A stretch of DNA of 64,000 nucleotides from Elusimicrobiota bacterium (GTDB lineage: Bacteria > Elusimicrobiota > Elusimicrobia > Elusimicrobiales > UBA9959). This document shows positions 1 through 64,000 of this stretch, in pieces. Positions within the stretch are counted from its first letter, which is position 1. Every line of letters starts with the position of its first letter. The notes below the pieces were generated by a model. It was not told the origin of the DNA. It saw only the letters and a list, made by a program, of their open reading frames with translations, and did no database searches. The position numbers and the translations under genes were made by a program. The stretch is from contig JAPLKI010000021.1 of NCBI GenBank assembly GCA_026388155.1, forward strand, positions 1 through 64,000, read 5' to 3'.

Positions 1-36
1 GACCTCCACCGGGAACGAACGTCTTTTCTTTGGCAT
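1..36 (-). CDS. Partial gene start, probably IS3-type transposase OrfA (cut by window edge)
   Basis: Only twelve codons are inside the window, reading MPKKRRSFPVEV. The basic Lys/Arg cluster followed by a short hydrophobic stretch is typical of the first residues of IS3-family OrfA (helix-turn-helix) transposases. A good ribosome binding site (AAGGAG) lies 6 nt upstream of the ATG. The sequence just upstream (about 60-100) is G+C-rich and contains a small CTCC/GGAG hairpin, compatible with an insertion-sequence terminus. The family call is an inference from twelve residues. The bases beyond the window edge would settle it. Confidence 0.4.
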   Translation of the reverse strand, partial: MPKKRRSFPVEV

Positions 37-112
37 ATCCGGCTCCTTGGTATTTATCATTATACCACGTCTCCTTTTCGGAGCCGGCCACAACCCTACA
101 CAAATAACTGCT

Positions 113-1009
113 CTAACTGTCTACTGCAAGGGCGCACTGCAATCCAGTCTGGTCTGACACGAATACATCACCTAATTCATGCATTGGGGTATTAGTCAGT
201 GGACAACGCCATACTGGCGCGCCCCCACGACCTCCCGCTTCATTTTTGACATCTTTTTCAATCAGAACTACGCCGCTAGGGTTGAGAGCATTGGGAGCGT
301 AGTTAAGTAAGCGATAATCAGTAACCTTCGCCCCTAAATGCTCGGCCGTTTCTTTGAGAGCTCTCACATAGCCGTGATATTTCATGCGAGCCTGAGCTTC
401 AGCTCCTGCAAGTTCAAAAATTGGCTCAAACAAGGCCACTGTGCGACGGGATACACGCATTAATTCGCGAATAGCTTCCTCTTCACGCCCTCCATTAGGC
501 TCAAGCGAATATGAGGTGTATACAACATCAACACTTGCGTCTGCCAATGGAATTTTAAAAAGATCCGCCACGAAAAGCCGTGCGAAGACTTTATTTTCCG
601 ATAGCCAGGCAAGACCTTCAGAACAACGTGACCAACTGATATCAAAGCCTAACGCACAATCGGGTGTGTTTGTCAACTGCCTCAATACACCAGCGAAGGT
701 AGTTGCCTCACCACAGCCCACCTCTAGAATTGAGCTCTTCTCGGCTACAAATGGATCAATAATTTTGGCCAACTGATCGCACCATCTTTTATTCGTCTCC
801 GGATTACAGCGGGCATCCGCTGTATAAGTGCCTGCCTGAAGATCATAAGCTATCAGTGTTGCAACTGCTGAGTTGTAGAAAGTCTTGTCCACTTGCCGCG
901 CGTACGCCATAGCATTCTCACCCCGAGCATAGGCCGCTCGCATACCGAGAACTAAATTTCGTAGCTTGTCAGAATCGGACAGAAGTGAGTCTCCATGTTT
1001 AGTATTCAT
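113..1009 (-). CDS. Class I SAM-dependent methyltransferase, C-terminus probably truncated
   Basis: Predicted to methylate a sugar or lipid-linked intermediate in surface-polysaccharide synthesis. The SAM-binding motif I (LEVGCGEATTF) is near residue 94 and the acidic/FDIS segment follows it. The C-terminal ~40 residues carry WRCPLTNTPM and SDQTGLQ, resembling the start of a Trm112-like zinc-ribbon segment. I chose the ATG at 1009 because AGAGGA lies 7 nt upstream; an upstream ATG at 1036 in frame has no such site. Relatives normally continue after the TGLQ-type motif with a YPI...GIP-like stretch. Here the protein stops after seven unrelated residues, close to the putative IS end, so the tail may have been replaced by an insertion. 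Exact substrate unknown. Confidence 0.75.
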   Translation of the reverse strand: MNTKHGDSLLSDSDKLRNLVLGMRAAYARGENAMAYARQVDKTFYNSAVATLIAYDLQAGTYTADARCNPETNKRWCDQLAKIIDPFVAEKSSILEVGCGEATTFAGVLRQLTNTPDCALGFDISWSRCSEGLAWLSENKVFARLFVADLFKIPLADASVDVVYTSYSLEPNGGREEEAIRELMRVSRRTVALFEPIFELAGAEAQARMKYHGYVRALKETAEHLGAKVTDYRLLNYAPNALNPSGVVLIEKDVKNEAGGRGGAPVWRCPLTNTPMHELGDVFVSDQTGLQCALAVDS

Positions 1010-1137
1010 TATAATATCCTCTAAAATAAAAACCAAATAATTACTAACCCGTTCCGAATTTTACTTAAGCCAAATCACTATTCTTAAGGCTGCCTATGAT
1101 ATAAGGGTCCAGTTCGCTATTCTCTTTATGCCAGCGT

Positions 1138-1848
1138 TTATTTCGTTAACATCCGGAATTTCATTTCAGCCAGAGACCAATCTTCCAGTGTATCTATGTC
1201 CTGAACTTCAGAAGCCGGGACCTCTATTGGCAGAGTGTTATTGCCAAACAAGGTTCTGTTTTTTAAAAACCGCTCAATATTAAGCCAGTAGAATTGCCCG
1301 GCATCATGGTAGTTCAGTTTGAGATCCTGAGAACGGACATCCCGATTTTCCGGATAAAGCATTTGTAGCCTGCCATTTTGTATTTCAAGCGCCCGTTGTA
1401 TGGGATAATCAAACCGCACAACCGGGACAACGGCGTCTGCAGAAGAGGTTGTCAGAAGTTTATACCCTTTTTTAAGTTTTTCAGCCGTAACAAACGGCGC
1501 GGTGGGATAGATGCAACATGCATAATCAAATTTTCGGCCCGACTTAGAATATCCCAGTAGAACTTCCACTATAACATCAGCCGTAGACGCGAAATCACCA
1601 GAATTTTTACTGGTTCTTAAAAAAGGCACGATCACTTTTGATTTCCTAGCTATAGCAGCTATTTCTTCATCATCCGTTGAAACCATAACTTCATCAAAGC
1701 ATCCGGATTTAATGGCAGCGTCAATGGAATACGTTATGATAGGACGCCCAAGAAAGTCTTTTATATTCTTCCGGGGAATCCTTTTGCTGCCACCCCGGGC
1801 GGTTATAATTGCAAGTGCGTTATGCATTATCGGACAATATGCCTCCAT
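1138..1848 (-). CDS. pseF: Pseudaminic acid cytidylyltransferase (PseF-like, CMP-sugar synthetase)
   Basis: Activates a 9-carbon nonulosonic acid with CTP to give the CMP-sugar used by glycosyltransferases. The N-terminus has the CMP-NeuAc synthetase signature (IITARGGSKRIPRKNIKDF, then STDDEEIA), and YPTAPF is the conserved mid-domain motif. At 236 aa it has the length of PseF rather than of longer NeuA. Its start overlaps the end of pseI by 22 nt, which implies translational coupling. PseF and not NeuA/LegF is preferred because pseB and pseC lie in the same run. Specificity for pseudaminic versus another 5,7-diamino nonulosonate cannot be read from sequence. Confidence 0.88.
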   Translation of the reverse strand: MEAYCPIMHNALAIITARGGSKRIPRKNIKDFLGRPIITYSIDAAIKSGCFDEVMVSTDDEEIAAIARKSKVIVPFLRTSKNSGDFASTADVIVEVLLGYSKSGRKFDYACCIYPTAPFVTAEKLKKGYKLLTTSSADAVVPVVRFDYPIQRALEIQNGRLQMLYPENRDVRSQDLKLNYHDAGQFYWLNIERFLKNRTLFGNNTLPIEVPASEVQDIDTLEDWSLAEMKFRMLTK

Positions 1849-2867
1849 TGAAGCGGAGTTCCTTTTTTCAGGGTTTGCCTGGCTTTTTTGCCGATTATAG
1901 AGCTTAGATACTTAGGCGGCAGACCAAAACCAGGGCGTATTGAACGGATATTCTCGCATGTAAAAGGTTCGTCGGCGCAAATATCCTTTACTGCAAACAA
2001 TGAACGGGAAAATGTCCGGTTTTTCAGCATTTTTTCTGAAAGCGTATAATTAACTCTACCAAGAGCTATTTCGACATCCCTTATTGACTTCACCATTGTC
2101 GCGAACTCATAAGGCTCAAGTGAAAATTCGGCATCCGGCCCGCCCAACTTTCTAGCTAGTATAAAGTGTTTTTCTATTACACGAGCTCCAAGCGCGACTG
2201 CGGCAATTGGGAGCGTTATCCCCAAGGAATGGTCCGATAATCCGGCCATCACCTTAAATCTTGCAGCAATATCCGCAATGGTTTTCAGATTCGCTTCATC
2301 AATGGGGGCTGGATAGGCTGAAGTACATTTCAGTAAAATAATCTTATTATTCCCCACGCTTCTGCATGTTTTAACTGCTTCACAGATGTCAGTCAAACTC
2401 GCTATACCAGTAGAAATTATAACCGGCTTTCTCTTAGAAGCGATATATTTTATCAGCGGGGTATCCCGAATCTCAAAGGATGCCACTTTATATGCCGGGA
2501 CTTTCATCTTTTCCAAAAAATCAACGGAGCTTTTATCAAAGGGGCTCGAGAACCATATCAACCCCAAAGATTCCGCATATTTTTTAAGTTTCGGCTGCCA
2601 TTCCCAAGGAGTGTGTGCCTCTTTATATAAATCATACAAGGTGCGACCGTCCCATAAAGTGTCACTCTTAATGCGGAAATACCGATTATGACAATCAATG
2701 GTGATCGTGTCGGGAGTATACGTCTGCATTTTTACAGCATCCGCACCCGCCTCTTTCATGGCCTTGATAGTACGAACCGCTTGCTCATACTTTTGATTAT
2801 GATTAGCTGATAATTCGGCGATTATAAATGTCCGCTTTGTGCCCCAAAAATTAGCGGTCCTGCTCAT
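1827..2867 (-). CDS. pseI: Pseudaminic acid synthase (PseI, NeuB family)
   Basis: Condenses a 6-deoxy-2,4-diacetamido hexose with phosphoenolpyruvate to form the nonulosonate. The 346-aa protein has a NeuB TIM-barrel domain (FIIAELSANHNQ near residue 14, GADAVKMQTY, ISTGIASL, GLSDHSLG) and a C-terminal SAF/antifreeze-like domain (about 285-346, IRPGFGLPPKYL). The start overlaps the stop of the upstream TIM-barrel/GNAT gene in an ATGA, and the end overlaps pseF. The arrangement places the three genes in one coupled transcript. The PseI rather than NeuB/LegI call rests on ENSANHNQ-like N-terminal wording and on the pse neighbours. Confidence 0.9.
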   Translation of the reverse strand: MSRTANFWGTKRTFIIAELSANHNQKYEQAVRTIKAMKEAGADAVKMQTYTPDTITIDCHNRYFRIKSDTLWDGRTLYDLYKEAHTPWEWQPKLKKYAESLGLIWFSSPFDKSSVDFLEKMKVPAYKVASFEIRDTPLIKYIASKRKPVIISTGIASLTDICEAVKTCRSVGNNKIILLKCTSAYPAPIDEANLKTIADIAARFKVMAGLSDHSLGITLPIAAVALGARVIEKHFILARKLGGPDAEFSLEPYEFATMVKSIRDVEIALGRVNYTLSEKMLKNRTFSRSLFAVKDICADEPFTCENIRSIRPGFGLPPKYLSSIIGKKARQTLKKGTPLQWRHIVR

Positions 2868-4102
2868 ATATTGCCCCTTGAGAGTGCGTATTTTCTGAAA
2901 AGGCGACCCGAAATGCTTTTTTCCCCCGCCGAAACATAACCGACTTTAGTAAACACCTTGGTGGAAACAGAATTTTCCGGATCGATATAGGCAATTATCT
3001 CATTTAACGTGGGTCTGGCCGCGAAAACCATGCGTGCGGATGTACTCAATATCTCAGAGGCAAAGCCCTTTCCCCTGAAGGGACCGGCAATACTAAGGCT
3101 AACCACCATTTTTCCAGTTTCCATTTGGTACCTGACTTGCGCTGCAAATTCCCCCTTGACTTCCGCCGCGAAAAAGTCATAGGAGGAATCCTTAATTTTT
3201 GCGTTGAACCACACCATATGCTCCTGCCAGGTTATCTGCTTTTTATTTATGGAATACTGCCGCACAAATGGTTCGTTAGAGAGTTTAAATATATTATGCA
3301 TGTCACTTCCCACCACGCGCCGAACAGCGATGGCTGGAGCGTGAGCCTCCGTAAGGTGGCGATAATTCTGCACATCCTCATTAAAATCACGCAGATTCTT
3401 CTTTGAATTCTTTTTGGTTTCCAACGTAACCAGAGAGCCGGCAGGGATGAGCGGTAATATTCTATCCCAGGCATAATTACCCGACCCGATATGTTCATGG
3501 GTGTCAGTCCCGGAATTCGTGTCCCCATCTGAAACATGGTACATGGCAGGCTTCATGGCTAAAAAACCGCGCAGATAATCATACCAGTCTGCCCCGATAT
3601 TTTTCGCATAGCTTATTGCATGTCCAATATCCAAACAAAATCCGGTCCCGGCGGTCTCTATTACGAGTTTTATTTCCTCATGGGATCCGCCAATGCACCT
3701 AAACCGGCCATCCACGGTTTTATACGGCTTATTCTCAACAAGAACGCGAGGGTCATTTATGACTTTTAGCTGACGGGCGGATTCGCAGATATCTCCTTCC
3801 GTGCCAGGATGGAAAATAATATGTGCGGTATTAAGCGCATCAGCAAATGCTAATGTCTCTTTTACAGCAGCCATGTTTGTGTCAAACAGTTCCCGTCGGC
3901 CAAGATTAATACCGAAACCTAAATGTGGAGCGTGGACCACAAAAGGAATTTGAAGACCCTTCCACCACACCAGAGTTCTTTCATAACTGGCTGGCACCGG
4001 CAACAGCTCAATAAAATCGTATACGCCCTGCTCGTAAAGCACGGCGGCTTCTTTTAAATAGAAATCGTTAATGGAGTAAAGTTTAAGCCCTATCTTATGC
4101 AT
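2864..4102 (-). CDS. Fusion of a xylose-isomerase/endonuclease-IV-type TIM barrel with a PseH-like GNAT acetyltransferase
   Basis: Residues 1-255 form a metal-dependent sugar-isomerase/AP-endonuclease-2-like TIM barrel. Probable metal ligands are H57, H98, E123, D158/H161 (CLDIGHA), H189 (YHVSDGD), H202/H204 and E228. Residues 268-408 form a GNAT domain with the N-terminal wording of PseH and PseG-PseH fusions (KLSNEPFVRQYS, WQEHMVWFN) and the acetyl-CoA loop RGKGFASEIL at 343-352. The GNAT half should N-acetylate the 4-amino group of the UDP-sugar made by PseC. The job of the barrel is unknown. In known fusions that position is held by PseG, a GT-B-fold UDP-sugar hydrolase, which I do not find in the window. 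It is coupled to pseI by a 4-nt overlap. Confidence 0.8.
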   Translation of the reverse strand: MHKIGLKLYSINDFYLKEAAVLYEQGVYDFIELLPVPASYERTLVWWKGLQIPFVVHAPHLGFGINLGRRELFDTNMAAVKETLAFADALNTAHIIFHPGTEGDICESARQLKVINDPRVLVENKPYKTVDGRFRCIGGSHEEIKLVIETAGTGFCLDIGHAISYAKNIGADWYDYLRGFLAMKPAMYHVSDGDTNSGTDTHEHIGSGNYAWDRILPLIPAGSLVTLETKKNSKKNLRDFNEDVQNYRHLTEAHAPAIAVRRVVGSDMHNIFKLSNEPFVRQYSINKKQITWQEHMVWFNAKIKDSSYDFFAAEVKGEFAAQVRYQMETGKMVVSLSIAGPFRGKGFASEILSTSARMVFAARPTLNEIIAYIDPENSVSTKVFTKVGYVSAGEKSISGRLFRKYALSRGNI

Positions 4103-4144
4103 ATAGCCAACAATATCCGCACAAAATTTGAAGCCCTTTTCAGA

Positions 4145-4201
4145 TTATAGACTTACGTCAAAGTAATAGAAAGCTATTCCCCGACGATACGATATTTCCA
4201 T
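4145..4201 (-). pseudogene. Short open frame with protein-like wording, possible gene remnant
   Basis: Eighteen codons between the DUF4910 gene and the TIM/GNAT gene read MEISYRRGIAFYYFDVSL. The aromatic, charged composition looks like a real protein tail rather than random sequence. There is no ribosome binding site before the ATG and the frame stops after 57 nt, so it is probably the remains of a deleted gene. The parent family was not recognised. Confidence 0.25.
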
Positions 4202-4215
4202 TACTTATACGTTTA

Positions 4216-5535
4216 TCAATGATTATGCCCTGCAATAGGGCGCAATTCTACTAGACCGTGCTTACATAAGCAGTGCGCAATTTGTGTAAGCTCCCACATT
4301 GGCACCTCAATCTTATCAGCTATTCCGAGTAGGTCATCCTGCCCATCAGAATATGCCAACAGGTTCATCATACTACGCATCTCTGCTTTGGTTTTTTTAG
4401 TACTCAGTGTAGGATATAATCCATATTTGCTTAATTGGGGCTCACATTTAATGGTTGTCACAGGAATACAGTTCTTTTCTATACATTCTATCGCTAGCCG
4501 TAATGCCATATAGCCGCCAGCCAACCCAGAAGGTGTTACAAAATTTATATCATCAAATGAAGTGTGATATTCAGGATATTCGCCGTATTTTGAACGCATA
4601 ATAGAAACCACTGGAAGATCTACACCTGGGCTACAGTACTGCCGTTCGTCACTGCCTCGATCAAGAAAACGAAACCGCTGGAAGCCTGGGGCGATATACT
4701 TAAGCACATGAAGAGCCACACGATCAGCAAGTGTATTGCCACGTCTTGAAGGCAGATATGAATAAGCTCGCTCATCACCAATGCAAGTAACCACAAAACC
4801 AGAAACAGTTTTCTTCTTCATAACTTCCAGGTTACGGCTGAGATATGAGATTGAACCTATTGTTTCTGGCACAAACACAATTCTATATGTGTACTGTCGA
4901 TCTGTTAAACTTGATAACCACTGTGCCAATCCTGTTGTTACTACCGGGCCTGAAAGTTCATTGTTTGCCATAGATGGATGACAAATATCGGTTGATATCA
5001 GTATCTCACTGCTGCTCTTTCCAGGCAACACTAAATCGCCATAGTTTAATACGCCCGGTTTTAAATCGCTATCAATTACGACACGATATTTCCCGGGCTT
5101 GAGCATTTTTTTCTGATGGAAGGTTAGACAAAATCCCCAGTGACGTTTATAATAGGACGTGATATATGGTATCTGCTCAGGTTGTTCAGGAAGTGAGTAC
5201 AGGTGCGGCTCAAGCTCATTAAGTGTCATCCATTTGTCGATTGGTTCCGAATATCCAACTATATGCAGGTTGTTTGCCTTGAAATTAATGATTTTATTGC
5301 CATGCGTATCAATCACGAAGGCATCACGGATTGTCCATTCGTTCGGGACAATCCAATCAAAAACCTTTGTGCCTGTAGGGACTGCATGGATATTAAGATC
5401 TGGCAATAATTTTTTTAAATAAATTAAAGTTTCCCGGACTCCAGGGCCAGTTATGCTTCTACAAATCGGGAACAAATGTTTCACCCATTGATGTAATTTG
5501 GGACCAATCAAGACATCTTTGTATTTACCACTCAT
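4216..5535 (-). CDS. DUF4910 (former DUF2172) M28-like aminopeptidase-fold protein of polysaccharide loci
   Basis: The 439-aa protein matches the family by its opening ([17 protein letters not shown]), the [11 protein letters not shown] and VGYSEPID blocks, and the core [19 protein letters not shown], where H, D and E could bind zinc as in M28 peptidases. [17 protein letters not shown] and EYHTSFDD follow, then a C-terminal winged-helix-like segment (about 375-435). Members are repeatedly found in surface-glycan gene clusters, but their reaction is unproven; deacylation or amide hydrolysis of a sugar precursor is a guess. The start lies directly after the upstream methyltransferase stop (TAATATG arrangement), indicating an operon. 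The gene is A+T-rich like its neighbours. Confidence 0.8.
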
Positions 5536-5536
5536 A

Positions 5537-6196
5537 TTAAACCTTTTTGAATGCCAGGCTCATCATGCTCCTCCAAAACGGGAACGCCACTTTGGAACCG
5601 AAGAGTTTTAACACAAAATTCAGATGATCCCTAACTATTTTACTATAAGGCGATTTAAAATACGGATATTGGACGCCTCCGCAACTGAATCCCAAATGTC
5701 GCATTATGTTTTTCAACATAATGTCTGATGGAATCAGCCAGTTATAATCAGGAGACAGTGCTGGCAATGTGTTCCAAAATTTATAATACAAACTATTTGC
5801 GTTTGGCGTTGCTAAAATAAAAAGCCACCCCCCTGTTTTTAGGGTGTTTTTTGCATGCATTAATGATTCAAATGGTTTTGGAAGATGTTGAATAGTTCCA
5901 CGATATATTACAACATCAAGTGACTCCTTTGTGGTGTATGATGTTACAATCTCAATCCCATTTTTAACAGCAAGCGTTGCAGCATACTGACTGATTTCTA
6001 TGCCGTATTTTTTTCCTTTCCACCCAATACTGGCAAGGAATTCCCCGGTCGAGCATCCGACATCAAGTATTTTGCCATTGATTGAACAATATTTCTCAAT
6101 AAATAACTTCTCTTGCTGAAAAGATATCAGTCTTTTTTCATCATTGTTTAATCGATTTCTAAAATAGCTTTTCCCATACAAATCATTTTCACTCAT
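5537..6196 (-). CDS. Class I SAM-dependent methyltransferase (Methyltransf_23 type)
   Basis: The 219-aa protein has the glycine-rich SAM loop [12 protein letters not shown] near residue 43, the acidic end of strand 2 (YGIEIS), and a central [15 protein letters not shown] block typical of methyltransferases that act in glycan modification. It lies between pseC and the DUF4910 gene on the same strand and has a plausible site (AGGAGAA) before the ATG. The substrate is likely a nonulosonate or other glycan precursor, inferred from position only. Low G+C content matches the pse genes on both sides. Confidence 0.78.
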
Positions 6197-6209
6197 TTAT
6201 ATATTCTCC

Positions 6210-6446
6210 TCATGTTGGGGGAGAGGTGGGAATCTTGGCTGATATTCTGGCTTCGTCCTGGTTTTTCTTTAAGTAGTCGGCGCTGAACTTGCCCGCCCAA
6301 AAAAACTTACTGCTTCGTCTTTGCAGTCAGCATAACGCTCACCTTATTCCCCAGCTTTCCGTAAAAGTCAAGATATTATCGCCAAACACCCGCCCAACCC
6401 CCCATTTGCGGAGTGCGGTCAACTAGGCTGTTTTCGTAGTGGTCAC
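6210..6446 (-). pseudogene. Decayed 5' end of a pseudaminic-acid-associated methylase-like gene (TIGR03587 type)
   Basis: The 250 nt between pseC and the methyltransferase hold no intact gene. The minus strand in 6210-6305 reads FFWAGKFSADYLKKNQ and continues to a stop at 6210-6212. The FWAG-F-x-x-x-Y-x-x-x-N wording is how pseudaminic-acid-biosynthesis-associated methylases begin. A separate in-frame ATG stretch just upstream (MLTAKTKQ, about 6309-6335) would be its start in a shifted frame, with a stop between. I read this as a frameshifted, truncated relic. It supports past rearrangement of the pse operon. Confidence 0.5.
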
Positions 6447-7613
6447 TCATATCAAAGTTTTTTTAATGCCAAGATTCTTTACATTTTTAATCACATAAGC
6501 AACATCTTCATCGGTCATTCTAGGATACAATGGTAAACTTAGCGCCTTTTGATAATAGTTCTCTGCAATGGGACAATCACCCCAATTATAGCCGAAGTTG
6601 CTTTTATAATAAGGCTGAGTATGGACCGGTATGTAGTGAACTTGTGTTGCTATTCCATTTCCCTGTAATCTTTCCATTACTTCTTTTCTTGTGATTCCGA
6701 GCTTCTCAAAATCGATTTCCAGTACATATAAATGAAAAGCTGAGCTGCCGGGGTTTTCCTCGTATGGCCTGAGCAACCAATCAATATTTTCAAAAGCTTT
6801 GTTATATTTATTTGCAATCTCTCTCCGTCTTTGCACGAAACGATCAAGTTTGTTCAATTGACTAACACCAAGCGCCGATTGCATATCAGTAACACGATAG
6901 TTAAACCCCAGGCACTGCATTTCGTAGTACCAAGGGCCCGGATTTTGTGCAAGCAGCGCAGGGTCTTTAGTCATGCCATGATTTCGCAGCATCAGCAATC
7001 TTTTATACAGTTTTTCGTTGTTTGTTGTAATCGCGCCGCCCTCGCCGGTAGTAATAGTTTTTACCGGATGAAAGGAAAAAACGGTCATATCCGAATATTT
7101 ACAGTTCCCCGCCATTGTTCCATCGGCATATTTTGAGCCAATCGCATGGGCGGCGTCTTCAATAACATAAAGATTGTTTTCATCGGCAAGCTTCTTAATG
7201 GCAGACATGTCACAGGTCTGACCGGCAAAATGGACAGGGATTATTACGCTGGTTTTTGAGGATATTCTTTTTTGTATATTTTCCGCTGTTATATTATAGG
7301 TTCTGGGATTAATATCGGCAAACACCGGCTTGAGATTGTTGTAGATTAAACAATTTGCCGAGGCTAAAAATGTATTTGGGGAAGTAATCCCTTCCCTGTT
7401 TTTTTCTATTTCCAGGGAAGTAACCGCCAGGTGCAGGGCGGCAGTAGCATTAGCCACGGCTACACAATATCTAGAGCCCGTAATTTCACATATTTTCTTT
7501 TCAAAATTTTCAACAGCCGGCCCCTGTGTCAAAAAATCACTTTTCAACACACCTATAACAGCCTCGATGTCGTCTTTATCAAGCCATTGTTTACCATAAG
7601 GAATAAAATCCAT
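6447..7613 (-). CDS. pseC: UDP-4-amino-4,6-dideoxy-sugar transaminase (PseC, DegT/DnrJ family)
   Basis: PLP-dependent aminotransferase that puts an amino group on C4 of the 4-keto sugar produced by PseB. The 388-aa protein has the DegT/DnrJ/EryC1 landmarks: TSPNTFLASANC, VHFAGQTCDM, VIEDAAHAIGS, and the PLP-binding lysine in SFHPVKTITTGEGG near residue 184. The wording (IPYGKQWLDKDDIEAV at the start, LGFNYRVTDMQSALG) is that of PseC. It follows pseB by 4 nt, with the binding site GGGAG inside the end of pseB. Confidence 0.92.
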   Translation of the reverse strand: MDFIPYGKQWLDKDDIEAVIGVLKSDFLTQGPAVENFEKKICEITGSRYCVAVANATAALHLAVTSLEIEKNREGITSPNTFLASANCLIYNNLKPVFADINPRTYNITAENIQKRISSKTSVIIPVHFAGQTCDMSAIKKLADENNLYVIEDAAHAIGSKYADGTMAGNCKYSDMTVFSFHPVKTITTGEGGAITTNNEKLYKRLLMLRNHGMTKDPALLAQNPGPWYYEMQCLGFNYRVTDMQSALGVSQLNKLDRFVQRRREIANKYNKAFENIDWLLRPYEENPGSSAFHLYVLEIDFEKLGITRKEVMERLQGNGIATQVHYIPVHTQPYYKSNFGYNWGDCPIAENYYQKALSLPLYPRMTDEDVAYVIKNVKNLGIKKTLI

Positions 7614-7617
7614 TTGA

Positions 7618-8622
<1,005 letters not shown>

Positions 8623-8658
8623 TCACCCAACTACCACACACAAGAAACAACTTCTTTT

Positions 8659-10969
<2,311 letters not shown>

Positions 10970-10985
10970 AAAGTTGCCTTCAATT

Positions 10986-11027
10986 GGGTCTGAGGGTCGC
11001 AGGGTCTGAGAGTCGAAGAGTCATAGG
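10986..11027. repeat. Word-repeat arm, 3' side of the four-helix-bundle gene
   Basis: Purine-rich repetition of the words gggtctgag, gggtcgcag and gagtcgaagagtc. It includes the stop codon of the four-helix-bundle gene (11021-11023). It is complementary to the arm at 11435-11493, sharing the core gtctgagagtc and its complement gactctcagac, so the gene lies between inverted arms about 400 nt apart. Confidence 0.6.
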
Positions 11028-11410
11028 ATTCTTGATGACTGGGAATTATTCAGATACTTGATGAAGTTTTGGGATTGGCGGCTTATTTCATCTGACATTT
11101 CATATGTTTTATCAAAAGCAGCCTTGCTTATGTAGTCTAAGTCCAGTGCTACATAGAGTTGGCTTTGAACCTCCGCTATGGAACCGTGCGCGATATGCAG
11201 AAAATTAGCAAACGCTTTGTCGCTTCTCCTTGCAAATCCCTCGGCAATATTGGACATTACTGAAATTGCCGCTCTTCGTATCTGGCTCTTAAGGTCAAAG
11301 TCCCGTTTAAATCCCTCGTTTTCCGAGGTTACATGATAAATAAGCATAACAAGCTCACGGGACTTCTTCCAAACCAGGATATCCTCGAACCTCTCGATCT
11401 TGGTTTCCAT
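11021..11410 (-). CDS. Four-helix-bundle protein of the S23 / 23S rRNA intervening-sequence family
   Basis: The 129-aa protein carries the family signature: FEDILVWKKSRELV at the start, SQIRRAAISVMSNIAEGFAR in the second helix, and a basic FANFLHIAHGSIAEVQSQL third helix. Family members are encoded inside intervening sequences of 23S rRNA in Leptospira and other bacteria and are related to the Avd protein of diversity-generating retroelements; they bind nucleic acid. Here the gene sits in a polysaccharide locus, not in rRNA. It is bracketed by complementary word-repeat arms (10986-11027 and 11435-11493), which recalls the stem that closes an rRNA intervening sequence. The ribosome binding site is weak. 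Confidence 0.85.
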   Translation of the reverse strand: METKIERFEDILVWKKSRELVMLIYHVTSENEGFKRDFDLKSQIRRAAISVMSNIAEGFARRSDKAFANFLHIAHGSIAEVQSQLYVALDLDYISKAAFDKTYEMSDEISRQSQNFIKYLNNSQSSRIL

Positions 11411-11434
11411 TTTGTCGTTAACTTGGCCTTAGGG

Positions 11435-11493
11435 GCTTGGGGTCGTAGAGTTATTGACGCTTAGACTCTCAGACTCCCCGACTCCTAGACGTC
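11435..11493. repeat. Word-repeat arm, 5' side of the four-helix-bundle gene
   Basis: Contains ggggtcgtagagt followed by actctcagactcccc, so it can fold on itself as well as pair with the arm at 10986-11027. Word composition (gtctgag/ctcagac, gagtc/gactc) is shared with the other arm and with no coding sequence. Confidence 0.6.
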
Positions 11494-11574
11494 TTACGAT
11501 ATCCTTATTATATAAATTATGGACGGGGATAGTGAAGTGTAACTTTTGATAAAGAGAGGGACAGATGAGAGGAA

Positions 11575-11915
11575 TTAGAATCGGGTTTTAAGGGCGGTGA
11601 CTATTTCAGGGGCTGATTTTATTTCAGCCAGAGGGATCGGACGCTCCAATCCAATGTATAGGTCATATCAAGTTCCCCCGGGCGGAGGCCTACAACAGTT
11701 TTAATGTCGGCCCGGTCTCTTGGCCTGTTGGCAAAAGCTTTCATTATTAGCAGGTCCTCGGAGGAGCAGGCAGACCCGCGCACCTCATGCGCATAGACAA
11801 CGCCGGAAGTTGTATGCGGCCCCCATTGGGATTTTCCCGCTTCCCCTGGATCCACCCAGTCAGAGAGCATTATATGCGCTTCAAAGTTATTTGGAAAAAT
11901 ATTTTTCGGGTTCAA
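11575..11915 (-). pseudogene. Frameshifted C-terminal fragment of an AbiEii/DUF6036-type nucleotidyltransferase
   Basis: The open frame 11619-11915 contains SSEDLLIMKAFANRPRDRADI, the conserved second half of AbiEii-like nucleotidyltransferase proteins, then runs out of family wording. In the neighbouring frame the same strand continues as GLERPIPLAEIKSAPEIV and ends at 11575-11577, which is exactly how the family normally finishes. A single frameshift near 11665-11680 therefore separates the two parts. The N-terminal catalytic GSxxxD region is missing. It is a dead fragment, probably a remnant of a toxin-like or mobile gene. Confidence 0.6.
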
Positions 11916-11924
11916 ATTATGAAC

Positions 11925-12950
11925 TCATGCAACTTCTTTATACACGTTTTCATAATTTCTGGTCATTGCGGCTATGGTCCATTCCTGAGTTTTCTGTTTG
12001 GCTATTAAAGCACGGGCTTTTGCGGCTTCCGTATTACGCAATGCCTGTAAAATCGTGTCGGCCGTTTGCTGAATGTTGGCCGGGTCCACAAACAGCGCGC
12101 AACTTTCATCAAGAATTTCACGGTGCGCGGGGATATCCGAGAGTGTCAGCGGACAACCGCACATCAGGGCTTCCATAACCGCGTTGGGGCATCCCTCATA
12201 CGCACTGAGCGACACAAAAATCGAAGCTTTCTTCATTAGCGCCCAAACCGCGGCGGCCGGTAAATGACCCGTAAAACAGACATCCGCGTCAAGTCCCAGC
12301 TTGTGTCTTAATGCTTCCAATTCGGAACGCTGGGGCCCCTCCCCGCACAAAACACCCAGCACTTCTTGTTTCAGCTTGATGCGGCCCAATGCTTCTAAAA
12401 ACACTTTCGCATTTTTGAGCGCTACCAGCCTGCCGACATAAAGCGCGATGGGGGCGCGCGGCATGACCAATCCGGGCAGCACGATATAACGCCGACTGTT
12501 TGGGCGCTGGATCTTCCAATATTCGTCTCCGCCCCGAGAAACAGATACAATGGCACTCGCGCCAGCTCCTATCCAAACCCTCAAACGGTGTTTCCAGGTC
12601 GGAGTAAGATAGGCCAACGGGTGAGTCGGCTCACGAAGTATCCAAGGGATTCCATTCATTCTTGCCGCGATTCCGCCCAGAATATCCATTTGTAAGATCC
12701 ACGTGTGGATAATGTCCGGCTTGATGTTTCGGATAAGCCGAATCAGTTGCCAGAGTAAATATGGGTCGTAATTGGACCGTGATTTTAGCCGATGACGCAC
12801 CACGCCTGGCAATTCCGGCTCGCAAGGGCCTCCCGTGGAATATGCGATATGAACCTCATGCCCCATCCGCGCCAACTCGGGCACTAGATAACTAAGCTGC
12901 CGCTCCGCTCCGCCGCCGCTGAGACAAGGGATAAAGTGAAGTATGCGCAT
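11925..12950 (-). CDS. Glycosyltransferase family 4 (GT-B fold)
   Basis: Transfers a sugar from a nucleotide donor to a lipid-linked glycan at the cytoplasmic face of the membrane. The N-terminal motif HFIPCLSGGGAERQLSYL and the C-terminal donor-binding block (ALYVGRLVALKNAK, then SAYEGCPNAVMEALMCGCP near 270) contain the E-x7-E motif of GT4 enzymes. Length 341 aa. It lies between the flippase gene and the nucleotidyltransferase remnant. Donor and acceptor unknown. Confidence 0.88.
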   Translation of the reverse strand: MRILHFIPCLSGGGAERQLSYLVPELARMGHEVHIAYSTGGPCEPELPGVVRHRLKSRSNYDPYLLWQLIRLIRNIKPDIIHTWILQMDILGGIAARMNGIPWILREPTHPLAYLTPTWKHRLRVWIGAGASAIVSVSRGGDEYWKIQRPNSRRYIVLPGLVMPRAPIALYVGRLVALKNAKVFLEALGRIKLKQEVLGVLCGEGPQRSELEALRHKLGLDADVCFTGHLPAAAVWALMKKASIFVSLSAYEGCPNAVMEALMCGCPLTLSDIPAHREILDESCALFVDPANIQQTADTILQALRNTEAAKARALIAKQKTQEWTIAAMTRNYENVYKEVA

Positions 12951-12956
12951 ACCCGG

Positions 12957-13061
12957 TTAAAACCCTCTCAAAACCATGTGCACTAACGCAGGAACCAAAC
13001 AACCAAACTGCCGTTCAGCTCCCCTGTTGGAAAGATTAGGGAGAAGATGCATAATTTTCAT
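12957..13061 (-). pseudogene. N-terminal remnant of a second GT4 glycosyltransferase
   Basis: Thirty-four codons read MKIMHLLPNLSNRGAERQ and continue with CLVPALVHMV before a stop. This is clearly homologous to the first 30 residues of the complete glycosyltransferase immediately downstream (HFIPCLSGGGAERQLSYLVPELARM). After that point the similarity and the frame end. It starts only 5 nt after the flippase stop, so an original second glycosyltransferase gene, or the 5' part of a recombined tandem duplicate, appears to have been deleted down to its start. Confidence 0.65.
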
Positions 13062-13065
13062 GCGC

Positions 13066-14610
13066 TTACGCCCCATCTTGCGCCGCTGAAAGTTTTAGGA
13101 TTGACAAAACCAGTTCCTTTTCTTCACGGTTTACCGCTTTAAAATAGGCCACAGCGCAGTAAACCAAACTGATCAAACCTGAGGAGATGATAAGCCCTGT
13201 CCATGATTGCGGCATTATGGTTTCATTAATTACAACGCACGCCGACCAAACCAAAACTGTTCCGGCAACCCCTCCCGCAAGTGGTTTTAAAAAAACTGTT
13301 TTATCTATGCCAAGTATCATGGCTGCGTATATCGGGGTAAACATCACATTTTTCAGCGTAAGCATAAGAGCTCCGGCCAGCGCCACGCCGTAAACGCCCA
13401 AGGGGGTGAATTTGCCCAGAATCAGGGCCAGACCGACCATCATCCCCCCGCCGGCGAGATTAACCAAACCGGGAACCCTGACTTTATTGGCCGCTGTCTG
13501 TATTGAAAGCAATGGAGATACAGCGAGGTTTATGCTTAGATGGGCGCACATTATAGCCAATAGAACGGAGTATTTGGCGAATTCAGGTCCAAGCCAAAGT
13601 TTTAAAATAGAACCTCCAAAGCCGCAGATAAGGCCTATGGGTAAAGCCATCCCTAAACCAAGAAACTTGAGGGATTTTTTGCACAACAAAAGCATCTTGT
13701 CCCGGTGGCCACGCGCAAACAGAATAAGAACCATGGGAGAAAACACCCCCGAAAAAACCTCGGCCATGGCCCGCAAAAGCACCGGCCATCGCATAAGCGC
13801 CCCATATTTTCCTGTAATTTCAGAGCCAAAAAGCAGATTAACGATTATTATATCTGCATTTAAAAAAAGTAAAACTCCTGCCCGGTTTATTGTAAGCCAC
13901 CCGCTCATCCGGGTAATCTGCCCCAGTTTTTTAAAATCAAATTTTTTGATATTCAATTCAAGAAACGGGGCAAGTTCCCTCCAGGCCATAACGCTCAGGG
14001 CAAGCGCGGTCAAAGCACCAAACATAAAGGCTACTCCCACCCAACGAACCGCAGCCCCACACAGGGTAAAAAGAATAATTACAGGCAACGTGCGGGCCAC
14101 AAGGGCTGATATAATAATCAGGTTTTGAATATCAAGCCGATTAAAGACATAAGCGGAAACAGAGAAATTGGCCGATATTATCCCTATCAGAAAACTCAAC
14201 ATTGAGAAAAAGAAAAGCCATCGGACCCCGCCCTCAACATTTGCAGGCATATTGAAAATCTGCGGGGCATACCATGCCAAAACCGCAACCGCAGGAAGAA
14301 GAGCAAGCGTCAATACTGTAACCGAAAAAAAGGCCGTGTTGAAAACGCGGTTTGCCGAACCAATATCATTCTTATGTATGTCAATAACCAGGTACCGCAA
14401 AACAGCTCCGTTTAGCGACATGGTTGCAATGCTTAAATATGCGGTAATAGAAACGGCAAGCGGGATAAGCCCATAAGCGCCAATCCCGAGATGGCGTATA
14501 TAGTATGGCACCATTAAAAGACCAACCGCTATCTTAAAAAGAAAAGAAACCACATTAGCGGCCATGTTAGCCGGGAATTGCCTGCGGAAACCTCTGGTTT
14601 CTTTATTCAT
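13066..14610 (-). CDS. Wzx-type lipopolysaccharide/oligosaccharide flippase (MATE/MVF fold)
   Basis: Moves undecaprenyl-linked oligosaccharide units across the inner membrane. The 514-aa protein is almost entirely hydrophobic, with about 14 predicted membrane segments. The opening ANMAANVVSFLFKIAVGLLM and the following YYIRHLGIGAYGLIPL are typical of the polysaccharide_synt family. Basic loops (RELAPFLELNIKKFDFKKLG) lie on the cytoplasmic side. It neighbours the glycosyltransferase and the SLBB export gene, consistent with a Wzx/Wzy-type route. No Wzy polymerase was identified in the window. Confidence 0.85.
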   Translation of the reverse strand: MNKETRGFRRQFPANMAANVVSFLFKIAVGLLMVPYYIRHLGIGAYGLIPLAVSITAYLSIATMSLNGAVLRYLVIDIHKNDIGSANRVFNTAFFSVTVLTLALLPAVAVLAWYAPQIFNMPANVEGGVRWLFFFSMLSFLIGIISANFSVSAYVFNRLDIQNLIIISALVARTLPVIILFTLCGAAVRWVGVAFMFGALTALALSVMAWRELAPFLELNIKKFDFKKLGQITRMSGWLTINRAGVLLFLNADIIIVNLLFGSEITGKYGALMRWPVLLRAMAEVFSGVFSPMVLILFARGHRDKMLLLCKKSLKFLGLGMALPIGLICGFGGSILKLWLGPEFAKYSVLLAIMCAHLSINLAVSPLLSIQTAANKVRVPGLVNLAGGGMMVGLALILGKFTPLGVYGVALAGALMLTLKNVMFTPIYAAMILGIDKTVFLKPLAGGVAGTVLVWSACVVINETIMPQSWTGLIISSGLISLVYCAVAYFKAVNREEKELVLSILKLSAAQDGA

Positions 14611-14912
14611 TGACTAAAAGATTCGTGGCGGACAATACCTATTTCTGTTTTAAAAGGCGTTGCACAAAGACATGCACATAAAATAATTTGCAGGGGTTTT
14701 TCAGGTTGGCGCCGATTCCCGCCGCTATGGCGAAGAACCAGCGGAACGGCTGGGTAGTTGGGCGATTGGACAGTGAAACTGCTGTGCGGCTTAACAGCTT
14801 GATACGCACTGCCGCAAAATAGTTCCACCCCGGTTTGCGGAGGCAGGATATTTTGTTTTCCTGCCTTGATTGACAACCCTAAAACTTCCCCGACTGCAAC
14901 AAACAACTCACC
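14611..14912. other. About 300 nt without a convincing gene
   Basis: Lies between the SLBB export gene and the flippase gene. An open frame of 99 codons (14607-14906) has no family resemblance, irregular composition and no good ribosome binding site. The only structure I see is an 8-bp stem with a 10-nt loop (14841-14848 with 14859-14866, aggcagga/tcctgcct) without a following T-run. The segment may carry the flippase promoter or decayed sequence. Confidence 0.4.
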
Positions 14913-17027
14913 TTAGAACACCTTTATCACTATTCCGGCGGTTAGGGCGACATTCATCAGTATCTGTGAGAAGTCGCGGATTTCCCTCAGCCAGGCTATG
15001 CGGTCGAATTTCTCGGGCACTACAATGGTGTCGCCGGGTTCTACACGGGACTTGAAGAAAAAGAAATGTTTAGCCTTGCGGGCGGAACCGTCTGCCTTCA
15101 GGATGAAGGTTTTGCCGGAGTTGGCATAATCGGCGTAGCCGCCGGCCATGTCAATATAGTCGGTGTAATTGCCGCCTGAGTATACAAAACTGCCCTGCGA
15201 CATTACGGCGCCGGCCGCGCTTACCACTCCGGATCTTGACGGCAGGGTTATCATATCGCCGTCTTCAAGCTCTATGTCGTAGTCTGAGTTTTTAAGGCTC
15301 TTTATAGTTGCAATTTTTATCTGCACCCGGCCCCTGGCTCTAAGCCCTTTAAGGGAGTCTATGAATTTTCTCTTGGCCTCCATTTCGGCCTGTTTACCCT
15401 GCACATCTTCGGCGGAAAGAGCGGTTTGCATTTTGACGGAGGACTCAACAAACAGCTCTTTCTCAAGCCGGGCGGCTATTTCTTCAAGGTTCTGCTGCTG
15501 CTGGCGCCGGGCGCTTTCGCGCGTAAAAACCACGCCTTTGGTATAAGCTTTATCGGTGAATCCGCCGGCGCGCTCAAGCACGGAGGAAAGAAGCTCTCCT
15601 TTTTTTACGGTGTAAACGCCGGGGTGGTTAAATTCCCCTTCAAGTGTAACGGTTTTATAAAGTTTCCAGTCGGGAATGGGTTTTACCATTATGTGATCGT
15701 TGGCTTTAAGTGTGAAATTATCCAGCTCCGCGCCGGTAAGCGCTTTGGTAAGGTTTATATTGAAGCGCTCGGTAATTACTCCGGCGCTTGAGAGGGCTAC
15801 GCGGGTTAACTCCGCCTGGTCGGATGAATAAGACATAAGGCCGCCGGCGAGTTTTATAATGTCTTTGATAGTGGTGCGCCCCTGGAGGATTCCGAATTTA
15901 CCGGGATAGGGCACGGCCCCGGCCACCTGCACGGCGCTGTCGTCTTCAATTATGGGGAAAACACTTACCGAGTCACCGTCCTGCAGAACTATGTTGGTTG
16001 CGGGGTCTTTTTCCAAATCACCCAAGCCGCTTTCAAGGAAATCGCGGAATTTATGGTCGAAAATGCGCCGCATGGCCACCCTGCCCCGAAAAGCGGTATT
16101 GTCAAAGCCTCCGGCCATGGTTATAAGGTCCAGCAGACATGTGCCCTCTTTAAGTTCGTAAATGGCCGGGGTTTTGACCTGGCCGGAAACGGCGGCCATT
16201 GGTCCTACCGGCGGGATAAAAACCACATCCTCGTTTAGGAGTTTTGAGTCCTTTGACTTGTCTCCTTTCAACAGCAGGTCGTAGAGGTCAAACGTGGTTA
16301 CGGTCTTGCCGCTGCGTTTAAGTTGTATCTCGCGCATGGAGCCGTTTTTATCCGGGCCGCCGGCTTCAAAAAGCGCGTTTACAAGCGTTGAAAGCGAGGA
16401 AATGGTATAGGCTCCCGGGCGCCTTGCGTTGCCCACCACATAAATTCTTATGGAATGCAGCGAGCCGAAAGTTACATTGAGATTATAGTCGCTGTAGCTT
16501 TTGGAAAGTTCCTTGTTGACCGTCTCCTTAAGCTCTCCGAATGAAAGCCCGGCCACGGAAATAATTCCGATTTTGGGGATAGAGATATTGCCGTCCCTGT
16601 CCACTACCACAGCCCAGCGGCCTTCTATCCGGCCCCAGACTGAAATTATTATTTCGTCGCCGGGACCCGCGATATAATCCGGCGTTACCGGCACATTTTT
16701 GGCGGAGGCGAAAGCTGTGGGCTGATTGCGGAAAAGCGAGTAGCCAAATTGCTTTACGGCAGTTCCGGAAGATGACTTGGCCAGAAAATCCTCAAAAGCT
16801 GACGGGGTTTCAGGTTCCTGTTTTAAGACGAGCCGCGTTTCTTCAAACTCAGCCGGAGAGGACGGCTGCGCGGCCATGGTTTTTTCGAGCGACTGTCCAA
16901 ATTGCGCAGACGCCCCGGTTGCGGCGGACGCCTGAGCCTGGTCGGACATAAAGGGGTTATAGGCAAAAGCCCGGCAAGGAAAGGTAAAGCTTAAAACGGC
17001 TAAAAAGAAAACCAGGACATTTTTCAT
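14913..17027 (-). CDS. Polysaccharide export protein with SLBB repeats (Wza-like)
   Basis: Periplasmic/outer-membrane export component for surface polysaccharide. The ATG at 17027 is preferred because it follows GGAG and opens a clean signal peptide (MKNVLVFFLAVLSF...RAFA); an upstream in-frame ATG would add 27 residues without such a site. The poly-export domain follows (YIAGPGDEIIISVWG near 118). After it come several SLBB-type beta-grasp repeats (YVVGNARRPGAYTI, VSGQVKTPAIYEL, VAGAVPYPGKFGI, LEGEFNHPGVYTV, AGAVMSQGSFVY). The length of 704 aa is about twice that of Wza, reflecting the extra repeats. The Cys in the signal is not in a lipobox context, so it is probably not a lipoprotein. Confidence 0.88.
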   Translation of the reverse strand: MKNVLVFFLAVLSFTFPCRAFAYNPFMSDQAQASAATGASAQFGQSLEKTMAAQPSSPAEFEETRLVLKQEPETPSAFEDFLAKSSSGTAVKQFGYSLFRNQPTAFASAKNVPVTPDYIAGPGDEIIISVWGRIEGRWAVVVDRDGNISIPKIGIISVAGLSFGELKETVNKELSKSYSDYNLNVTFGSLHSIRIYVVGNARRPGAYTISSLSTLVNALFEAGGPDKNGSMREIQLKRSGKTVTTFDLYDLLLKGDKSKDSKLLNEDVVFIPPVGPMAAVSGQVKTPAIYELKEGTCLLDLITMAGGFDNTAFRGRVAMRRIFDHKFRDFLESGLGDLEKDPATNIVLQDGDSVSVFPIIEDDSAVQVAGAVPYPGKFGILQGRTTIKDIIKLAGGLMSYSSDQAELTRVALSSAGVITERFNINLTKALTGAELDNFTLKANDHIMVKPIPDWKLYKTVTLEGEFNHPGVYTVKKGELLSSVLERAGGFTDKAYTKGVVFTRESARRQQQQNLEEIAARLEKELFVESSVKMQTALSAEDVQGKQAEMEAKRKFIDSLKGLRARGRVQIKIATIKSLKNSDYDIELEDGDMITLPSRSGVVSAAGAVMSQGSFVYSGGNYTDYIDMAGGYADYANSGKTFILKADGSARKAKHFFFFKSRVEPGDTIVVPEKFDRIAWLREIRDFSQILMNVALTAGIVIKVF

Positions 17028-17185
17028 TTGATCTCCATGTGTAAAAACGCGAGACAACTTACAAATTTTACGCACTAATCCGACAACAGAATAACCAACA
17101 ATTAACAATTCCCCGCGCTCGGCCAGTAAAAACTCTTATCTCCCCGACAACTACCACCCTGCACCCAATTATCCCCTCTGTCCTC

Positions 17186-18394
17186 CTAGTGGTTATGCAT
17201 CTGGCAGGCGTCCATTCCGAACAGCGGCTTGTCGTCGGCGAACGGCGAAATGGCGCGCAGGCGTTCTATTATCGCCGGCATTTCTTTCAGCACGAAATCC
17301 ACTTCTTCTTCGGTATTGTAAACGCTGAGCGAGAACCTTATTGAGCCTTGGGCGAAAGTTTGCGGCACACTCATGGACCTTATCACATGCGACGGCTCAA
17401 GCGAACCGGAGGTGCAGGCCGAGCCGGACGAGGCGCAAATGCCCTTTTCGCTCAGCATTATTAAAATTGATTCGCCTTCCACATATTCAAAGCTGATGTT
17501 TACCGTATTGGGCAGGCGCTCGGCCCCGATGCCGTTGATTTTGGTGTTTTTTATGGCTTTTGAGAGGCCCTGCTCAAGACGGTCGCGCAGGCCCTTAACA
17601 TAAGTATTTTCTTTCTTAAGGTTTGAGGCGGCCAGTTCCGCCGCTTTGCCGAGGCCCACTATGTAGGGCACATTTTCGGTGCCTGCCCGGCGCCCGTGCT
17701 CCTGATGGCCCCCCATCATGAACGGCATGAAGCGCGAGCCTTTTTTGAGGTAAAACGCGCCTATCCCCTTTGGCGCGTGCAATTTGTGCCCCGAAATGGA
17801 AAGCATGTCTATTTTGGCGTCTTTGAGGTTTATGGGCAGTTTGCCGGCCGCCTGAACGGCGTCGGTGTGGAATAAAACACCTTTGGCGTGAGTTATGCGG
17901 GCCGCTTCTTCCACCGGAAAAACCACACCGGTTTCGTTATTTGCCCACATTATGGAAACCAAAGCGGTGTCGGGGGTAAGCGCAATTTTTAAATCCTCTA
18001 AATTCAGCCTGCCGTGTTCGTCCACAGGCAGATAGGTGACGCGCCAACCCTGGCTCTCAAGGAATTTTGCCACATTCATCACCGCCGGGTGTTCAACTTT
18101 TGTGATGATGATGTGTTTTTTATCCGGGAAGGCGCGAACTGCGGACCAAAGCGCTGTGGAATCGGACTCGGTACCGCAGCTGGTAAATATTATTTCCTCA
18201 GGCATTGCACCAAGAAGGGCGGCCACACGCTCGCGTGCCTGGTCGAGATACTTCTGCACCCCGCCGCCAAAAAAATGCATGCTTGAGGGGTTGCCGTAAA
18301 ACTCGCCGAAGAATGGCTGCATTTCCCGCTCTACTTCCGGCGCAGTGCGGCTGGTGGCGTTGTTATCAAAATAAATCACTTTTTCATTGTCCAT
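17186..18394 (-). CDS. nifS: Cysteine desulfurase, NifS/IscS type
   Basis: Removes sulfur from L-cysteine as a persulfide for Fe-S cluster assembly. Class V aminotransferase fold: YFDNNATSRTAPEV at the start, EHPAVMN, NNETGVVFP, the PLP lysine K204 in SISGHKLHAPKG, and the persulfide cysteine C327 in SSGSACTSGSLEPSHV. At 402 aa it is normal for NifS/IscS. It lies just downstream of nifU on the same strand, separated by a 180-nt word-repeat hairpin. The partner and the loop wording support NifS-type use with a NifU scaffold. Confidence 0.93.
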   Translation of the reverse strand: MDNEKVIYFDNNATSRTAPEVEREMQPFFGEFYGNPSSMHFFGGGVQKYLDQARERVAALLGAMPEEIIFTSCGTESDSTALWSAVRAFPDKKHIIITKVEHPAVMNVAKFLESQGWRVTYLPVDEHGRLNLEDLKIALTPDTALVSIMWANNETGVVFPVEEAARITHAKGVLFHTDAVQAAGKLPINLKDAKIDMLSISGHKLHAPKGIGAFYLKKGSRFMPFMMGGHQEHGRRAGTENVPYIVGLGKAAELAASNLKKENTYVKGLRDRLEQGLSKAIKNTKINGIGAERLPNTVNISFEYVEGESILIMLSEKGICASSGSACTSGSLEPSHVIRSMSVPQTFAQGSIRFSLSVYNTEEEVDFVLKEMPAIIERLRAISPFADDKPLFGMDACQMHNH

Positions 18395-18414
18395 AAAATT
18401 CTATTCGTATCATC

Positions 18415-18591
18415 TTCTACTGCCATACGCCTTAGGCCGTAAGCCATAGGAAGAAAGGTTGCCATAAGCCGTATGCTTTAGGCCATAAGCTATAAGGAAA
18501 CTCCTAAAAAGCATATGGCATACGGCGTAAAGCTTATGGCAGCCTTCCGGCTTATGGCCTATGGCAAGCGCGGCGCTCTTATGGCGTAGAA
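18415..18591. repeat. Large word-repeat hairpin between nifU and nifS
   Basis: About 177 nt made from permuted words gccataagc, gccgtatgc and ttaggcc. The right half is the imperfect reverse complement of the left half; both arms begin and end with ttctac/gtagaa. Arms of ~85 nt could pair with few interruptions. The same words recur at 30605-30700 (gccataagct, then taaggaa). It is not a simple terminator because it lacks a T-run. Confidence 0.8.
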
Positions 18592-18594
18592 GCG

Positions 18595-19428
18595 CTATTG
18601 CGCTTCGACTTCCAGCGTGGGATCTATTCTTTCCCTGAATTCTTTTTCAACCACGTTTTTCAGGGTGGCCGAAGAAGACGGACAGCCGACGCACATGCCG
18701 AGGAAGCGCAGCACAACCGTTTTGCCGCGCACATCCACCAGCTCTATCCAGCCGCCGTCGGCCTTAAGCTTCGGGTTTATATCCTCGGACAGGACTTTTT
18801 CAAGCATCTTGATCTTTTCCACCACGGTCATTTTTTCAAAGCTCTTGTGCTCGGCTTCGGCCCAGTAGTCTTTTAATATTTTTTCTATCTCGCCCACGCA
18901 CTGGCGGCAGCCGCCTCCGGCCTTGGTGAAATTGGTGACTTCCTCAACGGTATGCAGTTTGTTTTCTTTTATCGCCTTCAAAATTTTCGCCTCGGTGACG
19001 CTGAAACACTTGCATACAATGCGTTCGCCGGCGCCGATAATGACTTTTTCCTGTTTGCCGCCTTTGTAGCTCTTGATGGCGGCCTCAAGCGCTTCCATGC
19101 CCATTACGGAACAATGCATTTTTTCGCTTGGAAGTCCGCCGAGGAATTCGACTATATGCTGGTTGGTTATTTTTGAGGCGTCGGCAAGGGTTTTGCCCTT
19201 TATCATTTCGGTAAGGGCCGAGGACGAGGCGATGGCGCTGGCGCAGCCGAAAGTTTTAAATTTGGCGTCAAGTATCTTTTCGGTGCCTTTTTCCACTTTA
19301 AGGGTAAGTTTCAGGGCGTCGCCGCAGATGATGCTGCCCACCTCGCCCACGGCGTCGGGGTTCTCTATCTCGCCCACATTGCGGGGGTTTCTGAAGTATT
19401 CATAGACCTTTTCGGTATAATTCCACAT
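18595..19428 (-). CDS. nifU: Fe-S cluster scaffold protein NifU, three-domain form
   Basis: Assembles Fe-S clusters from sulfur delivered by NifS. All three classical NifU parts are present in 277 aa. The N-terminal IscU-like scaffold has cysteines C35 (IICGDA), C62 (FGCASAIASSS) and C106 (MHCSVMG). The central BFD-like [2Fe-2S] domain has C139, C141, C174 and C177 (VCKCFS, CRQC). The C-terminal Nfu domain has C246/C249 (MCVGCPSSS). It pairs with nifS downstream. There is no nif nitrogenase context, so a housekeeping role is likely. Confidence 0.94.
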   Translation of the reverse strand: MWNYTEKVYEYFRNPRNVGEIENPDAVGEVGSIICGDALKLTLKVEKGTEKILDAKFKTFGCASAIASSSALTEMIKGKTLADASKITNQHIVEFLGGLPSEKMHCSVMGMEALEAAIKSYKGGKQEKVIIGAGERIVCKCFSVTEAKILKAIKENKLHTVEEVTNFTKAGGGCRQCVGEIEKILKDYWAEAEHKSFEKMTVVEKIKMLEKVLSEDINPKLKADGGWIELVDVRGKTVVLRFLGMCVGCPSSSATLKNVVEKEFRERIDPTLEVEAQ

Positions 19429-19442
19429 ATTAGCCTTTAGGC

Positions 19443-19495
19443 TGCGGACTGAAGGCTTAAGATTTACAATAGAATTTCCCGAACTTCAGTCTTCC
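19443..19495. repeat. Small word-repeat hairpin upstream of nifU
   Basis: gcggactgaag (19443-19454) can pair with cttcagtcttccg (19483-19495) around an A+T-rich loop. Same style (actgaag words) as the larger hairpin between gyrB and gyrA. Confidence 0.45.
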
Positions 19496-19602
19496 GGCCC
19501 TTATAATTGATTTTATTAAATACTGAGGCCCCGTTCAATGAGCTTGAGCCGCGGGGAAGGCCGGGAATGGGAAACCGTTTTTCTTAATAATATTTGCACT
19601 TT

Positions 19603-20217
19603 TTAGCTTTTGAATTCGTTTCGCACGGCCTGGGTTTCAAATTTTCTGGCCAGCCAGAAAAACAGGGCCGTCCCGGCGCCGCAGAAACCCTGAAGCCATA
19701 ATTTTACGGTTTTAACCGCCGCGTTAAATTCAGGCGCGAGCGAGATCCCCTGATAGAAAAAAGGCTTCGGCACAACCAGTTCGGGGAACATGAAGAGTAT
19801 AAACAAAACCGCCGCGCCAAGGTAAAGCAGGACGTTAAACCCGTCGCGCCCCCATTGCCTGCGCCGCAAAACTCCGAATCCCAGCGCCGTAACGGAAAGC
19901 CACATTATCAGAGAAAAAAAGAAAAATCCGCGGGGATACCGCACAAGAAAAGCTGCCGCCGGCGGCATTTCCACCGGCACGGTGGCGTGCGCCATGGAAA
20001 GCTGGAAGGAGGGAGAGGAAAACATGGAAATAAGCGTAAAATTCGCCCTGGCAAATGATACACTGAGGAAGCCGCCTATTACGATGGCTGAGACAGCCGT
20101 AACAGTTACAAGACGGCTTCTTTTCCCGCCGGATCCGGTATCTACCGCGCGCGCCGCCTGCGCGGGAATTGTTTTTTCGGTCTTTTCGGTGTTTTCCGTA
20201 AATTTTATTGCCTCCAA
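19603..20217 (-). CDS. Membrane protein of unknown function, about four membrane segments
   Basis: I do not recognise this 204-aa protein. A polar N-terminal stretch rich in Glu, Lys and Thr (about 1-36) is followed by hydrophobic segments at about 37-55, 90-115, 125-148 and 170-190. Arg/Trp-rich loops (RRRQWGRDG) lie between the second and third segments. No motif or metal site is evident. It is alone on the minus strand between nifU and the convergent ACT-domain gene. Confidence 0.6.
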   Translation of the reverse strand: MEAIKFTENTEKTEKTIPAQAARAVDTGSGGKRSRLVTVTAVSAIVIGGFLSVSFARANFTLISMFSSPSFQLSMAHATVPVEMPPAAAFLVRYPRGFFFFSLIMWLSVTALGFGVLRRRQWGRDGFNVLLYLGAAVLFILFMFPELVVPKPFFYQGISLAPEFNAAVKTVKLWLQGFCGAGTALFFWLARKFETQAVRNEFKS

Positions 20218-20317
20218 CAGTGAAAATTTACTAAATTAGATTAAGGGCTTGCAATGCAGTAAGAAGATTGCGGGTTGTCTGCTGATCTTAAATCTTGAAG
20301 AGGAAGAACATAAATTT

Positions 20318-20728
20318 ATGCCCGTAAAAGCCGTCAAGCAATACACCGTGTTTCTGCCCAATATCCCCGGCGCTTTAAGCAAATTCGTGGAACTGTTCGC
20401 GAAGGAAGGGGTAAACGTAATCGGCATAGCTTCCGAAATACGCGATGATTCAGGCATTGTGCGCGTGGCCGTTGACGCGGACCGCAAGGTAAGCCATGTG
20501 CTTACAAATGCCGGTTTTACCACCATAGAAACTTCCATGCTCTCGCTGGAGCTGCCGGACAAGCCGGGCCAGCTTCTGCGCCTTACGAAGCTCCTTGGCG
20601 AAAACAACATAAACATTACCACTGTTTACGGCACCTCGGTCGGCGGGGTAAGCGCCCGGCTGCTGCTGAATGTTTCAGACGCCGACAAGGCGCTGGAAAT
20701 ACTGCAGGCTGAGCTGGATATAAAATAG
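20318..20728 (+). CDS. Tandem ACT-domain protein
   Basis: The 136-aa protein consists of two ACT domains (about 5-68 and 74-134) with the usual opening wording FLPNIPGALSKFVELFAKEGVN and ELPDKPGQLLRLTKLLGENNINI. Such stand-alone pairs bind amino acids and act as regulators or sensors; the ligand is not readable. The ATG at 20318 starts directly before the first beta strand; the longer frame from 20249 would add 23 residues that match nothing. It is the only plus-strand gene left of 33 kb and ends at a strong terminator, tail-to-tail with gyrA. Confidence 0.85.
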   Translation: MPVKAVKQYTVFLPNIPGALSKFVELFAKEGVNVIGIASEIRDDSGIVRVAVDADRKVSHVLTNAGFTTIETSMLSLELPDKPGQLLRLTKLLGENNINITTVYGTSVGGVSARLLLNVSDADKALEILQAELDIK

Positions 20729-20750
20729 CTTTCCAAGCGCAAGAAATGTA

Positions 20751-20781
20751 AAACCGTCCGCCTAAGGCGGACGGTTTTTTT
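20751..20781. terminator. Rho-independent terminator between the ACT gene and gyrA
   Basis: A perfect inverted repeat accgtccgcc/ggcggacggt around a short cta loop is followed by a run of T on the plus strand and preceded by AAA. It can end the ACT-gene transcript and, less strongly, transcripts arriving from gyrA. The core tccgcct-aggcgga is also seen inside the gene at 40448-40867. Confidence 0.9.
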
Positions 20782-20813
20782 GCTGATTCACACGCTGCAT
20801 TCTCAACTTCTGC

Positions 20814-23324
20814 CTACTTCTTCTCTTCGGCCGTGGATTCAACTTCTCCGTCGTCAATTACCGGCTCGACGGAGGCTATTTTATCCCCCTCTTCAAGCCG
20901 GACCAGGCGCACCCCCTGGGTGTTTCTGGAAATAGCGCGGATATCCTTGCAGGGCATGCGGATGATCTTGCCTTTTTCGGTCATCACCATCAGATGGTCG
21001 TCGTCTTCCACCAGGTAGATTCCAAGCCCGGCGCCGTTGCGGTCGTTGGCTTTAATGGTGATAACTCCGGAGCCGCCGCGGTGCTGGTTGCGGTACTCGT
21101 CAAGTTTGGTGCGCTTGCCGTAGCCGTTGGCGCACACCGTAAGAAGGGTTTTTTTGGTTTTAGGCTCGGCCACTTCCATGCCTACCACTATATCTTCCTT
21201 GTCAAGGCGTATGCCGCGCACGCCCATGGCGTTGCGCCCCATGGAACGCACATCCGACTCGTTGAAGCGGATGGACATGCCGCCCCTGGTGCCGATTATA
21301 ATTTCATACTTGCCGTCGGTGTAGCCCACGCTTGTAAGGATGTCGCCGTCTTCAAGACCTATGGCTATAATGCCCGAGCGGCGGATGTTCGCGAAGTCTT
21401 TTATGGGCGTCTTCTTTATATTGCCCTTGCGGGTGCACATCACGATATATCTTTCCCCGCCCTTTGCCTCTTCAAAAGACTCCACGGCGAGCACCGAGGT
21501 TACTTTCTCGTCTTTCACCTCAAGCAGGTTCACTATGGCCTTGCCGCGCGAGGTGCGGTTGCCCTCTGGTATTTCGTAGCCTTTGAGCGCGTAAACTTTT
21601 CCGCGCGTTGTGAACATCAGTATGGTGGCGTGGCTTGAGGTGACGAAGAGTTTCTCGATAAAATCCTCCTCTCTGACCTCGGAGCCGATAATGCCTTTGC
21701 CGCCGCGGCCCTGCACTTTGTAGGTGTCGGAAGGGATGCGCTTTATGTAGCCGCCGTGCGAGAGCGTGATAACGACTTTTTCCTCAGGGATGAGGTCCTC
21801 GATATCAAGCTCGGCCGCCTCGCCGGTTATGTCGGTTTTGCGCTTGTCGCCGTATTTTTCCTTGATCTCTTTAAGTTCGGCGATTATTATTTGCAGAACT
21901 TTCCGGGGGTCCGCGAGTATCGCGCGCAGTTCCCCGATAAGCTTCATAAGGGCCTTGTGCTCTTCCTCGATAGCTCCCACTTCAAGGCGGGTGAGCTGGT
22001 GCAGGCGCATATCAAGAATAGCCTGCGCCTGGATATCCGAGAGGGCGAACTGGCCCATCAATTTCTGTTTGGCGTCAAGGGCGTCTTTCGCCTTTTTTAT
22101 TATCGCCACCACGGCGTCGATGTTCTGCATGGCTATCAGGTAGCCTTCAAGTATATGGGCGCGGCGAAGAGCTTTGTTCAGGTCGTACTTGGTGCGGTTC
22201 ACCACCATAAGCTGGCGGTGCCTGATATAATGCCGTATTACTTCTTTCAGCGCAAGCACGCGGGGCCTGCCGTCAACGATGGCAAGCATTATGACCCCGA
22301 AGGACGTTTCCATCTGGGTGTGCTTGTAAAGCTGGTTTAATACCACCTGGGCGTTGCCGTCACGCTTCACCTCGACATATATGCGCATTCCGCGGCGGTC
22401 GGACTCGTCGCGGATATCCGAGATATCGGGGATCCGTTTTTCTTTTACCAGGTTGGCGATGGACTCTATAAGGTTCGCCTTGTTGACCTGGTAGGGGATC
22501 TCGGTTATTATGATGGCTTCCCTGTTGCCTTTCAGTTCCTCTATTTCGGCGCGGGCCTGGGTTTTTATGGAGCCGCGGCCTGTTTCAAAATAATCCTTTA
22601 TGCCCTTGCGGCCGCGGATAATTCCGCCCGTGGGAAAATCGGGCCCCTTGATTATTTTCATCAGCTCTTTGACTTCAATATCTGGGTTTTCTATCACCGC
22701 CATGGTGGCGTCGCAGACTTCGGAAAGATTATGAGTGGGAATATTGGTGGCCATGCCGACCGCTATGCCGGAAGAGCCGTTTATAAGCAGATTGGGGAGT
22801 TTCGCGGGCAATACGCTGGGCTCCGTCAGGGAGCCGTCGTAGTTGGGCGTGAATTTTACCGTTTCTTTTTCTATATCGGCGAGCAATTCTCCCGCAATAC
22901 CGGAAAGCCGGGCCTCGGTATAGCGCATGGCGGCCGCGGGGTCGCCGTCCACCGAGCCAAAATTTCCCTGCCCGTCCACCAGGGGATAGCGAAGCGAAAA
23001 ATCCTGCGCCATGCGGACCAGCGTGTCGTAAATGGCGGAGTCGCCGTGCGGGTGGTATTTTCCCATCACATCGCCCACTATGCGGGCCGACTTTTTAAAG
23101 GGCTTATTGTGCTGAAGGCCCATGTCTTCCATGGTATAAAGCACGCGGCGGTGGACGGGTTTTAACCCGTCGCGCACATCGGGAAGAGCGCGCCCTACGA
23201 TAACGCTCATGGAATACTCTATATAGGAGGATTTCATCTCCTCGCTTATATCGCGGTCTACAATATTCACAAAAAGGTTTTCAGGGTTCGCCGGCGTCTT
23301 GTCTTTATCCTTGTGTTCTGTCAT
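20814..23324 (-). CDS. gyrA: DNA gyrase subunit A
   Basis: Breakage-reunion subunit of gyrase, introducing negative supercoils. The catalytic tyrosine is Y135 in [11 protein letters not shown]. The quinolone region reads [19 protein letters not shown] and keeps the Ser and an acidic residue pattern of sensitive enzymes. The C-terminal beta-pinwheel contains the GyrA box QGRGGKG near 545, which separates gyrase from topoisomerase IV ParC. Length 836 aa. It follows gyrB after a 94-nt gap occupied by a word-repeat hairpin. Confidence 0.96.
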
Positions 23325-23342
23325 TTAAATGCTCCTTAAAGT

Positions 23343-23418
23343 AGAGCTGAAGATCTGAAGCGCTGAAGGCTTAAAAAAGCTCTTTACTTCAGAGCTTCAG
23401 GACTTCAGCGCTTCAGCT

Positions 23419-23420
<2 letters not shown>
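23343..23420. repeat. Word-repeat hairpin between gyrB and gyrA
   Basis: Left arm 23343-23371 and right arm 23393-23420 are built from the words ctgaag, gatctgaag, cgctgaag and their complements. One arm begins at the gyrB stop codon (23419-23421). Pairing needs a shift of one 8-nt word, as if the words had expanded or contracted. No T-run follows on the minus strand, so it is unlikely to be an ordinary terminator in this operon. Confidence 0.75.
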
Positions 23421-25923
<2,503 letters not shown>

Positions 25924-26229
25924 CTAAATTTCGTTGGCTGTTTTTATGCCTTTTATCCACGGTCTCCTGAAATATCTGTTAAGGCTTCTTACCAGCTGCC
26001 GGCTGCGCAGAAGCAATTCGTTTGACATCACGGAAGAATCCGCTTTTACCAGTACCCAGCCCCTGTTAACCCCTAAAAGCCGGCAATGCTGCGCCAGCCG
26101 GCCAATCTCTTTTTTCCAAACAGCGTCAAGAATAACCAGGCGATCCGGGTCTATGCCGCCAAGAAATTTCCAGGAGGATTTTATTTCAGATGCCCTGGTC
26201 CAATTGGAGCTTCTTCTGGTTAAAAACAT
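25924..26229 (-). CDS. DUF721 / DciA-like protein
   Basis: The 101-aa protein is in the position (between dnaN and gyrB) where DUF721 genes usually lie in bacteria with this origin layout. The sequence shows the family pattern: W-K-x-E-I-G-R-L-A-Q-H near residue 40 (VWKKEIGRLAQHC), GWVLVKADSSVMSNELLLRSRQL, and a C-terminal basic stretch with KGIKTANEI. Members related to DciA help load the DnaB replicative helicase. The call relies as much on synteny as on motifs. Confidence 0.7.
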   Translation of the reverse strand: MFLTRRSSNWTRASEIKSSWKFLGGIDPDRLVILDAVWKKEIGRLAQHCRLLGVNRGWVLVKADSSVMSNELLLRSRQLVRSLNRYFRRPWIKGIKTANEI

Positions 26230-26253
26230 ATAAAATTAAGGATTAAAACTCAT

Positions 26254-26330
26254 GAAGACATAATTCAGTAGTCAGAAGGAATATGGCAGGAAAAAAATTT
26301 TTAATATTCTGAATACTGACTTCTGTCTTC
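26254..26330. repeat. Word-repeat hairpin between dnaN and the DUF721 gene
   Basis: Left arm 26254-26284 (gaagacataattcagtagtc and onward) pairs with right arm 26304-26330 (atattctgaatactgactt and onward) over about 25 positions with a handful of mismatches. The loop is A+T-rich. A run of eight T follows on the plus strand, but the adjacent genes are transcribed from the minus strand, so the T-run is not downstream of either. Confidence 0.75.
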
Positions 26331-26336
26331 TTTTTT

Positions 26337-27455
26337 TTATTGCGTCCTGAGCGGCATGATAATATAAACGAAAGAGTCACTTCCCGCGACGCGCATTAAA
26401 GCCGGGGTGGCGGGGGTGGAAAATTCTATTATAATATTCTTTCCCCCGGCGCTTTTTAAAACATCCATGACGAAACGGGGATTAAAATTTATCTGGAAAT
26501 CTTTTCCGCTGTATTCCACGTCAAGTTCATCTTCAAAATTCATATTCTGCGATTCGGAACTTACCGATAAAAATCCTTTTTTAAAAACATATTTAACAGA
26601 ACCGTTCCTTTCATTTGAGCAGATAGCGGCCCTTTTTGTGATAGCCAGCAGTTTTTCGGCGTTCAATTCAATGGTTATTTCTTTGGTTTTTGGTATTATC
26701 TGTTCATAAGCCGGAAAATTACCCTCCACAAGCCTTGAAATAAAAACTGTTTTTTCAACCTTAAACCCTATCTGGTTGGAAGAAAGGCCCACTGTAACCT
26801 CGGTTTTTTCGTTTATCCCGGCGCTTTTTATAAATTTCACAAGCTCACCTAGTATTTTAGAGGGGACAATAACCTTGAAGTCTTTTTTTATTTTAACTTT
26901 GTCGCTTGAGGATAAAGCAAGCCTCCTTCCGTCGGTGGCCACCACGGAAAAAAGACCTTTCTCGTGTTTCCATAAAAGGCCGTTAAGAAAATGCCTGTCA
27001 TCCTCAGTGGAAGCCGAGAATATGGTGCCGCTTATCATTTCAGCCAATATTCCGGCTGGGATTTTAAAAGAATTTGTTTCGTCCAGATCCGGTATAACAG
27101 GATAATCGTTTTTGGGCGCGCCGCTTATTTTAAATTTAGATTTCCCGCTGTTAATGGCTATTTTATTGGAATCATCCACTAAAATATTAACCTCAGCCTC
27201 CCCTTCAAGGTTTTGTATTATTTCCATGAATTTTTTCATGGGTATGGTTATACTGCCTTCGTTTTTCACATTAACTTCTATATGGTGTTTTATAGCCATT
27301 TCAAGGTCGGTAAAAACAACCTTTAGGCCCTGTTCCTCCGTTTCCATCAGAAAATTCTGTAATATAGGTATAGTGCCGGTCTTTGAGGAAACGCCGGCTT
27401 GTATGGTCTGTATCCCCTTTACCAAGGTTTCTCTAGTAGTATTTATTTTCATCAT
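26337..27455 (-). CDS. dnaN: DNA polymerase III beta sliding clamp
   Basis: Ring-shaped processivity clamp of the replicative polymerase. The 372-aa length and the three-domain repeat are standard; recognisable blocks are ILQNFLMETEEQGLKVVFTDLEM, FSASTEDDRHFLNGLLW, VATDGRRLALSS and the C-terminal YIIMPLRTQ ending with the M-P-[LM]-R motif that forms part of the peptide-binding cleft. GAGGAG precedes the start; two ATG codons are adjacent (27455 and 27452), and the second has the better spacing. It follows dnaA by 114 nt that contains two DnaA-box-like sites. Confidence 0.96.
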   Translation of the reverse strand: MMKINTTRETLVKGIQTIQAGVSSKTGTIPILQNFLMETEEQGLKVVFTDLEMAIKHHIEVNVKNEGSITIPMKKFMEIIQNLEGEAEVNILVDDSNKIAINSGKSKFKISGAPKNDYPVIPDLDETNSFKIPAGILAEMISGTIFSASTEDDRHFLNGLLWKHEKGLFSVVATDGRRLALSSSDKVKIKKDFKVIVPSKILGELVKFIKSAGINEKTEVTVGLSSNQIGFKVEKTVFISRLVEGNFPAYEQIIPKTKEITIELNAEKLLAITKRAAICSNERNGSVKYVFKKGFLSVSSESQNMNFEDELDVEYSGKDFQINFNPRFVMDVLKSAGGKNIIIEFSTPATPALMRVAGSDSFVYIIMPLRTQ

Positions 27456-27479
27456 AATACTCCTCTATAAGAATGAAGC

Positions 27480-27527
27480 TGTGGATAGTGTTAGTTTTGT
27501 TAGTTATATTGACGCTTATTATCCACA
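27480..27527. promoter_or_regulatory. DnaA boxes between dnaA and dnaN
   Basis: A perfect TTATCCACA lies at 27519-27527 and a one-mismatch reverse copy (TGTGGATAG) at 27480-27488. They lie in the dnaN leader and could mediate DnaA control of dnaN, or form the second half of a bipartite origin together with the boxes at 28930-28949. Confidence 0.65.
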
Positions 27528-27569
27528 ATTTTTAAGTTTTTACTGATAGTCCCAACAAAAAACACCCCC

Positions 27570-28937
27570 CTACCGCGTTTTTCCGGAGTTATTAACAACC
27601 TTTAACCTTGAGATGATGGCATTTACGGTCTCGCTAAAATAGGGGTCAGTATGTAAACGCTGGCGGATTTTATCCCTGGCGTACATAACAGTAGTGTGGT
27701 CGCGGCTGAAAGCTTCGCCTATATCGGGAAGGGACATGTCGGTCAGCTCGCAGGCCAGATACATCGCTATCTGGCGCGGAAAGGCTATAGCCTCTGTTTT
27801 TTTCTTTGAATTAAAATCCTTGGCTTCCACATTAAATTTTTCGCCCACCACGGTTTTTATCAGTTCAATTTCAATCTTATTCTCTTCCTGGTCGGAGTCT
27901 GTTATGTGATCTTTTATTATCCCTTTTACCGCGTCTATTGTGGGGGGGATCTTCATGCTTGTAAAAAAACTTCCGACATTAATAAGACAGCCTTCCAGTT
28001 CCCTTATGTTTTTACGCACATTCTCGGCTATGAAAGTTATTATATCGTCGGGAATGTCGTATTTATGAAAATCCCTTTTCTGACGCAGTATGGCCACCCG
28101 TGTTTCAAAGTCCGGGTTTTTTATGTCGGCCAGCCCCGCGGAAAGGAAGCGTGAAACAAGGCGCTGGTTGAACGCGAGTTCGCGCGGAGGGCGGTCGCAA
28201 GTGACAATTATTTGTTTTTTGGAGTCGGCCAGGGTATTGAAAGTATTAAAAAACTCTTCTTCGCTTTTTTCCTTATCCACGAGAAATTGAATGTCGTCTA
28301 AAAGCAGACAGTCCAGATTTCTGTACTTTTTCCTGAAATTTTCGGTGGATTTTGAGCCGATGGCGTCAATATATTCATTTACAAAGTTTTCACTTGCGGT
28401 ATAAAGGATTTTAGCTGAAGGATTATTTTTGAAAATTCCGTGGGCGATGGCGTGGAGAAGATGGGTTTTCCCCAGACCGGGGGCGCTGTAAATAAAGAAC
28501 GGATTTGTCTGGCCGGGAGTTTTTGCCACGCTTTCAGCCAGCGCGTAAGCGAAGCGGTTCGAGGCTCCCACCACAAAAGTTTCAAAGGTATAATTAGGGT
28601 TAAAACTGACCTGGTTCATGGAGGCGGGCCGCTTTTCCGGCGGCGGTTCCGGCAGGGGCGCGGGTTTCGTCTCCGCCGGGGCGATCGACATTGAATAGTT
28701 CAGTGCGATGGTTTTGCCGGTTATTTCGCCGGCAATTTTTAAAATTTTTTCTTCATAGCGCTGCTTGACCGTGCCATAAATTGTGGAATTCGGCACTTCA
28801 ATTTTTAAAGTGCCGCTTTCTATAAGCAGCGGTTTTATCGGGCGCAGCCAAAGGTCAACTTCAGCGAACCCAACCTCAGCTTCAAGTTTTTTTAACACTT
28901 CCTGCCAGATTTCCTTGACTTCTGTTAAGTTATCCAC
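27570..28937 (-). CDS. dnaA: Chromosomal replication initiator DnaA
   Basis: Opens the origin and loads helicase. Domain I (about 1-80, with W11 and the VDLWLRPIKPL block), a proline-rich linker (about 86-105), the AAA+ core with Walker A GLGKTHLL (154-161) and Walker B CLLLDDIQFL, and domain IV with the DnaA signature SRDHTTVMYARDKI are all present in 455 aa. The start is a GTG at 28935-28937. It is the only possible upstream start, since an in-frame TAA lies two codons before it. This GTG is inside a perfect DnaA box and has no Shine-Dalgarno sequence, so DnaA binding and translation start share the same bases. Confidence 0.96.
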   Translation of the reverse strand: MDNLTEVKEIWQEVLKKLEAEVGFAEVDLWLRPIKPLLIESGTLKIEVPNSTIYGTVKQRYEEKILKIAGEITGKTIALNYSMSIAPAETKPAPLPEPPPEKRPASMNQVSFNPNYTFETFVVGASNRFAYALAESVAKTPGQTNPFFIYSAPGLGKTHLLHAIAHGIFKNNPSAKILYTASENFVNEYIDAIGSKSTENFRKKYRNLDCLLLDDIQFLVDKEKSEEEFFNTFNTLADSKKQIIVTCDRPPRELAFNQRLVSRFLSAGLADIKNPDFETRVAILRQKRDFHKYDIPDDIITFIAENVRKNIRELEGCLINVGSFFTSMKIPPTIDAVKGIIKDHITDSDQEENKIEIELIKTVVGEKFNVEAKDFNSKKKTEAIAFPRQIAMYLACELTDMSLPDIGEAFSRDHTTVMYARDKIRQRLHTDPYFSETVNAIISRLKVVNNSGKTR

Positions 28938-28949
28938 AAGTTATCCACA
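28930..28949. promoter_or_regulatory. Two perfect DnaA boxes overlapping the dnaA start
   Basis: TTATCCACA occurs at 28930-28938 and again at 28941-28949, in direct orientation and separated by 2 nt. The first box contains the GTG start codon of dnaA. Two adjacent consensus boxes next to dnaA are strong evidence for autoregulation and for an adjacent origin. Confidence 0.85.
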
Positions 28950-29124
28950 ACTGTTAATAGATTTTAAAAAATACCGAAAAACGCTTGTTTTTTATGACTT
29001 TTTTCTGTTGACAACTTTATTTCCTGATAATAACGAACAGTTTTACTAAAAAAAAACAGGAATTTGTTAACAGAATGTTACAGCCGAGCCCTATATATAA
29101 TATTATTCCTTTTTTAACCGCAAG
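28950..29124. other. Candidate oriC segment (A+T-rich, next to DnaA boxes)
   Basis: The 175 nt between the DnaA boxes and tldD are markedly A+T-rich with many T and A runs and two gttaac-type palindromes, and hold no gene. Position beside dnaA and two perfect boxes make this the best origin/unwinding candidate. It also must contain the dnaA promoter; I see no unambiguous -35/-10 pair. The change of prevailing gene strand occurs ~4 kb to the right, so the exact origin remains open. Confidence 0.6.
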
Positions 29125-30573
29125 TCAATTGCTTTTTACGCCTATTTTCACTTGTTTAAAGCGCGCCGGGCTGTTGCCGTGGCACATCATGGCTGTTTGT
29201 CCCGGCTGGCCCTTGCCGCAGTTGGCAACTCCGTAAAGGCGCCAGCTGTTTTCGTCGGATATGGCGTCGCAGGAATTCCAGAATTCCGGCGTAATTCCCT
29301 GGTAAGTCGGGTTTTTCACCAAAGTTGTTTTTTTGCCGTTCTTTACCAGCCAGCCCAGCTCGCAGCCGAATTGGAAATTAAGGCGTTTCTGGTCGATGCT
29401 CCAGGATTTGTTGTTTTCCATTATTATGCCGTCTTTCGTGGAAGCTATCAACTCTTCGTACGGAATGTTTCCGGGCATAAGACTGAGGTTGCAGATCCTT
29501 GTTATCGGAATGTTGGAGAAGCCGTCGGCGCGGCAGCTGCCGCAGCTTCGCCGGGCGCCTATGGCGTGCGCGAATTCCCTGTTGGTCATATATCCGCTTA
29601 AAATACCTTCTTTTACTATATGCCAGCGCTGGGCTTTCACGGCATCGTCGTCGTACCCCGCGGTGGCGAGCCCGCCCGGAAGAGTGGCGTCGGCTACCAG
29701 ATTGACGATCGGCGAACCGTAGCGGAATCTCCCCAGCTTTTCCGTGGTAGCGAAACTTGAACCCGCATAAGACTCTTCGTAGCCCAGCACCCGGTCAAGC
29801 TCTGAGGCATGGCCCACGGATTCGTGTATCTGCAGGGCGAGCTGGTTGCCGCCTATAATAAGGTCTTTTTCCCCCGAGGGGCACGGCGGGGCGGCTAAAA
29901 GCGCCAAAGCCTCTTCTCTTACCCGCTCGGCGTTGCCGGCCAGGTCCAGCGTTTCTATGAGTTCGTATCCTCCGGCAAGCGTCTGTCCGCCGTGAACGGA
30001 AGGATAGGAGCGGAGCTGCATATCTCCGCCGGAAATAGCGGAAACCGAAGAGCCTGCGCCTGAAGACAGCAGGACCTGTTCTATTTTTGAGCCGTCCGTG
30101 GTCATATGCCACTGATGTTCGCGGATAAAGTTCATGTCGCATACCGCGGATTTTATTTTTTTGTTTTTCGCCATCATTGTGTTCATTTTAAAGAGCAACT
30201 CCAATTTAGCGTCAATGGAAACGGCGAAAGGGTCCTTTATGAACGGCGTCTGCCAGAAATCCTGCCAGGCCGGCTCCGGAGCCATGCGCGCCGCTCTTCC
30301 CTTGATAAGAGTCCCGGCCCGTGCTATTTCAAAGGCTTTAAGCGTGCAAAGCTCAATGGAGCGGGCACTAAGCAGGCTGCTTGAGGCAAAGCCCCATGAC
30401 CCTCGGTGCAGCACGCGCACCCCGAAACCAAGCGTTACCCGGTCGTTTAAATCGGCTATTTCCCCGTTTTTCACGCTCAGGTCCTGGCGCCGGTCCTCTA
30501 TTATCCGTATGTCGGCAAAATCCGCTTTTCTCTTATCGGCTATTTCAATAGCTTTTGTCGCAAGTTTAAACAT
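29125..30573 (-). CDS. tldD: Metalloprotease TldD
   Basis: Catalytic half of the TldD/TldE heterodimer, a zinc protease that degrades unfolded peptides and processes some modified peptides. The zinc motif is visible as H250-E-S-V-G-H255 in QIHESVGHASELDR, followed by GSSFATTEKLGRFRYGSP. The C-terminal block (ARRSCGSCRADGFSNIPITRICNL, EELIASTKDGIIMENNKSWSID) is standard. Length 482 aa. The tldE/pmbA gene lies immediately upstream in the same orientation, separated by a word-repeat hairpin. Confidence 0.92.
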   Translation of the reverse strand: MFKLATKAIEIADKRKADFADIRIIEDRRQDLSVKNGEIADLNDRVTLGFGVRVLHRGSWGFASSSLLSARSIELCTLKAFEIARAGTLIKGRAARMAPEPAWQDFWQTPFIKDPFAVSIDAKLELLFKMNTMMAKNKKIKSAVCDMNFIREHQWHMTTDGSKIEQVLLSSGAGSSVSAISGGDMQLRSYPSVHGGQTLAGGYELIETLDLAGNAERVREEALALLAAPPCPSGEKDLIIGGNQLALQIHESVGHASELDRVLGYEESYAGSSFATTEKLGRFRYGSPIVNLVADATLPGGLATAGYDDDAVKAQRWHIVKEGILSGYMTNREFAHAIGARRSCGSCRADGFSNIPITRICNLSLMPGNIPYEELIASTKDGIIMENNKSWSIDQKRLNFQFGCELGWLVKNGKKTTLVKNPTYQGITPEFWNSCDAISDENSWRLYGVANCGKGQPGQTAMMCHGNSPARFKQVKIGVKSN

Positions 30574-30604
30574 GTCGGGTTCTCCCTTAAAATTCGTAAC
30601 TACC

Positions 30605-30700
30605 TTAAGCCGTATGCCATAAGCTGTAAGGAAGCCTTAATGGTTTATTATATATTCTGCCTATGGCTTAAGGCCTACGACCGATGGCGTTTTACAGCCT
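30605..30700. repeat. Word-repeat hairpin between pmbA and tldD
   Basis: ttaagccgtatgccataagc (from 30605) and later ctatggcttaaggc (30661-30674) plus gttttacagcct form imperfect complementary arms around an A+T-rich loop. Words gccgtatgc, gccataagct and taaggaa are shared with the hairpin at 18415-18591, including an 18-nt stretch with one difference, which shows that the two are copies of one element. Confidence 0.7.
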
Positions 30701-30718
30701 AAACAACCTGGGCAGTTA

Positions 30719-32047
30719 TTAAAACTCAGTAGCCGAGGAAAAATTAAAAGCCTTCAGTTTGAAAGCGGGGCAGCTGAGCCTGCCCCAAACCTGGCAGAGT
30801 TCGGCCTTGCGGCCTACCGCTTCCACGTCTCTAAAAGCTTTTACCATGCTCTGCGTGAAACGCAGGTTTTTAAGAGGCTTTGAAATTTTTCCGTTTTCCA
30901 CCAGAAAAGTTCCGTTCCTTGTCATGCCGGTCATTTCCACGGAGAGCGGCCTGAGAAGGTTGGTGTAGTGGAACTGCGTTATCAGCACGGCTTTTTTAGA
31001 GTTTTTTATCATTTCCTCAACGGAGCTTTCCCCGGGATGCACTGAAACGTTAAGGGGGAAAGGGGTGAAACCGTTGGGCTGCGGCAGGGAGTGGCCGGTG
31101 GAGGCTGTTTTCGCGGCCGCGGCCGTTTTACGGTCGTGCACTACAGCTTTCACTGTTCCTTTTTCCACCAAAAACACCCTGCTCCGGGGCTGGCCTTCAA
31201 AATCGAAAGGCATACCGGGCGCCGGGCCGTCAAGCGCGTTGTCCTCAATTGAAAGGCGGGGGCTCAGAAGGTTTTTCCCCAGGTTGCCGCTTACGAAGCT
31301 GGAGCCTTCATTATAAAACTGGCCGCCGAAGCCGAAAACGCACAGGTAAGACAAAAGGTCGGCCGCGGCCGCCGGCTCAAGTATGACCGGATAAAGGCCC
31401 GGCTTTATGTCGCGCGGTTTTCTGCCCATGGCCGCTTTCAGGCGGGCGGTCCGGTTAACGGCTTCAAAATCAATGTCCCCGGCGGTTGCGGCCGGCGTCT
31501 CCGCCCAGCCGAAACCGTCGCCGTCTCTCACTGTTACGCTGTAGGTTATGTAGCTTTCGAGATGTTTGGCGAACACTCCGCGGCTGTTGGCGACGGTGTA
31601 TGAGGCAAGGCCGTTTTCAAGTGTGCCGTAAGCGATCTGCCCGTTTTTTTTACAGGTCCGCACAAGGTCGTTTATCTTTTGAGCCCTGTAAAGAGGGGGC
31701 AGTTCCGCGGTTTCCTTGGAAAAAACGTTGCGGCCGCGTTCAAGCGGCCGCGGTCCGGCCAGAGGCAGAAGATTTTTATCTTTTTTTTGCCATTTAAGGG
31801 TTTCAAGGCCGGTCTTCACGGCGCGTTCAAGGGCCGTCCTGTCAAACTGGTTAAGCGTTATCTTTGCCGTCCTCCCGGAGTCCACGAAACGTATGGAAAC
31901 AGAAGAAGAGTCGTTGTACACGTTCTGTGAAATTTCATTATCCGCAAATCGCGTGAGAGCCCCGGCGGAATGCACCATAAAAGCTTCCGTCTGGACTCCT
32001 TTTGCCAGGGCGAAAATCCGCTCGCAGATGTCTTCTGTTTTAATCAT
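30719..32047 (-). CDS. pmbA: TldE/PmbA, non-catalytic partner of TldD
   Basis: The 442-aa protein belongs to the same superfamily as TldD but has no HExxxH motif, as expected for TldE. Supporting wording: AFMVHSAGALTRFADNEISQNVYND at the start, VILEPAAAADLLSYL in place of the zinc helix, FDFEGQPRSRVFLVEKG, GHSLPQPNGFTPFPLNVSVHPG, and ENGKISKPLKNLRFTQSMVKAF. I start it at the ATG at 32047, which has AAGGA 8 nt upstream. The longer frame to 32149 would run into a copy of the G+C-rich repeat and encode nothing familiar. Confidence 0.9.
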   Translation of the reverse strand: MIKTEDICERIFALAKGVQTEAFMVHSAGALTRFADNEISQNVYNDSSSVSIRFVDSGRTAKITLNQFDRTALERAVKTGLETLKWQKKDKNLLPLAGPRPLERGRNVFSKETAELPPLYRAQKINDLVRTCKKNGQIAYGTLENGLASYTVANSRGVFAKHLESYITYSVTVRDGDGFGWAETPAATAGDIDFEAVNRTARLKAAMGRKPRDIKPGLYPVILEPAAAADLLSYLCVFGFGGQFYNEGSSFVSGNLGKNLLSPRLSIEDNALDGPAPGMPFDFEGQPRSRVFLVEKGTVKAVVHDRKTAAAAKTASTGHSLPQPNGFTPFPLNVSVHPGESSVEEMIKNSKKAVLITQFHYTNLLRPLSVEMTGMTRNGTFLVENGKISKPLKNLRFTQSMVKAFRDVEAVGRKAELCQVWGRLSCPAFKLKAFNFSSATEF

Positions 32048-32062
32048 TTTCCGATCCTTGTT

Positions 32063-32105
32063 AAGGGGTGTAAACCGCCATGTGGTTTCCCCTCCTACGC
32101 AAGTA
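32063..32105. repeat. Partial copy of the G+C-rich dispersed repeat
   Basis: Starts with aaggggtgtaaaccgccatg and continues gtttcccctcctacgcaag, matching the non-hairpin half of the element at 32996-33120 (gggacaccgcataggcgg, then tttcccctcctgcgcaag). The CCAAAAGGGCGGGG hairpin half is missing. It lies in the leader of pmbA. Confidence 0.6.
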
Positions 32106-32241
32106 TTGGCCGTCTGATGCACACCGTGCTTGATACGGCACCTACGCAAGTATTGTGTTGCTTCGCTTCACCTAAAGACCTGTGGCCCGCGAACGGCCAG
32201 CCTCGTTTTGTTCTTTGGCTTTGCCGGTAAGACGCGTTATA

Positions 32242-32979
32242 TTATTTTTCGGTTTCTTCCGGAGAAGCATCCCTGCGGTTTTTCCCGGCGTGATTTTTAG
32301 GGTGTTTTGAAGCGGGGCCCGGTTCAGGGGGCGGCTGGAGAGCCGAAAAAAGCGGAGATTCCTGCTTTCTGGCTTCAATCCAGGCGCTTAGCGTCTCCGC
32401 GTTTTTAACGGCGAAAGTTTCAGGCGTGGTGAAAACAGCCAGTTTGTTCTTTTTGGCTTTTTCCGACAATTCATCCGCGGTGCTTGGCGCGTAAGGGGAA
32501 ATGCCGGAAATAATTTTAAGGTTGTTTTGTGTCAGAGCCAGCAGGTAAAAAGAGCCGTCCTGATTACGGCCGATGGAAACGGTTTTTTCTCCGGCTCCGT
32601 CAAAGGCCTGTGAAAGCCATTCCGGCTTTACATCCGGAGAAAGATGATTTAAAAAAAGGGCTTTTTTCGCGCCGGTATTGAACGCGAGGGTGAAGGCGTC
32701 GGTAAGCTGTTCAGCGGCGGTTTTTTTATTAGTTTCCAAAAAACCGGGGTCTTCGGGATCCAGCCAGGTAAGGTCGGGGTGTGAAGGTGTCTTTTCGTAG
32801 GAAATCAGCAATATGGCGTCTTTGAAATTCTTCGCGAGAGCATACGAATTTTTAAGCAGGTCTCCGGACACATGAAGAGCGCGTTCCTCGCCAAGCGAGG
32901 TTTTAAGTTCGCAATTGGTTTTTCCCGGTTCCGGAGCTTCAGCCAGCAGGATGATACTATTGTTTCTCTTGTCTTTCAT
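32242..32979 (-). CDS. DUF2064 (rSAM/selenodomain-associated transferase 1-like) protein
   Basis: GT-A-like fold related to nucleotidyl/glycosyltransferases. The N-terminus IILLAEAPEPGKTNCELKT corresponds to the family's AKAP-x-PG-x-x-KTRL motif, although the usual Arg after KT is replaced. The central block (ALFLNHLSPDVKPEWL, GRNQDGSFYLLAL) matches the SDxPxL and G-x-DGG-Y-L positions loosely, so catalytic residues may be degenerate. The C-terminal ~45 residues are a Pro/Lys/Glu-rich tail. It is the last minus-strand gene before the strand switch. Function unproven. Confidence 0.6.
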   Translation of the reverse strand: MKDKRNNSIILLAEAPEPGKTNCELKTSLGEERALHVSGDLLKNSYALAKNFKDAILLISYEKTPSHPDLTWLDPEDPGFLETNKKTAAEQLTDAFTLAFNTGAKKALFLNHLSPDVKPEWLSQAFDGAGEKTVSIGRNQDGSFYLLALTQNNLKIISGISPYAPSTADELSEKAKKNKLAVFTTPETFAVKNAETLSAWIEARKQESPLFSALQPPPEPGPASKHPKNHAGKNRRDASPEETEK

Positions 32980-32995
32980 AAAACTTTACTTTGGC

Positions 32996-33120
32996 GGGAC
33001 ACCGCATGGGCGGTTTCCACCCTTTCCCAACGACTGAGGGGACACCGCATAGGCGGTTTCCCCTCCTGCGCAAGCCCCGCCCTTTTGGGCTCCAATGCAA
33101 ATCCAAAAGGGCGGGGCAAG
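32996..33120. repeat. G+C-rich palindromic repeat, copy 1
   Basis: The leader part contains gggacaccgcat-ggcggtttcc twice (32997-33018 and 33040-33061). Then comes tcctgcgcaag and a perfect 15-bp stem gccccgcccttttgg (33074-33088) / ccaaaagggcggggc (33103-33117) with a 14-nt loop. The same block is found in opposite orientation at 35231-35345, so the two copies bracket the nadD and LytR_C genes. No T-run follows the stem. Confidence 0.85.
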
Positions 33121-33202
33121 CATTGGCAAAGCAGGCTGAAGTGTATTATACTAAATTAGTCAGCTGGCGTTAAGTTGCTGTTGCTGCGGGGTCGACGGAG
33201 AC

Positions 33203-34351
33203 ATGAACCATACCGAAGAAACCATTATAATTTATGGCGGCAGTTTTGACCCGCCGCACAAGGGCCACGCGGCGCTGCTCAGGGCCGCCATAAAAGCCGT
33301 TAAGCCGCGCCGGATATACGCGGTACCGGCGTTTAGGTCTCCTTTTAAAGAAACCGCCCCTGTTTCTTTTAACGACCGTTTTAAAATGACAAAGCTGGCA
33401 CTGCGGGGCTCCGGCCTGGACCAGGTTAAGGTAAGCCGTTTTGAAGGAAGCGGGGTCCGGCCCTCTTATACCTTTAAAACCCTAAGACATTTCAGGCGCC
33501 TGCATCCTCGGTCAAAAATTTACTTCCTGATGGGTTCCGACTGCCTGACCGGGTTCGGGCGCTGGAAAAATTCCCGCGGCATAATTAAAAACGCCGGATT
33601 GCTTGTGGGCGCGCGCAGCGGTTTCCCTCTGAAAAATCCGTCGAACGCGCCTTTTGAGCGGCTTAAAGGGGTTTTTCCGGAAGTTTCCTCTACTTCTTTG
33701 CGGGCGGCGTTGTTATTCGGCGGCCGCAGCCGCTTTCTTGCCGCCCCGGTAAACAGATATATATTAAGAAAAAGGCTTTATTTTTCAAGAGAAAGACGGC
33801 TTTTGAAAAAGCTTATCACCCCGGCGCGGTACGCGCATTGTCTGGCGGTGGCGCGGCTGTCAGCGGAACTTGCCGGCAGACACGGGGAAGACCCGCAGAA
33901 AGCGGCGCTTGCCGGGCTTTTACATGACGCCGCCAGGGATTTTAAAAAAAACCGCCTTATTCGCTATGCCGTCTCAAAGAAATTGAAAGTTCCCTGGTTT
34001 AAAGCGACGGTTGTCCGCGCGCCAATGCTGCTCCACTCCTACGCGTCCGCAAGGCTTGCCGCCGAGCGTTTCGGTGTGCGCGACGGAACCGTTTTGCGGG
34101 CCATAACCCTGCACACTTTGGGGTCCACCCGCATGGACGCGCTGTCAAAAATACTCTATGTGGCGGATCTTGCGGCGGAAGGCAGAGGGTTTCCGGAGGC
34201 GGAAAAAATAGCGGCTCTCGCGCGCCGGGACCTTGACGCCGCCTTCCTGGCGGCAAATTATGTTAAACTCAAATACGCGGCCGGCAGGGGCTTCTGGCCG
34301 CACCCCGGGAATTTAAAGTTATGGAAACTTCACCGACAAAAGAGAGACTGA
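33203..34351 (+). CDS. nadD: Nicotinate-nucleotide adenylyltransferase fused to a YqeK-type HD hydrolase
   Basis: Residues 1-190 are NadD, which adenylates nicotinate mononucleotide in NAD synthesis; the nucleotidyltransferase motif GGSFDPPHKGH is at 12-22 and SSTSLR at 162-167. Residues 200-375 are an HD domain of the YqeK family, which cleaves Ap4A; likely metal ligands are H212, H241/D242 (GLLHDAARD), H276 (LLHSYASA) and D312-region (ILYVADLAAEG). NadD and YqeK are often adjacent genes; here they form one 382-aa chain. It is the first plus-strand gene after the strand switch and its end overlaps the next gene by 31 nt. Confidence 0.9.
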   Translation: MNHTEETIIIYGGSFDPPHKGHAALLRAAIKAVKPRRIYAVPAFRSPFKETAPVSFNDRFKMTKLALRGSGLDQVKVSRFEGSGVRPSYTFKTLRHFRRLHPRSKIYFLMGSDCLTGFGRWKNSRGIIKNAGLLVGARSGFPLKNPSNAPFERLKGVFPEVSSTSLRAALLFGGRSRFLAAPVNRYILRKRLYFSRERRLLKKLITPARYAHCLAVARLSAELAGRHGEDPQKAALAGLLHDAARDFKKNRLIRYAVSKKLKVPWFKATVVRAPMLLHSYASARLAAERFGVRDGTVLRAITLHTLGSTRMDALSKILYVADLAAEGRGFPEAEKIAALARRDLDAAFLAANYVKLKYAAGRGFWPHPGNLKLWKLHRQKRD

Positions 34352-35223
34352 TGCTGGCGGCCGGTCTCGCCATATGCGCGGGGCTGCTTGCCGCGCATTA
34401 TTTTTCCGGTTTGGCCGCCGAACTTGCCGCCAACCGCGACCTTGAAATAGCTGTTATCGGCGAAAGAGCGTCCAGGGTCTTTATTTATCATTCTTTTTCA
34501 AAAACGGTAACCGCGATAAACCTGCCTCCGGCGCGGTTAAAAGGCCGCGGCTCGAACTACCAAAAGGCCTGCGCGGCGCTGGCGCTCGTTTCCGGCAAAA
34601 TATCGGGCCAAGGGGAAGACGTGCTTTACCTTGTAACGGACGCCCAGTCGGCCGATCTGAGCGCGTTTTATGAAACTTTAAATTCGTGGCGTTCCAGGCC
34701 CAGGCTGCTTTTTGAAGCCGCGCGCCGGCTTTGGCTGCTAAAAAAAGAGGAGCGCACCAATATTTCCTTTCACGATCTTTTACTCATGGCGCTTGAATTA
34801 TCCCGTCTTAATTCCTCCAACTTCATTGTTACGGATTTTGAGCGCGGGACCGGCCGCGGCGGCGCGGCGGACGGCTCCGGCGACATTGGAGCCGGGGATA
34901 AGGCGGATATTGAAGCCGGCGCTTTTGCGCCGGTTTTCCGGGTGGAAGTTTTAAACGCCTCCGGCGAAAAAGACCTGGCCGCGCAGGTTACCAAATACCT
35001 GAGAAAAAAGGGTTTTGATGTTATAAATTTCGGGACCTATGGAAGTGTGGAGGAACAGACAAAAATAGTAAACTGTTCAGGTAACATGGAGGCCGCCAAG
35101 GCCGCGCGCTCGGCTTTAGGTCTGAACGCGCTTGAAATATATTCAAAGCCGGGCCCGGGCAGCGTGGCTGAAGTTTCTGTTATCCTTGGCGTGGACTTTA
35201 ACAGAACGATAATAAAAGATTAG
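34321..35223 (+). CDS. Membrane-anchored protein with a LytR C-terminal domain
   Basis: A membrane segment at about residues 10-30 (LMLAAGLAICAGLLAAHYF) anchors a 300-aa protein. Residues ~40-170 (VIGERASRVFIYHSFSKTVTAINLPP) resemble the start of a LytR-CpsA-Psr domain but lack its Arg/Asp phosphotransfer residues, so that part is probably degenerate. Residues ~205-298 form a LytR_C domain (FRVEVLNASGEKDLAAQVTKYL, then KGFDVINFGTYG). In other genomes such genes follow nadD/yqeK and precede rsfS. A cell-envelope role is likely, details unknown. Residues 183-204 are Gly/Ala/Asp-rich linker. Confidence 0.75.
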   Translation: METSPTKERLMLAAGLAICAGLLAAHYFSGLAAELAANRDLEIAVIGERASRVFIYHSFSKTVTAINLPPARLKGRGSNYQKACAALALVSGKISGQGEDVLYLVTDAQSADLSAFYETLNSWRSRPRLLFEAARRLWLLKKEERTNISFHDLLLMALELSRLNSSNFIVTDFERGTGRGGAADGSGDIGAGDKADIEAGAFAPVFRVEVLNASGEKDLAAQVTKYLRKKGFDVINFGTYGSVEEQTKIVNCSGNMEAAKAARSALGLNALEIYSKPGPGSVAEVSVILGVDFNRTIIKD

Positions 35224-35230
35224 GCGGCTG

Positions 35231-35345
35231 ATCCGCCCCAATGCCTGCCCCGCTCTTTTGGGTTTGCATTGGAGCCCAAAAGGGCGGGGCCTGCGCAGGA
35301 GGGGAAACCGCAGTGCGGTGTCCCTTAAGTAGTTGGGAAAGGGTC
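35231..35345. repeat. G+C-rich palindromic repeat, copy 2 (inverted relative to copy 1)
   Basis: The hairpin gccccgctcttttggg (35247-35262) / cccaaaagggcggggc (35275-35290) has one G-T position. It is followed by ctgcgcaggaggggaaaccg, a gcggtgtccc segment and agttgggaaaggg. This is the reverse complement of copy 1 at 32996-33120, including the gggaaaggg end. It fills most of the gap before pilT. Confidence 0.85.
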
Positions 35346-35422
35346 GTCTATCAAGGGCCTATGGCCATCAGATGGCCGAACGCTGTGCAGTGCGGGCGGG
35401 GTGCGACAATAAGGGGGTTCCT

Positions 35423-36499
35423 ATGACGGATTTGGTAACTATACTCGGCACGGCGGTGCAGCAGGGCGCTTCCGACATACATATCTGCTCGGGCAAGCCG
35501 CCCATGATGCGCCTTAACGGGCAGATAATGCCGGTAAACGCGGCTTTTGAGCCGCTTAGAGGGGAGGAAACAAAAAATCTGGTGTATTCCGCGCTCTACG
35601 ACGAGCAGCGGGCCAAGTTTGAGGAGAATTGGGAGCTGGACTGTTCTTTCGCCATTAAAAGCGTGTCGCGGTTCCGCCTGAATGCTCTTATCACAAGAGG
35701 CGGCGTGGAAGCGGTCATGCGCGTTATTCCCTCGATCATTCCGACTCCGGAGCAACTGGGCCTTTCGCCGACCATAGTAAATCTTTCCACCCTTCCAAAA
35801 GGTCTGGTGCTGGTTACCGGGCCCACCGGTTCCGGCAAATCCACGACGCTTGCCGCCATTTTGGACCTTATAAACCAAAAGAAAAAGGGCCATATCCTTA
35901 CAATAGAGGACCCGATCGAATTCACCTACGAGAGCAGGGAATGCATAGTCCGCCAGCGCGAAATAGGCCAGCATACGAAGTCTTTCAGCAACGCGCTCAG
36001 GGCCGCCTTGCGCGAGGATCCAAATGTGATTTTAGTCGGCGAAATGCGCGACCTTGAAACCATTCAGCTGACCATCACCGCGGCGGAAACGGGCCACCTG
36101 ACTTTCGCTACCCTGCACACACAGGATGCACCGTCAAGCATAGACCGCATCATAGACGTTTTCCCCCCCCATCAGCAGACGCAGGTGCGCGTGCAGCTGG
36201 CGGCATCTCTTCAGGCGGTGGTGTCGCAGATCCTGCTGCCCAAAAAAGAGGGCAAGGGCCGCGTGGCCGTGCGGGAGATAATGGTTATGACCCCGGCCAT
36301 CGCAAATCTTATACGCGAAGGCAAGACGCACATGATCTACAGCGCCATAGAAACCGGCGCCAAGTTCGGCATGATGCCCATGGACAGGTCTCTCGCGAAC
36401 ATGGTCCTCCAGAACCTGGTATCTTTTGAGGCGGCCATAGCCAAGGCGCATGACCAGGAAATGTTCAAAAAGCTCTGCAACAGGGACGGCGGATTATGA
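35423..36499 (+). CDS. pilT: Type IV pilus retraction ATPase PilT
   Basis: Hexameric ATPase that retracts type IV pili. The start at 35423 has AAGGGGG 5 nt upstream; a longer in-frame reading begins inside the repeat. In the 358-aa protein: PAS-like N-domain (1-100), Walker A GPTGSGKST (133-141), Asp box around TIEDPIEF (160-167), Walker B ILVGEMRD (203-210), His box HLTFATLHT (225-233). The PilT-specific AIRNLIREGK-like motif reads AIANLIREGKTHMIYSAIETG, ruling out PilB. No pilin gene is in the window. It overlaps the next gene by 4 nt. Confidence 0.93.
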   Translation: MTDLVTILGTAVQQGASDIHICSGKPPMMRLNGQIMPVNAAFEPLRGEETKNLVYSALYDEQRAKFEENWELDCSFAIKSVSRFRLNALITRGGVEAVMRVIPSIIPTPEQLGLSPTIVNLSTLPKGLVLVTGPTGSGKSTTLAAILDLINQKKKGHILTIEDPIEFTYESRECIVRQREIGQHTKSFSNALRAALREDPNVILVGEMRDLETIQLTITAAETGHLTFATLHTQDAPSSIDRIIDVFPPHQQTQVRVQLAASLQAVVSQILLPKKEGKGRVAVREIMVMTPAIANLIREGKTHMIYSAIETGAKFGMMPMDRSLANMVLQNLVSFEAAIAKAHDQEMFKKLCNRDGGL

Positions 36500-37380
36500 C
36501 AGAAATTGACGGACTTAAGAATATCGGGATCTTCAAGAATTTTTCCGCGGAAATGCTGGAAGAGTTTTCCGGGTATTTCAGGCAGATTTCCCGCCCGGCC
36601 GGCGCCGTTATTTTCAGGGAGAAAAGCGAAGGCGACACGCTTTTTATCATCGTCTCGGGCGAGGTTGTAATAGAAAAGAAGCTGGACGAGGAAGGCAAAG
36701 AATTCAAGCCGCTCGCCATACTTACAAAAGGGGATTTTTTCGGCGAAATGGCCGTGCTTGAAGTCCAGCCCCGCTCCGCGCAGGCCAGGGCAGCGCTTGA
36801 AACCTCGCTCTATGAGATAAAGCGCACCGAGTTCCTTAACTTTATAAAGGAGCATTCCGAAACCGGCATAAACTTTTTTATAGAAATAATCAAGGTGGTC
36901 TTAAAGCGCCTGCAGCATACCTCGAACGAGCTCACCATGCTGTTTGACATGAGCCGGGTTATAATGGACGAGCATAAATCCGTAGCGGCTTTTATGGCAA
37001 AGATGGTGGATGAAATAAGCATCTATTTCGAGGGGCACTGGAACATAAACGCATTTTTTTACAACAAGTTCAACGAGGAGTACGATCCGGCCGGGTCCAA
37101 AATAAGTTTTGACGAGCCCGCGGTTTTGGCGGTGCAAAGCGCTCCGAAAGACGGCTGGCTTGACGCCAGGACCTATATAATGACCTGTTCGCGGCACGGC
37201 AACCGGCTCGGATATGTCCGTTTTTGCAAGTCGGCGGATGTTTCCAGTTATGAAAAAAACAATCTCGGCACGATATTTAATACAATATCCTCCATCAGCA
37301 GCTCCGCCATTGAAAATATTGAACACCGGGTAGAAACAGAACTAATGCTTAAACTTAAAAATCAGAAAAACTTTATATGA
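36496..37380 (+). CDS. Cyclic-nucleotide-binding-domain protein with a C-terminal GAF-like region
   Basis: Residues ~8-125 form a cNMP-binding beta barrel (IFKNFSAEMLEEFSGYF, then GDTLFIIVSGEVVI, GDFFGEMAVLEVQPRSAQARA with the phosphate-binding cassette). The Arg of the cassette is in PRSAQARA. There is no helix-turn-helix, so it is not a CRP-type transcription factor. Residues ~150-290 look like a degenerate GAF or similar sensor domain (MSRVIMDEHKSVAAFM ... TIFNTISSISSSAIENIEHR). Overlap with pilT and rsfS by 4 nt each suggests a translationally coupled unit and a possible role in regulating pilus motility. Confidence 0.8.
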   Translation: MTEIDGLKNIGIFKNFSAEMLEEFSGYFRQISRPAGAVIFREKSEGDTLFIIVSGEVVIEKKLDEEGKEFKPLAILTKGDFFGEMAVLEVQPRSAQARAALETSLYEIKRTEFLNFIKEHSETGINFFIEIIKVVLKRLQHTSNELTMLFDMSRVIMDEHKSVAAFMAKMVDEISIYFEGHWNINAFFYNKFNEEYDPAGSKISFDEPAVLAVQSAPKDGWLDARTYIMTCSRHGNRLGYVRFCKSADVSSYEKNNLGTIFNTISSISSSAIENIEHRVETELMLKLKNQKNFI

Positions 37381-37898
37381 AAAACACCTGCACTAAATTC
37401 AAAAAAATAGCCATTGAGGCCGCCAGGCTCGGCGACTCAAAACACGCGGAGAACATCGTAATTTATGAGCTGGCAAAAAACTCACCGCTGGCCGATTACG
37501 CGGTGCTGATGACCGCCGATTCCGTGCCGCAGCTGGAGGCGGTGGAAGAAGCCGTGAACAAAGCTTTTAAAGCGCGGGGGCTTTATGTCCTTTACCGGGA
37601 AGGCGGCGAGAGCCGCGCCTGGAAAGTGCTGGATTACGGCGGGGTGCTTGTGCACATTTTTGAGACCGGCGCCAGGGAATTTTACTCCATGGACGTGCTT
37701 TTCGCCCATTTCCCGCAAATACCATGGCGCGAGGCCGCTGTCCGCCAAAAAGCCCTTACTAAAAAACCCAAAGCCGCAGCCGGGCCTAAATTAAAACCGG
37801 CGGCCAGGAAAAAGGCCAAACCTGCCGGTAGAAAGAAAACGGCTCCGTCCGTCCGCAAGAAAACCAAACCGGCAAAAAAGACTGCCAGAAAAAAATGA
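37377..37898 (+). CDS. rsfS: Ribosomal silencing factor RsfS with an unusual basic C-terminal tail
   Basis: Binds the large ribosomal subunit protein uL14 and blocks subunit joining under starvation. The RsfS core occupies residues ~10-118, with DYAVLMTADSVPQLEAVEEAV, SRAWKVLDYGGVLVHIF and REFYSMDVLFAHFPQIPW. The usual family length is about 110-125 aa; here residues ~120-173 add a Lys/Ala/Pro/Arg tail of repeated KKPKAAA, RKKAKPAGRKK and KPAKKTARKK units, resembling histone H1-like tails. In DNA this tail is repetitive. Overlaps its neighbours by ATGA on both sides. Confidence 0.88.
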   Translation: MKNTCTKFKKIAIEAARLGDSKHAENIVIYELAKNSPLADYAVLMTADSVPQLEAVEEAVNKAFKARGLYVLYREGGESRAWKVLDYGGVLVHIFETGAREFYSMDVLFAHFPQIPWREAAVRQKALTKKPKAAAGPKLKPAARKKAKPAGRKKTAPSVRKKTKPAKKTARKK

Positions 37899-39505
37899 AA
37901 CTTTCGGCGCTTGAAGAGGAACTGAAAGAGCGCGCCGCGCGCGCTTTCGCGCTTGACCAAAACCAGCTTTCGGCTTTCAGCCTTTGCGCCCCCCCGCCCC
38001 ATATCCGAGCCGATATTTCCATAGCCTGGCCCATATCCGCCGCCAAACTGCTGAAAAGACCGCCCTTAAAAATAGCTGAAGAGCTGACAACGGCTTTGGC
38101 CCCTGATTTTGAAGCCGGAGTTATCGCGCCCGGATTTGTAAATATTAATTTAAAGAACGAGTTCTTTTTTGAGGCGTTAAGAGGCATTGTTTCAGGCCCC
38201 GCTTATTTTAAGAACCCGGAGCGCGCGGCCCAGAAAATAAATATAGAGTTCGTCTCCGCAAATCCCACGGGGCCGCTTCACCTGGCGTCGGGACGGGGGG
38301 CGACCCTCGGCGACAGCCTGGCGAAAATTATGCGGCTGCTCGGCGCAGGAGTGAGTTCCGAGTTTTATGTCAACAACATGGGCAGGCAGGTGGAACTGCT
38401 GGGCCGCTCGCTGAAAGCCCGCTTTGAGGGGCAGGAACCGCCTGAAAACGGCTATAAAGGCGCTTACCTCAAAGAGACGGCCGCCGTTCTGCCGCCGGAA
38501 GCTTCCGGCTGGACGGAAAAACAATTTTCCGGGTTCGCGGTGGCTGAAATGCTTAATCTGCACAAGGCGGACATGAAGGGTTTCGGCGTTGGGTTCGACC
38601 GCTGGTTTCTGGAATCCGAACTGCACGAGGCCGATGCTCCGCGCAGGGCCCTTGAAGCCCTTAAGAGCCTTGGCCTGACCAGCGAAAAGGACGGGGCTGT
38701 CTGGTTCGGCAGCGCTTCGGAGGACAACTCCGAAGACAAGGACCGGGTGCTGGTCAAGTCCGACGGCAGCAACACCTATTTTTTAAACGATATCGCTTAC
38801 CATTTGAACAAGTACGACAGGGGTTTTAATCTTCTTATCGATATCTGGGGCGCCGATCACCACGGCTATGTGCCCCGGATGGAGGCCGCCGTATCCGCCC
38901 TGGGCAAAGACCGCGGCGGCTTTAAGGTAATCATTCACCAGATGGTTATTTTAAAGCGCGGAGAAGAACTTGTGAAAATGTCAAAACGGGAAGGGGATTT
39001 TGTTTCGCTGAAAGAGCTGGTGGAAGAAGTGGGCGCCGACGCCTGCCGGTTCTTTTTCGCGATGCGCGGCCCCAACACGCATTTGATCTTTGATATAGAT
39101 CTGGCTAAAAAACGCTCGAACGAAAACCCGGTTTACTATGTGCAGTATGTGCACGCGCGGATTTGCTCTGTTTTTGCCAATGCCGCCGGAAAAGGCGTTG
39201 ATGTCAAGGCCGGTTTTGCTCCGGCTGAAATAACTTTCAACCCGGAAGAGCGCGCCCTGGTTTTAAAACTCCTGTGGTTTGAAAAAACGCTCGAAACCTG
39301 CGTTGCCGACTTTTCCCCTCATTATCTTACGACCTACCTTACGGAGCTTTCGGCTTTGTTTCATTCCTTCTACACCCAGCACAAGGTGCTTTCCCCGGAG
39401 GCGCCGCAAACCACGGCCATGCGGCTGTTCCTGCTTAAGGCTGTAAAGTCCGTCATCTCCGAGGGATTAAGCCTGCTGGGCGTTTCCTCCCCCGAAAAAA
39501 TGTAA
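37895..39505 (+). CDS. argS: Arginyl-tRNA synthetase
   Basis: Class I aminoacyl-tRNA synthetase charging tRNA-Arg. N-terminal Add-1 domain (1-100), catalytic domain starting at NIEFVSANPTGPLHL, YVNNMGRQVELLGRSL, the KMSK-like loop VKMSKREGDFVSL, and the C-terminal anticodon-binding DALR domain (about 420-536). The HIGH motif reads H129-L-A-S132, so the second His is a Ser. Length 536 aa. Last gene of a run (pilT, cNMP-binding, rsfS, argS) in which every junction overlaps by 4 nt. Confidence 0.94.
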   Translation: MKLSALEEELKERAARAFALDQNQLSAFSLCAPPPHIRADISIAWPISAAKLLKRPPLKIAEELTTALAPDFEAGVIAPGFVNINLKNEFFFEALRGIVSGPAYFKNPERAAQKINIEFVSANPTGPLHLASGRGATLGDSLAKIMRLLGAGVSSEFYVNNMGRQVELLGRSLKARFEGQEPPENGYKGAYLKETAAVLPPEASGWTEKQFSGFAVAEMLNLHKADMKGFGVGFDRWFLESELHEADAPRRALEALKSLGLTSEKDGAVWFGSASEDNSEDKDRVLVKSDGSNTYFLNDIAYHLNKYDRGFNLLIDIWGADHHGYVPRMEAAVSALGKDRGGFKVIIHQMVILKRGEELVKMSKREGDFVSLKELVEEVGADACRFFFAMRGPNTHLIFDIDLAKKRSNENPVYYVQYVHARICSVFANAAGKGVDVKAGFAPAEITFNPEERALVLKLLWFEKTLETCVADFSPHYLTTYLTELSALFHSFYTQHKVLSPEAPQTTAMRLFLLKAVKSVISEGLSLLGVSSPEKM

Positions 39506-39516
39506 GTTCTGAAAGG

Positions 39517-39543
39517 CTGAAGGGTTAGAGCTTAAGGCTTGTG
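39517..39543. repeat. Direct repeat, left copy (with 39924-39950)
   Basis: gaagggttagagcttaaggc at 39519-39538 is repeated exactly at 39926-39945. The flanks differ slightly (tgtgccct versus tgtgacct). The two copies bracket a ~390-nt segment with strong secondary structure. Words (ctgaag, cttaagg) are like those of the intergenic hairpins. Confidence 0.75.
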
Positions 39544-39590
39544 CCCTCCCGTCTTCCGCAACCCCTCCAAAAATGGAGATTTTATCGACG

Positions 39591-39650
39591 AGAGCCGCTT
39601 GTATTTTGTATGTCCCACGGTAAAAAACGGCACATTTTATAAGCGGCTCT
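39591..39650. repeat. 10-bp perfect stem-loop after argS
   Basis: agagccgctt (39591-39600) and aagcggctct (39641-39650) are exact complements separated by 40 nt, which themselves contain a small ccg/cgg pairing. Just upstream ctcca/tggag (39565-39578) followed by attttat could be a weak argS terminator. Confidence 0.55.
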
Positions 39651-39732
39651 GATACCGCCGGGTGGGCAAATACGCCGTATCATCAATAAGGGCGGGGTTA
39701 TCTATAAAAAAGCAAGGCCGCTACGGTAATCT

Positions 39733-39871
39733 GCGCGGGTGACGGGGAACTAGATAAGCAAAACGCTCCGGAGCCCGACGCTTGCATAGCGCGGAGGGCG
39801 AGGAAGCGAAGGGCGGGCACGGTGTGTCCCGACCCTGGTTTTGCGTTCCAGTTCCCTGGCAGGTCCCGCGC
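39733..39871. ncRNA. Candidate structured RNA in the argS / adenosyltransferase gap
   Basis: Nested complementary segments define one long irregular hairpin: gcgcggg 39733-39739 with cccgcgc 39865-39871; gggaact 39745-39751 with agttccc 39850-39856; gcaaaac 39758-39764 with gttttgc 39838-39844; gcccg 39773-39777 with cgggc 39814-39818; and cgct/agcg at 39779-39791 inside. No open frame fits the segment. A TATAAA lies at about 39703-39708. I do not recognise a known RNA family: no RNase P, tmRNA, SRP or cobalamin-riboswitch core wording is visible. Strand is undetermined. Confidence 0.4.
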
Positions 39872-39923
39872 CAGTATAGTACAGGCTGCTGTTTAAGGTT
39901 TCAGGTGTCCCATTGCGGAAGTC

Positions 39924-39950
39924 AGGAAGGGTTAGAGCTTAAGGCGTGTG
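39924..39950. repeat. Direct repeat, right copy (with 39517-39543)
   Basis: Second exact copy of the 20-nt word at 39519-39538. It is followed by gtgacctgagacctgtgtcc, a run of related words reaching almost to the stop codon of the adenosyltransferase gene. Confidence 0.75.
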
Positions 39951-39969
39951 ACCTGAGACCTGTGTCCTG

Positions 39970-40464
39970 TTATTTGCAACTTGCCCGAGCGAGCAGGAAG
40001 AGGTAATCGGCCAGGCGGTTAAGGTAAACCGCGCAGGGTTTGGCTTTTTTTACATGCCAGGCGAGTATTTCGGCTGAGCGGCATCGGGCGCGGGCTAAAT
40101 GCAGCACGGCTTCCGCCTCGTTTTTGCCCGGAACCGCAAAAGATTTGAGTTCAGGCAGGCTTTCGGCCAGGCGGGTTATTTCTTTTTCAAGCTTCCGGGT
40201 TCCGGATTCTATTGTTTTTGAATTATCAAGCCCGGCTATGTGTGAGGAAAGCGCGAAGAGATTCTTTTGCGCGTCTTCGAGCCCGGCCCGCTCTTTGGCG
40301 GCCGGGCCCTTAAGGGTTTTGGCAAGCCCCAGCCAGGCGTTCAACTCGTCTATAAGGGCGTTCGCTTTCACGCGCACATCGGTTTTTGAAACCCGTCTTC
40401 CCAAAAGCAGGCCGGTTGTTCCGTCGTCGCCCCTGCCCATGGCCGGTTTAAATCTTTTTGGCAT
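39970..40464 (-). CDS. Cob(I)alamin adenosyltransferase, PduO type
   Basis: Transfers the adenosyl group of ATP to cob(I)alamin. The 164-aa protein has the PduO ATP-binding opening GRGDDGTTGLLLGRRVSKTD and the helical-bundle wording VRVKANALIDELNAWLG, ARARCRSAEILAW and YLNRLADYLFLLAR with the Arg and Asn typical of the active site. Its start overlaps the end of the upstream gene by 17 nt. No cobalamin-dependent enzyme or riboswitch was seen in the window. Confidence 0.9.
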   Translation of the reverse strand: MPKRFKPAMGRGDDGTTGLLLGRRVSKTDVRVKANALIDELNAWLGLAKTLKGPAAKERAGLEDAQKNLFALSSHIAGLDNSKTIESGTRKLEKEITRLAESLPELKSFAVPGKNEAEAVLHLARARCRSAEILAWHVKKAKPCAVYLNRLADYLFLLARASCK

Positions 40465-40867
40465 CGGGAAATTCCTTTATTTTTTTGCCGACTATGCTCC
40501 GTATCTCCTCCGGCAGAAGCCCGGCGGCCTGTTCAAAACGGTCGTAAATGTTTTTTGTGTCGAACACGCCGTCTGAGACAAGCACCGGGGACGATTTATG
40601 AGCGCCCGACGGGAAATCTCCGTCGTCTATTGCGTTATGGGTGTAGCCGGCGCTTCTGGTCCAGGTTAAAGCCCGCGGATGGCCTTCGCGGTCATAACAC
40701 AGCTGAAATCCGTCTATGGAGCCGTCCGCTTCAGTCGCGGACAGTCCGCCTGAGGCGGAACAGGCCGGTGGCACAAACCAGACTATAAGGTCAAAAAATT
40801 CGTCCGCGAACCACCGCCTCGGAGGTTCCCCCTGCGTCTGCCGTATGTTTTTTTCCTCACGCAGCAT
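40448..40867 (-). CDS. Conserved hypothetical protein with an in-frame palindromic insertion
   Basis: A small family I recognise only by its wording, with no known function: RRWFADEFFDLIVWF, GFQLCYDREGHPRALTW, VSDGVFDTKNIYDRFEQAAGLLPEEIRSIV. In family members the D-L-I-V-W block is followed almost directly by a D-G-x-I-x-GFQLCYD segment. Here about 15 residues (VPPACSASGGLSATEA) are inserted, encoded by DNA containing the palindrome tccgcctgaggcgga. It overlaps the adenosyltransferase gene, so the two are probably cotranscribed. Confidence 0.65.
   Translation of the reverse strand: MLREEKNIRQTQGEPPRRWFADEFFDLIVWFVPPACSASGGLSATEADGSIDGFQLCYDREGHPRALTWTRSAGYTHNAIDDGDFPSGAHKSSPVLVSDGVFDTKNIYDRFEQAAGLLPEEIRSIVGKKIKEFPDAKKI
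40733..40772. repeat. In-gene palindromic insertion
   Basis: Contains tccgcc (40745-40750), a 3-nt loop and ggcgga (40754-40759), with further G+C-rich flanks. It codes for the residues that interrupt the hypothetical protein at 40448-40867. The same core, with one loop difference, forms the terminator at 20751-20781. Confidence 0.5.
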
Positions 40868-40953
40868 ATAACGGATATTTTACAAATATAGTCAGGCAGG
40901 CGGGGAAAAGATAACAGGAAAATATCGCCGCCTTCCGCTTACGCGCGCGGCCG

Positions 40954-40979
40954 GAATGGTATAATTGACTTATTGAGGT
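40954..40979 (+). promoter_or_regulatory. Possible promoter and ribosome binding site of the small nfu gene
   Basis: TATAAT at 40960-40965 is preceded by TGG, an extended -10 arrangement. No good -35 is visible at the expected distance. The ribosome binding site GAGGTG lies at 40975-40980, 8 nt before the ATG at 40989. Confidence 0.4.
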
Positions 40980-40988
40980 GATACATCT

Positions 40989-41213
40989 ATGAAAGATAAA
41001 GTTGAAAAAGTGATAAAAAAAATAAAACCCATGCTGGCCGCTGACGGCGGCTCGGTGGAACTGCTGGGCGTGGATGAAAAAACGGGCGTGGTCACGGTAA
41101 AACTTACCGGAGCCTGCGGCTGCTGCCCGCATGCCGCCATGACGCTTAAGCATGTGGTGGAAAAGATGATTAAGGAAGAAGTGCCGGAAGTTAAAGAGGT
41201 GGCGGTGGACTGA
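40989..41213 (+). CDS. Small stand-alone Nfu-domain Fe-S carrier
   Basis: Seventy-four residues form just the Nfu domain, ending in a CxxCP cluster site: VEKVIKKIKPMLAADGGSVELLG, then GACGCCPHAAMTLKHVVEKMI. It probably carries or transfers an Fe-S cluster, complementing the three-domain NifU at 18595-19428, whose own Nfu domain it resembles. It is preceded by a likely promoter and followed by a word-repeat segment. Confidence 0.88.
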   Translation: MKDKVEKVIKKIKPMLAADGGSVELLGVDEKTGVVTVKLTGACGCCPHAAMTLKHVVEKMIKEEVPEVKEVAVD

Positions 41214-41367
41214 GGAGAAATGCAAAGTTTAAAATGTAAAATGGCGGAAAAGATTGCGCGCCGGTTAAAACCAATCGTTAATTTTTCGGTTTAGGCCGGT
41301 TTTTCTGTCCGGTTTTCCTCTCAATTTTTCACTTTTCATTTTGCATTTTTCACTTTACACTTTGAGT
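41212..41367. repeat. Word-repeat hairpin between nfu and the PHP gene
   Basis: The left part (gaggagaaatgcaaag, tttaaaatgtaaaatgg) is complementary in words to the right part (cacttttcattttgca, then tttttcactttacacttt and gag). The middle repeats a ccggtt/aaccgg theme. Arms start at the nfu stop codon and end 6 nt before the ATG of the PHP gene. An alternative TTG start of the PHP gene falls inside the right arm. Confidence 0.65.
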
Positions 41368-41373
41368 TTTCTT

Positions 41374-42192
41374 ATGCCGTCTTCCCCGTTGATAAATCTT
41401 CATAACCATTCCGCCCACTCTGACGGCACGCTTGCGCCGGAGGCGCTGGCCCGGACGGCCGCGCGGGCCGGTATAAATTTTTTTTCTCTCACCGACCACG
41501 ACATGACCGCCGGCTGGGCCGAGATGGAGCCGGCTTTAAAAGAGGCCGGCATAATTTATTGTTACGGGGTGGAATTCAGTTCCAGTCTGCACGACAGTTT
41601 GCATATACTTGGCTACGGCCTGGATCCGGCAAACCCGGCGCTGCTCGCGAAGGCCGCAATTTTCCGGGCGAAGCGTCTTGAAAGGCTGAAAACAATAATA
41701 GGGCTCTTGCGCGGCCTCGGCCTTGAAATTTCGTATGAGGAATTGCCGTTTGGCGACAGCCATACCTTAGGCCGCCCGCACATAGCGGACCTGCTTAAAA
41801 AGAAAGGTTTCGTAAAAACGCGCAAGGAGGCTTTTGAAAGATACATCGGCCGGGGGCGCCCCGCCTATGCGCCGCCGAACGGACCCGGCATAGAGGAAGC
41901 CATTCAAACGATCAAAGCGGCCGGCGGCTTTGCGGTGCTGGCCCATCCGGGCGTGGTTGTTAAAATTCTTGACCTTCCCGCCTGGAAAGACATGGGCCTG
42001 GACGGGATCGAGGCCTTTTATCCGTCGCACAGCAATACGCTTACCAGGGAGTTTATCGCGCTTGCCGCGCGTTACGGCCTTTTTATCACCGCCGGTATAG
42101 ATTTTCACGGCCCCGGTACGGACCGCGACAGGATGTTCGGGTTTGAATACAGCGAAGAAATGTTCAAAGGGATTAAAAAGGCGTTTATATGA
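41374..42192 (+). CDS. PHP-domain metal-dependent phosphoesterase (RNase AM / YciV-like)
   Basis: The trinuclear-metal PHP motifs are clear: NLHNHSAHSDGTLAPEAL (H-x-H-x-x-x-SDG), SLTDHDM, GVEFSSSLHD, GRPHIADLL, VLAHPGV and a final GIDFHGP. This is the YciV/TrpH family, some members of which are 5'-nucleotidases or 5'-3' exoribonucleases; the substrate here is not known. The ATG at 41374 places the motif 8 residues from the start. It overlaps the glycerophosphodiesterase gene by 4 nt. Confidence 0.88.
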   Translation: MPSSPLINLHNHSAHSDGTLAPEALARTAARAGINFFSLTDHDMTAGWAEMEPALKEAGIIYCYGVEFSSSLHDSLHILGYGLDPANPALLAKAAIFRAKRLERLKTIIGLLRGLGLEISYEELPFGDSHTLGRPHIADLLKKKGFVKTRKEAFERYIGRGRPAYAPPNGPGIEEAIQTIKAAGGFAVLAHPGVVVKILDLPAWKDMGLDGIEAFYPSHSNTLTREFIALAARYGLFITAGIDFHGPGTDRDRMFGFEYSEEMFKGIKKAFI

Positions 42193-42920
42193 AAATAATA
42201 GCTCATCGCGGGGCTTCAGGTTATGCCCCCGAGAACACGCTCGCGGCTTTTGAACTGGCGGTTAAAATGGGCGCCAGCTATTTTGAATTTGATGTGCACC
42301 GCACCAGAGACGGGATTCTGGTCGTTCACCACGATTTTGACTTAAAAAGAACGGCCGCGAAAGAGGTTAAAATAGCGGAGCTCTCATACGCCGAACTGAA
42401 AAAAATAAATGTGGCCGCGCATTTTGCCGCAAACCCGTCTTTCCAGAGGATCCCAAAGCTTGAGGAAGTGATGGAGATTATTGAACCTGCCGCGTGCTGG
42501 CTGAATTTTGAGATAAAGAACGATAATAATGTATACCCCGGCATCGAGGCGGAGCTGCTAGCTTTTTTGCGCTCAAGGCCCGGCCTTTTTGAAAAGGCGC
42601 TGGTTTCAAGCTTTGATTACGGCACGCTTAAACGCCTCCGGAAACTTTCCCCTGAACTGCGCCTCGGTTATTTGGGCAACAGCCTGAATACCGTCCCGCT
42701 GCTTCCGGCGCTGAAAAAAGCGAAAGCCGTGGGAGCGGTCAATTTCAACATGAGCAGCCGCCTGGCTTTCAAGCTGAATGTGGCGGCGCTGAAGAAAGCC
42801 GGTTTCGTCGTTTACGTTTATACCGTCAACGACAGGAAAACCGCCCTTAAAATGGAAAAAATCGGAGTGGACGGGATTTTCAGCAATTATCCGGATATAA
42901 TGGGGAAAGTTGGGAGTTGA
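42189..42920 (+). CDS. Glycerophosphodiester phosphodiesterase (GDPD)
   Basis: Hydrolyses glycerophosphodiesters to glycerol-3-phosphate and an alcohol. The 243-aa TIM barrel opens with the catalytic IAHRGASGYAPENTLAAFELAV and continues with EFDVHRTRDGILVVHHD, where the E-x-D and H are the metal and acid/base residues. VNFNMSSRL and VYTVNDRKTALKMEKIGVDGIFSNYPDIM complete the family pattern. No signal peptide, so cytoplasmic. Starts in the end of the PHP gene (ATGA). The stop codon lies inside the first words of a word-repeat hairpin. Confidence 0.92.
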   Translation: MKIIAHRGASGYAPENTLAAFELAVKMGASYFEFDVHRTRDGILVVHHDFDLKRTAAKEVKIAELSYAELKKINVAAHFAANPSFQRIPKLEEVMEIIEPAACWLNFEIKNDNNVYPGIEAELLAFLRSRPGLFEKALVSSFDYGTLKRLRKLSPELRLGYLGNSLNTVPLLPALKKAKAVGAVNFNMSSRLAFKLNVAALKKAGFVVYVYTVNDRKTALKMEKIGVDGIFSNYPDIMGKVGS

Positions 42921-43000
42921 GAGTTGTGAGTTTGGAGTTTAAAGATTTTAAACTCTTGAGCTCTTAACGCATAACTCCAGACTCAAAACTCTTAACTCTT
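42908..43000. repeat. Word-repeat hairpin between the GDPD gene and nadA
   Basis: Left arm gagttgagagttgtgagt (from 42915) and onward through ggagtttaaag; right arm aactcttgagctcttaac ... actcaaaactcttaactct. A 27-nt stretch of the left arm pairs with the right arm with four mismatches. All words are variants of gagtt. The arm includes the GDPD stop codon (42918-42920) and ends 3 nt before the nadA ATG, leaving nadA without a usual ribosome binding site. Confidence 0.75.
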
Positions 43001-43002
43001 TT

Positions 43003-44025
43003 ATGGCTTCAATAACTGAAAACGAGATAAAGGAAGAGGCCAAACGGCTGATGGCGCTGGGGCTTCACCACAAGTGCGTGGAAGGGCGGCTGGACCATAT
43101 AGCGGCCCTTACGCTTGAGATAAACAGGCTTAAAAAAGAAAAAAACGCCGTGATCTGCGCGCATGTCTACCAGACGTCGGAGATAATACTGGGCATAGGG
43201 GACTTTGCGGGAGATTCTTACAAGCTGGCCGACGATTCGCGCCGTACGGCGGCTGATATAATTGTTTTCTGCGGCGTGCGTTTCATGGCCGAAACCGCGG
43301 CCGTTTTAAATCCCTCGAAGAAAGTTTATATTCCCTCCCTCAATGCCGGCTGCTCCCTCAGTGAAAGCGTGACCGCCGAAGATGTGCGCGGGCTCAGGGC
43401 CGCGCATCCCGGCGCGCCGGTGGCGACTTACATAAACACCCCGGCTGAAGTTAAGGCGGAGTCCGACTGCATTGTGACAAGCGCCAACGCCGAAAAGATA
43501 TTGCGCCGTATCTACGAAAAGAATAAAAAGGTGATTTTTATCCCCGACAAGTTCATGGGTGCGAATTTGGCCGGGGTTTTGGGTAAAACGCCCGGCACGG
43601 ATATGATCTTGTGGAATGGGACCTGCGTGGTGCATGAACATTTTGACGCGCGCGTAATAGCGCTTTACCGGAAAAAATATCCCGGCTTAGCGGTGCTCGC
43701 GCACGCGGAGTGCCCCTCCGACATAATAAACGCCGTGGATTATATGGGCGGCACCGGCGACATGATGCGCTATGTGGAAAGCACTAACGCCGCCGCCTAT
43801 CTGCTGGTCACGGAGTGCGGTTTCGGGGAGCTGGCGCGCATAAAATTTCCGGATAAAAATTTCATCGCCATGTGCCGACTGTGCCCGTATATGAAAGCCG
43901 TTACGCTTGAAAATGTCCTTCAAACGCTTAAAAATCCTTCAAAGGAACAGCTTGTAACGGTCTCCCCCGAAATCGCGGCCCGTGCTAAAAAAGCCATAGA
44001 AAAAATGTTCGAGCTGGCCGCATAA
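43003..44025 (+). CDS. nadA: Quinolinate synthase A
   Basis: Condenses iminoaspartate with dihydroxyacetone phosphate to quinolinate, in de novo NAD synthesis. The family wording is present in 340 aa: AVICAHVYQTSEI, GDFAGDSYKLA, IVFCGVRFMAETAAVLNP, PSLNAGCSLSES, FIPDKFMGANLA, HAECPSDI, VTECGFGELARI and FIAMCRLCPYMKAVTLENVL. The cluster cysteines are in FCGVRF, AECPS and CRLCPYM regions. nadB/nadC are not in the window. Functionally related to nadD at 33203. The upstream word-repeat leaves little room for a Shine-Dalgarno sequence. Confidence 0.93.
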   Translation: MASITENEIKEEAKRLMALGLHHKCVEGRLDHIAALTLEINRLKKEKNAVICAHVYQTSEIILGIGDFAGDSYKLADDSRRTAADIIVFCGVRFMAETAAVLNPSKKVYIPSLNAGCSLSESVTAEDVRGLRAAHPGAPVATYINTPAEVKAESDCIVTSANAEKILRRIYEKNKKVIFIPDKFMGANLAGVLGKTPGTDMILWNGTCVVHEHFDARVIALYRKKYPGLAVLAHAECPSDIINAVDYMGGTGDMMRYVESTNAAAYLLVTECGFGELARIKFPDKNFIAMCRLCPYMKAVTLENVLQTLKNPSKEQLVTVSPEIAARAKKAIEKMFELAA

Positions 44026-44068
44026 CCAAAAAATAAACTGAATTTTTAGGGAAGGCTGAGGATAATAA

Positions 44069-45094
44069 ATGACAGGGCCGGATCTTAGAAATTATATCCG
44101 CGCTGAGCTTGCGGAGATACTGATTTCGCTTGGCGGGAAAAAATCCGGCGCGGCGCGGGTGTTTGACTGTCTGTACAGAAAAAACGCCGGGACCTTTGAG
44201 GCGATTGACGGCATTTCTGAAAGTGTCAGAGGCAAACTCGCGGCCGGATATTCCCTGGCACGGGTTTCGGCAACGGACAGACAGGTTTCGGCGGACGGAA
44301 CGGCAAAACTGCTTTTCAGGTTTCCTGACGGCGCGGCGGTCGAAAGCGTTGTGGTGCCAGGCAAAGACAGGGTTTCCGCCTGTTTGTCTTCACAGGCCGG
44401 CTGCGCCTGCGGCTGCGCTTTTTGCGCCACAGGTAAGCTTGGGTTTAAGCGTGACCTTTCCACCTCCGAAATATTGGGCCAGTTCGTCTCCTGCCAACGC
44501 GAAGCGGGCGGCGTCCTGAACAGCGTGGTGTTTATGGGGATGGGCGAGCCTTTTTTAAACTGGGAAAACGTTAAAAAAAGCATACTTATCCTTTCCGATA
44601 ATAAGGGTTATAACTTTCCGCAGACAAAAATGACGGTGTCAACGGTGGGTATCGTGCCGGTGATAAGGGAACTTGCGGAATCGGACCTTAAGATAAAACT
44701 GGCTATATCCATAATAACCGCCGATGAAAGCCAAAGGGCGGGACTTGTGCCGATGGACGCAAAATATCCTTTGGCGGAGGTGGTGGAGGCTGCGCGGCGG
44801 TATTGCCTGGCCAGGGGCGCTCAGGTGTTTTTTGAATACATTGTTTTTAGCGGGGAAAACGATTCCCCTTCGGCCGCGGAAAAATTCATTAAGCTGATCA
44901 GGGGCATTGACTGCCGGGTAAACCTTATCCCGCATAACCCGTGGCGCGGAAGCCCCGGCGCCGTGGGCCGCCCCGTGCGGGCCAAAGAATTCCAGAGGCT
45001 GTTGATCGCGGCCGGAATACGGACGTATCTGCGCATTGAAAAAGGTTCGGATATAATGGCGGCCTGCGGTCAACTCGCGGGCAGGGAGCTGTAG
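44069..45094 (+). CDS. rlmN: 23S rRNA A2503 / tRNA A37 C2-methyltransferase RlmN
   Basis: Radical-SAM methyltransferase acting on 23S rRNA A2503. The CxxxCxxC cluster site is C112, C116 and C119 in GCACGCAFCATGKLGFKRDL. The catalytic pair of cysteines corresponds to C105 (SACLSSQ) and C333 (IMAACGQLAG). MGMGEPFLNWENV and STVGIVPVIREL are further family blocks. Length 341 aa. The Cfr look-alike is excluded mainly by the GQ-type chromosomal wording and housekeeping context. Confidence 0.92.
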   Translation: MTGPDLRNYIRAELAEILISLGGKKSGAARVFDCLYRKNAGTFEAIDGISESVRGKLAAGYSLARVSATDRQVSADGTAKLLFRFPDGAAVESVVVPGKDRVSACLSSQAGCACGCAFCATGKLGFKRDLSTSEILGQFVSCQREAGGVLNSVVFMGMGEPFLNWENVKKSILILSDNKGYNFPQTKMTVSTVGIVPVIRELAESDLKIKLAISIITADESQRAGLVPMDAKYPLAEVVEAARRYCLARGAQVFFEYIVFSGENDSPSAAEKFIKLIRGIDCRVNLIPHNPWRGSPGAVGRPVRAKEFQRLLIAAGIRTYLRIEKGSDIMAACGQLAGREL

Positions 45095-45181
45095 AGCGGC
45101 TTTGGATTTAGCAACCATGTCATTCTTTTTGTAAAATACTGAACAGTCGGGGGGCAGGCGGGCAATACGGGAGCCACGGGC

Positions 45182-46204
45182 ATGCCGCAAAACAAGCCTT
45201 TAGAAAACAATTCATGCCGGCGTTATTGGTTTGCCATCCCTGTGTTTATTGCCGGGATGTGCGCGGGGTATTTCCTGGAAGACATCTGGCCGGGGGCCGG
45301 GAGCGTCTTAAGTGAGAGCACGGAAGTCCGCCAGGAAGGTTACAAGTTTATCAACCCGCTGCTGGAATGCGAGAACAGCTCGGCACGGATAAGCGTGTTG
45401 ATACGCTCTTTTAGGAAAGATCTTTTAGCTTTGGTGGCGCTCCATTCCAAAAGAGGGGACATATCAGATACCTCTATTTATTTCAGGGACCTGAATAGCG
45501 GTCCCTGGTACGGGTATAAGGAACAGGATAAGTTCCGGCCCGCCAGCCTTTTAAAAATCCCGATAGCGATGTCGTTTTATAAAGCCGCGGAAGACAACCC
45601 CGGGATCCTGAAAAAACAGATAAGATTTACGGTGGAACGCCCGATGCCTCCCGACAGGGTGCAAACCATAACTCCGAAAAGGAAAATTGAGCTGGGGAAG
45701 GAGTATACGGTCGAACAGCTTATTGAGGCTATGATCAGGTATTCCGATAACCAGGCTCTTTTTCTGCTTTACGGAAGTATCCCTGACTCTTATTTGTTCG
45801 ACCTCTACAAAGCCCTCGGCGTGGAAAATGACGTTATTGAAAAATTTGACGGGGAGTTATCCGTAAAGTCTTTCGCCACCTTTTACCGGATCCTTTTCAA
45901 TGCTTCATATCTGGACAGGGCGCATTCCGAGCAGCTCCTGTTTTTTCTGAGCGAAAGCGAATATGAAAACGCGTTAGTCGCCGGGCTTCCGGACGGGGTT
46001 CTGGCGGCCCACAAATTCGGCGAAGGCGGAACTTTGAGCGCGGAACGCCAGTTGGAGGATTGCGGGATAGTATATTACCCAGGGCGGCCCTACCTTTTGT
46101 GCGTCATGGCTAAGGGCAGAAAGCTAAGCAATCTTGAAAAATATATTAAAGCCATTTCCAGCCTTGTCTACGGCAGCATCAATTCCTCCATGCGGAAGAA
46201 ATAA
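45182..46204 (+). CDS. Class A beta-lactamase-fold serine hydrolase, membrane anchored
   Basis: An N-terminal membrane segment (about 15-32, RYWFAIPVFIAGMCAGYFL) precedes a penicillin-binding-type domain. The three active-site motifs are S122-L-L-K125 (RPASLLKIPIAM), S188-D-N190 (IRYSDNQALF) and the K-T-G-like H-K278-F-G280. I do not see the omega-loop E-x-x-L-N (Glu166) needed for efficient hydrolysis by class A beta-lactamases. A peptidoglycan-processing or inactive role is therefore as likely as resistance. 340 aa. Stands alone after rlmN. Confidence 0.78.
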   Translation: MPQNKPLENNSCRRYWFAIPVFIAGMCAGYFLEDIWPGAGSVLSESTEVRQEGYKFINPLLECENSSARISVLIRSFRKDLLALVALHSKRGDISDTSIYFRDLNSGPWYGYKEQDKFRPASLLKIPIAMSFYKAAEDNPGILKKQIRFTVERPMPPDRVQTITPKRKIELGKEYTVEQLIEAMIRYSDNQALFLLYGSIPDSYLFDLYKALGVENDVIEKFDGELSVKSFATFYRILFNASYLDRAHSEQLLFFLSESEYENALVAGLPDGVLAAHKFGEGGTLSAERQLEDCGIVYYPGRPYLLCVMAKGRKLSNLEKYIKAISSLVYGSINSSMRKK

Positions 46205-46246
46205 CGCGTCCGGACCCCGCCCCGGATCTGTGGCAAACATCCCCCC

Positions 46247-47020
46247 TCAGTCGGTGTTTTTTGGCTTTTCCCGGCGGAATTTTTTTTCGAATTTTGTCCC
46301 GGTTTCCACGCGCAAAACGGTTGCCGTATCTCCGGTCACTGCAAAATGCACGTCGTGATTCCACAGAAAAAATCCCAGGTCCATGCCGTCTTTCATCTGC
46401 GCCAGGTCGCGGGCGTTTCGCGGGTCATGCCGGAGCGTATCGGCTATCAATACCCTGAAATTCTGCCTGCCCGCCGCTTCAATTACGCGGATATCCTTAA
46501 GCGCCCGCGGAGAAAACGCCACTTTTAACACGGGGAAAGCGCTGCGCGCTGTCCAGCCGGCGTGCGCCCTGTCCGCGCTGTCGCTTGCGGGAAGGTATGG
46601 TTTGACGTCAAAAATCGGAGTGCCGTTTACCAGGTCCAGCCCCGAAAGATAAAGCGTGTCATTCTCCACGCGCTCAAGTTTCGCGAGCGACAGGCCCACG
46701 GGATTTGGGCGGTGGGGTGAACGCGAGGCGAAAACCCCTATCTTGCCGCCTTTGAGGCGCGGCGGATGAATTTTAGGGTGGAAGGTTTTATTTGTGTTTA
46801 AATGGAACCACGACAGGAGCCACACATGGCTGAATCCCGATAATCCGATAAGGGAGTGCTCCGGGGCGTATTGCGGATAAATACGCAGCTTGGCCCGGGC
46901 GCCGGGCGCCAGCTGCGGCTGGCGGGGAGTCCCGAATTTTTCCTGAAAACAGGATTCCAGCACGCCGATTATTTTTAACCCCGTAATTTCAGGGTAAGCC
47001 GCTTTTTGTTTTGAAAGCAT
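46247..47020 (-). CDS. trmO: tRNA m6t6A37 methyltransferase TrmO (TsaA-like)
   Basis: Methylates N6 of threonylcarbamoyladenosine-37 in tRNA-Thr. The UPF0066/YaeB beta-barrel wording is visible in IIGVLESCFQEKFGTPRQP, GFSHVWLLSWFH, FASRSPHRPNPVGLSLAKL, LSGLDLVNGTPIFDVKPYLP and a C-terminal domain with VIEAAGRQNFRVLIADTLRHDPR. 257 aa is the size of the two-domain E. coli-type protein. GAGGAAAACC precedes the ATG. Transcribed in the minus-strand block 46-55 kb. Confidence 0.9.
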   Translation of the reverse strand: MLSKQKAAYPEITGLKIIGVLESCFQEKFGTPRQPQLAPGARAKLRIYPQYAPEHSLIGLSGFSHVWLLSWFHLNTNKTFHPKIHPPRLKGGKIGVFASRSPHRPNPVGLSLAKLERVENDTLYLSGLDLVNGTPIFDVKPYLPASDSADRAHAGWTARSAFPVLKVAFSPRALKDIRVIEAAGRQNFRVLIADTLRHDPRNARDLAQMKDGMDLGFFLWNHDVHFAVTGDTATVLRVETGTKFEKKFRREKPKNTD

Positions 47021-47067
47021 TATGGTTTTCCTCTTTCACGACCGGCAGTTCCCGGTTATTGCCGCGC

Positions 47068-49194
47068 TCATATTCTAAACGAGTAAGAAAGTTTCGTGAA
47101 AAACAATTCGCTGGTTCTCCTGAGGGTGCCGCCGCTTCCGTCAAAAGCCAGGTCGTACCCCGCGTAGAATGAGGTTCCCGGTACCAGCAGATAGCTTATA
47201 AGAAGATCGGTGAAGCCGGAATGCTCGAGGGTGCTGTATTGATAGATAACTCTGCTTGAAATTTCCTTGCTCCACTGAAAGCGGGCGTTGGTCTGCCAGA
47301 TGTTTTCGTCAAATATGCGGTCTCCCGCTTTTGTGTCAAGCCGGCTTTTGAGGTAAAGCTGCTGAACCGACAGGCGGTCGGTGGGCTTAAGCGTCAACGA
47401 CAGGCTTGCCTGCGCGGAATTTCCCAAAAACGGGGTCGCGGCGTCATAATTTATCTGTTCGCCTATGCTGCCGGAAACCGAGCCTGACAGATATCTTGTC
47501 GGCTCGGCTGAGATACTGACGCTCCATGTTTTCTTGTGGAAGTTTATTCCTCCGAAACGCTCCAGGGTGTGCGGGCAATAAGTTAAGCCGAAGTATATCT
47601 GCAGCGGAAAGCTCAGACTGAACCCCGCATATGGACTGTCGTCCGTTAATGTTCCCCGGTGGTCATAAGTTCTCCAATAACCGGCCTTGGGTGCCCAGGA
47701 AAGCAGGCTGCCGCTGGAGGGCCAGAAGTTATACCAAAGATCGGCTCCGCCGGTGCGTATGTCCACTCTCTGGAAAAAACCGCTGTCCGCCTGGAAATCG
47801 GGCTGATAATCGTCGTATGACGCGGAGAAACCGAAGTGCCTGGCGTTTCTCTGCAGGCTGATATTATAAGCCGTCCCCTCAACAGGCACTGCCCCTCCCT
47901 CTTTGGTGAAGCTGCCCACGCCCTGATATTGCATAGTGTAAAGTTTGCTGAGCTGAAGTTTCCCGTCTATGCCGGTGACGCGGTTATATTCCCCCCCGCC
48001 CAGCTCGCGGCCGCTGTAAACGGCGCCCATGGTGGATTCCGAACCTATGTCGCGGTTCAGCCGGAGGATATTGAAGGAGGACCCGTTACGGCTGCGATCG
48101 TCGGCCAGCAGGGCGCCGCCGGACCAGGCGTCCTGTTTGCCCGTGAGTTTAAGCCCGTATAGCGGATCGACGATCGTGCGTGTATTGACAATGCGCAGCG
48201 GGGTGGAGAACAAATCCGCCCCTTCCATAAAAAACGGCCTCTTTTCGGGAAAAAACAAAGGAAATCTCTGGTTTACCTGAACCTGCGGCTGGTCCGCCTC
48301 AACCTGGCTGAAATCCGGATTGTAGGCGGCGTCCATGGCCCAATTGGGATTGATTCCGTAGCGGGCGTTTAAGCCCGCGCGCATATTCCAGGAATCCAGG
48401 TGGAAAGCATTATTCTCGGATTCAACAGGAATAGTCCTGGAAGCCGTAAATTCAGGGATCAGTTCCAGCCGCCCTCCGGGGGCGATGCCATGAATACCCG
48501 TCAGGTTCGCCATCTGGGAAAACAGGCTTCCGGAATCATTGTGGAAAAGCGGCCAAACGGCCTTCTCGTTCTTTCGTTCGATATTTCTTACGAAAGAGAT
48601 TCTCCAATGCTGTTTTTCGATATCAGGAAAGCGCAGGCTTTTCAATGGGATCCTGAACTCGGCCGTATAACCGTCAGGGGTGATTTTGCCCGCGGCGTAC
48701 CAGACAAAATCCGGCGCCAGGTCTTCATTGCCCGCGTGCGAGAAAATATCCATTTGAATTCCCAGCGGGTTTGAGAAGAACTCGTAGGCCCGGCGCTGGT
48801 CGCCGAAAGTGTCCAGAATGATCCCCACCCAGTCGTCTCCTGATATCTGATCGCGGGGAGTCATATTGGCGCGGATCCTTTGCGGCTCCGCGTCTTTGGC
48901 GTGGAAAGCGATATAAAGATTGCGAGAATCGTAACCTATATAGGCGACCGTTTCCTCCGTCATGGGCGCGCCTTCTTTAGGCTGAAGCTGTGTGAAATCC
49001 GTTGTTTTTTTCGCTTTTTCCCATACAGGTTCGTCAATTATTCCGTCAATGACAGGCGGTGTGTCCAGATATGGGACTTCCAAAACCGGCTGGCATGCGG
49101 CAATTTGAGCCTGGAAGCAGAGGCTGAACAGGAATAGCAGCCGCAGCAATGTGTGTCTGTGAAAACCGACTTTCGTGCGGGATGTGTAATTCAT
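47068..49194 (-). CDS. DUF5916 outer-membrane beta-barrel protein with N-terminal CBM9-like domain
   Basis: After a signal peptide (LLRLLFLFSLCFQAQIAACQ), residues ~35-215 form a DOMON/CBM9-like sandwich (DTPPVIDGIIDEPVWEKA, GYDSRNLYIAFHAKDAEP, SGDDWVGIILDTFGDQRRAYEF). The remaining ~480 residues are a DUF5916 barrel (NARYGINPNWAMDAAYNPDFSQVEADQPQ, RFPLFFPEKRPFFMEGADLF). It ends in alternating residues with a terminal aromatic pattern (KLSYSFRI), as in outer-membrane proteins. Substrate unknown; family members are linked to uptake or sensing of polymers. The start at 49194 was chosen over 49242 because it leaves a compact signal peptide. Confidence 0.82.
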   Translation of the reverse strand: MNYTSRTKVGFHRHTLLRLLFLFSLCFQAQIAACQPVLEVPYLDTPPVIDGIIDEPVWEKAKKTTDFTQLQPKEGAPMTEETVAYIGYDSRNLYIAFHAKDAEPQRIRANMTPRDQISGDDWVGIILDTFGDQRRAYEFFSNPLGIQMDIFSHAGNEDLAPDFVWYAAGKITPDGYTAEFRIPLKSLRFPDIEKQHWRISFVRNIERKNEKAVWPLFHNDSGSLFSQMANLTGIHGIAPGGRLELIPEFTASRTIPVESENNAFHLDSWNMRAGLNARYGINPNWAMDAAYNPDFSQVEADQPQVQVNQRFPLFFPEKRPFFMEGADLFSTPLRIVNTRTIVDPLYGLKLTGKQDAWSGGALLADDRSRNGSSFNILRLNRDIGSESTMGAVYSGRELGGGEYNRVTGIDGKLQLSKLYTMQYQGVGSFTKEGGAVPVEGTAYNISLQRNARHFGFSASYDDYQPDFQADSGFFQRVDIRTGGADLWYNFWPSSGSLLSWAPKAGYWRTYDHRGTLTDDSPYAGFSLSFPLQIYFGLTYCPHTLERFGGINFHKKTWSVSISAEPTRYLSGSVSGSIGEQINYDAATPFLGNSAQASLSLTLKPTDRLSVQQLYLKSRLDTKAGDRIFDENIWQTNARFQWSKEISSRVIYQYSTLEHSGFTDLLISYLLVPGTSFYAGYDLAFDGSGGTLRRTSELFFTKLSYSFRI

Positions 49195-49257
49195 GTTCTT
49201 GTTCGATGCTCCGCTTAATCGCGCATTGAAGCATGCGGACAATCTAATAAAAAGGTT

Positions 49258-50016
49258 TCACTTGCCGGCTTTTATTGCCAATACTATAAGGCGGTTGCGT
49301 TTTGGGGTGAGCGGGCGGCCTTTGAAGCTTCCCCAGAATTTCAGGGGCCGCAAGCCCGCGGTTTTGAGCGCCGCGCTCATCGACTTTTTGTCGTAGAGGC
49401 GGGTGTAAAAACTGCGGCTGGCCGGTTTTTTGCCGGGTATTAATATGGTCCAGGTGTTAAAAACACCTTTCCGGCTTTTTTGAAACAAGGTTTTTTCAAG
49501 GTGGAAGCCCCCGCCTGGCAGTTCCGTCCAGTTGCGGGGGCGGAAGTGCGCGCGCACAAAATCTCCGTGAACAACGTCTATCATCAGCCTGCCGCCGGGT
49601 TTCAGCGCGCGGGAGAGCCCCTTTAAAACTTTCAGGTCGTCCGAGAACTTCTGGAAATAACCGAAGCTGGTGAAAAGGTTGACCGCGGCGTCAAACTCGT
49701 TTTTGTGTTTAAGTTCCCGCATATCTCCGCGGACAAGGCGGAGTTTTACTTTGCGTTTTTTGGCGCGGGCTGCGGCTTCTTTCAGGTAATCTTTTGAGAA
49801 ATCATAGCCTGTAACTGCCATGCCTTTTTTGGCAAATTCCACTGAGTGCCTGCCAGGCCCGCAGCAAAGATCCAGCAGAGCCGCGCCCTTTTTAAGTTTC
49901 AACTGCCTTAAAACAAAAAGCGCCTCGGATGGCGCTTTTTCCACTGCCGCCGGCGAAGCCGGGTTGTAAAAGGAATTGTTGAAAAAATCCTTGTGCCAGT
50001 CGTTCTTAAGTTTCAT
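49258..50016 (-). CDS. Class I SAM-dependent methyltransferase
   Basis: The 252-aa protein has a textbook motif I (GAALLDLCCGPGRHSVEFA near 44), VTGYDFSKDYLKEA (acidic Asp for SAM ribose), VRGDMREL, FDAAVNLFTSFGYF and KPGGRLMIDVVHGDFV. Wording is that of the Methyltransf_25/11 group found as stand-alone small-molecule methyltransferases. The C-terminal half has basic residues (TPKRNRLIVLAIKAGK). It lies 15 nt downstream of the GNAT gene. Substrate unknown. Confidence 0.82.
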   Translation of the reverse strand: MKLKNDWHKDFFNNSFYNPASPAAVEKAPSEALFVLRQLKLKKGAALLDLCCGPGRHSVEFAKKGMAVTGYDFSKDYLKEAAARAKKRKVKLRLVRGDMRELKHKNEFDAAVNLFTSFGYFQKFSDDLKVLKGLSRALKPGGRLMIDVVHGDFVRAHFRPRNWTELPGGGFHLEKTLFQKSRKGVFNTWTILIPGKKPASRSFYTRLYDKKSMSAALKTAGLRPLKFWGSFKGRPLTPKRNRLIVLAIKAGK

Positions 50017-50031
50017 TGGCCGGATACTTAA

Positions 50032-50505
50032 TCACCCTTTTACGAGATTCTTGTATACTCCCGGCTCGGAACCCTCAATAACCACCGCGCCCACCGTCTT
50101 TTTGAAGAAATCCACAGGCCCGGCCCAGCCCACTATGGCATAACCGTAGCCGGCTTCACGCATGGCTTCCAGTGTCCTCAAGAGCAGGCCCTTGCCGAGT
50201 CCCCCTGTCCGCGCCTTCTCCGCAACGCCGATAGGCCCGAAAAAGCCCTTGGCGGTGGTGTCATAACAGGCAAAGCCGATTATGCCGCTGTCTTTAAGGG
50301 CGATAAAAATGCCGGGCGGATTTTGCGAAAATGCCACATCCGCCTCGCTTGCCCAGGCTTTTGAAAAATTGGCCAGCACCCACCCGACCACCGCTGTTTT
50401 TTCCGGGCCGATGGCCCGCTTTAGTTCAATGCCTTTTTCTTTAAGCGCGGAATAAACCCCGCCGCTTTCCGGCAGGGAGTAGAGTTTTACCAGCAGGTCC
50501 GCCAT
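50032..50505 (-). CDS. GNAT-family N-acetyltransferase
   Basis: The 157-aa protein shows the GNAT core: GIFIALKDSGIIGFACYDTT (strands 2-4), then FGPIGVAEKARTGGLGKGLLLRTLEAM, where R-x-G-G-L-G-K-G forms the acetyl-CoA pyrophosphate loop (motif A), and the end GAVVIEGSEPGVYKNL. The start codon overlaps the stop of the Lys-rich protein gene by one base. Acceptor unknown. Confidence 0.82.
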   Translation of the reverse strand: MADLLVKLYSLPESGGVYSALKEKGIELKRAIGPEKTAVVGWVLANFSKAWASEADVAFSQNPPGIFIALKDSGIIGFACYDTTAKGFFGPIGVAEKARTGGLGKGLLLRTLEAMREAGYGYAIVGWAGPVDFFKKTVGAVVIEGSEPGVYKNLVKG

Positions 50506-50990
50506 TACTGGCTTCCCTCTGGATTGTTTGACGGCGGCTCATCCCCGAGGCCGGGGGCTTCTTTTAGTTTTGGGGCGGCCTCTTCGGCGGGTTTTTTTGC
50601 GTCCTTGGCGGCGGACTTTTTTCCTTTTTTGTCTTTTTTTCCTTTTTTGTCTTTTTTTGCGGGCGTTTTTGCCTTGGGCTTGGCTTTTATTATGGGGTCG
50701 GATCGTTTATCGAACTTATATGTCGGCGGCGCGTCCACGGCTTTAAATTTATATTCGGATACCGGCGCGGGAGCCGCCGCTTTTTTTGTTTTTTTCTTTT
50801 TTGCCGCGGTCTTTTTTACGGGCTTCTTTTTTGCCGCGGCTTTCTTCGGAGTCGCGGCCGGTTTTTTCGCGGTATCGGCCTGCGCCGCGCCGTCCGGCGG
50901 CGCGGCGGGTGTTTCGTCCTGGGCGAGGGCGGGCAAAAGCAGGGCGCCCGTGATAAAAAGCGCGGATAGTATGGAGGTTGTTTTTTTCAT
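50505..50990 (-). CDS. Secreted Lys/Ala/Pro-rich low-complexity protein
   Basis: A signal peptide (MKKTTSILSALFITGALLLPALAQ) leads a 161-aa protein dominated by AAKKKPVKKTAAKKKKTKK-like and KKDKKGKKDKKGKK repeats, with a short acidic/proline end (APGLGDEPPSNNPEGSQ). In DNA the second block is a direct repeat of a T-rich 18-nt unit, prone to slippage. A polycationic periplasmic protein might bind nucleic acid, LPS or peptidoglycan; that is speculation. The ATG at 50990 is chosen because the signal peptide begins there; a longer frame would overlap folD. Confidence 0.65.
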   Translation of the reverse strand: MKKTTSILSALFITGALLLPALAQDETPAAPPDGAAQADTAKKPAATPKKAAAKKKPVKKTAAKKKKTKKAAAPAPVSEYKFKAVDAPPTYKFDKRSDPIIKAKPKAKTPAKKDKKGKKDKKGKKSAAKDAKKPAEEAAPKLKEAPGLGDEPPSNNPEGSQ

Positions 50991-51012
50991 ATCAGCATTA
51001 TTCCTTCCTTCT

Positions 51013-51885
51013 CTATTTTCGGGTTTTCTCAGCGGCCGCAACCGCGGCTTCAAGCAGGCAGGCCAGAGTCACGGGGCCCACGCCGCCCGGAACGGGCGTG
51101 GCGGCTTTGACGCTGTCTTTTATGTTCTCAAAATCCGCGTCTCCGCACATTTTCCCGTTCTCGTCAAAATTAGTGCCCACGTCTATCACAACGGCGTCTT
51201 TTGAAAGCAGTTCCTTTTTGATCCAGCGGGGCCTGCCCGCCGCGCTTATCACGATATCGCTTCGTTTAAAGATCCCGGGCAGGTCCGGCGTTTTGGTGTG
51301 GCAAAGCGTAACGGTGGCGTCAAGCATTGTCAGCATCTGCGCGAGCGGCTTTCCGACTATCGCCGAGCGGCCGGCCACGGCTATGACTTTCCCGGCGGGA
51401 TCTATGCCGTAAAACCTCATCAGGCGTATTACCGCCAGCGCCGTGCAAGGCGTGAAAAAGCCGCCGGTTTCTATTTCTGAAAATTTCCTGGCGATCGCGA
51501 GCCGGCCCATATTGAGGGAGGACAGGCCGTCCACGTCCTTGGCGGCGGGCAGAGCGTCCCAGGTTTCAAGGGTCTCAAAGCCGTCCGGCAGCGGGCGTTC
51601 AAGCATGATAGCGTCGCAGGCGGCGTCCGCGCCCAGGCGGGCCAGCAGGGTTTTAAGGGAAGCGTAGCCGTCGGCGTCCGCGGGCCTGAAAAGTTTTACC
51701 GCTATCCCGATCTTTTCGCAGGCGGCCGCCTTGCGCTTTACATAAACGGCGGAGGGGGAATCCGGAAAGTAGTTTATTATGGCAAGCGACGGAGGACGGC
51801 CCAGCCGGGCCTTCACCGCTTCCACGCGCGGAGTAAGCGGGCCCAGTATTTCAGCCGAAAGGGTTTTTCCTTCAAGTAAAAGCAT
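51013..51885 (-). CDS. folD: Methylenetetrahydrofolate dehydrogenase / cyclohydrolase FolD
   Basis: Bifunctional enzyme of one-carbon metabolism. The catalytic lysine is in SAVYVKRKAAACEKIGI. MLERPLPDGFE, AKDVDGLSSLNMGRL, FFTPCTALAVIRLM, AVAGRSAIVGKPLAQML (NADP loop) and the closing ATPVPGGVGPVTLACLLEA are all present. In place of the usual VQLPLP the protein has LERPLP, a mild variant. 290 aa, normal length. A terminator at 51915-51950 separates it from the next gene upstream in the transcript direction. Confidence 0.94.
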   Translation of the reverse strand: MLLLEGKTLSAEILGPLTPRVEAVKARLGRPPSLAIINYFPDSPSAVYVKRKAAACEKIGIAVKLFRPADADGYASLKTLLARLGADAACDAIMLERPLPDGFETLETWDALPAAKDVDGLSSLNMGRLAIARKFSEIETGGFFTPCTALAVIRLMRFYGIDPAGKVIAVAGRSAIVGKPLAQMLTMLDATVTLCHTKTPDLPGIFKRSDIVISAAGRPRWIKKELLSKDAVVIDVGTNFDENGKMCGDADFENIKDSVKAATPVPGGVGPVTLACLLEAAVAAAEKTRK

Positions 51886-51914
51886 GGCTATATCTTATAA
51901 AATCGCGCGCTCAA

Positions 51915-51950
51915 TAAAAAAGGCGGCTTTAAGTTAAAGGCCGCCTTTTT
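51915..51950. terminator. Bidirectional rho-independent terminator
   Basis: aaaggcggcttta and its complement taaaggccgcctttt flank a short loop, with an A-run on one side and a T-run on the other, so it works for both strands. It follows the secreted protein gene at 51990-52532 and lies upstream of folD. Confidence 0.85.
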
Positions 51951-51989
51951 CACTTATGACTTGAAACCGATTTTCGTCGTTGCGAAAAG

Positions 51990-52532
51990 CTATTGCGCGT
52001 CCTCCACATAAATGGAGCCGTTCAGGTAGCCCGAGCCGCTAAGCGAGACGAAGTTGCTGCTCGGCCAGCCGCTCACGCTGATGCTGCCGCTCATGTTGGC
52101 GGAGCCCACGGGTTTGCCGTCCTTGTAAAACTGAACATAGACATTGGGCCACACCGTCTGGAAGACATACTGGTTGGGGTATATCCACATGGAGGCCTGC
52201 GTGGTTATATAGGTCTGGTTAGACGTAACCTTGCCTGTGGAATCCTGGAAGGAGGCCCAGCCGGAGAGGCTGACGCTGGTAAACCCGCCGCCCTGCGGCA
52301 TCCAGCCGTTCCCGTTGAGGTTAACGTACCCGGAAACCTGGAAATACTGGCCGGTTCTGGATTTAGCCGGTTTTATCGCCGGGGCCGTATCGCTTTTAAC
52401 ATTTTGCGCGGCCGTAACGGCTACAGCATTAAGGTTTTTGGCGAAATCCGCGTCGTTGAAATTAACAGTTTCGGCGGCAAGGAAGCCGCACGAGATAAGC
52501 GTTACAGCCGAGGTTAAAAGCGTTTTTTTCAT
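51990..52532 (-). CDS. Secreted beta-strand-rich protein of unknown function
   Basis: A signal peptide (MKKTLLTSAVTLISCGFLAAE) precedes ~158 residues rich in Ser, Gly, Asn, Val, Tyr and Trp. Alternating patterns such as FQVSGYVNLNGNGW, FTSVSLSGWASFQDS, GSISVSGWPSSNFVSLSGSG and YLNGSIYVEDAQ suggest a beta-sandwich or beta-helix. The Cys in the signal region is not followed by a lipoprotein +2 context I trust. The ATG at 52532 is chosen because AAGGGG has correct spacing to it; an ATG two codons earlier abuts the site. Own terminator at 51915-51950. Family not recognised. Confidence 0.68.
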   Translation of the reverse strand: MKKTLLTSAVTLISCGFLAAETVNFNDADFAKNLNAVAVTAAQNVKSDTAPAIKPAKSRTGQYFQVSGYVNLNGNGWMPQGGGFTSVSLSGWASFQDSTGKVTSNQTYITTQASMWIYPNQYVFQTVWPNVYVQFYKDGKPVGSANMSGSISVSGWPSSNFVSLSGSGYLNGSIYVEDAQ

Positions 52533-52581
52533 TTTCATCCCCTTTTTATTGAGTGTTCCTTGAATATTATATCACAACCAG

Positions 52582-52668
52582 CCCGAATTCCCCAGTTGGA
52601 ATTCGGGAGGTTACAGGTATCAGGTGTCAGGTTGCATTTTTCCCCTGTAGCCTGTTGCCTACCCGAAA
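52582..52668. repeat. Word-repeat segment with a perfect 10-bp hairpin
   Basis: cccgaattcc (52582-52591) and ggaattcggg (52598-52607) are exact complements with a 6-nt loop. Downstream, caggtatcaggtgtcaggt is partly complementary to cctgtagcctgttgcct, and acccgaa repeats the complement of the stem word. The unit resembles the other word-repeat hairpins. Confidence 0.6.
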
Positions 52669-52734
52669 ATTGCCATGGATATTTTTGTTCGCAGTGTCTT
52701 TCAATGAAAAACGACTTCAATCGCAATTTCCGGG

Positions 52735-55470
52735 TTAGCGTGTTTCAAGGCGCAAAACGGCCTGTGTTGCGTTGTGCCTTGCCTCTTGCGTAAGCGAGGC
52801 GCCTGCCAGCTGCTCAAGATAAAGTTTAAGCGCGGCCGGTTTATCGCCCGTAAGCTCAAGGCTTGAAGCCAGGTTTAGCGCGGCCGGAAAGTAGTGTGCG
52901 TCAAGCGTCATGGCTTTTTTGAAATCAGCCATGGCTTCCGGGTCTTTTCCGCTGAGGCGTGAGAGCACGCCGCGGGCATTATACAGCGGCGGGGAACCCG
53001 GATACGCGGCCAGTCCCTTCTTTACCAGCTTAAGAGCGAGCCTATAGTCTCCGGCCGCTTGCGCTGTTATGGCCGCTGATTCCGCTCCTCCGGCGTCAAA
53101 AACAACGGCTTTATTCGCCGTTTGCAGAAGCCAAAGCGCCGTGTCTTTTTGGCCGTCTTCAAGAAAAACCGAGGCGGCTGCCGTCAACGGATAAATGCTT
53201 TTGCCAAACGCCGGCGGGGCCTGTCCCGCTCTTTTGGAGTAGTCCGCTGGCGCGGGAGATATGGGCGAGGGAGTTAAACCGAGTTTTCCGGGCCAAAAGG
53301 GCGGGGCCTGCGCGCCCCGGGGTTCTTTGCCGCCGCAGGCGGCTAAATAAAAGAAAATGAGGTTGTCGGGGTTTGAGGCTGCGAGGGTTTTTGCCTGCGC
53401 GCGGGGGCTTTGACCCGCGATTTCCGCTTCATAGGCGGAGTATAAAAGTGAAATTTCCCGCCAGCCGGTTTTTCCGGGCTCCGGGCTAAAATGGTTTATT
53501 GTATTTTGAATCCCGTTTTTCGAAAGTGATATTTCAACGGCGCGTACAGCGGCGGCGGAAAGTGCGGGTATGTTTTTTGTTTCGCAGCCGGACGCCGGCT
53601 TAAGCAGGGCCTCAAGCAGAGCGCCGGCCTGCCGGTTATAATTAAATTCCGAGGAAGGCAGGCTTTTTTCCAGTTCCAGTGAAAGCCGGTCGAGCGCTGC
53701 GCGGGTCTTTTTTCCGTTTTCCAGGGCGGATTGTAATTTCAGATACTCAAGTTTCGGCGTAAGGGCCGTAAGGGAGGCCAGCCGGTTCAATATCGCCTCG
53801 CGCCGCTTCAGCGGAAAATAATAAAGGGTCGAATAAATGTCCTGCTCCCAAAAACTATTATTTGAGGGGCGTATGCCGGCGGCCAGCCGTTTGTCTTTCT
53901 CATAGGGCAGCCCCTTAAGGGAGTTCTTTTCTCTTTCCCACATCCCCTGCGCGAGCGTAAAAGAGACCGCGGCGGATCTCATGTCGTTCAATTCCAGTTC
54001 GCGCAGCGTTTTTACCAGGGCGGGATCGTAGCCGTTCTCCAGCCCGTCGGGGGGCAGCGGTTTTTTTGAGGCCAGGGTATCAAGTATGTAAATTATTTCC
54101 GGGGAGGGGTTTTTGGAAAGTTCAGCGTAGCGCGTAAGGGCGGCAATGCCGTTTTCAGTGCTGTTGAAAGACAGTAAAATTTCCCCTTTCTTCTTGAACA
54201 GCCAGGCGTCGGAAGGTTTAATCGTAAGCCCGCGCGTGACCGCAATGACCGGCTCTGAGGCCCGGCCCGGCCATAAAACAGTTTCATAGACGACCCAGAA
54301 CGAAAAAGCGATCAGAACGGCGAAAACGCCGCTGAAGATAAATACTCCTCCGTCTTTTCTTTCCGCGCCCGGCCAGAAAGCTTTCAGAAAGTCAAATATC
54401 CCGGCCGCAATAATAAGCGTTAAAAGGTAGCGCAGAGGATAAAAATATCTCTCTTCAATGGACAACAGACAATGGATGACTATAAAATAGCCGGCCAGCA
54501 AAGCGAGAAAACGCGTCTCTCTCCGGCGCGAGAAAAAAAGCGCGGCAATAGCGGCCGCCAGCAGCAGGGGGAACATCAGGGCTGCCTGCCAAAGCCTTTT
54601 AACTACGGCTTCAGCGTAGTTAAAAGGCGAAGCCGCCACGGTTTTAAGGGCCCAGGAGTAAACAGATTCCGTTCTGGAAAGGCCGCCGAAGGCCCTGCAG
54701 TCCCCTTCCATGGTAAACACGGTCCCCTTGGCCCCTGTTATCAGGTTACAGGCGCCACGAGCCTCCTCAAAGGGAATTAACCGGCCGAAAAGGGAGTAAT
54801 TGACACGCGCCCAGGGCATCAGCAGGATGTAGGCGCAGATTAAAAAAAGCGACGAGTTAACGGCGTAGCGCCGTAAGGACATATGCTCCCCCCGAAAGCG
54901 CTCCCATAAAATAACCGGCAGAGGGAAAAGGAACATCGGCGAGCGGATGAGCAGAGATACGCCAAGGGCCAACCCGGCTGTTGTCGCGGCCAGGGCCGTG
55001 TCTTTTTTTAGCTTAAGGGTGGCGGCGTGGGCATATAAAAGCAGGGCCAGCGTGTAAACAAGCTGTTCACCTTCTGTGATCTTAATGGTAAAACCCAGCA
55101 ATACGGCTGAAAAAGCGAAAATTAAACCGCGCAGGGGCCCGCCGCCTGCCGCGCCGATGGAATAACAAAGCAGATAAACCAAAAAGCCAGCCAGAAGGAT
55201 AAATGGTTTTATTGTCCCGGGCCAGTCATAAAGGGCCAAAGCGTTCAGCAGGCTGAAAAAAGGCATACTGTAGCTTAAAGCCTTGTCACTCAGGCCGTGC
55301 AGTATAAGTTCGCCGCGATCCGCGTAAGCGTAAAGGCTTTGAATGGAGCAAAGCGTCTGGCGGGTCAATTGCCAAAGCGCCATGAAAAACACGGCCGCGG
55401 CCGCGCAAAAGATAAATATACGGCTTTCAAAAAAATGTTCAAGCGCCGCCCGCAGCTTGTTGTTCACCAT
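52735..55470 (-). CDS. Large membrane protein: GT-C/PMT-like N-terminus with C-terminal TPR region
   Basis: Residues ~20-410 contain about ten membrane segments with the layout of GT-C glycosyltransferases (early luminal YADRGELILHG, later RSPMFLFPLPVILWERF and the ERYFYPLRYLLTLI block). Residues ~430-710 are soluble and helical. The end (about 770-905) is TPR-like (AALNLASSLELTGDKPAALKLY). Residues ~722-750 are a Pro/Ala/Gly-rich insertion between helical units, encoded by a copy of the G+C-rich palindrome (53223-53307). Acceptor and donor unknown; lipid-linked sugar transfer to protein or glycan is the family theme. 911 aa. Confidence 0.7.
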   Translation of the reverse strand: MVNNKLRAALEHFFESRIFIFCAAAAVFFMALWQLTRQTLCSIQSLYAYADRGELILHGLSDKALSYSMPFFSLLNALALYDWPGTIKPFILLAGFLVYLLCYSIGAAGGGPLRGLIFAFSAVLLGFTIKITEGEQLVYTLALLLYAHAATLKLKKDTALAATTAGLALGVSLLIRSPMFLFPLPVILWERFRGEHMSLRRYAVNSSLFLICAYILLMPWARVNYSLFGRLIPFEEARGACNLITGAKGTVFTMEGDCRAFGGLSRTESVYSWALKTVAASPFNYAEAVVKRLWQAALMFPLLLAAAIAALFFSRRRETRFLALLAGYFIVIHCLLSIEERYFYPLRYLLTLIIAAGIFDFLKAFWPGAERKDGGVFIFSGVFAVLIAFSFWVVYETVLWPGRASEPVIAVTRGLTIKPSDAWLFKKKGEILLSFNSTENGIAALTRYAELSKNPSPEIIYILDTLASKKPLPPDGLENGYDPALVKTLRELELNDMRSAAVSFTLAQGMWEREKNSLKGLPYEKDKRLAAGIRPSNNSFWEQDIYSTLYYFPLKRREAILNRLASLTALTPKLEYLKLQSALENGKKTRAALDRLSLELEKSLPSSEFNYNRQAGALLEALLKPASGCETKNIPALSAAAVRAVEISLSKNGIQNTINHFSPEPGKTGWREISLLYSAYEAEIAGQSPRAQAKTLAASNPDNLIFFYLAACGGKEPRGAQAPPFWPGKLGLTPSPISPAPADYSKRAGQAPPAFGKSIYPLTAAASVFLEDGQKDTALWLLQTANKAVVFDAGGAESAAITAQAAGDYRLALKLVKKGLAAYPGSPPLYNARGVLSRLSGKDPEAMADFKKAMTLDAHYFPAALNLASSLELTGDKPAALKLYLEQLAGASLTQEARHNATQAVLRLETR
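53223..53307. repeat. G+C-rich palindromic repeat, copy inserted in frame in a protein gene
   Basis: gtcccgctcttttgg (53223-53237) and ccaaaagggcggggc (53293-53307) form the same stem as the intergenic copies at 33074-33117 and 35247-35290, with two G-T positions and a 55-nt loop. Flanking gggcctg/cctgcgcg also match. It encodes AQAPPFWPG ... AGQAPP in the 911-aa membrane protein, so the open frame is preserved through the element. Confidence 0.8.
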
Positions 55471-55598
55471 ATCAGGTTTTTTATTGTACTATATTGTTAC
55501 CGGGCGGAATCCGGGCGCAGCCGCGGACCTGGTTCTCGGCGGTAAAAATCACACCGCGGCACCCTCACTTTCCCGAGACGGCCTGGCAAAGGCGACTT

Positions 55599-57695
55599 AT
55601 GGAACGAATAATCGAACACCCCGTGCTTGAAATTGAAGAAAAAAAGAAACTCCATTTTACCTTTGAGGGGCGGGAATTGGAGGCGCTTGAGGACGAGGTT
55701 ATTTCCTCGGCTTTGTTCGCTTCCGGAGTTAAGATTTTCAGCTATCATAAAAAAGACCGCAGTCCGCAGGGCATTTTCTGCGCCAACGGCCAATGCGCCC
55801 AATGCACCGTAATAGCCGACGGCCTGCCGGTAAAGGCCTGCGTGACGAAGGTAAAAGAAGGCATGAAGGTGGCCGCTCTCTGCGGCCTGCCGAAAATGCC
55901 GCGGACCGTCTGCGTGCAGGAGTTCGGGCGTGTTGAAGAAATTGAAGTGGACGCTCTTATTGTGGGGGGCGGCCCCTCGGGACTTGCCGCCGCGGCGGAG
56001 CTGGGAAAGCTTAACATAAGCACGCTTGTAATAGATGATAAACACAAACTTGGCGGCAAGCTTGTGCTGCAGACGCATAAATTTTTCGGGTCGGTGGAGG
56101 ACTGTTTCGCCGGCACCAGAGGCATAGACATAGCCGATAAGCTGGAGGACCAGCTTAAGGCGTACCCCTCCGTGAAGGTATGGGTGAACGCCTCCTGCGT
56201 CGCCGTTTTTTCAGACAAGCGAGCCGGCGTGGTTTATGACGGCGGCTACTGCCTTATAAAGCCCAAAGCTTTTATAAGCGCCACCGGCGCCAGGGAAAAA
56301 ACGCTGGCTTTTGAAGGAAATACCCTGCCGGGCGTTTACGGCGCGGGGGCCTTCCAGACTTTAGTGAACCGCGATCTGGTGCGGCCGTCAAAAAATCTGT
56401 TCATAGTCGGCGGGGGCAATGTGGGGCTTATCGCCGCGTATCACGCCCTGCAGGCCGGCATAAAAGTGGCCGGTCTTATAGAGGCCGCGGACCGCTGCGG
56501 CGGCTATAAGGTGCATCTGGATAAAATAAAGCGTCTGGGAGTTCCGGTTTACACCCGCCACACAGTGGTCAGCGCCAACGGGAAAACCGAGGTGGAGTCT
56601 GTCACGGTGGCGCAAGTGGACGAAAATTTCAAGCCGCTTAAAGGCACGGAAAAAACCTTCGCGGCCGACACGCTGCTGGTGGCGGTGGGGTTAAACCCCG
56701 TTGACGAATTCCATGCCCAGGCACTGGCTTTCGGGATGAACGCTTTCGTATGCGGCGACGCGGAAGAGATAGCCGAGGCGTCGGCGGCTATGTTCAGCGG
56801 CAGGATAACCGCGCACAAGGTGCTTAAAAGCCTTGGCGTGATGACAGGTCCCGTGCCGCAGTTCTGGTTTGAGCGCCTGCAAACCCTTAAGGCGCGCCCG
56901 GGCAAAACACATGAAAGCGCAGCAAGGGATCATGATAAAGCCGTTTATCCCGTGCTTCACTGCCGCCAGGAGATCCCCTGCGACCCTTGCGCCACGGTCT
57001 GCCCTAAAAAATCCATAAAAATACCTAAAAATAGCATGATGGATATCCCGAAATTCGAAGGTGACTGCATAGGCTGCTACAAATGCCTGCTCATCTGTCC
57101 GGGGCTTGCCGTTACTCTGGTCGACAAGCGCAAAGACCAGAAAAGTCCCACAGTGGCGCTTCCTTTTGAAATCGGCCGCGGCCTCGTAAAAAAAGGGGAC
57201 GCCATAAAGCTTACCGACTGCGAAGGCGCGGAGCTTGGGGACGCGCAGGTGGCGGATGTGAAGGATTTTAAGGCCGAAAACACCATGATAATAATAGCGA
57301 AAACAACGGCCGCCATTGCCGACAGGGCCGCCGGCCTGAAACTTTACAAGCAGCAGAAGCCGGAAAGAACGGCCGGAGGTTTTTCCGCAATGCCGGACTC
57401 GGTCATTATATGCCGCTGCGAGCGGGTTACGCTAGGCGAAATACGAAAAGCTATCCGCTCCGGCATAAGGGATTTAAACCAGCTCAAAGCCGTCACGCGC
57501 GCCGGCATGGGCGCCTGCGGAGCAAAAACCTGCGCTTCGCTCATGGCCGGTATTTATAAGAGCGAAGGCGTGGACCCGAAGGAAGTTACGGCATTAAGCC
57601 AGAGGCCGCTTTTTGTGGAAGTGCCGCTCGGGACTTTTTCAAATATCAAGTGCCGTCCTGAAGAAGAGGAAAAGGCCTCCTGGAGCGGGTTTTAA
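55599..57695 (+). CDS. Multidomain FAD/Fe-S oxidoreductase (HcnA-HcnB / sarcosine-proline oxidase alpha type)
   Basis: The 698-aa chain fuses several redox modules. The first is an N-terminal [2Fe-2S] ferredoxin-like domain (FCANGQCAQCTVIADGLPVKAC, about 65-90). An FAD/NAD(P) domain follows (ALIVGGGPSGLAAAAELGKL, FIVGGGNVGLIAAYHA, ATGARE). Next are two [4Fe-4S]-type motifs (CDPCATVCPKKS and CIGCYKCLLICPG), and finally a BFD-like [2Fe-2S] domain (CRCERVTLGEIRKAI, GMGACGAKTC). Together with the following DAO-family gene it should make an electron-accepting amino-acid or imino-acid dehydrogenase. The ATG at 55599 was preferred over a longer reading with no family match; the ribosome binding site AAAGG is weak. 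Confidence 0.85.
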   Translation: MERIIEHPVLEIEEKKKLHFTFEGRELEALEDEVISSALFASGVKIFSYHKKDRSPQGIFCANGQCAQCTVIADGLPVKACVTKVKEGMKVAALCGLPKMPRTVCVQEFGRVEEIEVDALIVGGGPSGLAAAAELGKLNISTLVIDDKHKLGGKLVLQTHKFFGSVEDCFAGTRGIDIADKLEDQLKAYPSVKVWVNASCVAVFSDKRAGVVYDGGYCLIKPKAFISATGAREKTLAFEGNTLPGVYGAGAFQTLVNRDLVRPSKNLFIVGGGNVGLIAAYHALQAGIKVAGLIEAADRCGGYKVHLDKIKRLGVPVYTRHTVVSANGKTEVESVTVAQVDENFKPLKGTEKTFAADTLLVAVGLNPVDEFHAQALAFGMNAFVCGDAEEIAEASAAMFSGRITAHKVLKSLGVMTGPVPQFWFERLQTLKARPGKTHESAARDHDKAVYPVLHCRQEIPCDPCATVCPKKSIKIPKNSMMDIPKFEGDCIGCYKCLLICPGLAVTLVDKRKDQKSPTVALPFEIGRGLVKKGDAIKLTDCEGAELGDAQVADVKDFKAENTMIIIAKTTAAIADRAAGLKLYKQQKPERTAGGFSAMPDSVIICRCERVTLGEIRKAIRSGIRDLNQLKAVTRAGMGACGAKTCASLMAGIYKSEGVDPKEVTALSQRPLFVEVPLGTFSNIKCRPEEEEKASWSGF

Positions 57696-57701
57696 CAGCG
57701 G

Positions 57702-57790
57702 CAGGGGCAAGCGGATAGCGTATAGGGATTGGGGAAGGAACTCCTTCCCTGAACCCCTATACGCTCGCCCCTGGCCCCTATCCTTTCTGG
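57702..57790. repeat. Word-repeat hairpin between the two oxidoreductase genes
   Basis: Left arm caggggcaagcggatagcgt (from 57702) continuing atagggattggggaagg; right arm ccttccctgaacccctata continuing cgctcgcccctgg. Pairing over ~35 positions is nearly complete around a ctcc-type turn, with a small indel in the atagcg word. It fills the gap, leaving TCTGGAG as the ribosome binding site of the next gene. Confidence 0.8.
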
Positions 57791-57797
57791 AGATTAT

Positions 57798-58955
57798 ATG
57801 TCAGCTAAAAATTACGATGTGATTGTTATAGGCGCCGGTTCCGTGGGGGTGCCGCTTGCCATGGCTTTGGCCGGGCGCAAACTGAAAACGCTGGTTCTTG
57901 ACGCCATGCCTTCGGTGGGGCAGGGCCAGAACAAATGCGCCATAGGCGGCGTGCGCGCCACGCATTCCGACGGCGCCAAGATAAAGGCCTGCCTGCGCAG
58001 CATTAAAACTTTTTCCACCTGGAAAGAAAAGTACGGCGACGATATCGGCTGGATAAAAGGCGGCTACGCCTTCCCGGCTTATACGGAGGACGATGAGGCC
58101 GTGCTGAAGGAACTGCTTAAGGTGCAGCGCGGTTTCGGTCTGAATATCGATTGGCTGGGCGCGGATAAAATGCGCGCCCTGCTGCCCGGGATCGCCCGAA
58201 AGGATCTGCGCGGCGGCACCTACGCGCCCGACGACGGCTCGGCCTCCCCGCTGCTGTCCATAAACGCTTTTTACAGGCGGGCGCTGGCTTTGGGGTCCGA
58301 GTTCCGCTTCAGGGAGCCGGTGACCGGGATAATTTCAGAAAACGGCGCGGTAAAAGGGGTCATTACCGCTTTGGGCCGCTACCACGCGCCGTGGGTGGTA
58401 AACGCCGCCGGCGCGGATGCCGCGGAAGTGTCCGGCATGGCCGGAGTAAAAGTTCCGGTAAATCCCGACTGTCACGAGGCCGGCATAACCGAGCCGGTTG
58501 AAAGATTTTTCGAGCCGATGGTGGTGGATATCAGGCCGGGCGATAAGTCTCAGAATTACTATTTTTACCAGAACTCCGAGGGGCAGATAGTGTTCTGCCT
58601 TACCCCGCAGCCGCCCATTGTCGGGAAAAACCGCCGTTCCACCTCGGAATTTCTGCCTGAGGTCTCAAAACGCATGATAGCGCTTGTGCCGAGTCTGGCA
58701 AACATCAAGGTGCGGCGCACCTGGCGCGGCCTGTATCCCATGACGCCGGACGGGTTTCCCGTAGTTGATTTTCCGGCGGCGCTTAAGGGCTACGTGCTGG
58801 CGGTCGGCATGTGCGGGCAGGGTTTTATGCTGGGCCCGGGCCTCGGCGAAACCATCGCCGCCCACATTGCGGGAAAACCGTCCGCGGACGACAGGAAAAT
58901 ACTGGCCGGTTTCCGATTGGCGCGCAATTTCTCAGGCCAGGAAAAGCTAAAATAA
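57798..58955 (+). CDS. FAD-dependent amine/amino-acid dehydrogenase beta subunit (DAO family)
   Basis: The 385-aa protein has the Rossmann FAD motif VIVIGAGSVGVPLAMALAGRK at the start, KCAIGGVRATHSDG, WVVNAAGADAAEVSGMAG, and the C-terminal RTWRGLYPMTPDGFPVVD and GMCGQGFMLGPGLGE. These match the glycine/sarcosine oxidase, HcnC and proline dehydrogenase beta-subunit group. The neighbouring multi-cluster alpha-like subunit supplies further FAD and Fe-S centres. Substrate not determined: sarcosine, proline, opine or hydroxyproline would all fit. Confidence 0.85.
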   Translation: MSAKNYDVIVIGAGSVGVPLAMALAGRKLKTLVLDAMPSVGQGQNKCAIGGVRATHSDGAKIKACLRSIKTFSTWKEKYGDDIGWIKGGYAFPAYTEDDEAVLKELLKVQRGFGLNIDWLGADKMRALLPGIARKDLRGGTYAPDDGSASPLLSINAFYRRALALGSEFRFREPVTGIISENGAVKGVITALGRYHAPWVVNAAGADAAEVSGMAGVKVPVNPDCHEAGITEPVERFFEPMVVDIRPGDKSQNYYFYQNSEGQIVFCLTPQPPIVGKNRRSTSEFLPEVSKRMIALVPSLANIKVRRTWRGLYPMTPDGFPVVDFPAALKGYVLAVGMCGQGFMLGPGLGETIAAHIAGKPSADDRKILAGFRLARNFSGQEKLK

Positions 58956-59002
58956 ACGGAGATTAGGCTTGATGTTAAAATTTGCGGTTTGTAATTTGCT
59001 AT

Positions 59003-59028
59003 TTTATTATCTACCGGTAGGTAAAATT
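59003..59028. promoter_or_regulatory. Dyad-symmetric possible operator upstream of the TolC-like gene
   Basis: The sequence is centred on the palindrome taccggta (59012-59019), flanked by A+T-rich half-sites ttttatt-atc and gtaaaat. It lies ~40 nt before the first gene of an efflux operon, where TetR- or MarR-type operators are often found. No such regulator gene is in the window. Confidence 0.35.
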
Positions 59029-59066
59029 AAATGCAATAAAATCCGGGCCGGAGGCGTTATACCAGT

Positions 59067-60341
59067 ATGACCATAAAAAAAAGACCCCTTTTTTTAACGC
59101 TCGCGCTGCTGATGGCCGCGGCCGGTTACGCGGCCGCCCAGCAGACTCCCCGTGAACTTTCGTGGGACGACTGCGTTCGGGAGGCGCTGGCCAATAACCC
59201 TGGACTTAAAGCCAAACAACTGATCATAGACCAGTATAAATACCTTCTTCTTGCCGGCTATAATGTCTACCTGCCCAAGGTCAGCCTCTCGCATTCGTTG
59301 AGCCGCAGCGGGGGCGACAATACCAGCCCATCCACCAGGTGGGGGGTGTCCGCCTCTGCCTCGGAGCCCCTCTTTGACCTCTCGGCGATGTCTTCCATAA
59401 GGACTTCTAAAATTAACTATGAAAAGACCCTTTCCGACTACCGCAGCGAGTCGGCCTCGCTCCGGCAGAGCCTGTATTCGGCTTTCATGAACCTTCTGGT
59501 CGCGCAGGAGCAGATAAGCGTGGACAAAAAGATCCTCGGCATACGCGAGCAGAACGCAAAGCTTATTCAGCTGAAGTATGAGAGCGGCATGGAGTCGCGC
59601 GGGAACACGATGTACGCCGCCGCGCTCTACGAGCTTTCCAAAGCTAACGCGCAAAAGTCGGAGCGCGCCCTCAACATTTCCCGCCGCGAGCTGGTAAAGG
59701 ATATGGGCGTTTCCGCCGACCGCCCGGTAACCGCCAAAGGCGAATTGAAGGTGCCCGAATATGATTTAAAGGTTGAAAATGTCAAAGCGGCCATGGAAAA
59801 GATTCCACAGGTGATATCGCAGGAAAAAAGCATCGAGGGATATAAGGAAAGGCTCCTTTCCGCCCAGTACAGCCTGTTCCCCACCTTAAATGCCAGCCAG
59901 TCCGTAAGCTGGTCGGGTCCCAGCGAATTCCCCGGGAAACGCAGCTGGTCCCTGGGGCTGAACCTTAACCTTCCGCTGTTTTCAAGCGGCATTACCTATT
60001 ATCCCAACAGCACCAAAGCGGCCAGGCTGGCCCTGCAAAGCGCGGAGGAGTCGCTGAAAGACCTTAAAATCTCCCTTGAGAGCGATATAATAAGCGGCTA
60101 CGATGATTTCCTTAACACCCGCGACACCGCGGTCTCAAATGTGAACGTGCTTGCGGCGAACGAGGAGCGGTATAAGGAGTCCCAGATAAAATACATGGCC
60201 GGCCAGATAAGTTTTTTAGACCTGGAAAATGTAGAGCAGAGCATGGTGGACGCGCAGCAAAACCAGCTGCAGTATCTGAGGAACGCCAACGCCAGGAAAT
60301 CCGCCCTGGAAAATCTTCTGGGCGTAGGACTGGAAGACTAA
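59067..60341 (+). CDS. TolC-family outer-membrane efflux protein
   Basis: Outer-membrane channel of a tripartite exporter. A signal peptide (MTIKKRPLFLTLALLMAAAGYAAAQ) is followed by two homologous OEP repeats (about 30-215 and 235-420) rich in long amphipathic helices. Blocks such as REALANNPGLKAKQLIIDQYKYL, GVSASASEPLFDLSAMSSI and LNLNLPLFSSGITY mark the family. 424 aa is near the standard length. Followed at 68 nt by the membrane-fusion protein and then MacB, so it is the outer component of that system. Confidence 0.88.
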   Translation: MTIKKRPLFLTLALLMAAAGYAAAQQTPRELSWDDCVREALANNPGLKAKQLIIDQYKYLLLAGYNVYLPKVSLSHSLSRSGGDNTSPSTRWGVSASASEPLFDLSAMSSIRTSKINYEKTLSDYRSESASLRQSLYSAFMNLLVAQEQISVDKKILGIREQNAKLIQLKYESGMESRGNTMYAAALYELSKANAQKSERALNISRRELVKDMGVSADRPVTAKGELKVPEYDLKVENVKAAMEKIPQVISQEKSIEGYKERLLSAQYSLFPTLNASQSVSWSGPSEFPGKRSWSLGLNLNLPLFSSGITYYPNSTKAARLALQSAEESLKDLKISLESDIISGYDDFLNTRDTAVSNVNVLAANEERYKESQIKYMAGQISFLDLENVEQSMVDAQQNQLQYLRNANARKSALENLLGVGLED

Positions 60342-60409
60342 GAACTGCGCCACGCTGCGCAGTTCCGCCATGAGCCCGGGGCAATGGAGTTAACTAAACG
60401 GAGAAAAAT

Positions 60410-61387
60410 ATGAAGAAAATTTTGATAATAGCGGCGGTGCTCGCCCTTGCCGGCGGAGGCTGGTATTACTTCAAGAACGGGAAAAAGACCGGCGAAATAA
60501 AATATGCGAAAGCCGAAGCTTTCTTAAAAGACATCTCGGAATTTGTGGAGACCACGGGCGAAGTGATCCCGATGAACCGCGTGGAGGTACAGCCCCCCTC
60601 TAGCGGCAGGATAGAACAGATAGTGGTGGATGAAGGCGACAAAATAAAGGCCGGGGAAGTAATGGCCCTGATGAGTTCCACCGACCGCGTGGCGATACTG
60701 GACGCGGCCCGGGCCATGGGTGACGATCAGTTCAAAAACTGGAAAGAGTCCTATAAGCCGATAAAGATAATTTCCCCGCTGGACGGCACGATAATATTGA
60801 AAGACGTGGTTGAAGGTCAGACCGTCGGCCAGTCCACCGTACTTTTCGCCATCTCGGACAACCTGATACTGAACGCCAATGTGGACGAAGCGGATATAGG
60901 AAAAGTGCGCGAAGGCCAGTCCGCCTCGATAGTTCTGGACGCCTACCCGAACAATCCGGTCAACGGCAAAGTGTTCCAGATACTGGACGAAGGCAAAAAC
61001 CAGAGCAATGTCATCACCTACAAGGTCAAGATACGCCCCGGCCAGGTACCCCCTTTCTTTAAATCGCAGATGACCGCCAATATAAAGATAGAGGTGGCTA
61101 AAAAGAGGAACGCCCTGCTTATCCCTTCGGCGGCGATTACCGTGGATCCCTCAGGCAGCACCGCGGTGATAACGGAAGTAACGGATAAAAAACCGATATA
61201 TACGAAAATAGAGACCGGCCTGGACCAGGGTGATATGGTGGAAGTGACCAAAGGCCTCGAAGAAGGCGACACCGTGATGTTCGCGGGCAAAAATTACAGG
61301 CCGCAGCAGGCCGCAGACAGCGGGAGCAACCCGCTGATGCCCAAACGGCCGAACATGCCAAGGGGCGCCGCCCGGGCGATGCGCTAG
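60410..61387 (+). CDS. Periplasmic membrane-fusion protein (MacA/HlyD type) with a very short hairpin
   Basis: Links the inner-membrane pump to the TolC-like channel. An N-terminal membrane anchor (ILIIAAVLALAGGGWYYF) precedes a lipoyl domain whose two halves are RVEVQPPSSGRIEQIVVDEGDKIKAGEV and IISPLDGTIILKDVVEGQTVG. Only ~30 residues separate them, so the usual alpha-helical hairpin of MacA is almost absent. A beta-barrel domain (SASIVLDAYPNNPVNGKVFQIL) and membrane-proximal domain (YTKIETGLDQGDMVEVTKGLEEGD) follow, then a Pro/Arg/Asn-rich tail. 325 aa. Confidence 0.87.
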   Translation: MKKILIIAAVLALAGGGWYYFKNGKKTGEIKYAKAEAFLKDISEFVETTGEVIPMNRVEVQPPSSGRIEQIVVDEGDKIKAGEVMALMSSTDRVAILDAARAMGDDQFKNWKESYKPIKIISPLDGTIILKDVVEGQTVGQSTVLFAISDNLILNANVDEADIGKVREGQSASIVLDAYPNNPVNGKVFQILDEGKNQSNVITYKVKIRPGQVPPFFKSQMTANIKIEVAKKRNALLIPSAAITVDPSGSTAVITEVTDKKPIYTKIETGLDQGDMVEVTKGLEEGDTVMFAGKNYRPQQAADSGSNPLMPKRPNMPRGAARAMR

Positions 61388-61431
61388 ACCTGCGCTGTGA
61401 GGCTCAGTCGAATCGCAATGGATTTGATTTT

Positions 61432-63381
61432 ATGATCGAACTCAAAGGAATAAGAAAAGTATACCAGATGGGCGGAGAAGACCTTGAGGTTCTCAAGGGC
61501 GTGGACCTCTCCGTGAAAGAAGGCGAGTTCGTGGCCATCATGGGCCCTTCCGGCTCCGGCAAATCCACACTGATGCATATCCTGGGTCTCCTTGACAGAC
61601 CGAGCAAGGGCTCTTACAAGCTTTTCGGCCGTGAGATATCGGCACTGGACGACCTGGAGCTGTCGTATTTAAGAGCCCGCATACTGGGGTTCGTTTTCCA
61701 GCAGTTCAATCTGCTACCCAGGATAACGGCGGCCGACAACGTGGCCCTGCCGCAGATATACCTCGGTGAAAAGGCCCGCCCTGCCGCCGCCGGAAAATTT
61801 CTCAGCCAGGTGGGCCTCGCCGACAGGTCCGGCCACAAACCGAACCAGCTCTCCGGCGGCCAGCAGCAGCGCGTGGCCATAGCCCGTTCGCTGGTCAATA
61901 ATCCGAAGATAATTTTCGCCGACGAGCCCACCGGCAACCTCGCCTCCGACCAGTCCAACGAGATAATGGGCATTTTCAAAAAACTGAACGATCAGGGCAT
62001 AACGGTGGTTATCGTCACGCACGAGCCCGATATCGCCGCCTGGGCGAAGCGCGTCATCAAACTCAGGGACGGGCACATCGTCGAAGATTCAGCCAAGCCG
62101 GAACCGGGCGCGACAAGCCGTGAAGCGGCACATCTGAAGATCCCGAAATCCTTTTTCCTCAGCTGGCGCGAAGTCGTGGAAAACATGGCTTCGTCCATAA
62201 ATTCGATAGTCGGGAACAAGACCCGCTCGCTTCTGACCATGCTGGGTATCATTATAGGCGTGGGAGCGCTTATAGCCATGCTGGCAGTGGGCACCGGAGC
62301 GCAGAGGGCCATACAAAAACAGATGTCCTCGCTTGGCACTAACCTCCTGGCCGTGATGCCAGGCAACCGGTCCCAGGGCGGGATGTCGCTCGGCAGGGGC
62401 GCGGTAAGCCGTCTTACAAAGGATGATGCCGAGGCGATAAAACGCTATGTGCCCAACATAACAAGGGTGGACTGTAATGTCCAGGGCAATGTTCAGGTGG
62501 TCTATGCCGCGAAAAATTACAGGACTTCTGTGACAGGGGCGACCCAGAGCTACGCCCTTATGCACAACGCGGCTCCTTATTATGGAAGATTCTTCTCGGA
62601 AAGCGAGGAGAAGGAGCTTAAAAAAGTCGCGCTGATCGGGCAGACGGTGGTGGATCAGCTTTTTGGCAAAGAAGACCCGGTAGGGAAAACCATCAAGATC
62701 AACAGAAAAAATTTCACGGTTATCGGCGTTCTCCCTTTGAAAGGGGCGGCCGGCCCGCGGGACCAGGATGACACTGTTATTGTGCCGCTCAACACGGCGA
62801 TGCGCATACTGCTGGGGAAGGACTTCGTGGACAACATCTGGGTGGAGGTCGCGGATTACACCCTTATGCCGGACGCGCAGGCCAGAATAATACAGCTTAT
62901 CCGAAAGCGACAGGGCGTGCCGGATTACAAAGACGACCCGGTCTCCATAATGAATATGGCTGACATGCAGGCCATGCTGACCAGCACCATCAAGACCTTC
63001 AGCACGCTTTTAGGCATCATAGCCGGCATCTCGCTCATAGTGGGCGGCATAGGCATCATGAATATAATGCTGGTCAGCGTCAGCGAGCGTACAAAAGAGA
63101 TAGGCCTCCGGAAGGCTATCGGCGCCACCCGCCGGGCGGTCCTCCTCCAGTTCCTGATAGAGGCTGTCATCCTGTCGGTAATAGGCGGGCTTTTAGGCAT
63201 ATTGGTCGGGGCGAGTTCCTCCCTGTTGCTTTCCAGAATTTCCGGCTGGGCGATATATATTTCTCCTTTATCCGTGGCCCTGGCGTTCGGCTTTTCCGCC
63301 ACCGTGGGTGTCGTTTTCGGCTTTTGGCCGGCCAAAAAGGCCTCGCTCCTTTCGCCCATAGACGCGCTCCGCTACGAATAA
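61432..63381 (+). CDS. macB: MacB-type ABC exporter (ATPase fused to FtsX-like permease)
   Basis: Mechanotransmission ABC pump for macrolide, peptide or lipoprotein-like export. ATPase domain at 1-225: Walker [10 protein letters not shown] (38-46), Q-loop FQQFNLL, signature [15 protein letters not shown], Walker [12 protein letters not shown], switch His in VIVTHEPD. Then a first membrane segment (~265-290), a large periplasmic MacB_PCD domain (about 295-500), and three C-terminal segments ([62 protein letters not shown]). 649 aa, complete. With the two preceding genes it makes a full tripartite exporter. Confidence 0.92.
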
Positions 63382-63513
63382 TCCCCCCACTTGTCCGCCT
63401 TGGGCTGAGCGGGTGGCAGAATAATTTGATATTATGTAGAACTCAGGCACTGGCAGGTTAGCAGGCTTAAAGCATACCCGCACCGGCCTGAAGCATTGTT
63501 TTTGGAGGCTAGA

Positions 63514-63915
63514 ATGATAAGCATTTCCGTTAAATGTCCGCGTTGCGGCAAAACATTGGTGAGCGCCACCAAGAAACTGGACAAAGTTCCGGCCCTTGAG
63601 GTGAACCTGACCTATGCGGGTAAACACGCCCCCCTGTATCTCAGTTCGCTCTACGGCAGCTACATGGTTGAGACCGAGCTTAATGTGCCGCTCGGAAAAG
63701 TAGCCGGTTTCCGCTGCCCCCACTGCAAGGCGGACCTGAAAATACTCAGGAAATGCGAGGCCTGCGGTGCGCAGATGGTGGCTTTTAACCTTAAAGAAGG
63801 CGGCCAGGTGCAGTTTTGTTCAAAACGCGGCTGTAAAAAACACCTTCTTGAATTCCAGAACCCGGATAACGAATTGCAGGCTTTCTATAAGTCTTATCTG
63901 AAAGCGATGAAATAA
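63514..63915 (+). CDS. Small zinc-ribbon protein of unknown function
   Basis: The 133-aa protein carries paired cysteines C8/C11 (VKCPRCGKTL), C68/C71 (FRCPHCKADL), C81/C84 (RKCEACGAQM) and C102/C107 with H110 (FCSKRGCKKH). This arrangement could make two or three zinc ribbons. Between the first and second pair lies a beta-rich stretch (LYLSSLYGSYMVETELNVPLG). A perfect GGAGG lies 5 nt before the ATG at 63514, deciding the start. No family was recognised. A word-repeat hairpin follows the stop. Confidence 0.7.
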   Translation: MISISVKCPRCGKTLVSATKKLDKVPALEVNLTYAGKHAPLYLSSLYGSYMVETELNVPLGKVAGFRCPHCKADLKILRKCEACGAQMVAFNLKEGGQVQFCSKRGCKKHLLEFQNPDNELQAFYKSYLKAMK

Positions 63916-63920
63916 GTTGA

Positions 63921-64000
63921 TAGTGTAGAGTGGAGAGTGTAGAGAATTAAATTGAAATTTAAGATTTAAGTTCTACGCTCTCCACTCTCACTTTTTAGTG
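63921..64000. repeat. Word-repeat hairpin at the right window edge
   Basis: tagtgtagagtggagagtgt (63921-63940) with agagaa pairs with ttctacgctctccactctca (63971-63990) over more than 20 positions, around an A+T-rich loop (attaaattgaaatttaagat). The arm may continue beyond the window. Confidence 0.75.

Follow-up and report, generated by a model that had tools for sequence, protein, structure and literature searches.

An S23-family gene between locus-specific inverted word arrays, a probable minimal mobile DNA element in an Elusimicrobiota genome

The closest described counterparts of this locus are the intervening sequences (IVSs) of 23S rRNA genes, which have already been called selfish and possibly mobile and which, as in Coxiella burnetii, resemble it in gene family (S23/IVP), in size (~0.4 kb) and in holding one open reading frame between complementary ends (PMC4990558). 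Genes named 23S_rRNA_IVP have also been listed in cas loci as CRISPR-associated (PMC3936711, PMC10910872), and the paper on structure 2GSC, as cited in PMC3936711, has the quaternary structure of five four-helix bundles in its title. Avd of diversity-generating retroelements (DGRs; structure 4DWL) has the same fold as S23 (TM ~0.7-0.86) and falls within the same Pfam family at low score. Heptameric GGGAATC and GGGGA(C/T)T repeats of Xanthomonas and Nostoc are intergenic, with inverted pairs frequent in Xanthomonas (70 and 75 pairs), and were described as G-quadruplex simple repeats not generally tied to mobile elements (PMC4692102).

Within the window (the whole 64-kb stretch of DNA that was analysed), a first-pass annotation had pointed to an S23-family gene enclosed by complementary word-repeat arms and had suggested an autonomous mobile element outside rRNA. 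In our view this feature is probably a single copy of a minimal element of mobile DNA, ~0.4-0.5 kb long, with S23 as its sole gene and locus-specific inverted word arrays as its ends. The suggestion of mobility is supported by arms at S23 genes elsewhere, a clean insertion at GTAAT, words that track the protein and hairpins that track the words of their genome.

The S23 gene of the window and its arms

The locus comprises the following features.

11021-11410, minus strand: S23/IVP four-helix-bundle gene, 129 aa, the element's sole gene (ORF, profile matches, AlphaFold model)
10986-11027, no strand: word-repeat arm downstream of the S23 gene, 8-nt words GGGTCTGA/GGGTCGCA/GAGTCGAA, includes the stop codon (direct-repeat family D1, inverted repeat I1)
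11435-11493, no strand: complementary word-repeat arm upstream of the S23 gene (inverted repeat I1, core 11455-11490)
11507-11536, minus strand: promoter-like site TTCACT-18-TATAAT just beyond the upstream arm (weak: 2 found against ~1.3 expected by chance)

The family assignment of the 129-aa frame was borne out by profile search, with both curated cut-offs exceeded (TIGR02436, 118.3 bits against 24; PF05635, 119.9 bits against 33.8). Its AlphaFold model (pLDDT 92.8) is predicted to be a four-helix bundle like 2GSC and 2RLD, which have five chains each; the top ten PDB matches were all 2GSC and 2RLD, Avd 4DWL came next, and the structure matches also included a DGR ribonucleoprotein. Residues Q43, S50, N54, I55, E57 and E80 are conserved in the S23 alignment. 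Profile search of the element found no transposase, recombinase or reverse transcriptase, its single gene matching S23-type families only.

The arms are likewise real. Their cores (10988-11023 and 11455-11490) are 36 nt long, 78% complementary and 431 nt apart, with GTCTGAGAGTC at 11004-11014 and GACTCTCAGAC at 11464-11474, and the left arm does hold the stop codon (11021-11023), as had been noted. When the upstream flank was aligned locally with the reverse complement of the downstream flank, the arms scored 20, a value attained in 0/2000 shuffles (maximum 16.5). Folding the element as RNA, a check proposed at the outset, gave z = -3.28. The gene sits between glycosyltransferase-like and chain-length-determinant-like genes in an exopolysaccharide locus; it is not within a 23S rRNA gene, and the 64-kb window has no Rfam match. 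Complementary ends enclosing an ORF, as in 23S rRNA IVSs, which RNase III cuts out of the transcript, are found here in another setting. Elsewhere in the window, word-like direct repeats (ccacgaacccacgaatccc, caattaacagctaac) at 9495-9560, inside an epimerase-like ORF (8659-9648, minus strand), look as if a word array had entered that gene in frame.

Word arms and word grammar at other S23 genes

Profile search of the window's genome (3.36 Mb) returned six PF05635 matches. One, L006 on contig C17, is an Avd-like DGR gene that has no arms and lies ~2 kb from the genome's only RVT_1 reverse transcriptase; the genome (G000) therefore has a probable DGR on that contig. The adjacent reverse transcriptase expected of a DGR Avd is not found at the window's S23 gene, which is on C21. 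The remaining five loci carry tandem words on their flanks, different at each.

L001: TGTAGAG
L002: CTTAGAA
L003: GCCATAGG
L004 (the window locus): GTCTGAGAGTC
L005: GGCTAGCGG

Arm complementarity at L001-L004 has a cross-locus p of ~0.012 or less, and that of L005 is weak and does not rise above the null.

The design of gene plus arms is general, and the window locus is not a one-off. S23 matches occur in 22/41 genomes of the window's Elusimicrobiota family, and among the 55 non-Avd loci of this family with full flanks, 47 scored above the 95% point, and 30 of these above the 99% point, when the null was built by pairing flanks of different loci. A set from many phyla (including Bacteroidota, Patescibacteria groups, Nitrospirota, Acidobacteriota, Planctomycetota, Cyanobacteriota, Proteobacteria and the archaeal Methanophagales) gave 64/80 and 38/80 respectively, with 0/61 control flanks taken 1 kb away above the 99% point. 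A third, mostly proteobacterial set, drawn mostly from a protein search across a whole class, centred on a Ramlibacter genome, gave 30/40 above the 95% point, about seven of its loci repeating others. The expectation that other S23 genes would have word repeats of their own was therefore realised at most non-Avd genes, in relatives and unrelated genomes alike, and the element class looks widespread and overlooked, spanning bacteria of many phyla and some archaea. The Avd-like loci L006, L037 and L064, which share the fold and have a reverse transcriptase close by, had no word arms (scores 9-11). Cross-locus nulls, distal flanks and shuffles rule out a chance or low-complexity artefact, and a direct rather than inverted relation of the arms was weak (5/58 above the 99% point). 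No rRNA context was seen at 20 chosen low-scoring S23 loci, the window element had no match in E. coli genomes, and an S23 protein had none in phages.

Two arrangements of other kinds were also seen. At L141 (373-4096) and L036 an S23-like domain opens a long frame (~1180 aa) that continues into a sequence reading as a secreted, PQQ-repeat-like protein, with a word arm within the signal-peptide region, and upstream of the S23 gene L015 a 45-nt unit with GTCACAAG words is repeated several times.

The words differ at almost every locus and have a period in common. A period of 7 (or 14) was best in 85/115 arms and 8 in 21/115, with a median aligned arm length of 45 nt. When the 7-nt words of 85 loci were aligned in phase, they had a core of A/T, then A (0.61), then G (0.76), the other four positions being largely free (EM score of the common core 125.9, null 101.3 +/- 2.7). 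What is shared is thus the 7-nt, sometimes 8-nt, period and the (A/T)AG core, so that the grammar is common and the words are local.

Words also follow the protein. Across 112 loci, word and S23 protein similarity were correlated (Mantel r = 0.172, null sd 0.039, p = 0.0005), and words were shared by 29/29 pairs at 70% protein identity or more, by 56% of pairs at 60-70% and by ~12% below 50%. A GAGTC-type word is common to the window locus and to L013, whose protein is the nearest aligned relative of the window protein (65%), and the closest pair between Elusimicrobiota and another phylum, L012 and the cyanobacterial L245 (71% identity), shares a CAGAATTCAGAAGTCAG-type word. Between Elusimicrobiota and other phyla the correlation was marginal (p = 0.057), and much of the concordance may therefore be plain common descent of the unit.

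The first-pass annotation had likened the locus to the gene-in-a-stem design of rRNA IVSs. The complementary ends bear this out, but a conserved RNA stem does not follow from them: wobbles at arm mismatches numbered 214 on the coding strand against 268 on the opposite strand, with no coding-strand excess of G.U. A stem maintained in coding-strand RNA is not supported by this asymmetry, which argues instead for DNA word arrays, and the likeness is outward only.

Gene-less hairpins and the occupancy of sites

The whole 64-kb window contains 12 inverted repeats of score at least 15, where block shuffles give 0-1, and seven gene-less word hairpins, none assigned to a strand.

18436-18565: GCCATAAG words common to L003 of the same genome, between minus-strand iscU-like and iscS-like genes
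23342-23421: CTGAAG words, between minus-strand genes reading as gyrase A and B
26254-26330: CAGAA words, best match S23 locus L012 of a genus-mate
41215-41351: AAATGCAAAG words
42914-42998: GAGTTGTGAGTT words
57703-57779: AGCGGATAGCGTATAG words
63927-63988: GAGAGTGTAGAG words common to S23 locus L001 of the same genome

Across three species of the window's genus, 53/62 gene-less hairpins match some S23 word, and they resemble the S23 words found in their own genome (0.517) more than those of the other two (0.326; permutation p = 0.0002). As with MITEs, then, gene-less copies share their ends with gene-bearing ones; in these relatives arms and gene change together, and copies that have the words but not the gene are scattered through the genomes. 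Hairpin density rose with S23 copy number in 22 genomes of the family (Spearman 0.66, p = 7e-4, confounded by G+C and kinship). This correlation comes from the stricter of two hairpin counters, the looser one having caught GC-rich coding false positives and given no significant association with S23 number (p 0.07). In genomes scored S23-free, one call was a false positive lying in coding DNA; the two real hairpins came from G010, in which a long frame in fact opens with an S23 domain.

For most S23 loci, the orthologous site in genus-mates is without the gene, and many such sites hold a hairpin of other words. Intergenic orthologous sites of sister species (L081, L086, L087, L070, L071, L099, L101 and others) often have hairpins of wholly different words, as if one replaced another in place. 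At L090 and L091, in two genus-mates, the spacer beside a threonyl-tRNA synthetase-like gene is filled by a dispersed repeat of another type (gagcaccggccgtcaccgattaaaggccggcg). Clean empty sites were not seen in the genus, other hairpins or repeats being in place; the lack of a bare pre-insertion site there counts against mobility. The exopolysaccharide locus, and with it the window's own S23 site, has no orthologue in the two genus-mates, so that the window's own copy counts as a putative insertion.

A clean insertion was found on cyanobacterial plasmids, where S23 genes also occur. The S23 unit is present in the conjugation region of Trichormus variabilis 0441, ATCC 29413 and Scytonema NIES-4073, and absent from the same region, 97% identical there, on plasmids of Aulosira, Nostoc carneum and Microchaete. 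The empty allele reads aaaaaGTAATtaacaa (longer form aaaaaGTAATtaacaaata), and the occupied allele aaaaaGTAAT aaatcagaattcagaag ... gagttcttcttt GTAATtaacaaata, in short aaaaaGTAAT-[element]-GTAATtaacaa. A 5-bp target duplication, GTAAT, thus brackets the S23 gene plus arms (L245/L260 against L249-L251), as expected of a transposable element, and the empty allele is wholly free of words, so that the arms came in with the gene. This is the one fully clean insertion with target duplication, and it lies in a phylum other than that of the window's host. The presence/absence comparison that the first-pass annotation called for was accordingly answered on cyanobacterial plasmids, and in the window's genus it yielded no clean target site.

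The cyanobacterial plasmids vary further. The GTAAT site of Nostoc C052 (L252) holds a truncated, decayed S23 remnant, and elsewhere this plasmid has two gene-less insertions of the same word family that are absent in six relatives. Nostoc C057 (L259) has a gene-less composite insertion with GTCA on both sides, where L258 has a single copy of GTCA. An Anabaena sp. 90 plasmid (L247) carries an S23 gene with word arms between cas6 and cas4, and a 98.7%-identical Dolichospermum cas locus (L315) has no S23 gene, another repeat lying there instead, which fits insertion and not a cas function. No target duplication was readable at the cas6-cas4 site or at Calothrix plasmid sites.

These sites bear on an alternative in which the word hairpins belong to the host, as simple-repeat or mRNA hairpins subject to turnover, and S23 genes only enter their loops in the manner of rRNA IVSs, an IVS replacing a small loop (PMC4990558). 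That gene-less hairpins are common, and that orthologous sites in genus-mates often hold hairpins of different words, would suit it. Against it, the empty plasmid allele is wordless, words track both the S23 protein and the genome's own set of S23 loci, and the sampled S23-free genomes are essentially without such hairpins. We regard this alternative as unlikely.

Proposed mechanism and relation to known systems

S23 genes read in the same sense as their neighbours in 81/86 co-directional gene pairs. This orientation would also fit an RNA intermediate, and together with the Avd fold and the match to a DGR ribonucleoprotein it could suggest a retroelement in which a host reverse transcriptase, acting on the hairpin RNA with its S23/Avd-like protein, would make the copies. 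A need for a host RVT_1 enzyme is not supported: no RVT_1 match was found in G001, which is 97% complete and has 7 S23 loci and many word hairpins, or in G006 (8 loci, 98% complete), and the wobble counts give no sign of a coding-strand stem, which leaves an RNA route improbable. Less probable still is an immobile locus that serves the host, S23 acting as a regulator or as an RNA-binding protein of toxin-antitoxin type and the arms as its regulatory sites. The conserved residues and the co-directional position between operon genes might speak for it, but it sits poorly with patchy presence, many copies at unrelated sites, copies that are decayed or gene-less and dispersed, the cleanly inserted copy with its target duplication and orthologous positions mostly vacant in the genus.

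For the mobile DNA element that we prefer, the 2GSC/2RLD-like fold with five bundles, the lack of G.U bias, the two S23-rich genomes without RVT_1 and the co-direction together suggest an S23 ring that binds word arrays while other enzymes cut and join. At each end would lie an array of about six degenerate words of 7-8 nt, the two arrays being inverted, and in each word 4-5 letters particular to the element would come after the (A/T)AG core. S23, probably a five-membered ring like its crystallised relatives, would bind the arrays at both DNA ends, at a guess one word per subunit, and draw the ends together. Cutting and joining would fall to a host nuclease, recombinase or replication enzyme, which we assume because S23 has no recognised catalytic domain; the lack of a recognised nuclease or recombinase domain itself counts against the proposal. 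Protein and words would drift jointly, giving each lineage its own words, and gene-less hairpins would be copies that have decayed or lost their interior and were moved in trans. S23 may persist mainly where it reads with a host operon, and its prevailing orientation fits survival through read-through expression.

A wider generalisation, to which we give even chances, would place S23 genes, each the only gene of its element, in an ancient and large class of minimal mobile elements that spans bacteria and archaea and moves with no recognised transposase, each lineage having its own 7-nt word on an (A/T)AG-N4 grammar co-evolving with a ring-shaped S23. Many 'heptameric simple repeats' would then be gene-less copies, 23S rRNA IVSs would be copies that landed in rRNA, and DGR Avd would be a domesticated relative. 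If true, this would give a function to a common 'four helix bundle protein' family and explain the origin of 23S rRNA IVSs and of many intergenic heptamer repeats. It would also offer a simple reason, stray insertion, for IVP genes among cas-associated genes, and it poses the question of how DNA could move when the element supplies no more than a four-helix bundle of 130 aa, and how protein and word change jointly. In the literature searched, preprints and most subscription papers excepted, no paper links S23 genes with word repeats, and none brings together the IVS, heptamer and cas-locus observations. The window's element most likely belongs to a mobile element class undescribed in that literature, S23 having so far been described mainly inside 23S rRNA genes.

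Set against the 23S rRNA IVSs, elements of the window's type lie outside rRNA, have multi-copy word arrays as ends and give no sign of RNA-stem conservation; they occur many to a genome, each with its own words, and have gene-less dispersed relatives and, at one plasmid site, a clean target duplication. The IVP genes of cas loci (PMC3936711) belong to the same family as L247, which has word arms between cas6 and cas4, and may owe their cas association to stray insertions. The heptameric repeats resemble S23 arms as intergenic 7-nt words, and were described without a link to a gene or mobile element (PMC4692102). As 2GSC is from X. campestris, a species that also has heptamer repeats, a link between S23 and heptamers is a prediction; a close Xanthomonas match to XCC0516, sought for GGGAATC flanks, was absent from the sampled sets. 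DGR Avd differs in its setting, the Avd-like L006, L037 and L064 being near a reverse transcriptase and armless. MITEs and REPIN/RAYT pairs likewise have short gene-less inverted-repeat copies beside a gene-bearing copy. In REPIN/RAYT the gene-bearing copy has a RAYT domain and the ends are one conserved repeat, whereas S23 elements have neither a transposase nor a RAYT domain, and their ends are locus-specific words on a common 7-nt grammar.

Follow-up and report, generated by a model that had tools for sequence, protein, structure and literature searches.

The window, i.e., the whole stretch of 64,000 nucleotides analysed, comes from an Elusimicrobia genome and contains a gene for S23 (23S rRNA-intervening-sequence protein) between two complementary word arms, together with intergenic hairpins built from short tandem words (Table 1). 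The arm match of the S23 element is statistically weak (16 vs. a mismatched mean of 9.9; p_shuffle 0.035, p_mismatch 0.16), and an Rfam scan of the window gave no match. Segments were scored for self-match at a lag of 6–9 (zD) and for inverted self-match (zI), with 300 dinucleotide shuffles per segment as the null. The preliminary description named eleven segments. Seven of these (18415, 23343, 26254, 30605, 42908, 57702, and 63921) reach zD and zI values of at least 4, but those at 19443 and 39517 are weak, and those at 52582 and 41212 are weakly inverted. In the 52582 segment, periodicity is clear and inversion less clear; the 41212 segment is periodic and has a good fold. As the words are degenerate, only three of the eleven passed an earlier exact-5-mer test with p ≤ 0.01 for both scores. 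RNA folding of ten segments (39517 was left out) gave z values from −1.9 (30605) to −10.1 (63921).

Table 1. Features of the window and the corresponding sites in the congeners G001 and G002 (unit length of words in parentheses).
Feature	Position	Strand	Scores and structure	Congener sites
S23 / 23S_rRNA_IVP (PF05635) gene, 129 aa	11021..11410	-	Pfam E 4.4e-35; two complementary word arms around it	
S23 element left arm, 8-mer GTCTnAGn (GGGTCTGAGGGTCGCAGGGTCTGAGAGTC...)	10986..11027		read by eye	
S23 element right arm, same word complemented (GCTTAGACTCTCAGACTCCCCGACTC)	11456..11490		read by eye	
Solo hairpin, GCCnTAn (7), NifU-NifS gap	18421..18565		zD 10.5, zI 14.5; core tip AAGGAAACTCCT at 18494-18505; RNA fold −86.3 kcal/mol, z −8.3	G001: decayed copy; G002: GTAGGCTA hairpin
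Short weak hairpin, CTGAAGGC-type word	19447..19494		zD 1.9, zI 1.7; RNA fold z −2.85	
Solo hairpin, CTGAAGnn (8)	23347..23416		zD 8.4, zI 7.1	G001: identical word; G002: other word
Solo hairpin, AGTCAGAA/CAGAAnT (7)	26264..26330		zD 4.3, zI 5.4	G001: almost empty; G002: GGTTCA word
GCCnTAn hairpin (30605-30688) in outer flank GTAACTACC ... TACAGCCTAAACAACCTGGGCAGTTA	30595..30718		zD 5.2, zI 4.0	G002: AGGCTGT hairpin, outer flank unchanged
Composite gap, CTGAAGG/TTAAGGC words at 39509-39543 and 39930-39969	39509..39969		zD 2.7, zI 2.2; different dispersed repeat (39744-39856) between the end word stretches; no clean word hairpin	
A/T-rich nested hairpin, AAAATGTA-type word	41218..41348		zD 6.1, zI 1.5; fold z −3.5	
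Solo hairpin, GAGTTnn (7)	42909..42998		zD 9.3, zI 7.2	G001: AGCGAAT word (one arm seen); G002: GTAGATGC word
Hairpin, CAGGTnT (7), separate hairpin CCCGAATTCC adjoining	52610..52668		zD 6.0, zI 2.1; both hairpins folded together, z −6.9	
Solo hairpin, AGGGGTT/AGCGGAT (7), tip AAGGAACTCCTT at 57735-57746	57703..57783		zD 5.2, zI 5.7; fold z −6.6	G001: word unchanged; G002: CAGTGG word
Solo hairpin, GAGTGTA (7)	63921..63991		zD 8.5, zI 6.3; fold z −10.1	G001: AAGTGATT word; G002: none seen

Abundance, words, and turnover of the hairpins

The same scoring was applied to an 864-kb sample of the source genome with 480 intergenic gaps of at least 35 nt. Both zD and zI exceeded 2 in 101 of the 480 real gaps and in none of the 480 shuffled ones; zD + zI exceeded 4 in 167 real gaps vs. 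1 shuffled gap. The hairpins are thus real and more widespread than first described. The spacing of intergenic 6-mer pairs peaks at 7 nt (410 vs. 14 shuffled), with 330 vs. 31 at 14 and 222 vs. 18 at 21, as well as 148 vs. 17 at 8 and 109 vs. 16 at 16. Among 155 elements, the words have units of 7 nt in 121, 8 nt in 29, and 9 nt in 5.

Ordinary transcription terminators or mRNA 3′-end stabilisers, with a sequence free to drift, would explain why the hairpins are strong and why solo hairpins are scarce in divergent gaps (3/63 vs. 89/381); a terminator-like stem is also enclosed by some word arms (gaps 57 and 64, by eye). However, of the 92 occupied gaps that were typed, 79 lie between co-directional genes, including the NifU-NifS pair, and the 7-nt periodicity, the shared words, the S23 genes in the loops, and the co-inheritance of words and S23 described below would be left unexplained. 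We therefore consider this explanation very unlikely.

The words had been described as locus-specific, which does not hold: single words turn up at scores of unrelated loci as well as in other species, and 14 of 17 word patterns make hairpins in the 864-kb sample. In this sample, the word precedes its complement in 65 cases and follows it in 1 for all classes except GCCATAAG, for which the numbers are 54 and 6. The absence of a common consensus is borne out by the many words, but not entirely: an AAGGArTTCCTT-like tip, a pattern written after seeing the data, is present in 34/155 elements (vs. 1–5/155 shuffled and 5/229 non-element gaps), mostly in GCCATAA and AGGGGTT/AGCGGAT hairpins.

As dispersed intergenic palindromes, the hairpins resemble REP/BIME elements with their RAYTs, and MITEs. 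Movement by a RAYT (Y1) or another known transposase would be in line with the Y1_Tnp matches, of which there are four in the genome and six in each of two congeners, with matches in 24 of 41 relatives. Yet REP/BIME elements and MITEs have a defined consensus and defined termini, whereas here there is no single consensus, many word classes stand against a handful of RAYTs, and the tip is common to only part of them. Moreover, many of the 15 RAYT genes scored carry other inverted repeats (of the AAAGGTAGCGTCTACCTTT, AAAGGTGCCTGGCACCTTT, and GGTGACACACAACTTAA types), and the flanks of the 15 loci lack a clear word array, with a maximum periodicity z of 2.2 (L248, 2.2/4.9). Such mobilisation is thus highly improbable.

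Congener sites often carry hairpins with other words or are empty with intact flanks, and 32 of 45 doubly occupied orthologous gap pairs in two congeners have no repeated 6-mer in common. The proposal that the architecture persists at a site where the word is exchanged is thereby supported. Occupancy is correlated between orthologous gaps (20/25 vs. 14/36 for G000–G002, p 0.002), and structural selection could keep hairpins at given gaps. At an orthologous xdh operon site, the S23 arms shift from GTGTAGA to GAGTCTA/TAAAGTC words; therefore, the link between S23 and word decays.

S23 genes between complementary word arms

The genome has six S23 (PF05635) matches over the cut-off, and, by eye, five of these genes lie in the loop of a word hairpin, with L035 doubtful. 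Upstream 6-mers were then matched to complemented downstream ones at 57 S23 loci from 27 genomes, yielding a median of 30 matches vs. 8 for mismatched pairs (Mann-Whitney p 3e-24). The arms are individually significant at 38 of the 57 loci (22/34 in Elusimicrobia, 16/23 in others) and not at 19, L035 being one of the latter. Split arms (inverted matches ≥20 and ≥3 times the direct ones) occur at 24/57 S23 loci vs. 1/322 genes of ≤900 nt, the control genes being from the source genome only. The tie to an S23-family protein, raised in the preliminary description as a possibility, is thus strongly supported. At L275, L289, L291, L304, L314, and L346, there are at least as many direct as inverted matches, and at L348 the two numbers are close.

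Among the named PLSDB records, 10 of 12 S23 loci reach p = 0.005, including cas6|S23|cas4 and nrdB|S23|nrdA. S23 genes between word arms are found in Elusimicrobia, Desulfobacterota, and cyanobacteria, and the Nostoc, Anabaena, Calothrix, and Trichormus plasmid loci have heptamer-like arms. In Azospirillum lipoferum 4B, an S23 copy with word-built arms lies inside 23S rRNA, with an Rfam LSU match spanning it. The PDB has a solved S23 homologue under the label XCC0516, which we take to be from X. campestris. The S23 gene is in sense orientation in 51 of 56 co-directional settings. In the xdh operon of five genomes, the S23 element is present in some and absent in others, and two Nostoc plasmids carry S23 in different gaps of apparently one operon, where the gap not occupied measures ≤3 nt.

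Since the Avd protein of diversity-generating retroelements has the S23 fold, copying of the arms by a reverse transcriptase was considered. The sense orientation would suit an RNA step, and the one reverse transcriptase match of the genome, probably a diversity-generating retroelement, lies 1.4 kb from its weakest S23 match (L036). However, this Avd-like copy is outside word arms, and G002, which is 97% complete, has no RVT_1 match despite its eight S23 matches and the densest hairpins of the three congeners sampled (60/181 gaps). This candidate is very unlikely to account for the arms.

After removal of duplicates and same-site pairs, at least 0.3 of the arm words are common to 9 of 23 S23 pairs with ≥60% identity, compared with 6 of the 1118 pairs with less than 60% (permutation p 0.0005). 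Where S23 proteins are closely related, the word tends to be shared between unrelated sites, also across phyla; CAGAA words occur at one elusimicrobial, one Desulfobacterales, and two Nostocales S23 loci. In G004, a solo hairpin and an S23 element 1 kb apart in one operon contain an identical 30-nt stretch. An S23-bearing copy with the same word exists for 9 of 17 solo patterns; for the other eight, including CTGAAGnn and GGCTGAAG, none was found among 76 loci with the strict pattern. Outside the phylum, word hairpins are present in 11/130 gaps of 10 S23-positive genomes (in 7 of the 10) and in 0/143 gaps of 14 S23-negative genomes, or 19 vs. 2 under a looser score, although several consensus words called in the S23-positive loci do not resemble clean arrays. 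Within Elusimicrobia, the contrast is blurred: 1/12 gaps was called in G013 without S23 and 6/47 in G010 with one.

Local array dynamics alone could also be invoked: hairpins would arise and be homogenised at each gap through heptamer slippage and arm-to-arm template switching, selection for transcript ends, stability, or insulation would keep the structure, and S23 genes would be passengers landing in hairpins. The arms are indeed degenerate arrays that drift at the unit level, words change in the orthologous xdh arms, occupancy of orthologous gaps is correlated, and heptamer slippage is already proposed in the cited parts of PMC4679880 and PMC4692102. Nevertheless, recurrence of words at unrelated loci and in other species, nearly fixed class polarity, unrelated words in most doubly occupied orthologous gaps, and tracking of S23 lineage across phyla make this explanation unlikely. 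The first, second, and last points likewise argue that the local word expansion with hairpin templating given as an example in the preliminary description would not by itself account for the hairpins.

A proposed family of mobile elements

Collectively, the hairpins probably belong to a family of mobile intervening-sequence (IVS)-type elements with word-array arms that occupy operon gaps and include many S23-less solo members. A complete element would consist of a 7–9 nt word array, an S23 gene, and a complementary array, placed between operon genes and usually in sense orientation. The window hairpins would be solo members having the same kind of arm and a short closing tip, in some classes AAGGAGTTCCTT. 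We propose that an S23 protein recognises the word of its own element in RNA or DNA, thereby marking the arms for copying, and that solo hairpins may be copied in trans. RNase III, whose gene is present in the genome, may cut the hairpin from the transcript or trim the transcript, as for rRNA IVSs, so that insertion into operon gaps would be tolerated. Drift of the arrays through slippage and exchange between arms would keep the arms alike while the word changes. Fixed polarity, words common to unrelated loci, and co-inheritance of word and S23 across phyla point to element copying, on which local turnover (array slippage, with both arms homogenised) is probably superimposed. Alternatively, solo hairpins could be hosts into which S23 genes home rather than descendants of S23 elements.

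A wider reading, which we put forward tentatively as somewhat less than an even chance, is that S23 proteins are putative word-specific nucleic-acid-binding proteins with the arms as their recognition sequence. They would belong to an unrecognised cross-phylum mobile class, with rRNA IVSs as one niche, the cyanobacterial and Xanthomonas heptamers and the window hairpins as non-autonomous copies, and RNA structure or transcription guiding insertion into operon gaps and existing hairpins. Many genomes carry annotations of S23 or "four helix bundle" proteins with no role assigned, and those heptamer repeats have so far had no agreed explanation. If true, a single architecture unites S23 proteins, rRNA IVSs, and heptamer repeats, and each becomes testable; the 7–8 nt recognition word of each S23 would be predictable from its own flanks, with non-cognate controls ready-made. 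The hairpins also provide a natural example of retained structure with swapped sequence.

Comparison with known systems

In the 23S rRNA of Leptospira, Coxiella, and others, IVSs are described as an S23 ORF flanked by terminal inverted repeats forming a hairpin; they are sporadic, excised by RNase III, and thought to be horizontally transferred, by a mechanism not settled in that account (PMC4990558). The elements here share the S23 ORF and the enclosing terminal inverted repeats, the window copy being marginal. They differ in lying between protein genes rather than in rRNA, except for the Azospirillum copy, in having arms of tandem 7–9 nt words that vary with S23 lineage, and in being accompanied by many S23-less hairpins.

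Cyanobacterial short tandemly repeated repetitive (STRR) heptanucleotides are 7-nt arrays in gaps, some of them hairpin-forming (PMC2670836), and thus resemble the tandem 7-nt intergenic units of most elements here. They are presented in the cited part of that source as gene-less repeats, whereas here such arrays are the arms of S23 elements; we infer that these repeats are identical. In Xanthomonas, arrays of GGGAATC heptamers occupy gaps whose flanking genes are mostly aligned, with 70 convergent (inverted) array pairs in Xcc and 75 in Xac; the cited sections differ from our analysis in treating one word, read as a G-quadruplex former, and S23 is mentioned 0 times in the main text (PMC4692102). 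Multicopy heptamers, mostly in gaps, are also described for Beggiatoaceae (TAACTGA direct repeats, PMC4679880) and Geobacter metallireducens (PMC2700814), one class of the latter being drawn as strand-switching loops; as portrayed there, most are single words in direct orientation, interpreted as regulatory sites.

The class is therefore undescribed only in part. Heptamer arrays, some in inverted pairs, appear in the cited accounts of cyanobacteria and Xanthomonas, and S23-bearing hairpins in that of 23S rRNA, but our literature search found no paper joining the two. The closest known systems are the rRNA IVS elements and the heptamer repeats of cyanobacteria and Xanthomonas.

Hairpins Built from Repeated Words

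The intergenic gaps of this genome (3.36 Mb in 25 contigs, with the window as bases 1–64000 of contig 21) contain hairpins whose arms are made of a repeated 7–9 nt word and its complement. Eleven such segments had been described in the window. Scored against shuffled sequence for periodicity (zD) and inverted self-match (zI), seven of them are clearly periodic and self-complementary. Scores and folding show that those at 52582 and 41212 are periodic with a weaker inversion, and that those at 19443 and 39517 are weak, the latter lying in a composite gap. The shuffling control suggested in the preliminary description was favorable: in 864 kb of the genome, with gene calls from a greedy ORF caller (an uncurated annotation), both scores exceeded 2 in 101 of 480 real gaps and in 0 of 480 shuffled ones, although random shuffles vary by run and a second run gave 107/480. 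A previous, strict detector based on exact 5-mers (45/480 gaps, 0 shuffled) was replaced by this tolerant one because it was too narrow for degenerate words.

Repeated 6-mers show spacing maxima at 7, 14, and 21 and at 8 and 16. Of the 155 elements selected by the sum criterion (zD + zI > 4), 121 have a best period of 7, 29 of 8, and 5 of 9. Extrapolated from the density in 864 kb, the whole genome would contain roughly 400 such hairpins. Divergent gaps are poor in them (3/63 vs. 89/381 for other gaps). Rfam and tRNA scans of the 64-kb window gave no matches.

The words had been regarded as locus-specific; instead, they form genome-wide classes. The GCCATAAGCCnTAnG pattern, with at most one mismatch, occurs 226 + 194 times, and its reversed control 8 + 8 times. 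Seventeen word patterns were defined post hoc, after reading elements; in the 864-kb sample, 14 gave at least one hairpin and 11 at least two, with none from patterns N, O, and Q and one each from L, M, and P. The arm order within a class is nearly fixed: the GCCATAAG class shows 54 word-to-complement hairpins and 6 reversed, and all other classes pooled show 65 and 1. A purine-rich 5′ arm is a tendency, found in 41 of 52 solo hairpins, i.e., those lacking a gene for the 23S rRNA-intervening-sequence protein S23 (PF05635). The claim that no consensus is shared requires a partial correction, since a tip palindrome like AAGGAGTTCCTT is present in 34/155 elements, mainly GCCATAA and AGGGGTT/AGCGGAT hairpins, compared with 1–5 in shuffles and 5/229 non-element gaps. 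Other repeats and inserts are listed in the table.

Features located in the window and related sequences (C, contig of the window genome; L, fetched locus)
Location	Feature	Observation
Window 11021–11410	S23 copy (L034)	GTCTnAGn word, by eye
Window 24552	~1.3 kb insert opposite this position	In the G001 orthologue of the 23419–25875 gene; an intein, at a guess
Window 33074–33117	GCCCCGCCCTTTTGG...CCAAAAGGGCGGGGC hairpin	G+C-rich stem recurring in the window genome; its 10-mer AAAGGGCGGG occurs 25 times in sampled gaps
Window 35224–35290	GCCCCGCCCTTTTGG...CCAAAAGGGCGGGGC hairpin	Same stem
Window 39744–39856	Different dispersed repeat, ~110 nt (GGGGAACTAGATAAGCAAAACGCTCC...GGTTTTGCGTTCCAGTTCCC)	Not word-built; MITE- or REP-like; lookalikes by eye in the NifU–NifS gap of L038, L040, and L045
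C25:336537–336825	Lookalike of the 39744–39856 repeat	By eye
C22:113079–113207	Gap 57	Word arms around a terminator-like stem
C22:128025–128142	Gap 64	Word arms around a terminator-like stem
C17:45666–48012	L036	Only RVT_1 (reverse transcriptase profile) match of the genome, with the lowest-scoring S23 match 1.4 kb away; probably a diversity-generating retroelement that includes Avd, an S23-fold protein
L273 ~1408–1865 (related genome G010)	S23 element	Very homogeneous; AGGGATG words flanking both sides

Turnover at Orthologous Gaps

The two congeners, G001 and G002, are 97% and 94% identical to the window genome in NifU. The closest NifS homologues in a named collection are 13 records (L037–L049) with 77–81% identity, whose titles are nearly all Elusimicrobia MAGs. 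Comparison of syntenic gaps revealed hairpins with other words at the same site, as had been envisaged. The NifU–NifS gap contains GCCATAAG in the window, a decayed copy in G001, GTAGGCTA in G002, and other palindromes or next to nothing in remoter relatives. The 42.9 kb gap carries the words GAGTT, AGCGAAT, and GTAGATGC in the window genome, G001, and G002, respectively. At 30.6 kb, a GCCATAAG hairpin lies within an outer flank that, in G002, encloses an AGGCTGT hairpin.

Of 45 doubly occupied orthologous pairs, 32 have no common repeated 6-mer. Exact GCCATAAG matches number 90 in the window genome, 2 in G001, and 86 in G002; turnover is therefore fast. Occupancy is correlated between the window genome and both G001 (17/32 for occupied vs. 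7/46 for empty gaps) and G002 (20/25 vs. 14/36); these counts include the coding or composite gaps 39, 44, and 95, which are excluded from the 45 pairs. Word sharing of at least 25% was found in 9/45 orthologous vs. 41/662 mismatched pairs, indicating that some inheritance is present. In gaps 57 and 64, the stem position is common to the congeners and the arms differ, as if arms had been added round an existing hairpin.

S23 Genes between Word Arms

A tie to the S23-family protein had been guessed, and it was borne out by 57 S23 loci from 27 genomes, a non-random sample of the best-scoring matches plus 20 stretches picked from the list. Arms were scored by exact 6-mers within 200 nt, in place of a former score (7-mers, one mismatch, 330 nt) dropped because of its high background. 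For arms upstream and downstream of one gene, the median match is 30, vs. 8 for mismatched pairs, and 38/57 loci are individually significant. Arms split around the gene in 24/57 S23 loci vs. 1/322 control genes of at most 900 nt from the window genome.

The window genome has six S23 matches, five of which were read by eye as enclosed by word hairpins, with a different word in each case (besides that in the table, GTGTAGA, TAGAACT, GCCATAA, and, doubtfully, AGGGGTT). In the arm-match test, L031–L033 are clear, the window copy is marginal, L035 is non-significant, and L036 is without arms. In G001 and G002, all 12 scorable copies (all but a broken one and one truncated at the end of a stretch) show arm matches 1.9–7.7 times the shuffled mean, a ratio given without p-values, and their words differ. 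Where the neighbors are co-directional, S23 has the orientation of the operon in 51/56 copies; the remaining settings are 6 convergent, 4 divergent, and 10 untyped. In L273, the S23 reading frame continues without a stop across the 3′ arm and reaches the following gene, which codes for a repeat protein that is PQQ-like by eye; the arm would therefore be translated.

The word follows the S23 lineage. In a set of 51 loci that had significant arms and were free of duplicates, with pairs sharing flanking genes excluded, S23 pairs at least 60% identical have a mean word overlap of 0.31, compared with 0.016 (maximum 0.11) on permutation (p = 0.0005). An overlap of at least 0.3 occurs in 9/23 such pairs vs. 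6/1118 below 60%. CAGAA words characterize one lineage, with members in Elusimicrobia (a genome), Desulfobacterales (a MAG), and Nostocales (two plasmids).

Hairpins with and without S23 appear to belong to a single family. Of the 17 post hoc solo patterns, 9 have an S23-bearing counterpart that agrees in word and polarity (20 matches vs. 1 reversed). In the related genome G004, one arm of an S23 element has an identical 30-nt stretch in common with a solo hairpin at a distance of ~1 kb within one xdh operon (named from flanking protein text); across five genomes, two gaps of this operon are either empty or occupied by S23, a solo hairpin, or a stretch with one arm. Outside the phylum, in one 13–21 kb locus per genome around NifS homologues, word hairpins occur in 7/10 S23-positive vs. 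0/14 S23-negative genomes, i.e., in 11/130 vs. 0/143 gaps (19 vs. 2 with the looser score). This contrast is less clean within Elusimicrobia.

Twelve of the 29 plasmid records with an S23 match were read, and 10 of the 12 loci are significant (p = 0.005). Those of Nostoc sp. ATCC 53789 and Geminocystis have low-complexity arms, plain by eye, that fail the count. The Pseudanabaena arms are mainly direct rather than inverted (310 vs. 69), and both kinds of match occur in Gemmatirosa. The S23 word is CAGAA in Nostoc C052 and Trichormus and GGGTGTA in Calothrix brevissima. A cas6–S23–cas4 arrangement is found in Anabaena sp. 90 and Pseudanabaena galeata, and in Nostoc edaphicum S23 lies between ribonucleotide reductase genes on the opposite strand. 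Two Nostoc plasmids carry S23 in different gaps of what looks like one shared operon (one common protein accession, equal gene lengths), the alternative gap being at most 3 nt.

Proposed Mechanism and Relation to Known Systems

Since word and protein co-vary, we infer that S23 binds its own flanking word. Such binding may direct the hairpin to be copied, whether or not it contains the S23 gene. A sense-biased S23 and a preference for gaps between co-directional genes are consistent with an RNA step, or with selection for the element to be removed from the transcript. If the rRNA intervening sequence (IVS) is a guide, RNase III, whose gene is present in the window genome, would cut the arms. 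Array slippage and exchange between arms could change the word at an orthologous S23 element; that of xdh is built of GTGTAGA units in the window genome; in G002, GTGTAGA forms the outer part and GAGTCTA the inner part, and G004 has TAAAGTC/GAGTCTA.

Two candidate movers were considered. RAYT, the Y1-type transposase of REP systems, is unsupported by the scores of 15 of the 21 RAYT loci (L253–L258 left out), and a reverse transcriptase is likewise unsupported as a required partner or mover. Separately, several RAYT-type Y1 transposases in L239–L251 have inverted repeats of their own (AAAGGTAGCGTCTACCTTT, AAAGGTGCCTGGCACCTTT, and GGTGACACACAACTTAA), perhaps forming a small REP-like system.

The S23 copy of Azospirillum lipoferum 4B, with GGACGGA/TGACAGA arms, lies within LSU rRNA, the same place as a classical IVS. 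The Nostoc tRNA-Leu intron has a heptanucleotide hairpin. S23-bearing hairpins in rRNA (PMC4990558) and heptamer repeats in gaps (PMC4679880, PMC4692102, PMC2700814, PMC2670836) are already known. In the open-licence literature searched, nothing was found linking S23 genes to heptamer arms outside rRNA. There is a substantial chance that, beside these known systems, word-armed S23 elements and solo hairpins define a class of their own.

Follow-up and report, generated by a model that had tools for sequence, protein, structure and literature searches.

Small palindromic elements inserted in frame within genes of an uncultured Elusimicrobia bacterium

A tiny mobile palindrome is dispersed in dozens of copies through the genome of an uncultured Elusimicrobia bacterium, and about half of the longer copies lie inside genes. 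Judged from the sequences, this selfish DNA appears to add segments to enzymes, usually of 29 amino acids, while leaving the protein unbroken. The copies have common ends, 2-bp target duplications in most cases, filled and empty orthologous sites, and use of three reading frames and both orientations. We are confident that they form a MITE-like family, present in part of the Elusimicrobiota, whose in-frame copies survive host selection. The copy at positions 53223-53307 of the window (the whole stretch of 64,000 nucleotides that was analysed) is very probably one such insertion.

The element in the 911-aa membrane protein gene

An earlier note on this DNA had placed a palindromic element in frame inside the gene for a 911-aa membrane protein, whose membrane character was judged by reading its sequence. 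Both arms of the palindrome were located, in frame within the minus-strand open reading frame. The features of the window are listed below.

52735-55470, minus strand: host gene encoding the 911-aa membrane protein, which has a weak TPR match near its C-terminus
53223-53307, minus strand: long-class palindromic element, 85 bp, whose minus-strand reading encodes APPFWPGKLGLTPSPISPAPADYSKRAGQ
53223-53237, unstranded: terminal inverted repeat arm 1, GTCCCGCTCTTTTGG
53293-53307, unstranded: terminal inverted repeat arm 2, CCAAAAGGGCGGGGC
53221-53222, unstranded: 2-bp target-site duplication, left copy, CT
53308-53309, unstranded: 2-bp target-site duplication, right copy, CT
33074-33117, unstranded: short-class element with the same ends, intergenic, target-site duplication AA/AA
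35247-35290, unstranded: short-class element with the same ends, intergenic, target-site duplication CT/CT

The peptide encoded by the element occupies residues 722-750 in frame. As the 85-bp element and its 2-bp duplication together make 87 bp, 29 codons were added to the gene. For comparison we used two members of the same genus, G021 (Elusimicrobia bacterium GWA2_51_34, as shown by kilobases of sequence matching at 100%) and G022; the window's own genome is designated G000. The G022 orthologue (73% identical) lacks 29 residues, or 87 bp, at the insert, which is the kind of gap that the note had predicted in relatives. In several more distant relatives (for example, G049 and G036) the match splits at the insert segment, with few residues between. 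No orthologue with the peptide and without the palindrome was seen at this site, and peptides encoded by the element ends were found inside many unrelated proteins of the same genome and its relatives. The proposal of an in-frame insertion resembling the Rickettsia palindromic elements (RPE), in a separate lineage, is therefore supported by both the empty orthologous site and the peptides in unrelated proteins.

Two other parts of the proposal fared less well. The insert was thought to lie between TPR-like helices, a placement lent little support by a single TPR_2 match, which fell below its cut-off and covers residues 835-863 in an open frame of 917 residues. The element was also equated with the intergenic ones; the 15-bp ends are indeed common to both, but the intergenic copies belong to the short class (44 bp) and have a different interior. 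Folding of the window copy beyond its arms was weak (z -1.4 on the coding strand and -2.8 on the other). Two size classes, three frames, 2-bp target duplications and unrelated interiors behind common ends go beyond what the note had recognised.

Compound intergenic repeats (GGGACACCGCAT..GCGGTTTCC with CCTCCTGCGCAAG) surround the short elements of the window at 32070-33117 and 35247-35344, and their second motif flanks further copies of the element too.

Copies, ends and target sites

When up to two mismatches were allowed, the arm pattern matched its own genome 113+106 times, compared to 15+15 matches when the pattern was reversed. Pairs of arms numbered 51 at a spacing of 40-70 bp (6 in the control) and 30 at a spacing of 3-33 bp (7 in the control), and this abundance is not due to chance. 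Some pairs are not members of the family, such as matches of 54-57 bp on C7, C16 and C19. From 75 rows, four were dropped (two 53-bp pairs, one 93-bp compound and one shifted register of L021), leaving 46 long and 25 short copies. One further long copy, L130, was joined later for the length and frame tests, giving an examined family of 47 long (82-89 bp) and 25 short (43-46 bp) copies. None of these elements, 43-89 bp in size, contains a transposase gene.

The ends have the consensus GCCCCGCCCTTTTGG...CCAAAAGAGCGGGGC, inverted over 15 bp; L042, L048 and L058, which are near-identical to L009, were left out of the end alignment and of the pooled-flank count. In 44 aligned long copies, 91.2% of arm cells were paired, although copies were found by their arms and conservation of the ends among paralogues is therefore partly ascertainment. 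Arm position 8 was unpaired in 36 of the 44.

Identical 2-bp flanks were present in 34 of the 46 long copies and 16 of the 25 short ones (50 of 71 in total), against a background of 6.6%. The remaining 12 long and 9 short copies have no matching 2-bp duplication, and the flanks of some of these short ones resemble 3-bp duplications. Among the 50 copies with a duplication, C precedes the left dinucleotide in 43 and G follows the right-hand copy in 45. When 96 flanks are pooled, the target is GGC-NN, and its full form is GGC-NN-GCC-like. The commonest sizes plus duplication (85+2 and 43+2 bp) are multiples of three.

The interiors form several groups that are unrelated to one another, with a median pairwise identity among the 47 long copies of 0.49 versus 0.46 after shuffling. 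Covariation in the mobile family was slight (two pairs, with five cells changed on both sides); its score of 0.037 exceeded all 500 shuffles, but the count of such pairs did not (298/500). Four near-identical intergenic copies resembled products of recent transposition, a reading that was set aside because they have longer repeated flanks in common. Near position 3000 of L131, a different palindromic repeat, CAAAAAGGTGCCAGGCACCTTTTTG, adjoins an isolated arm of the family.

Copies within open reading frames

By hand assignment from gene calls, 24 of the 47 long copies lie within open frames, two of them (L007 and L012) probably before the true start codon. Element length was 1 mod 3 in 22 of these 24 (21 being exactly 85 bp) and in 8 of the 23 elsewhere (p=6e-5), or in 20 of 22 and 10 of 25 with L007 and L012 moved (p=6e-4), a test that is partly definitional because a frame-breaking insertion ends the open frame. 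Six of the 25 short copies are inside open frames, and their lengths did not differ significantly (5/6 versus 11/19, p=0.36).

All three reading frames are used by the in-frame long copies (8, 7 and 9 times), and both orientations occur. The ends encode one set of peptides per frame: APPFW..KRAGQ, PALL..QKGGA and PRPFG..PKGRG. Unused sense frames were closed in 30 of 48 cases, with approximately 51% expected per frame under shuffling of the interior, and on this count we rejected an element adapted to stay open in all frames. Since unused frames are open no more often than expected by chance, the element does not have to be constructed for coding, and its survival resembles the outcome of a filter.

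Hosts identified by Pfam include HypF, a PurN-PurH fusion, GlyS beta, RNase HII, an ATP:guanido phosphotransferase (called McsB), MacB-like and FtsX-like transporters, a DEAD helicase, a histidine kinase, a TadE-like protein, radical SAM proteins (one with UPF0004, which we take to be MiaB-like), an ABC2 permease and a Hint-domain protein. A PrmC-type methyltransferase hosts a short copy. The solved relatives of the McsB host are protein-arginine kinases, and its neighbour, a UVR-motif protein that is presumably McsA-like, also hosts an insert. In the TadE-like gene the element stands directly before the TVEL motif.

The membrane protein at L052:51-2510 apparently has two inserts of different interior types, the second reading RRPFGRETDN...PKERG with its arm pair at C22:70593. 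In the C-terminal tail of the G022 DEAD helicase (L242), the insert-like peptide RPRPFGAENRADRPPYNPTH occurs twice, as if duplicated after insertion.

Empty orthologous sites

Orthologues were sought in G021 and G022 for the host genes, the short copies L033, L038 and L075 being left out. The search gave no match for L012, L049 and L061, no usable orthologue for L046 and L054, and none in G021 for L023. Eight host genes differed from an empty orthologue by exactly 29 residues net. Five did so against G022 (the 911-aa protein, HypF, the FtsX-type permease L023, and the McsB-like and McsA-like proteins); the others were L052 against G021, the radical SAM protein L057 against G022 and the ABC2 permease L060 against both.

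Other differences were 38 residues for PurH, 38 and 26 for RNase HII, 27 for L069, 30 (G022) and 8 (G021) for L053, 17 for MacB (G022), 11 for both HypF and L057 against G021, 5 and 26 for L066_1575, and 18 for L066_3018 (G021). The PrmC host of a short copy (L035) differed by 30 and 35 residues, where a clean short insert gives 15. Several of these values look like partly deleted or compound inserts. At the DNA level, the difference was 87 bp in 8 of 12 comparisons, covering 7 genes, and otherwise 117 bp (PurH), 45 bp (RNase HII), 81 bp (L069) and 35 bp (L057, poorly aligned).

For RNase HII, GlyS and PurH, phmmer alignments to solved structures are interrupted around the insert and pick up again beyond it; the aligned stretches are separated by 3-8 chain residues or overlap slightly. 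For McsB the alignment to solved relatives stops before the insert, and the later stretch was not significant (3.5 bits).

Sites filled in more than one species

All three members of the genus carry an insert at GlyS, at the TadE-like gene L008 and at the short-copy site of L032, which indicates that some inserts are old. G021 is also filled at the MacB site and, with 11 residues deleted, at the HypF site, related inserts occupy the DEAD helicase tail in both G021 and G022, and G022 is filled at the MiaB-like and L052 sites, where the arms have decayed (19/30 and 16/30). Over 11 filled orthologous pairs, identity was 277/328 (0.845) in the arms and 2558/3227 (0.793) in the flanks, but 300/494 (0.607) in the interiors.

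This deficit of the interiors suggests a possible, though tentative, addition to the MITE-like explanation, in which a site retains its element ends but acquires the interior of another copy, either by break repair or conversion through the 15-bp ends or by excision and reinsertion at the same site. Interiors were compared among 24 strings, which included 13 of the 21 copies listed for G021. In the TadE-like gene, the insertion point and the AG/AG duplication are common to all three species (element lengths 88, 88 and 85 bp). There the interior of G000 resembles that of G022 (z 7.9), whereas that of G021 resembles neither orthologue (z 0.5 and -0.6) and groups with other copies from G021 (z 6.6). 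L007 shows no relation between the interiors of G000 and G022 (z 0.7), although 28 of 30 arm bases are alike. Against such exchange, only these two sites display it, the L007 copy of G022 lacks an exact duplication (AA/AC), and the left arm of the TadE-like G021 copy is partly decayed. Independent repeat insertion at a favoured target would also look alike, and at these two sites either the interior was exchanged in place or one site was hit repeatedly. Orthologous interiors are moreover still recognisable at GlyS (z 14.1), MacB (12.4) and the DEAD helicase (7.0), although for the G021 MacB copy a different copy within G021 scores a little higher (14.5), and the G021 DEAD copy is just as close to the GlyS copy of G000.

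A more speculative form of this idea, which we regard as rather doubtful, is that the element acts as a frame-neutral slot, in which an installed interior could be exchanged through the 15-bp ends for an unrelated one of compatible length. If so, a host protein such as the TadE-like pilin would exchange a segment of approximately 29 residues at a single step.

Distribution and riboswitch-linked hairpins

In a collection of 84,980 species, all matches to the exact long end-pair pattern came from Elusimicrobia, as 10 stretches in three MAGs; the collection may omit the window's own or a very near genome, and several of the 10 stretches are G021 itself. Nine of the 10 lie in open frames of at least 314 residues, one of these nine (L128) being near the N-terminus. 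A covariance model run on 59 family genomes (up to 76 candidates per genome scored, both strands counted) gave matches in at least 28 of them and in at least 5 of 13 genera. In-frame copies were also present in G012 (g8), G050 (g12) and G055 (g13).

Most of the g12 matches read were hairpins adjacent to riboswitches, unlike the in-frame setting. These hairpins (L269, L271, L273-L278 and L282, near position 1500 in each locus) have the same 15-bp arms, measure 100-133 bp overall and occupy one place in most g12 genomes with a match. Nine of the ten loci scanned have the hairpin directly upstream of a c-di-GMP-I riboswitch; L286 is without one. Many are preceded, by eye, by a promoter-like TTGACA..TATAAT. 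Compensating arm changes occur at position 2 (L276, L283, L284 and L285) and position 8 (L273 and L288). The riboswitch-side hairpin is possibly a domesticated copy or the source of the element. In L295 and L294 (G000 and G022), a c-di-GMP-I riboswitch at 1501-1575 is preceded by a hairpin of another kind, with arms GTCCCGTTAGAGGCGC as judged by eye, and in this leader an 85-bp element lies further downstream, before a HEAT-repeat protein gene.

The riboswitch-side hairpins and their compensating changes, together with arms that outlast interiors in orthologues, would also suit a hairpin retained as an RNA structure useful to the host, with mobility secondary. We consider this unlikely for the family, as orthologous genes with empty, hairpin-free sites are otherwise normal, many copies sit inside enzymes, and some old copies (the MiaB-like and L052 ones) have decayed arms.

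Mobilisation and origin of the inserts

Under the MITE-like explanation, a transposase acting in trans would move the element by its ends, and an insertion whose interior is free of stops in the host frame would simply be translated. With sizes of 85 and 43 bp plus 2 being multiples of three, we propose that this is how stop-free insertions come to be read through. Host selection would then keep insertions in tolerant loops, linkers and tails, whereas frame-breaking ones would be lost or found outside genes, and the added peptide would be mostly tolerated ballast that diverges later. We take an IS30-like enzyme as a candidate mobiliser, with which a 2-bp duplication and a symmetrical target would fit. 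The arm matches listed (100 places) were compared by eye with the arm pairs, and seven stretches with apparently isolated arms were read; no transposase with the element ends was found in them, and none of 10 open reading frames there belonged to a transposase family by Pfam. Of these seven stretches, L130, L134 and L136 hold arm pairs within reach of the search, and L132 holds one too.

Movement by a Y1 (IS200/RAYT-like) transposase through single-stranded hairpins, as for REP/REPIN-type elements, might be suggested by the dispersed, palindromic form of the copies, the unpaired arm position 8 and the Y1_Tnp matches in the genus (16 across three genomes, 4 of them in G000). This route seems quite improbable to us. 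Target duplications of 2 bp are present, which Y1-type (REP/REPIN) chemistry is not known to leave; among the 10 of 16 Y1_Tnp places that were read (3 of the 4 in G000 included), one has an arm pair, which is weak and short.

That the Pro/Ala/Gly-rich stretch is an old linker of the host protein with an accidental likeness to a palindrome is extremely improbable: sites filled in all three genus members (GlyS, TadE-like L008 and L032) could be read in this way, but the same peptides recur in unrelated proteins and three frames, as dictated by the DNA ends rather than by what the protein does, eight host genes have empty sites of exactly 29 residues, 2-bp duplications flank most copies, and the linker is contradicted for the 911-aa gene itself by the empty G022 orthologue and the split matches (for example, G049 and G036).

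Comparison with known elements

RPE are described as small dispersed palindromic repeats that are translated in frame in many unrelated conserved proteins (PMC10969869, PMC2229807). They measure 105-150 bp; their target duplication is tabulated as '?' in PMC2229807, and a conserved encoded peptide is stated as one of their traits (PMC10969869). The Elusimicrobia element is likewise palindromic, present in and outside genes, and in frame in many unrelated proteins. Going by these descriptions, it is set apart from RPE by its 85/43-bp sizes and visible 2-bp duplication. It also has no conserved peptide, the frames being used 8/7/9 and interiors being mostly unrelated, and its host is a member of the Elusimicrobia.

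The element shares with Correia, ERIC and YPAL its non-autonomous nature, terminal inverted repeats, target duplications and some in-frame gene fusions; the 107-bp form of Correia is described as abundantly fused to genes (PMC2229807). Correia and ERIC ends carry TA and those of YPAL do not, whereas the target here is GGC-NN-GCC, and many unrelated types of interior lie behind one set of ends. By its sequence, the element fits the description of a MITE (inverted repeats, duplication, less than approximately 200 bp), the partner enzyme aside. It resembles REP/REPIN in being a dispersed palindrome whose genome contains Y1 transposase genes too. The ends of REP/REPIN are reported to carry a GTAG/CGTC tag (PMC3733652), while the element has target duplications, ends without this tag and no convincing linked Y1 gene among the 10 loci read. 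In a literature survey of titles and abstract openings, part of which named the phylum, no listed paper reported elements of this sort from Elusimicrobia.

Conclusions

In-frame palindromes that invade proteins are best known from Rickettsia, and the Elusimicrobia provide a separate, well-resolved case in an environmental lineage. This case offers empty sites, target duplications and conserved enzyme hosts (GlyS, PurH, RNase HII, McsB and HypF). The idea that selfish DNA may add segments to working proteins purely through a survival filter can now be tested, as can the idea that one site may receive successive interiors.
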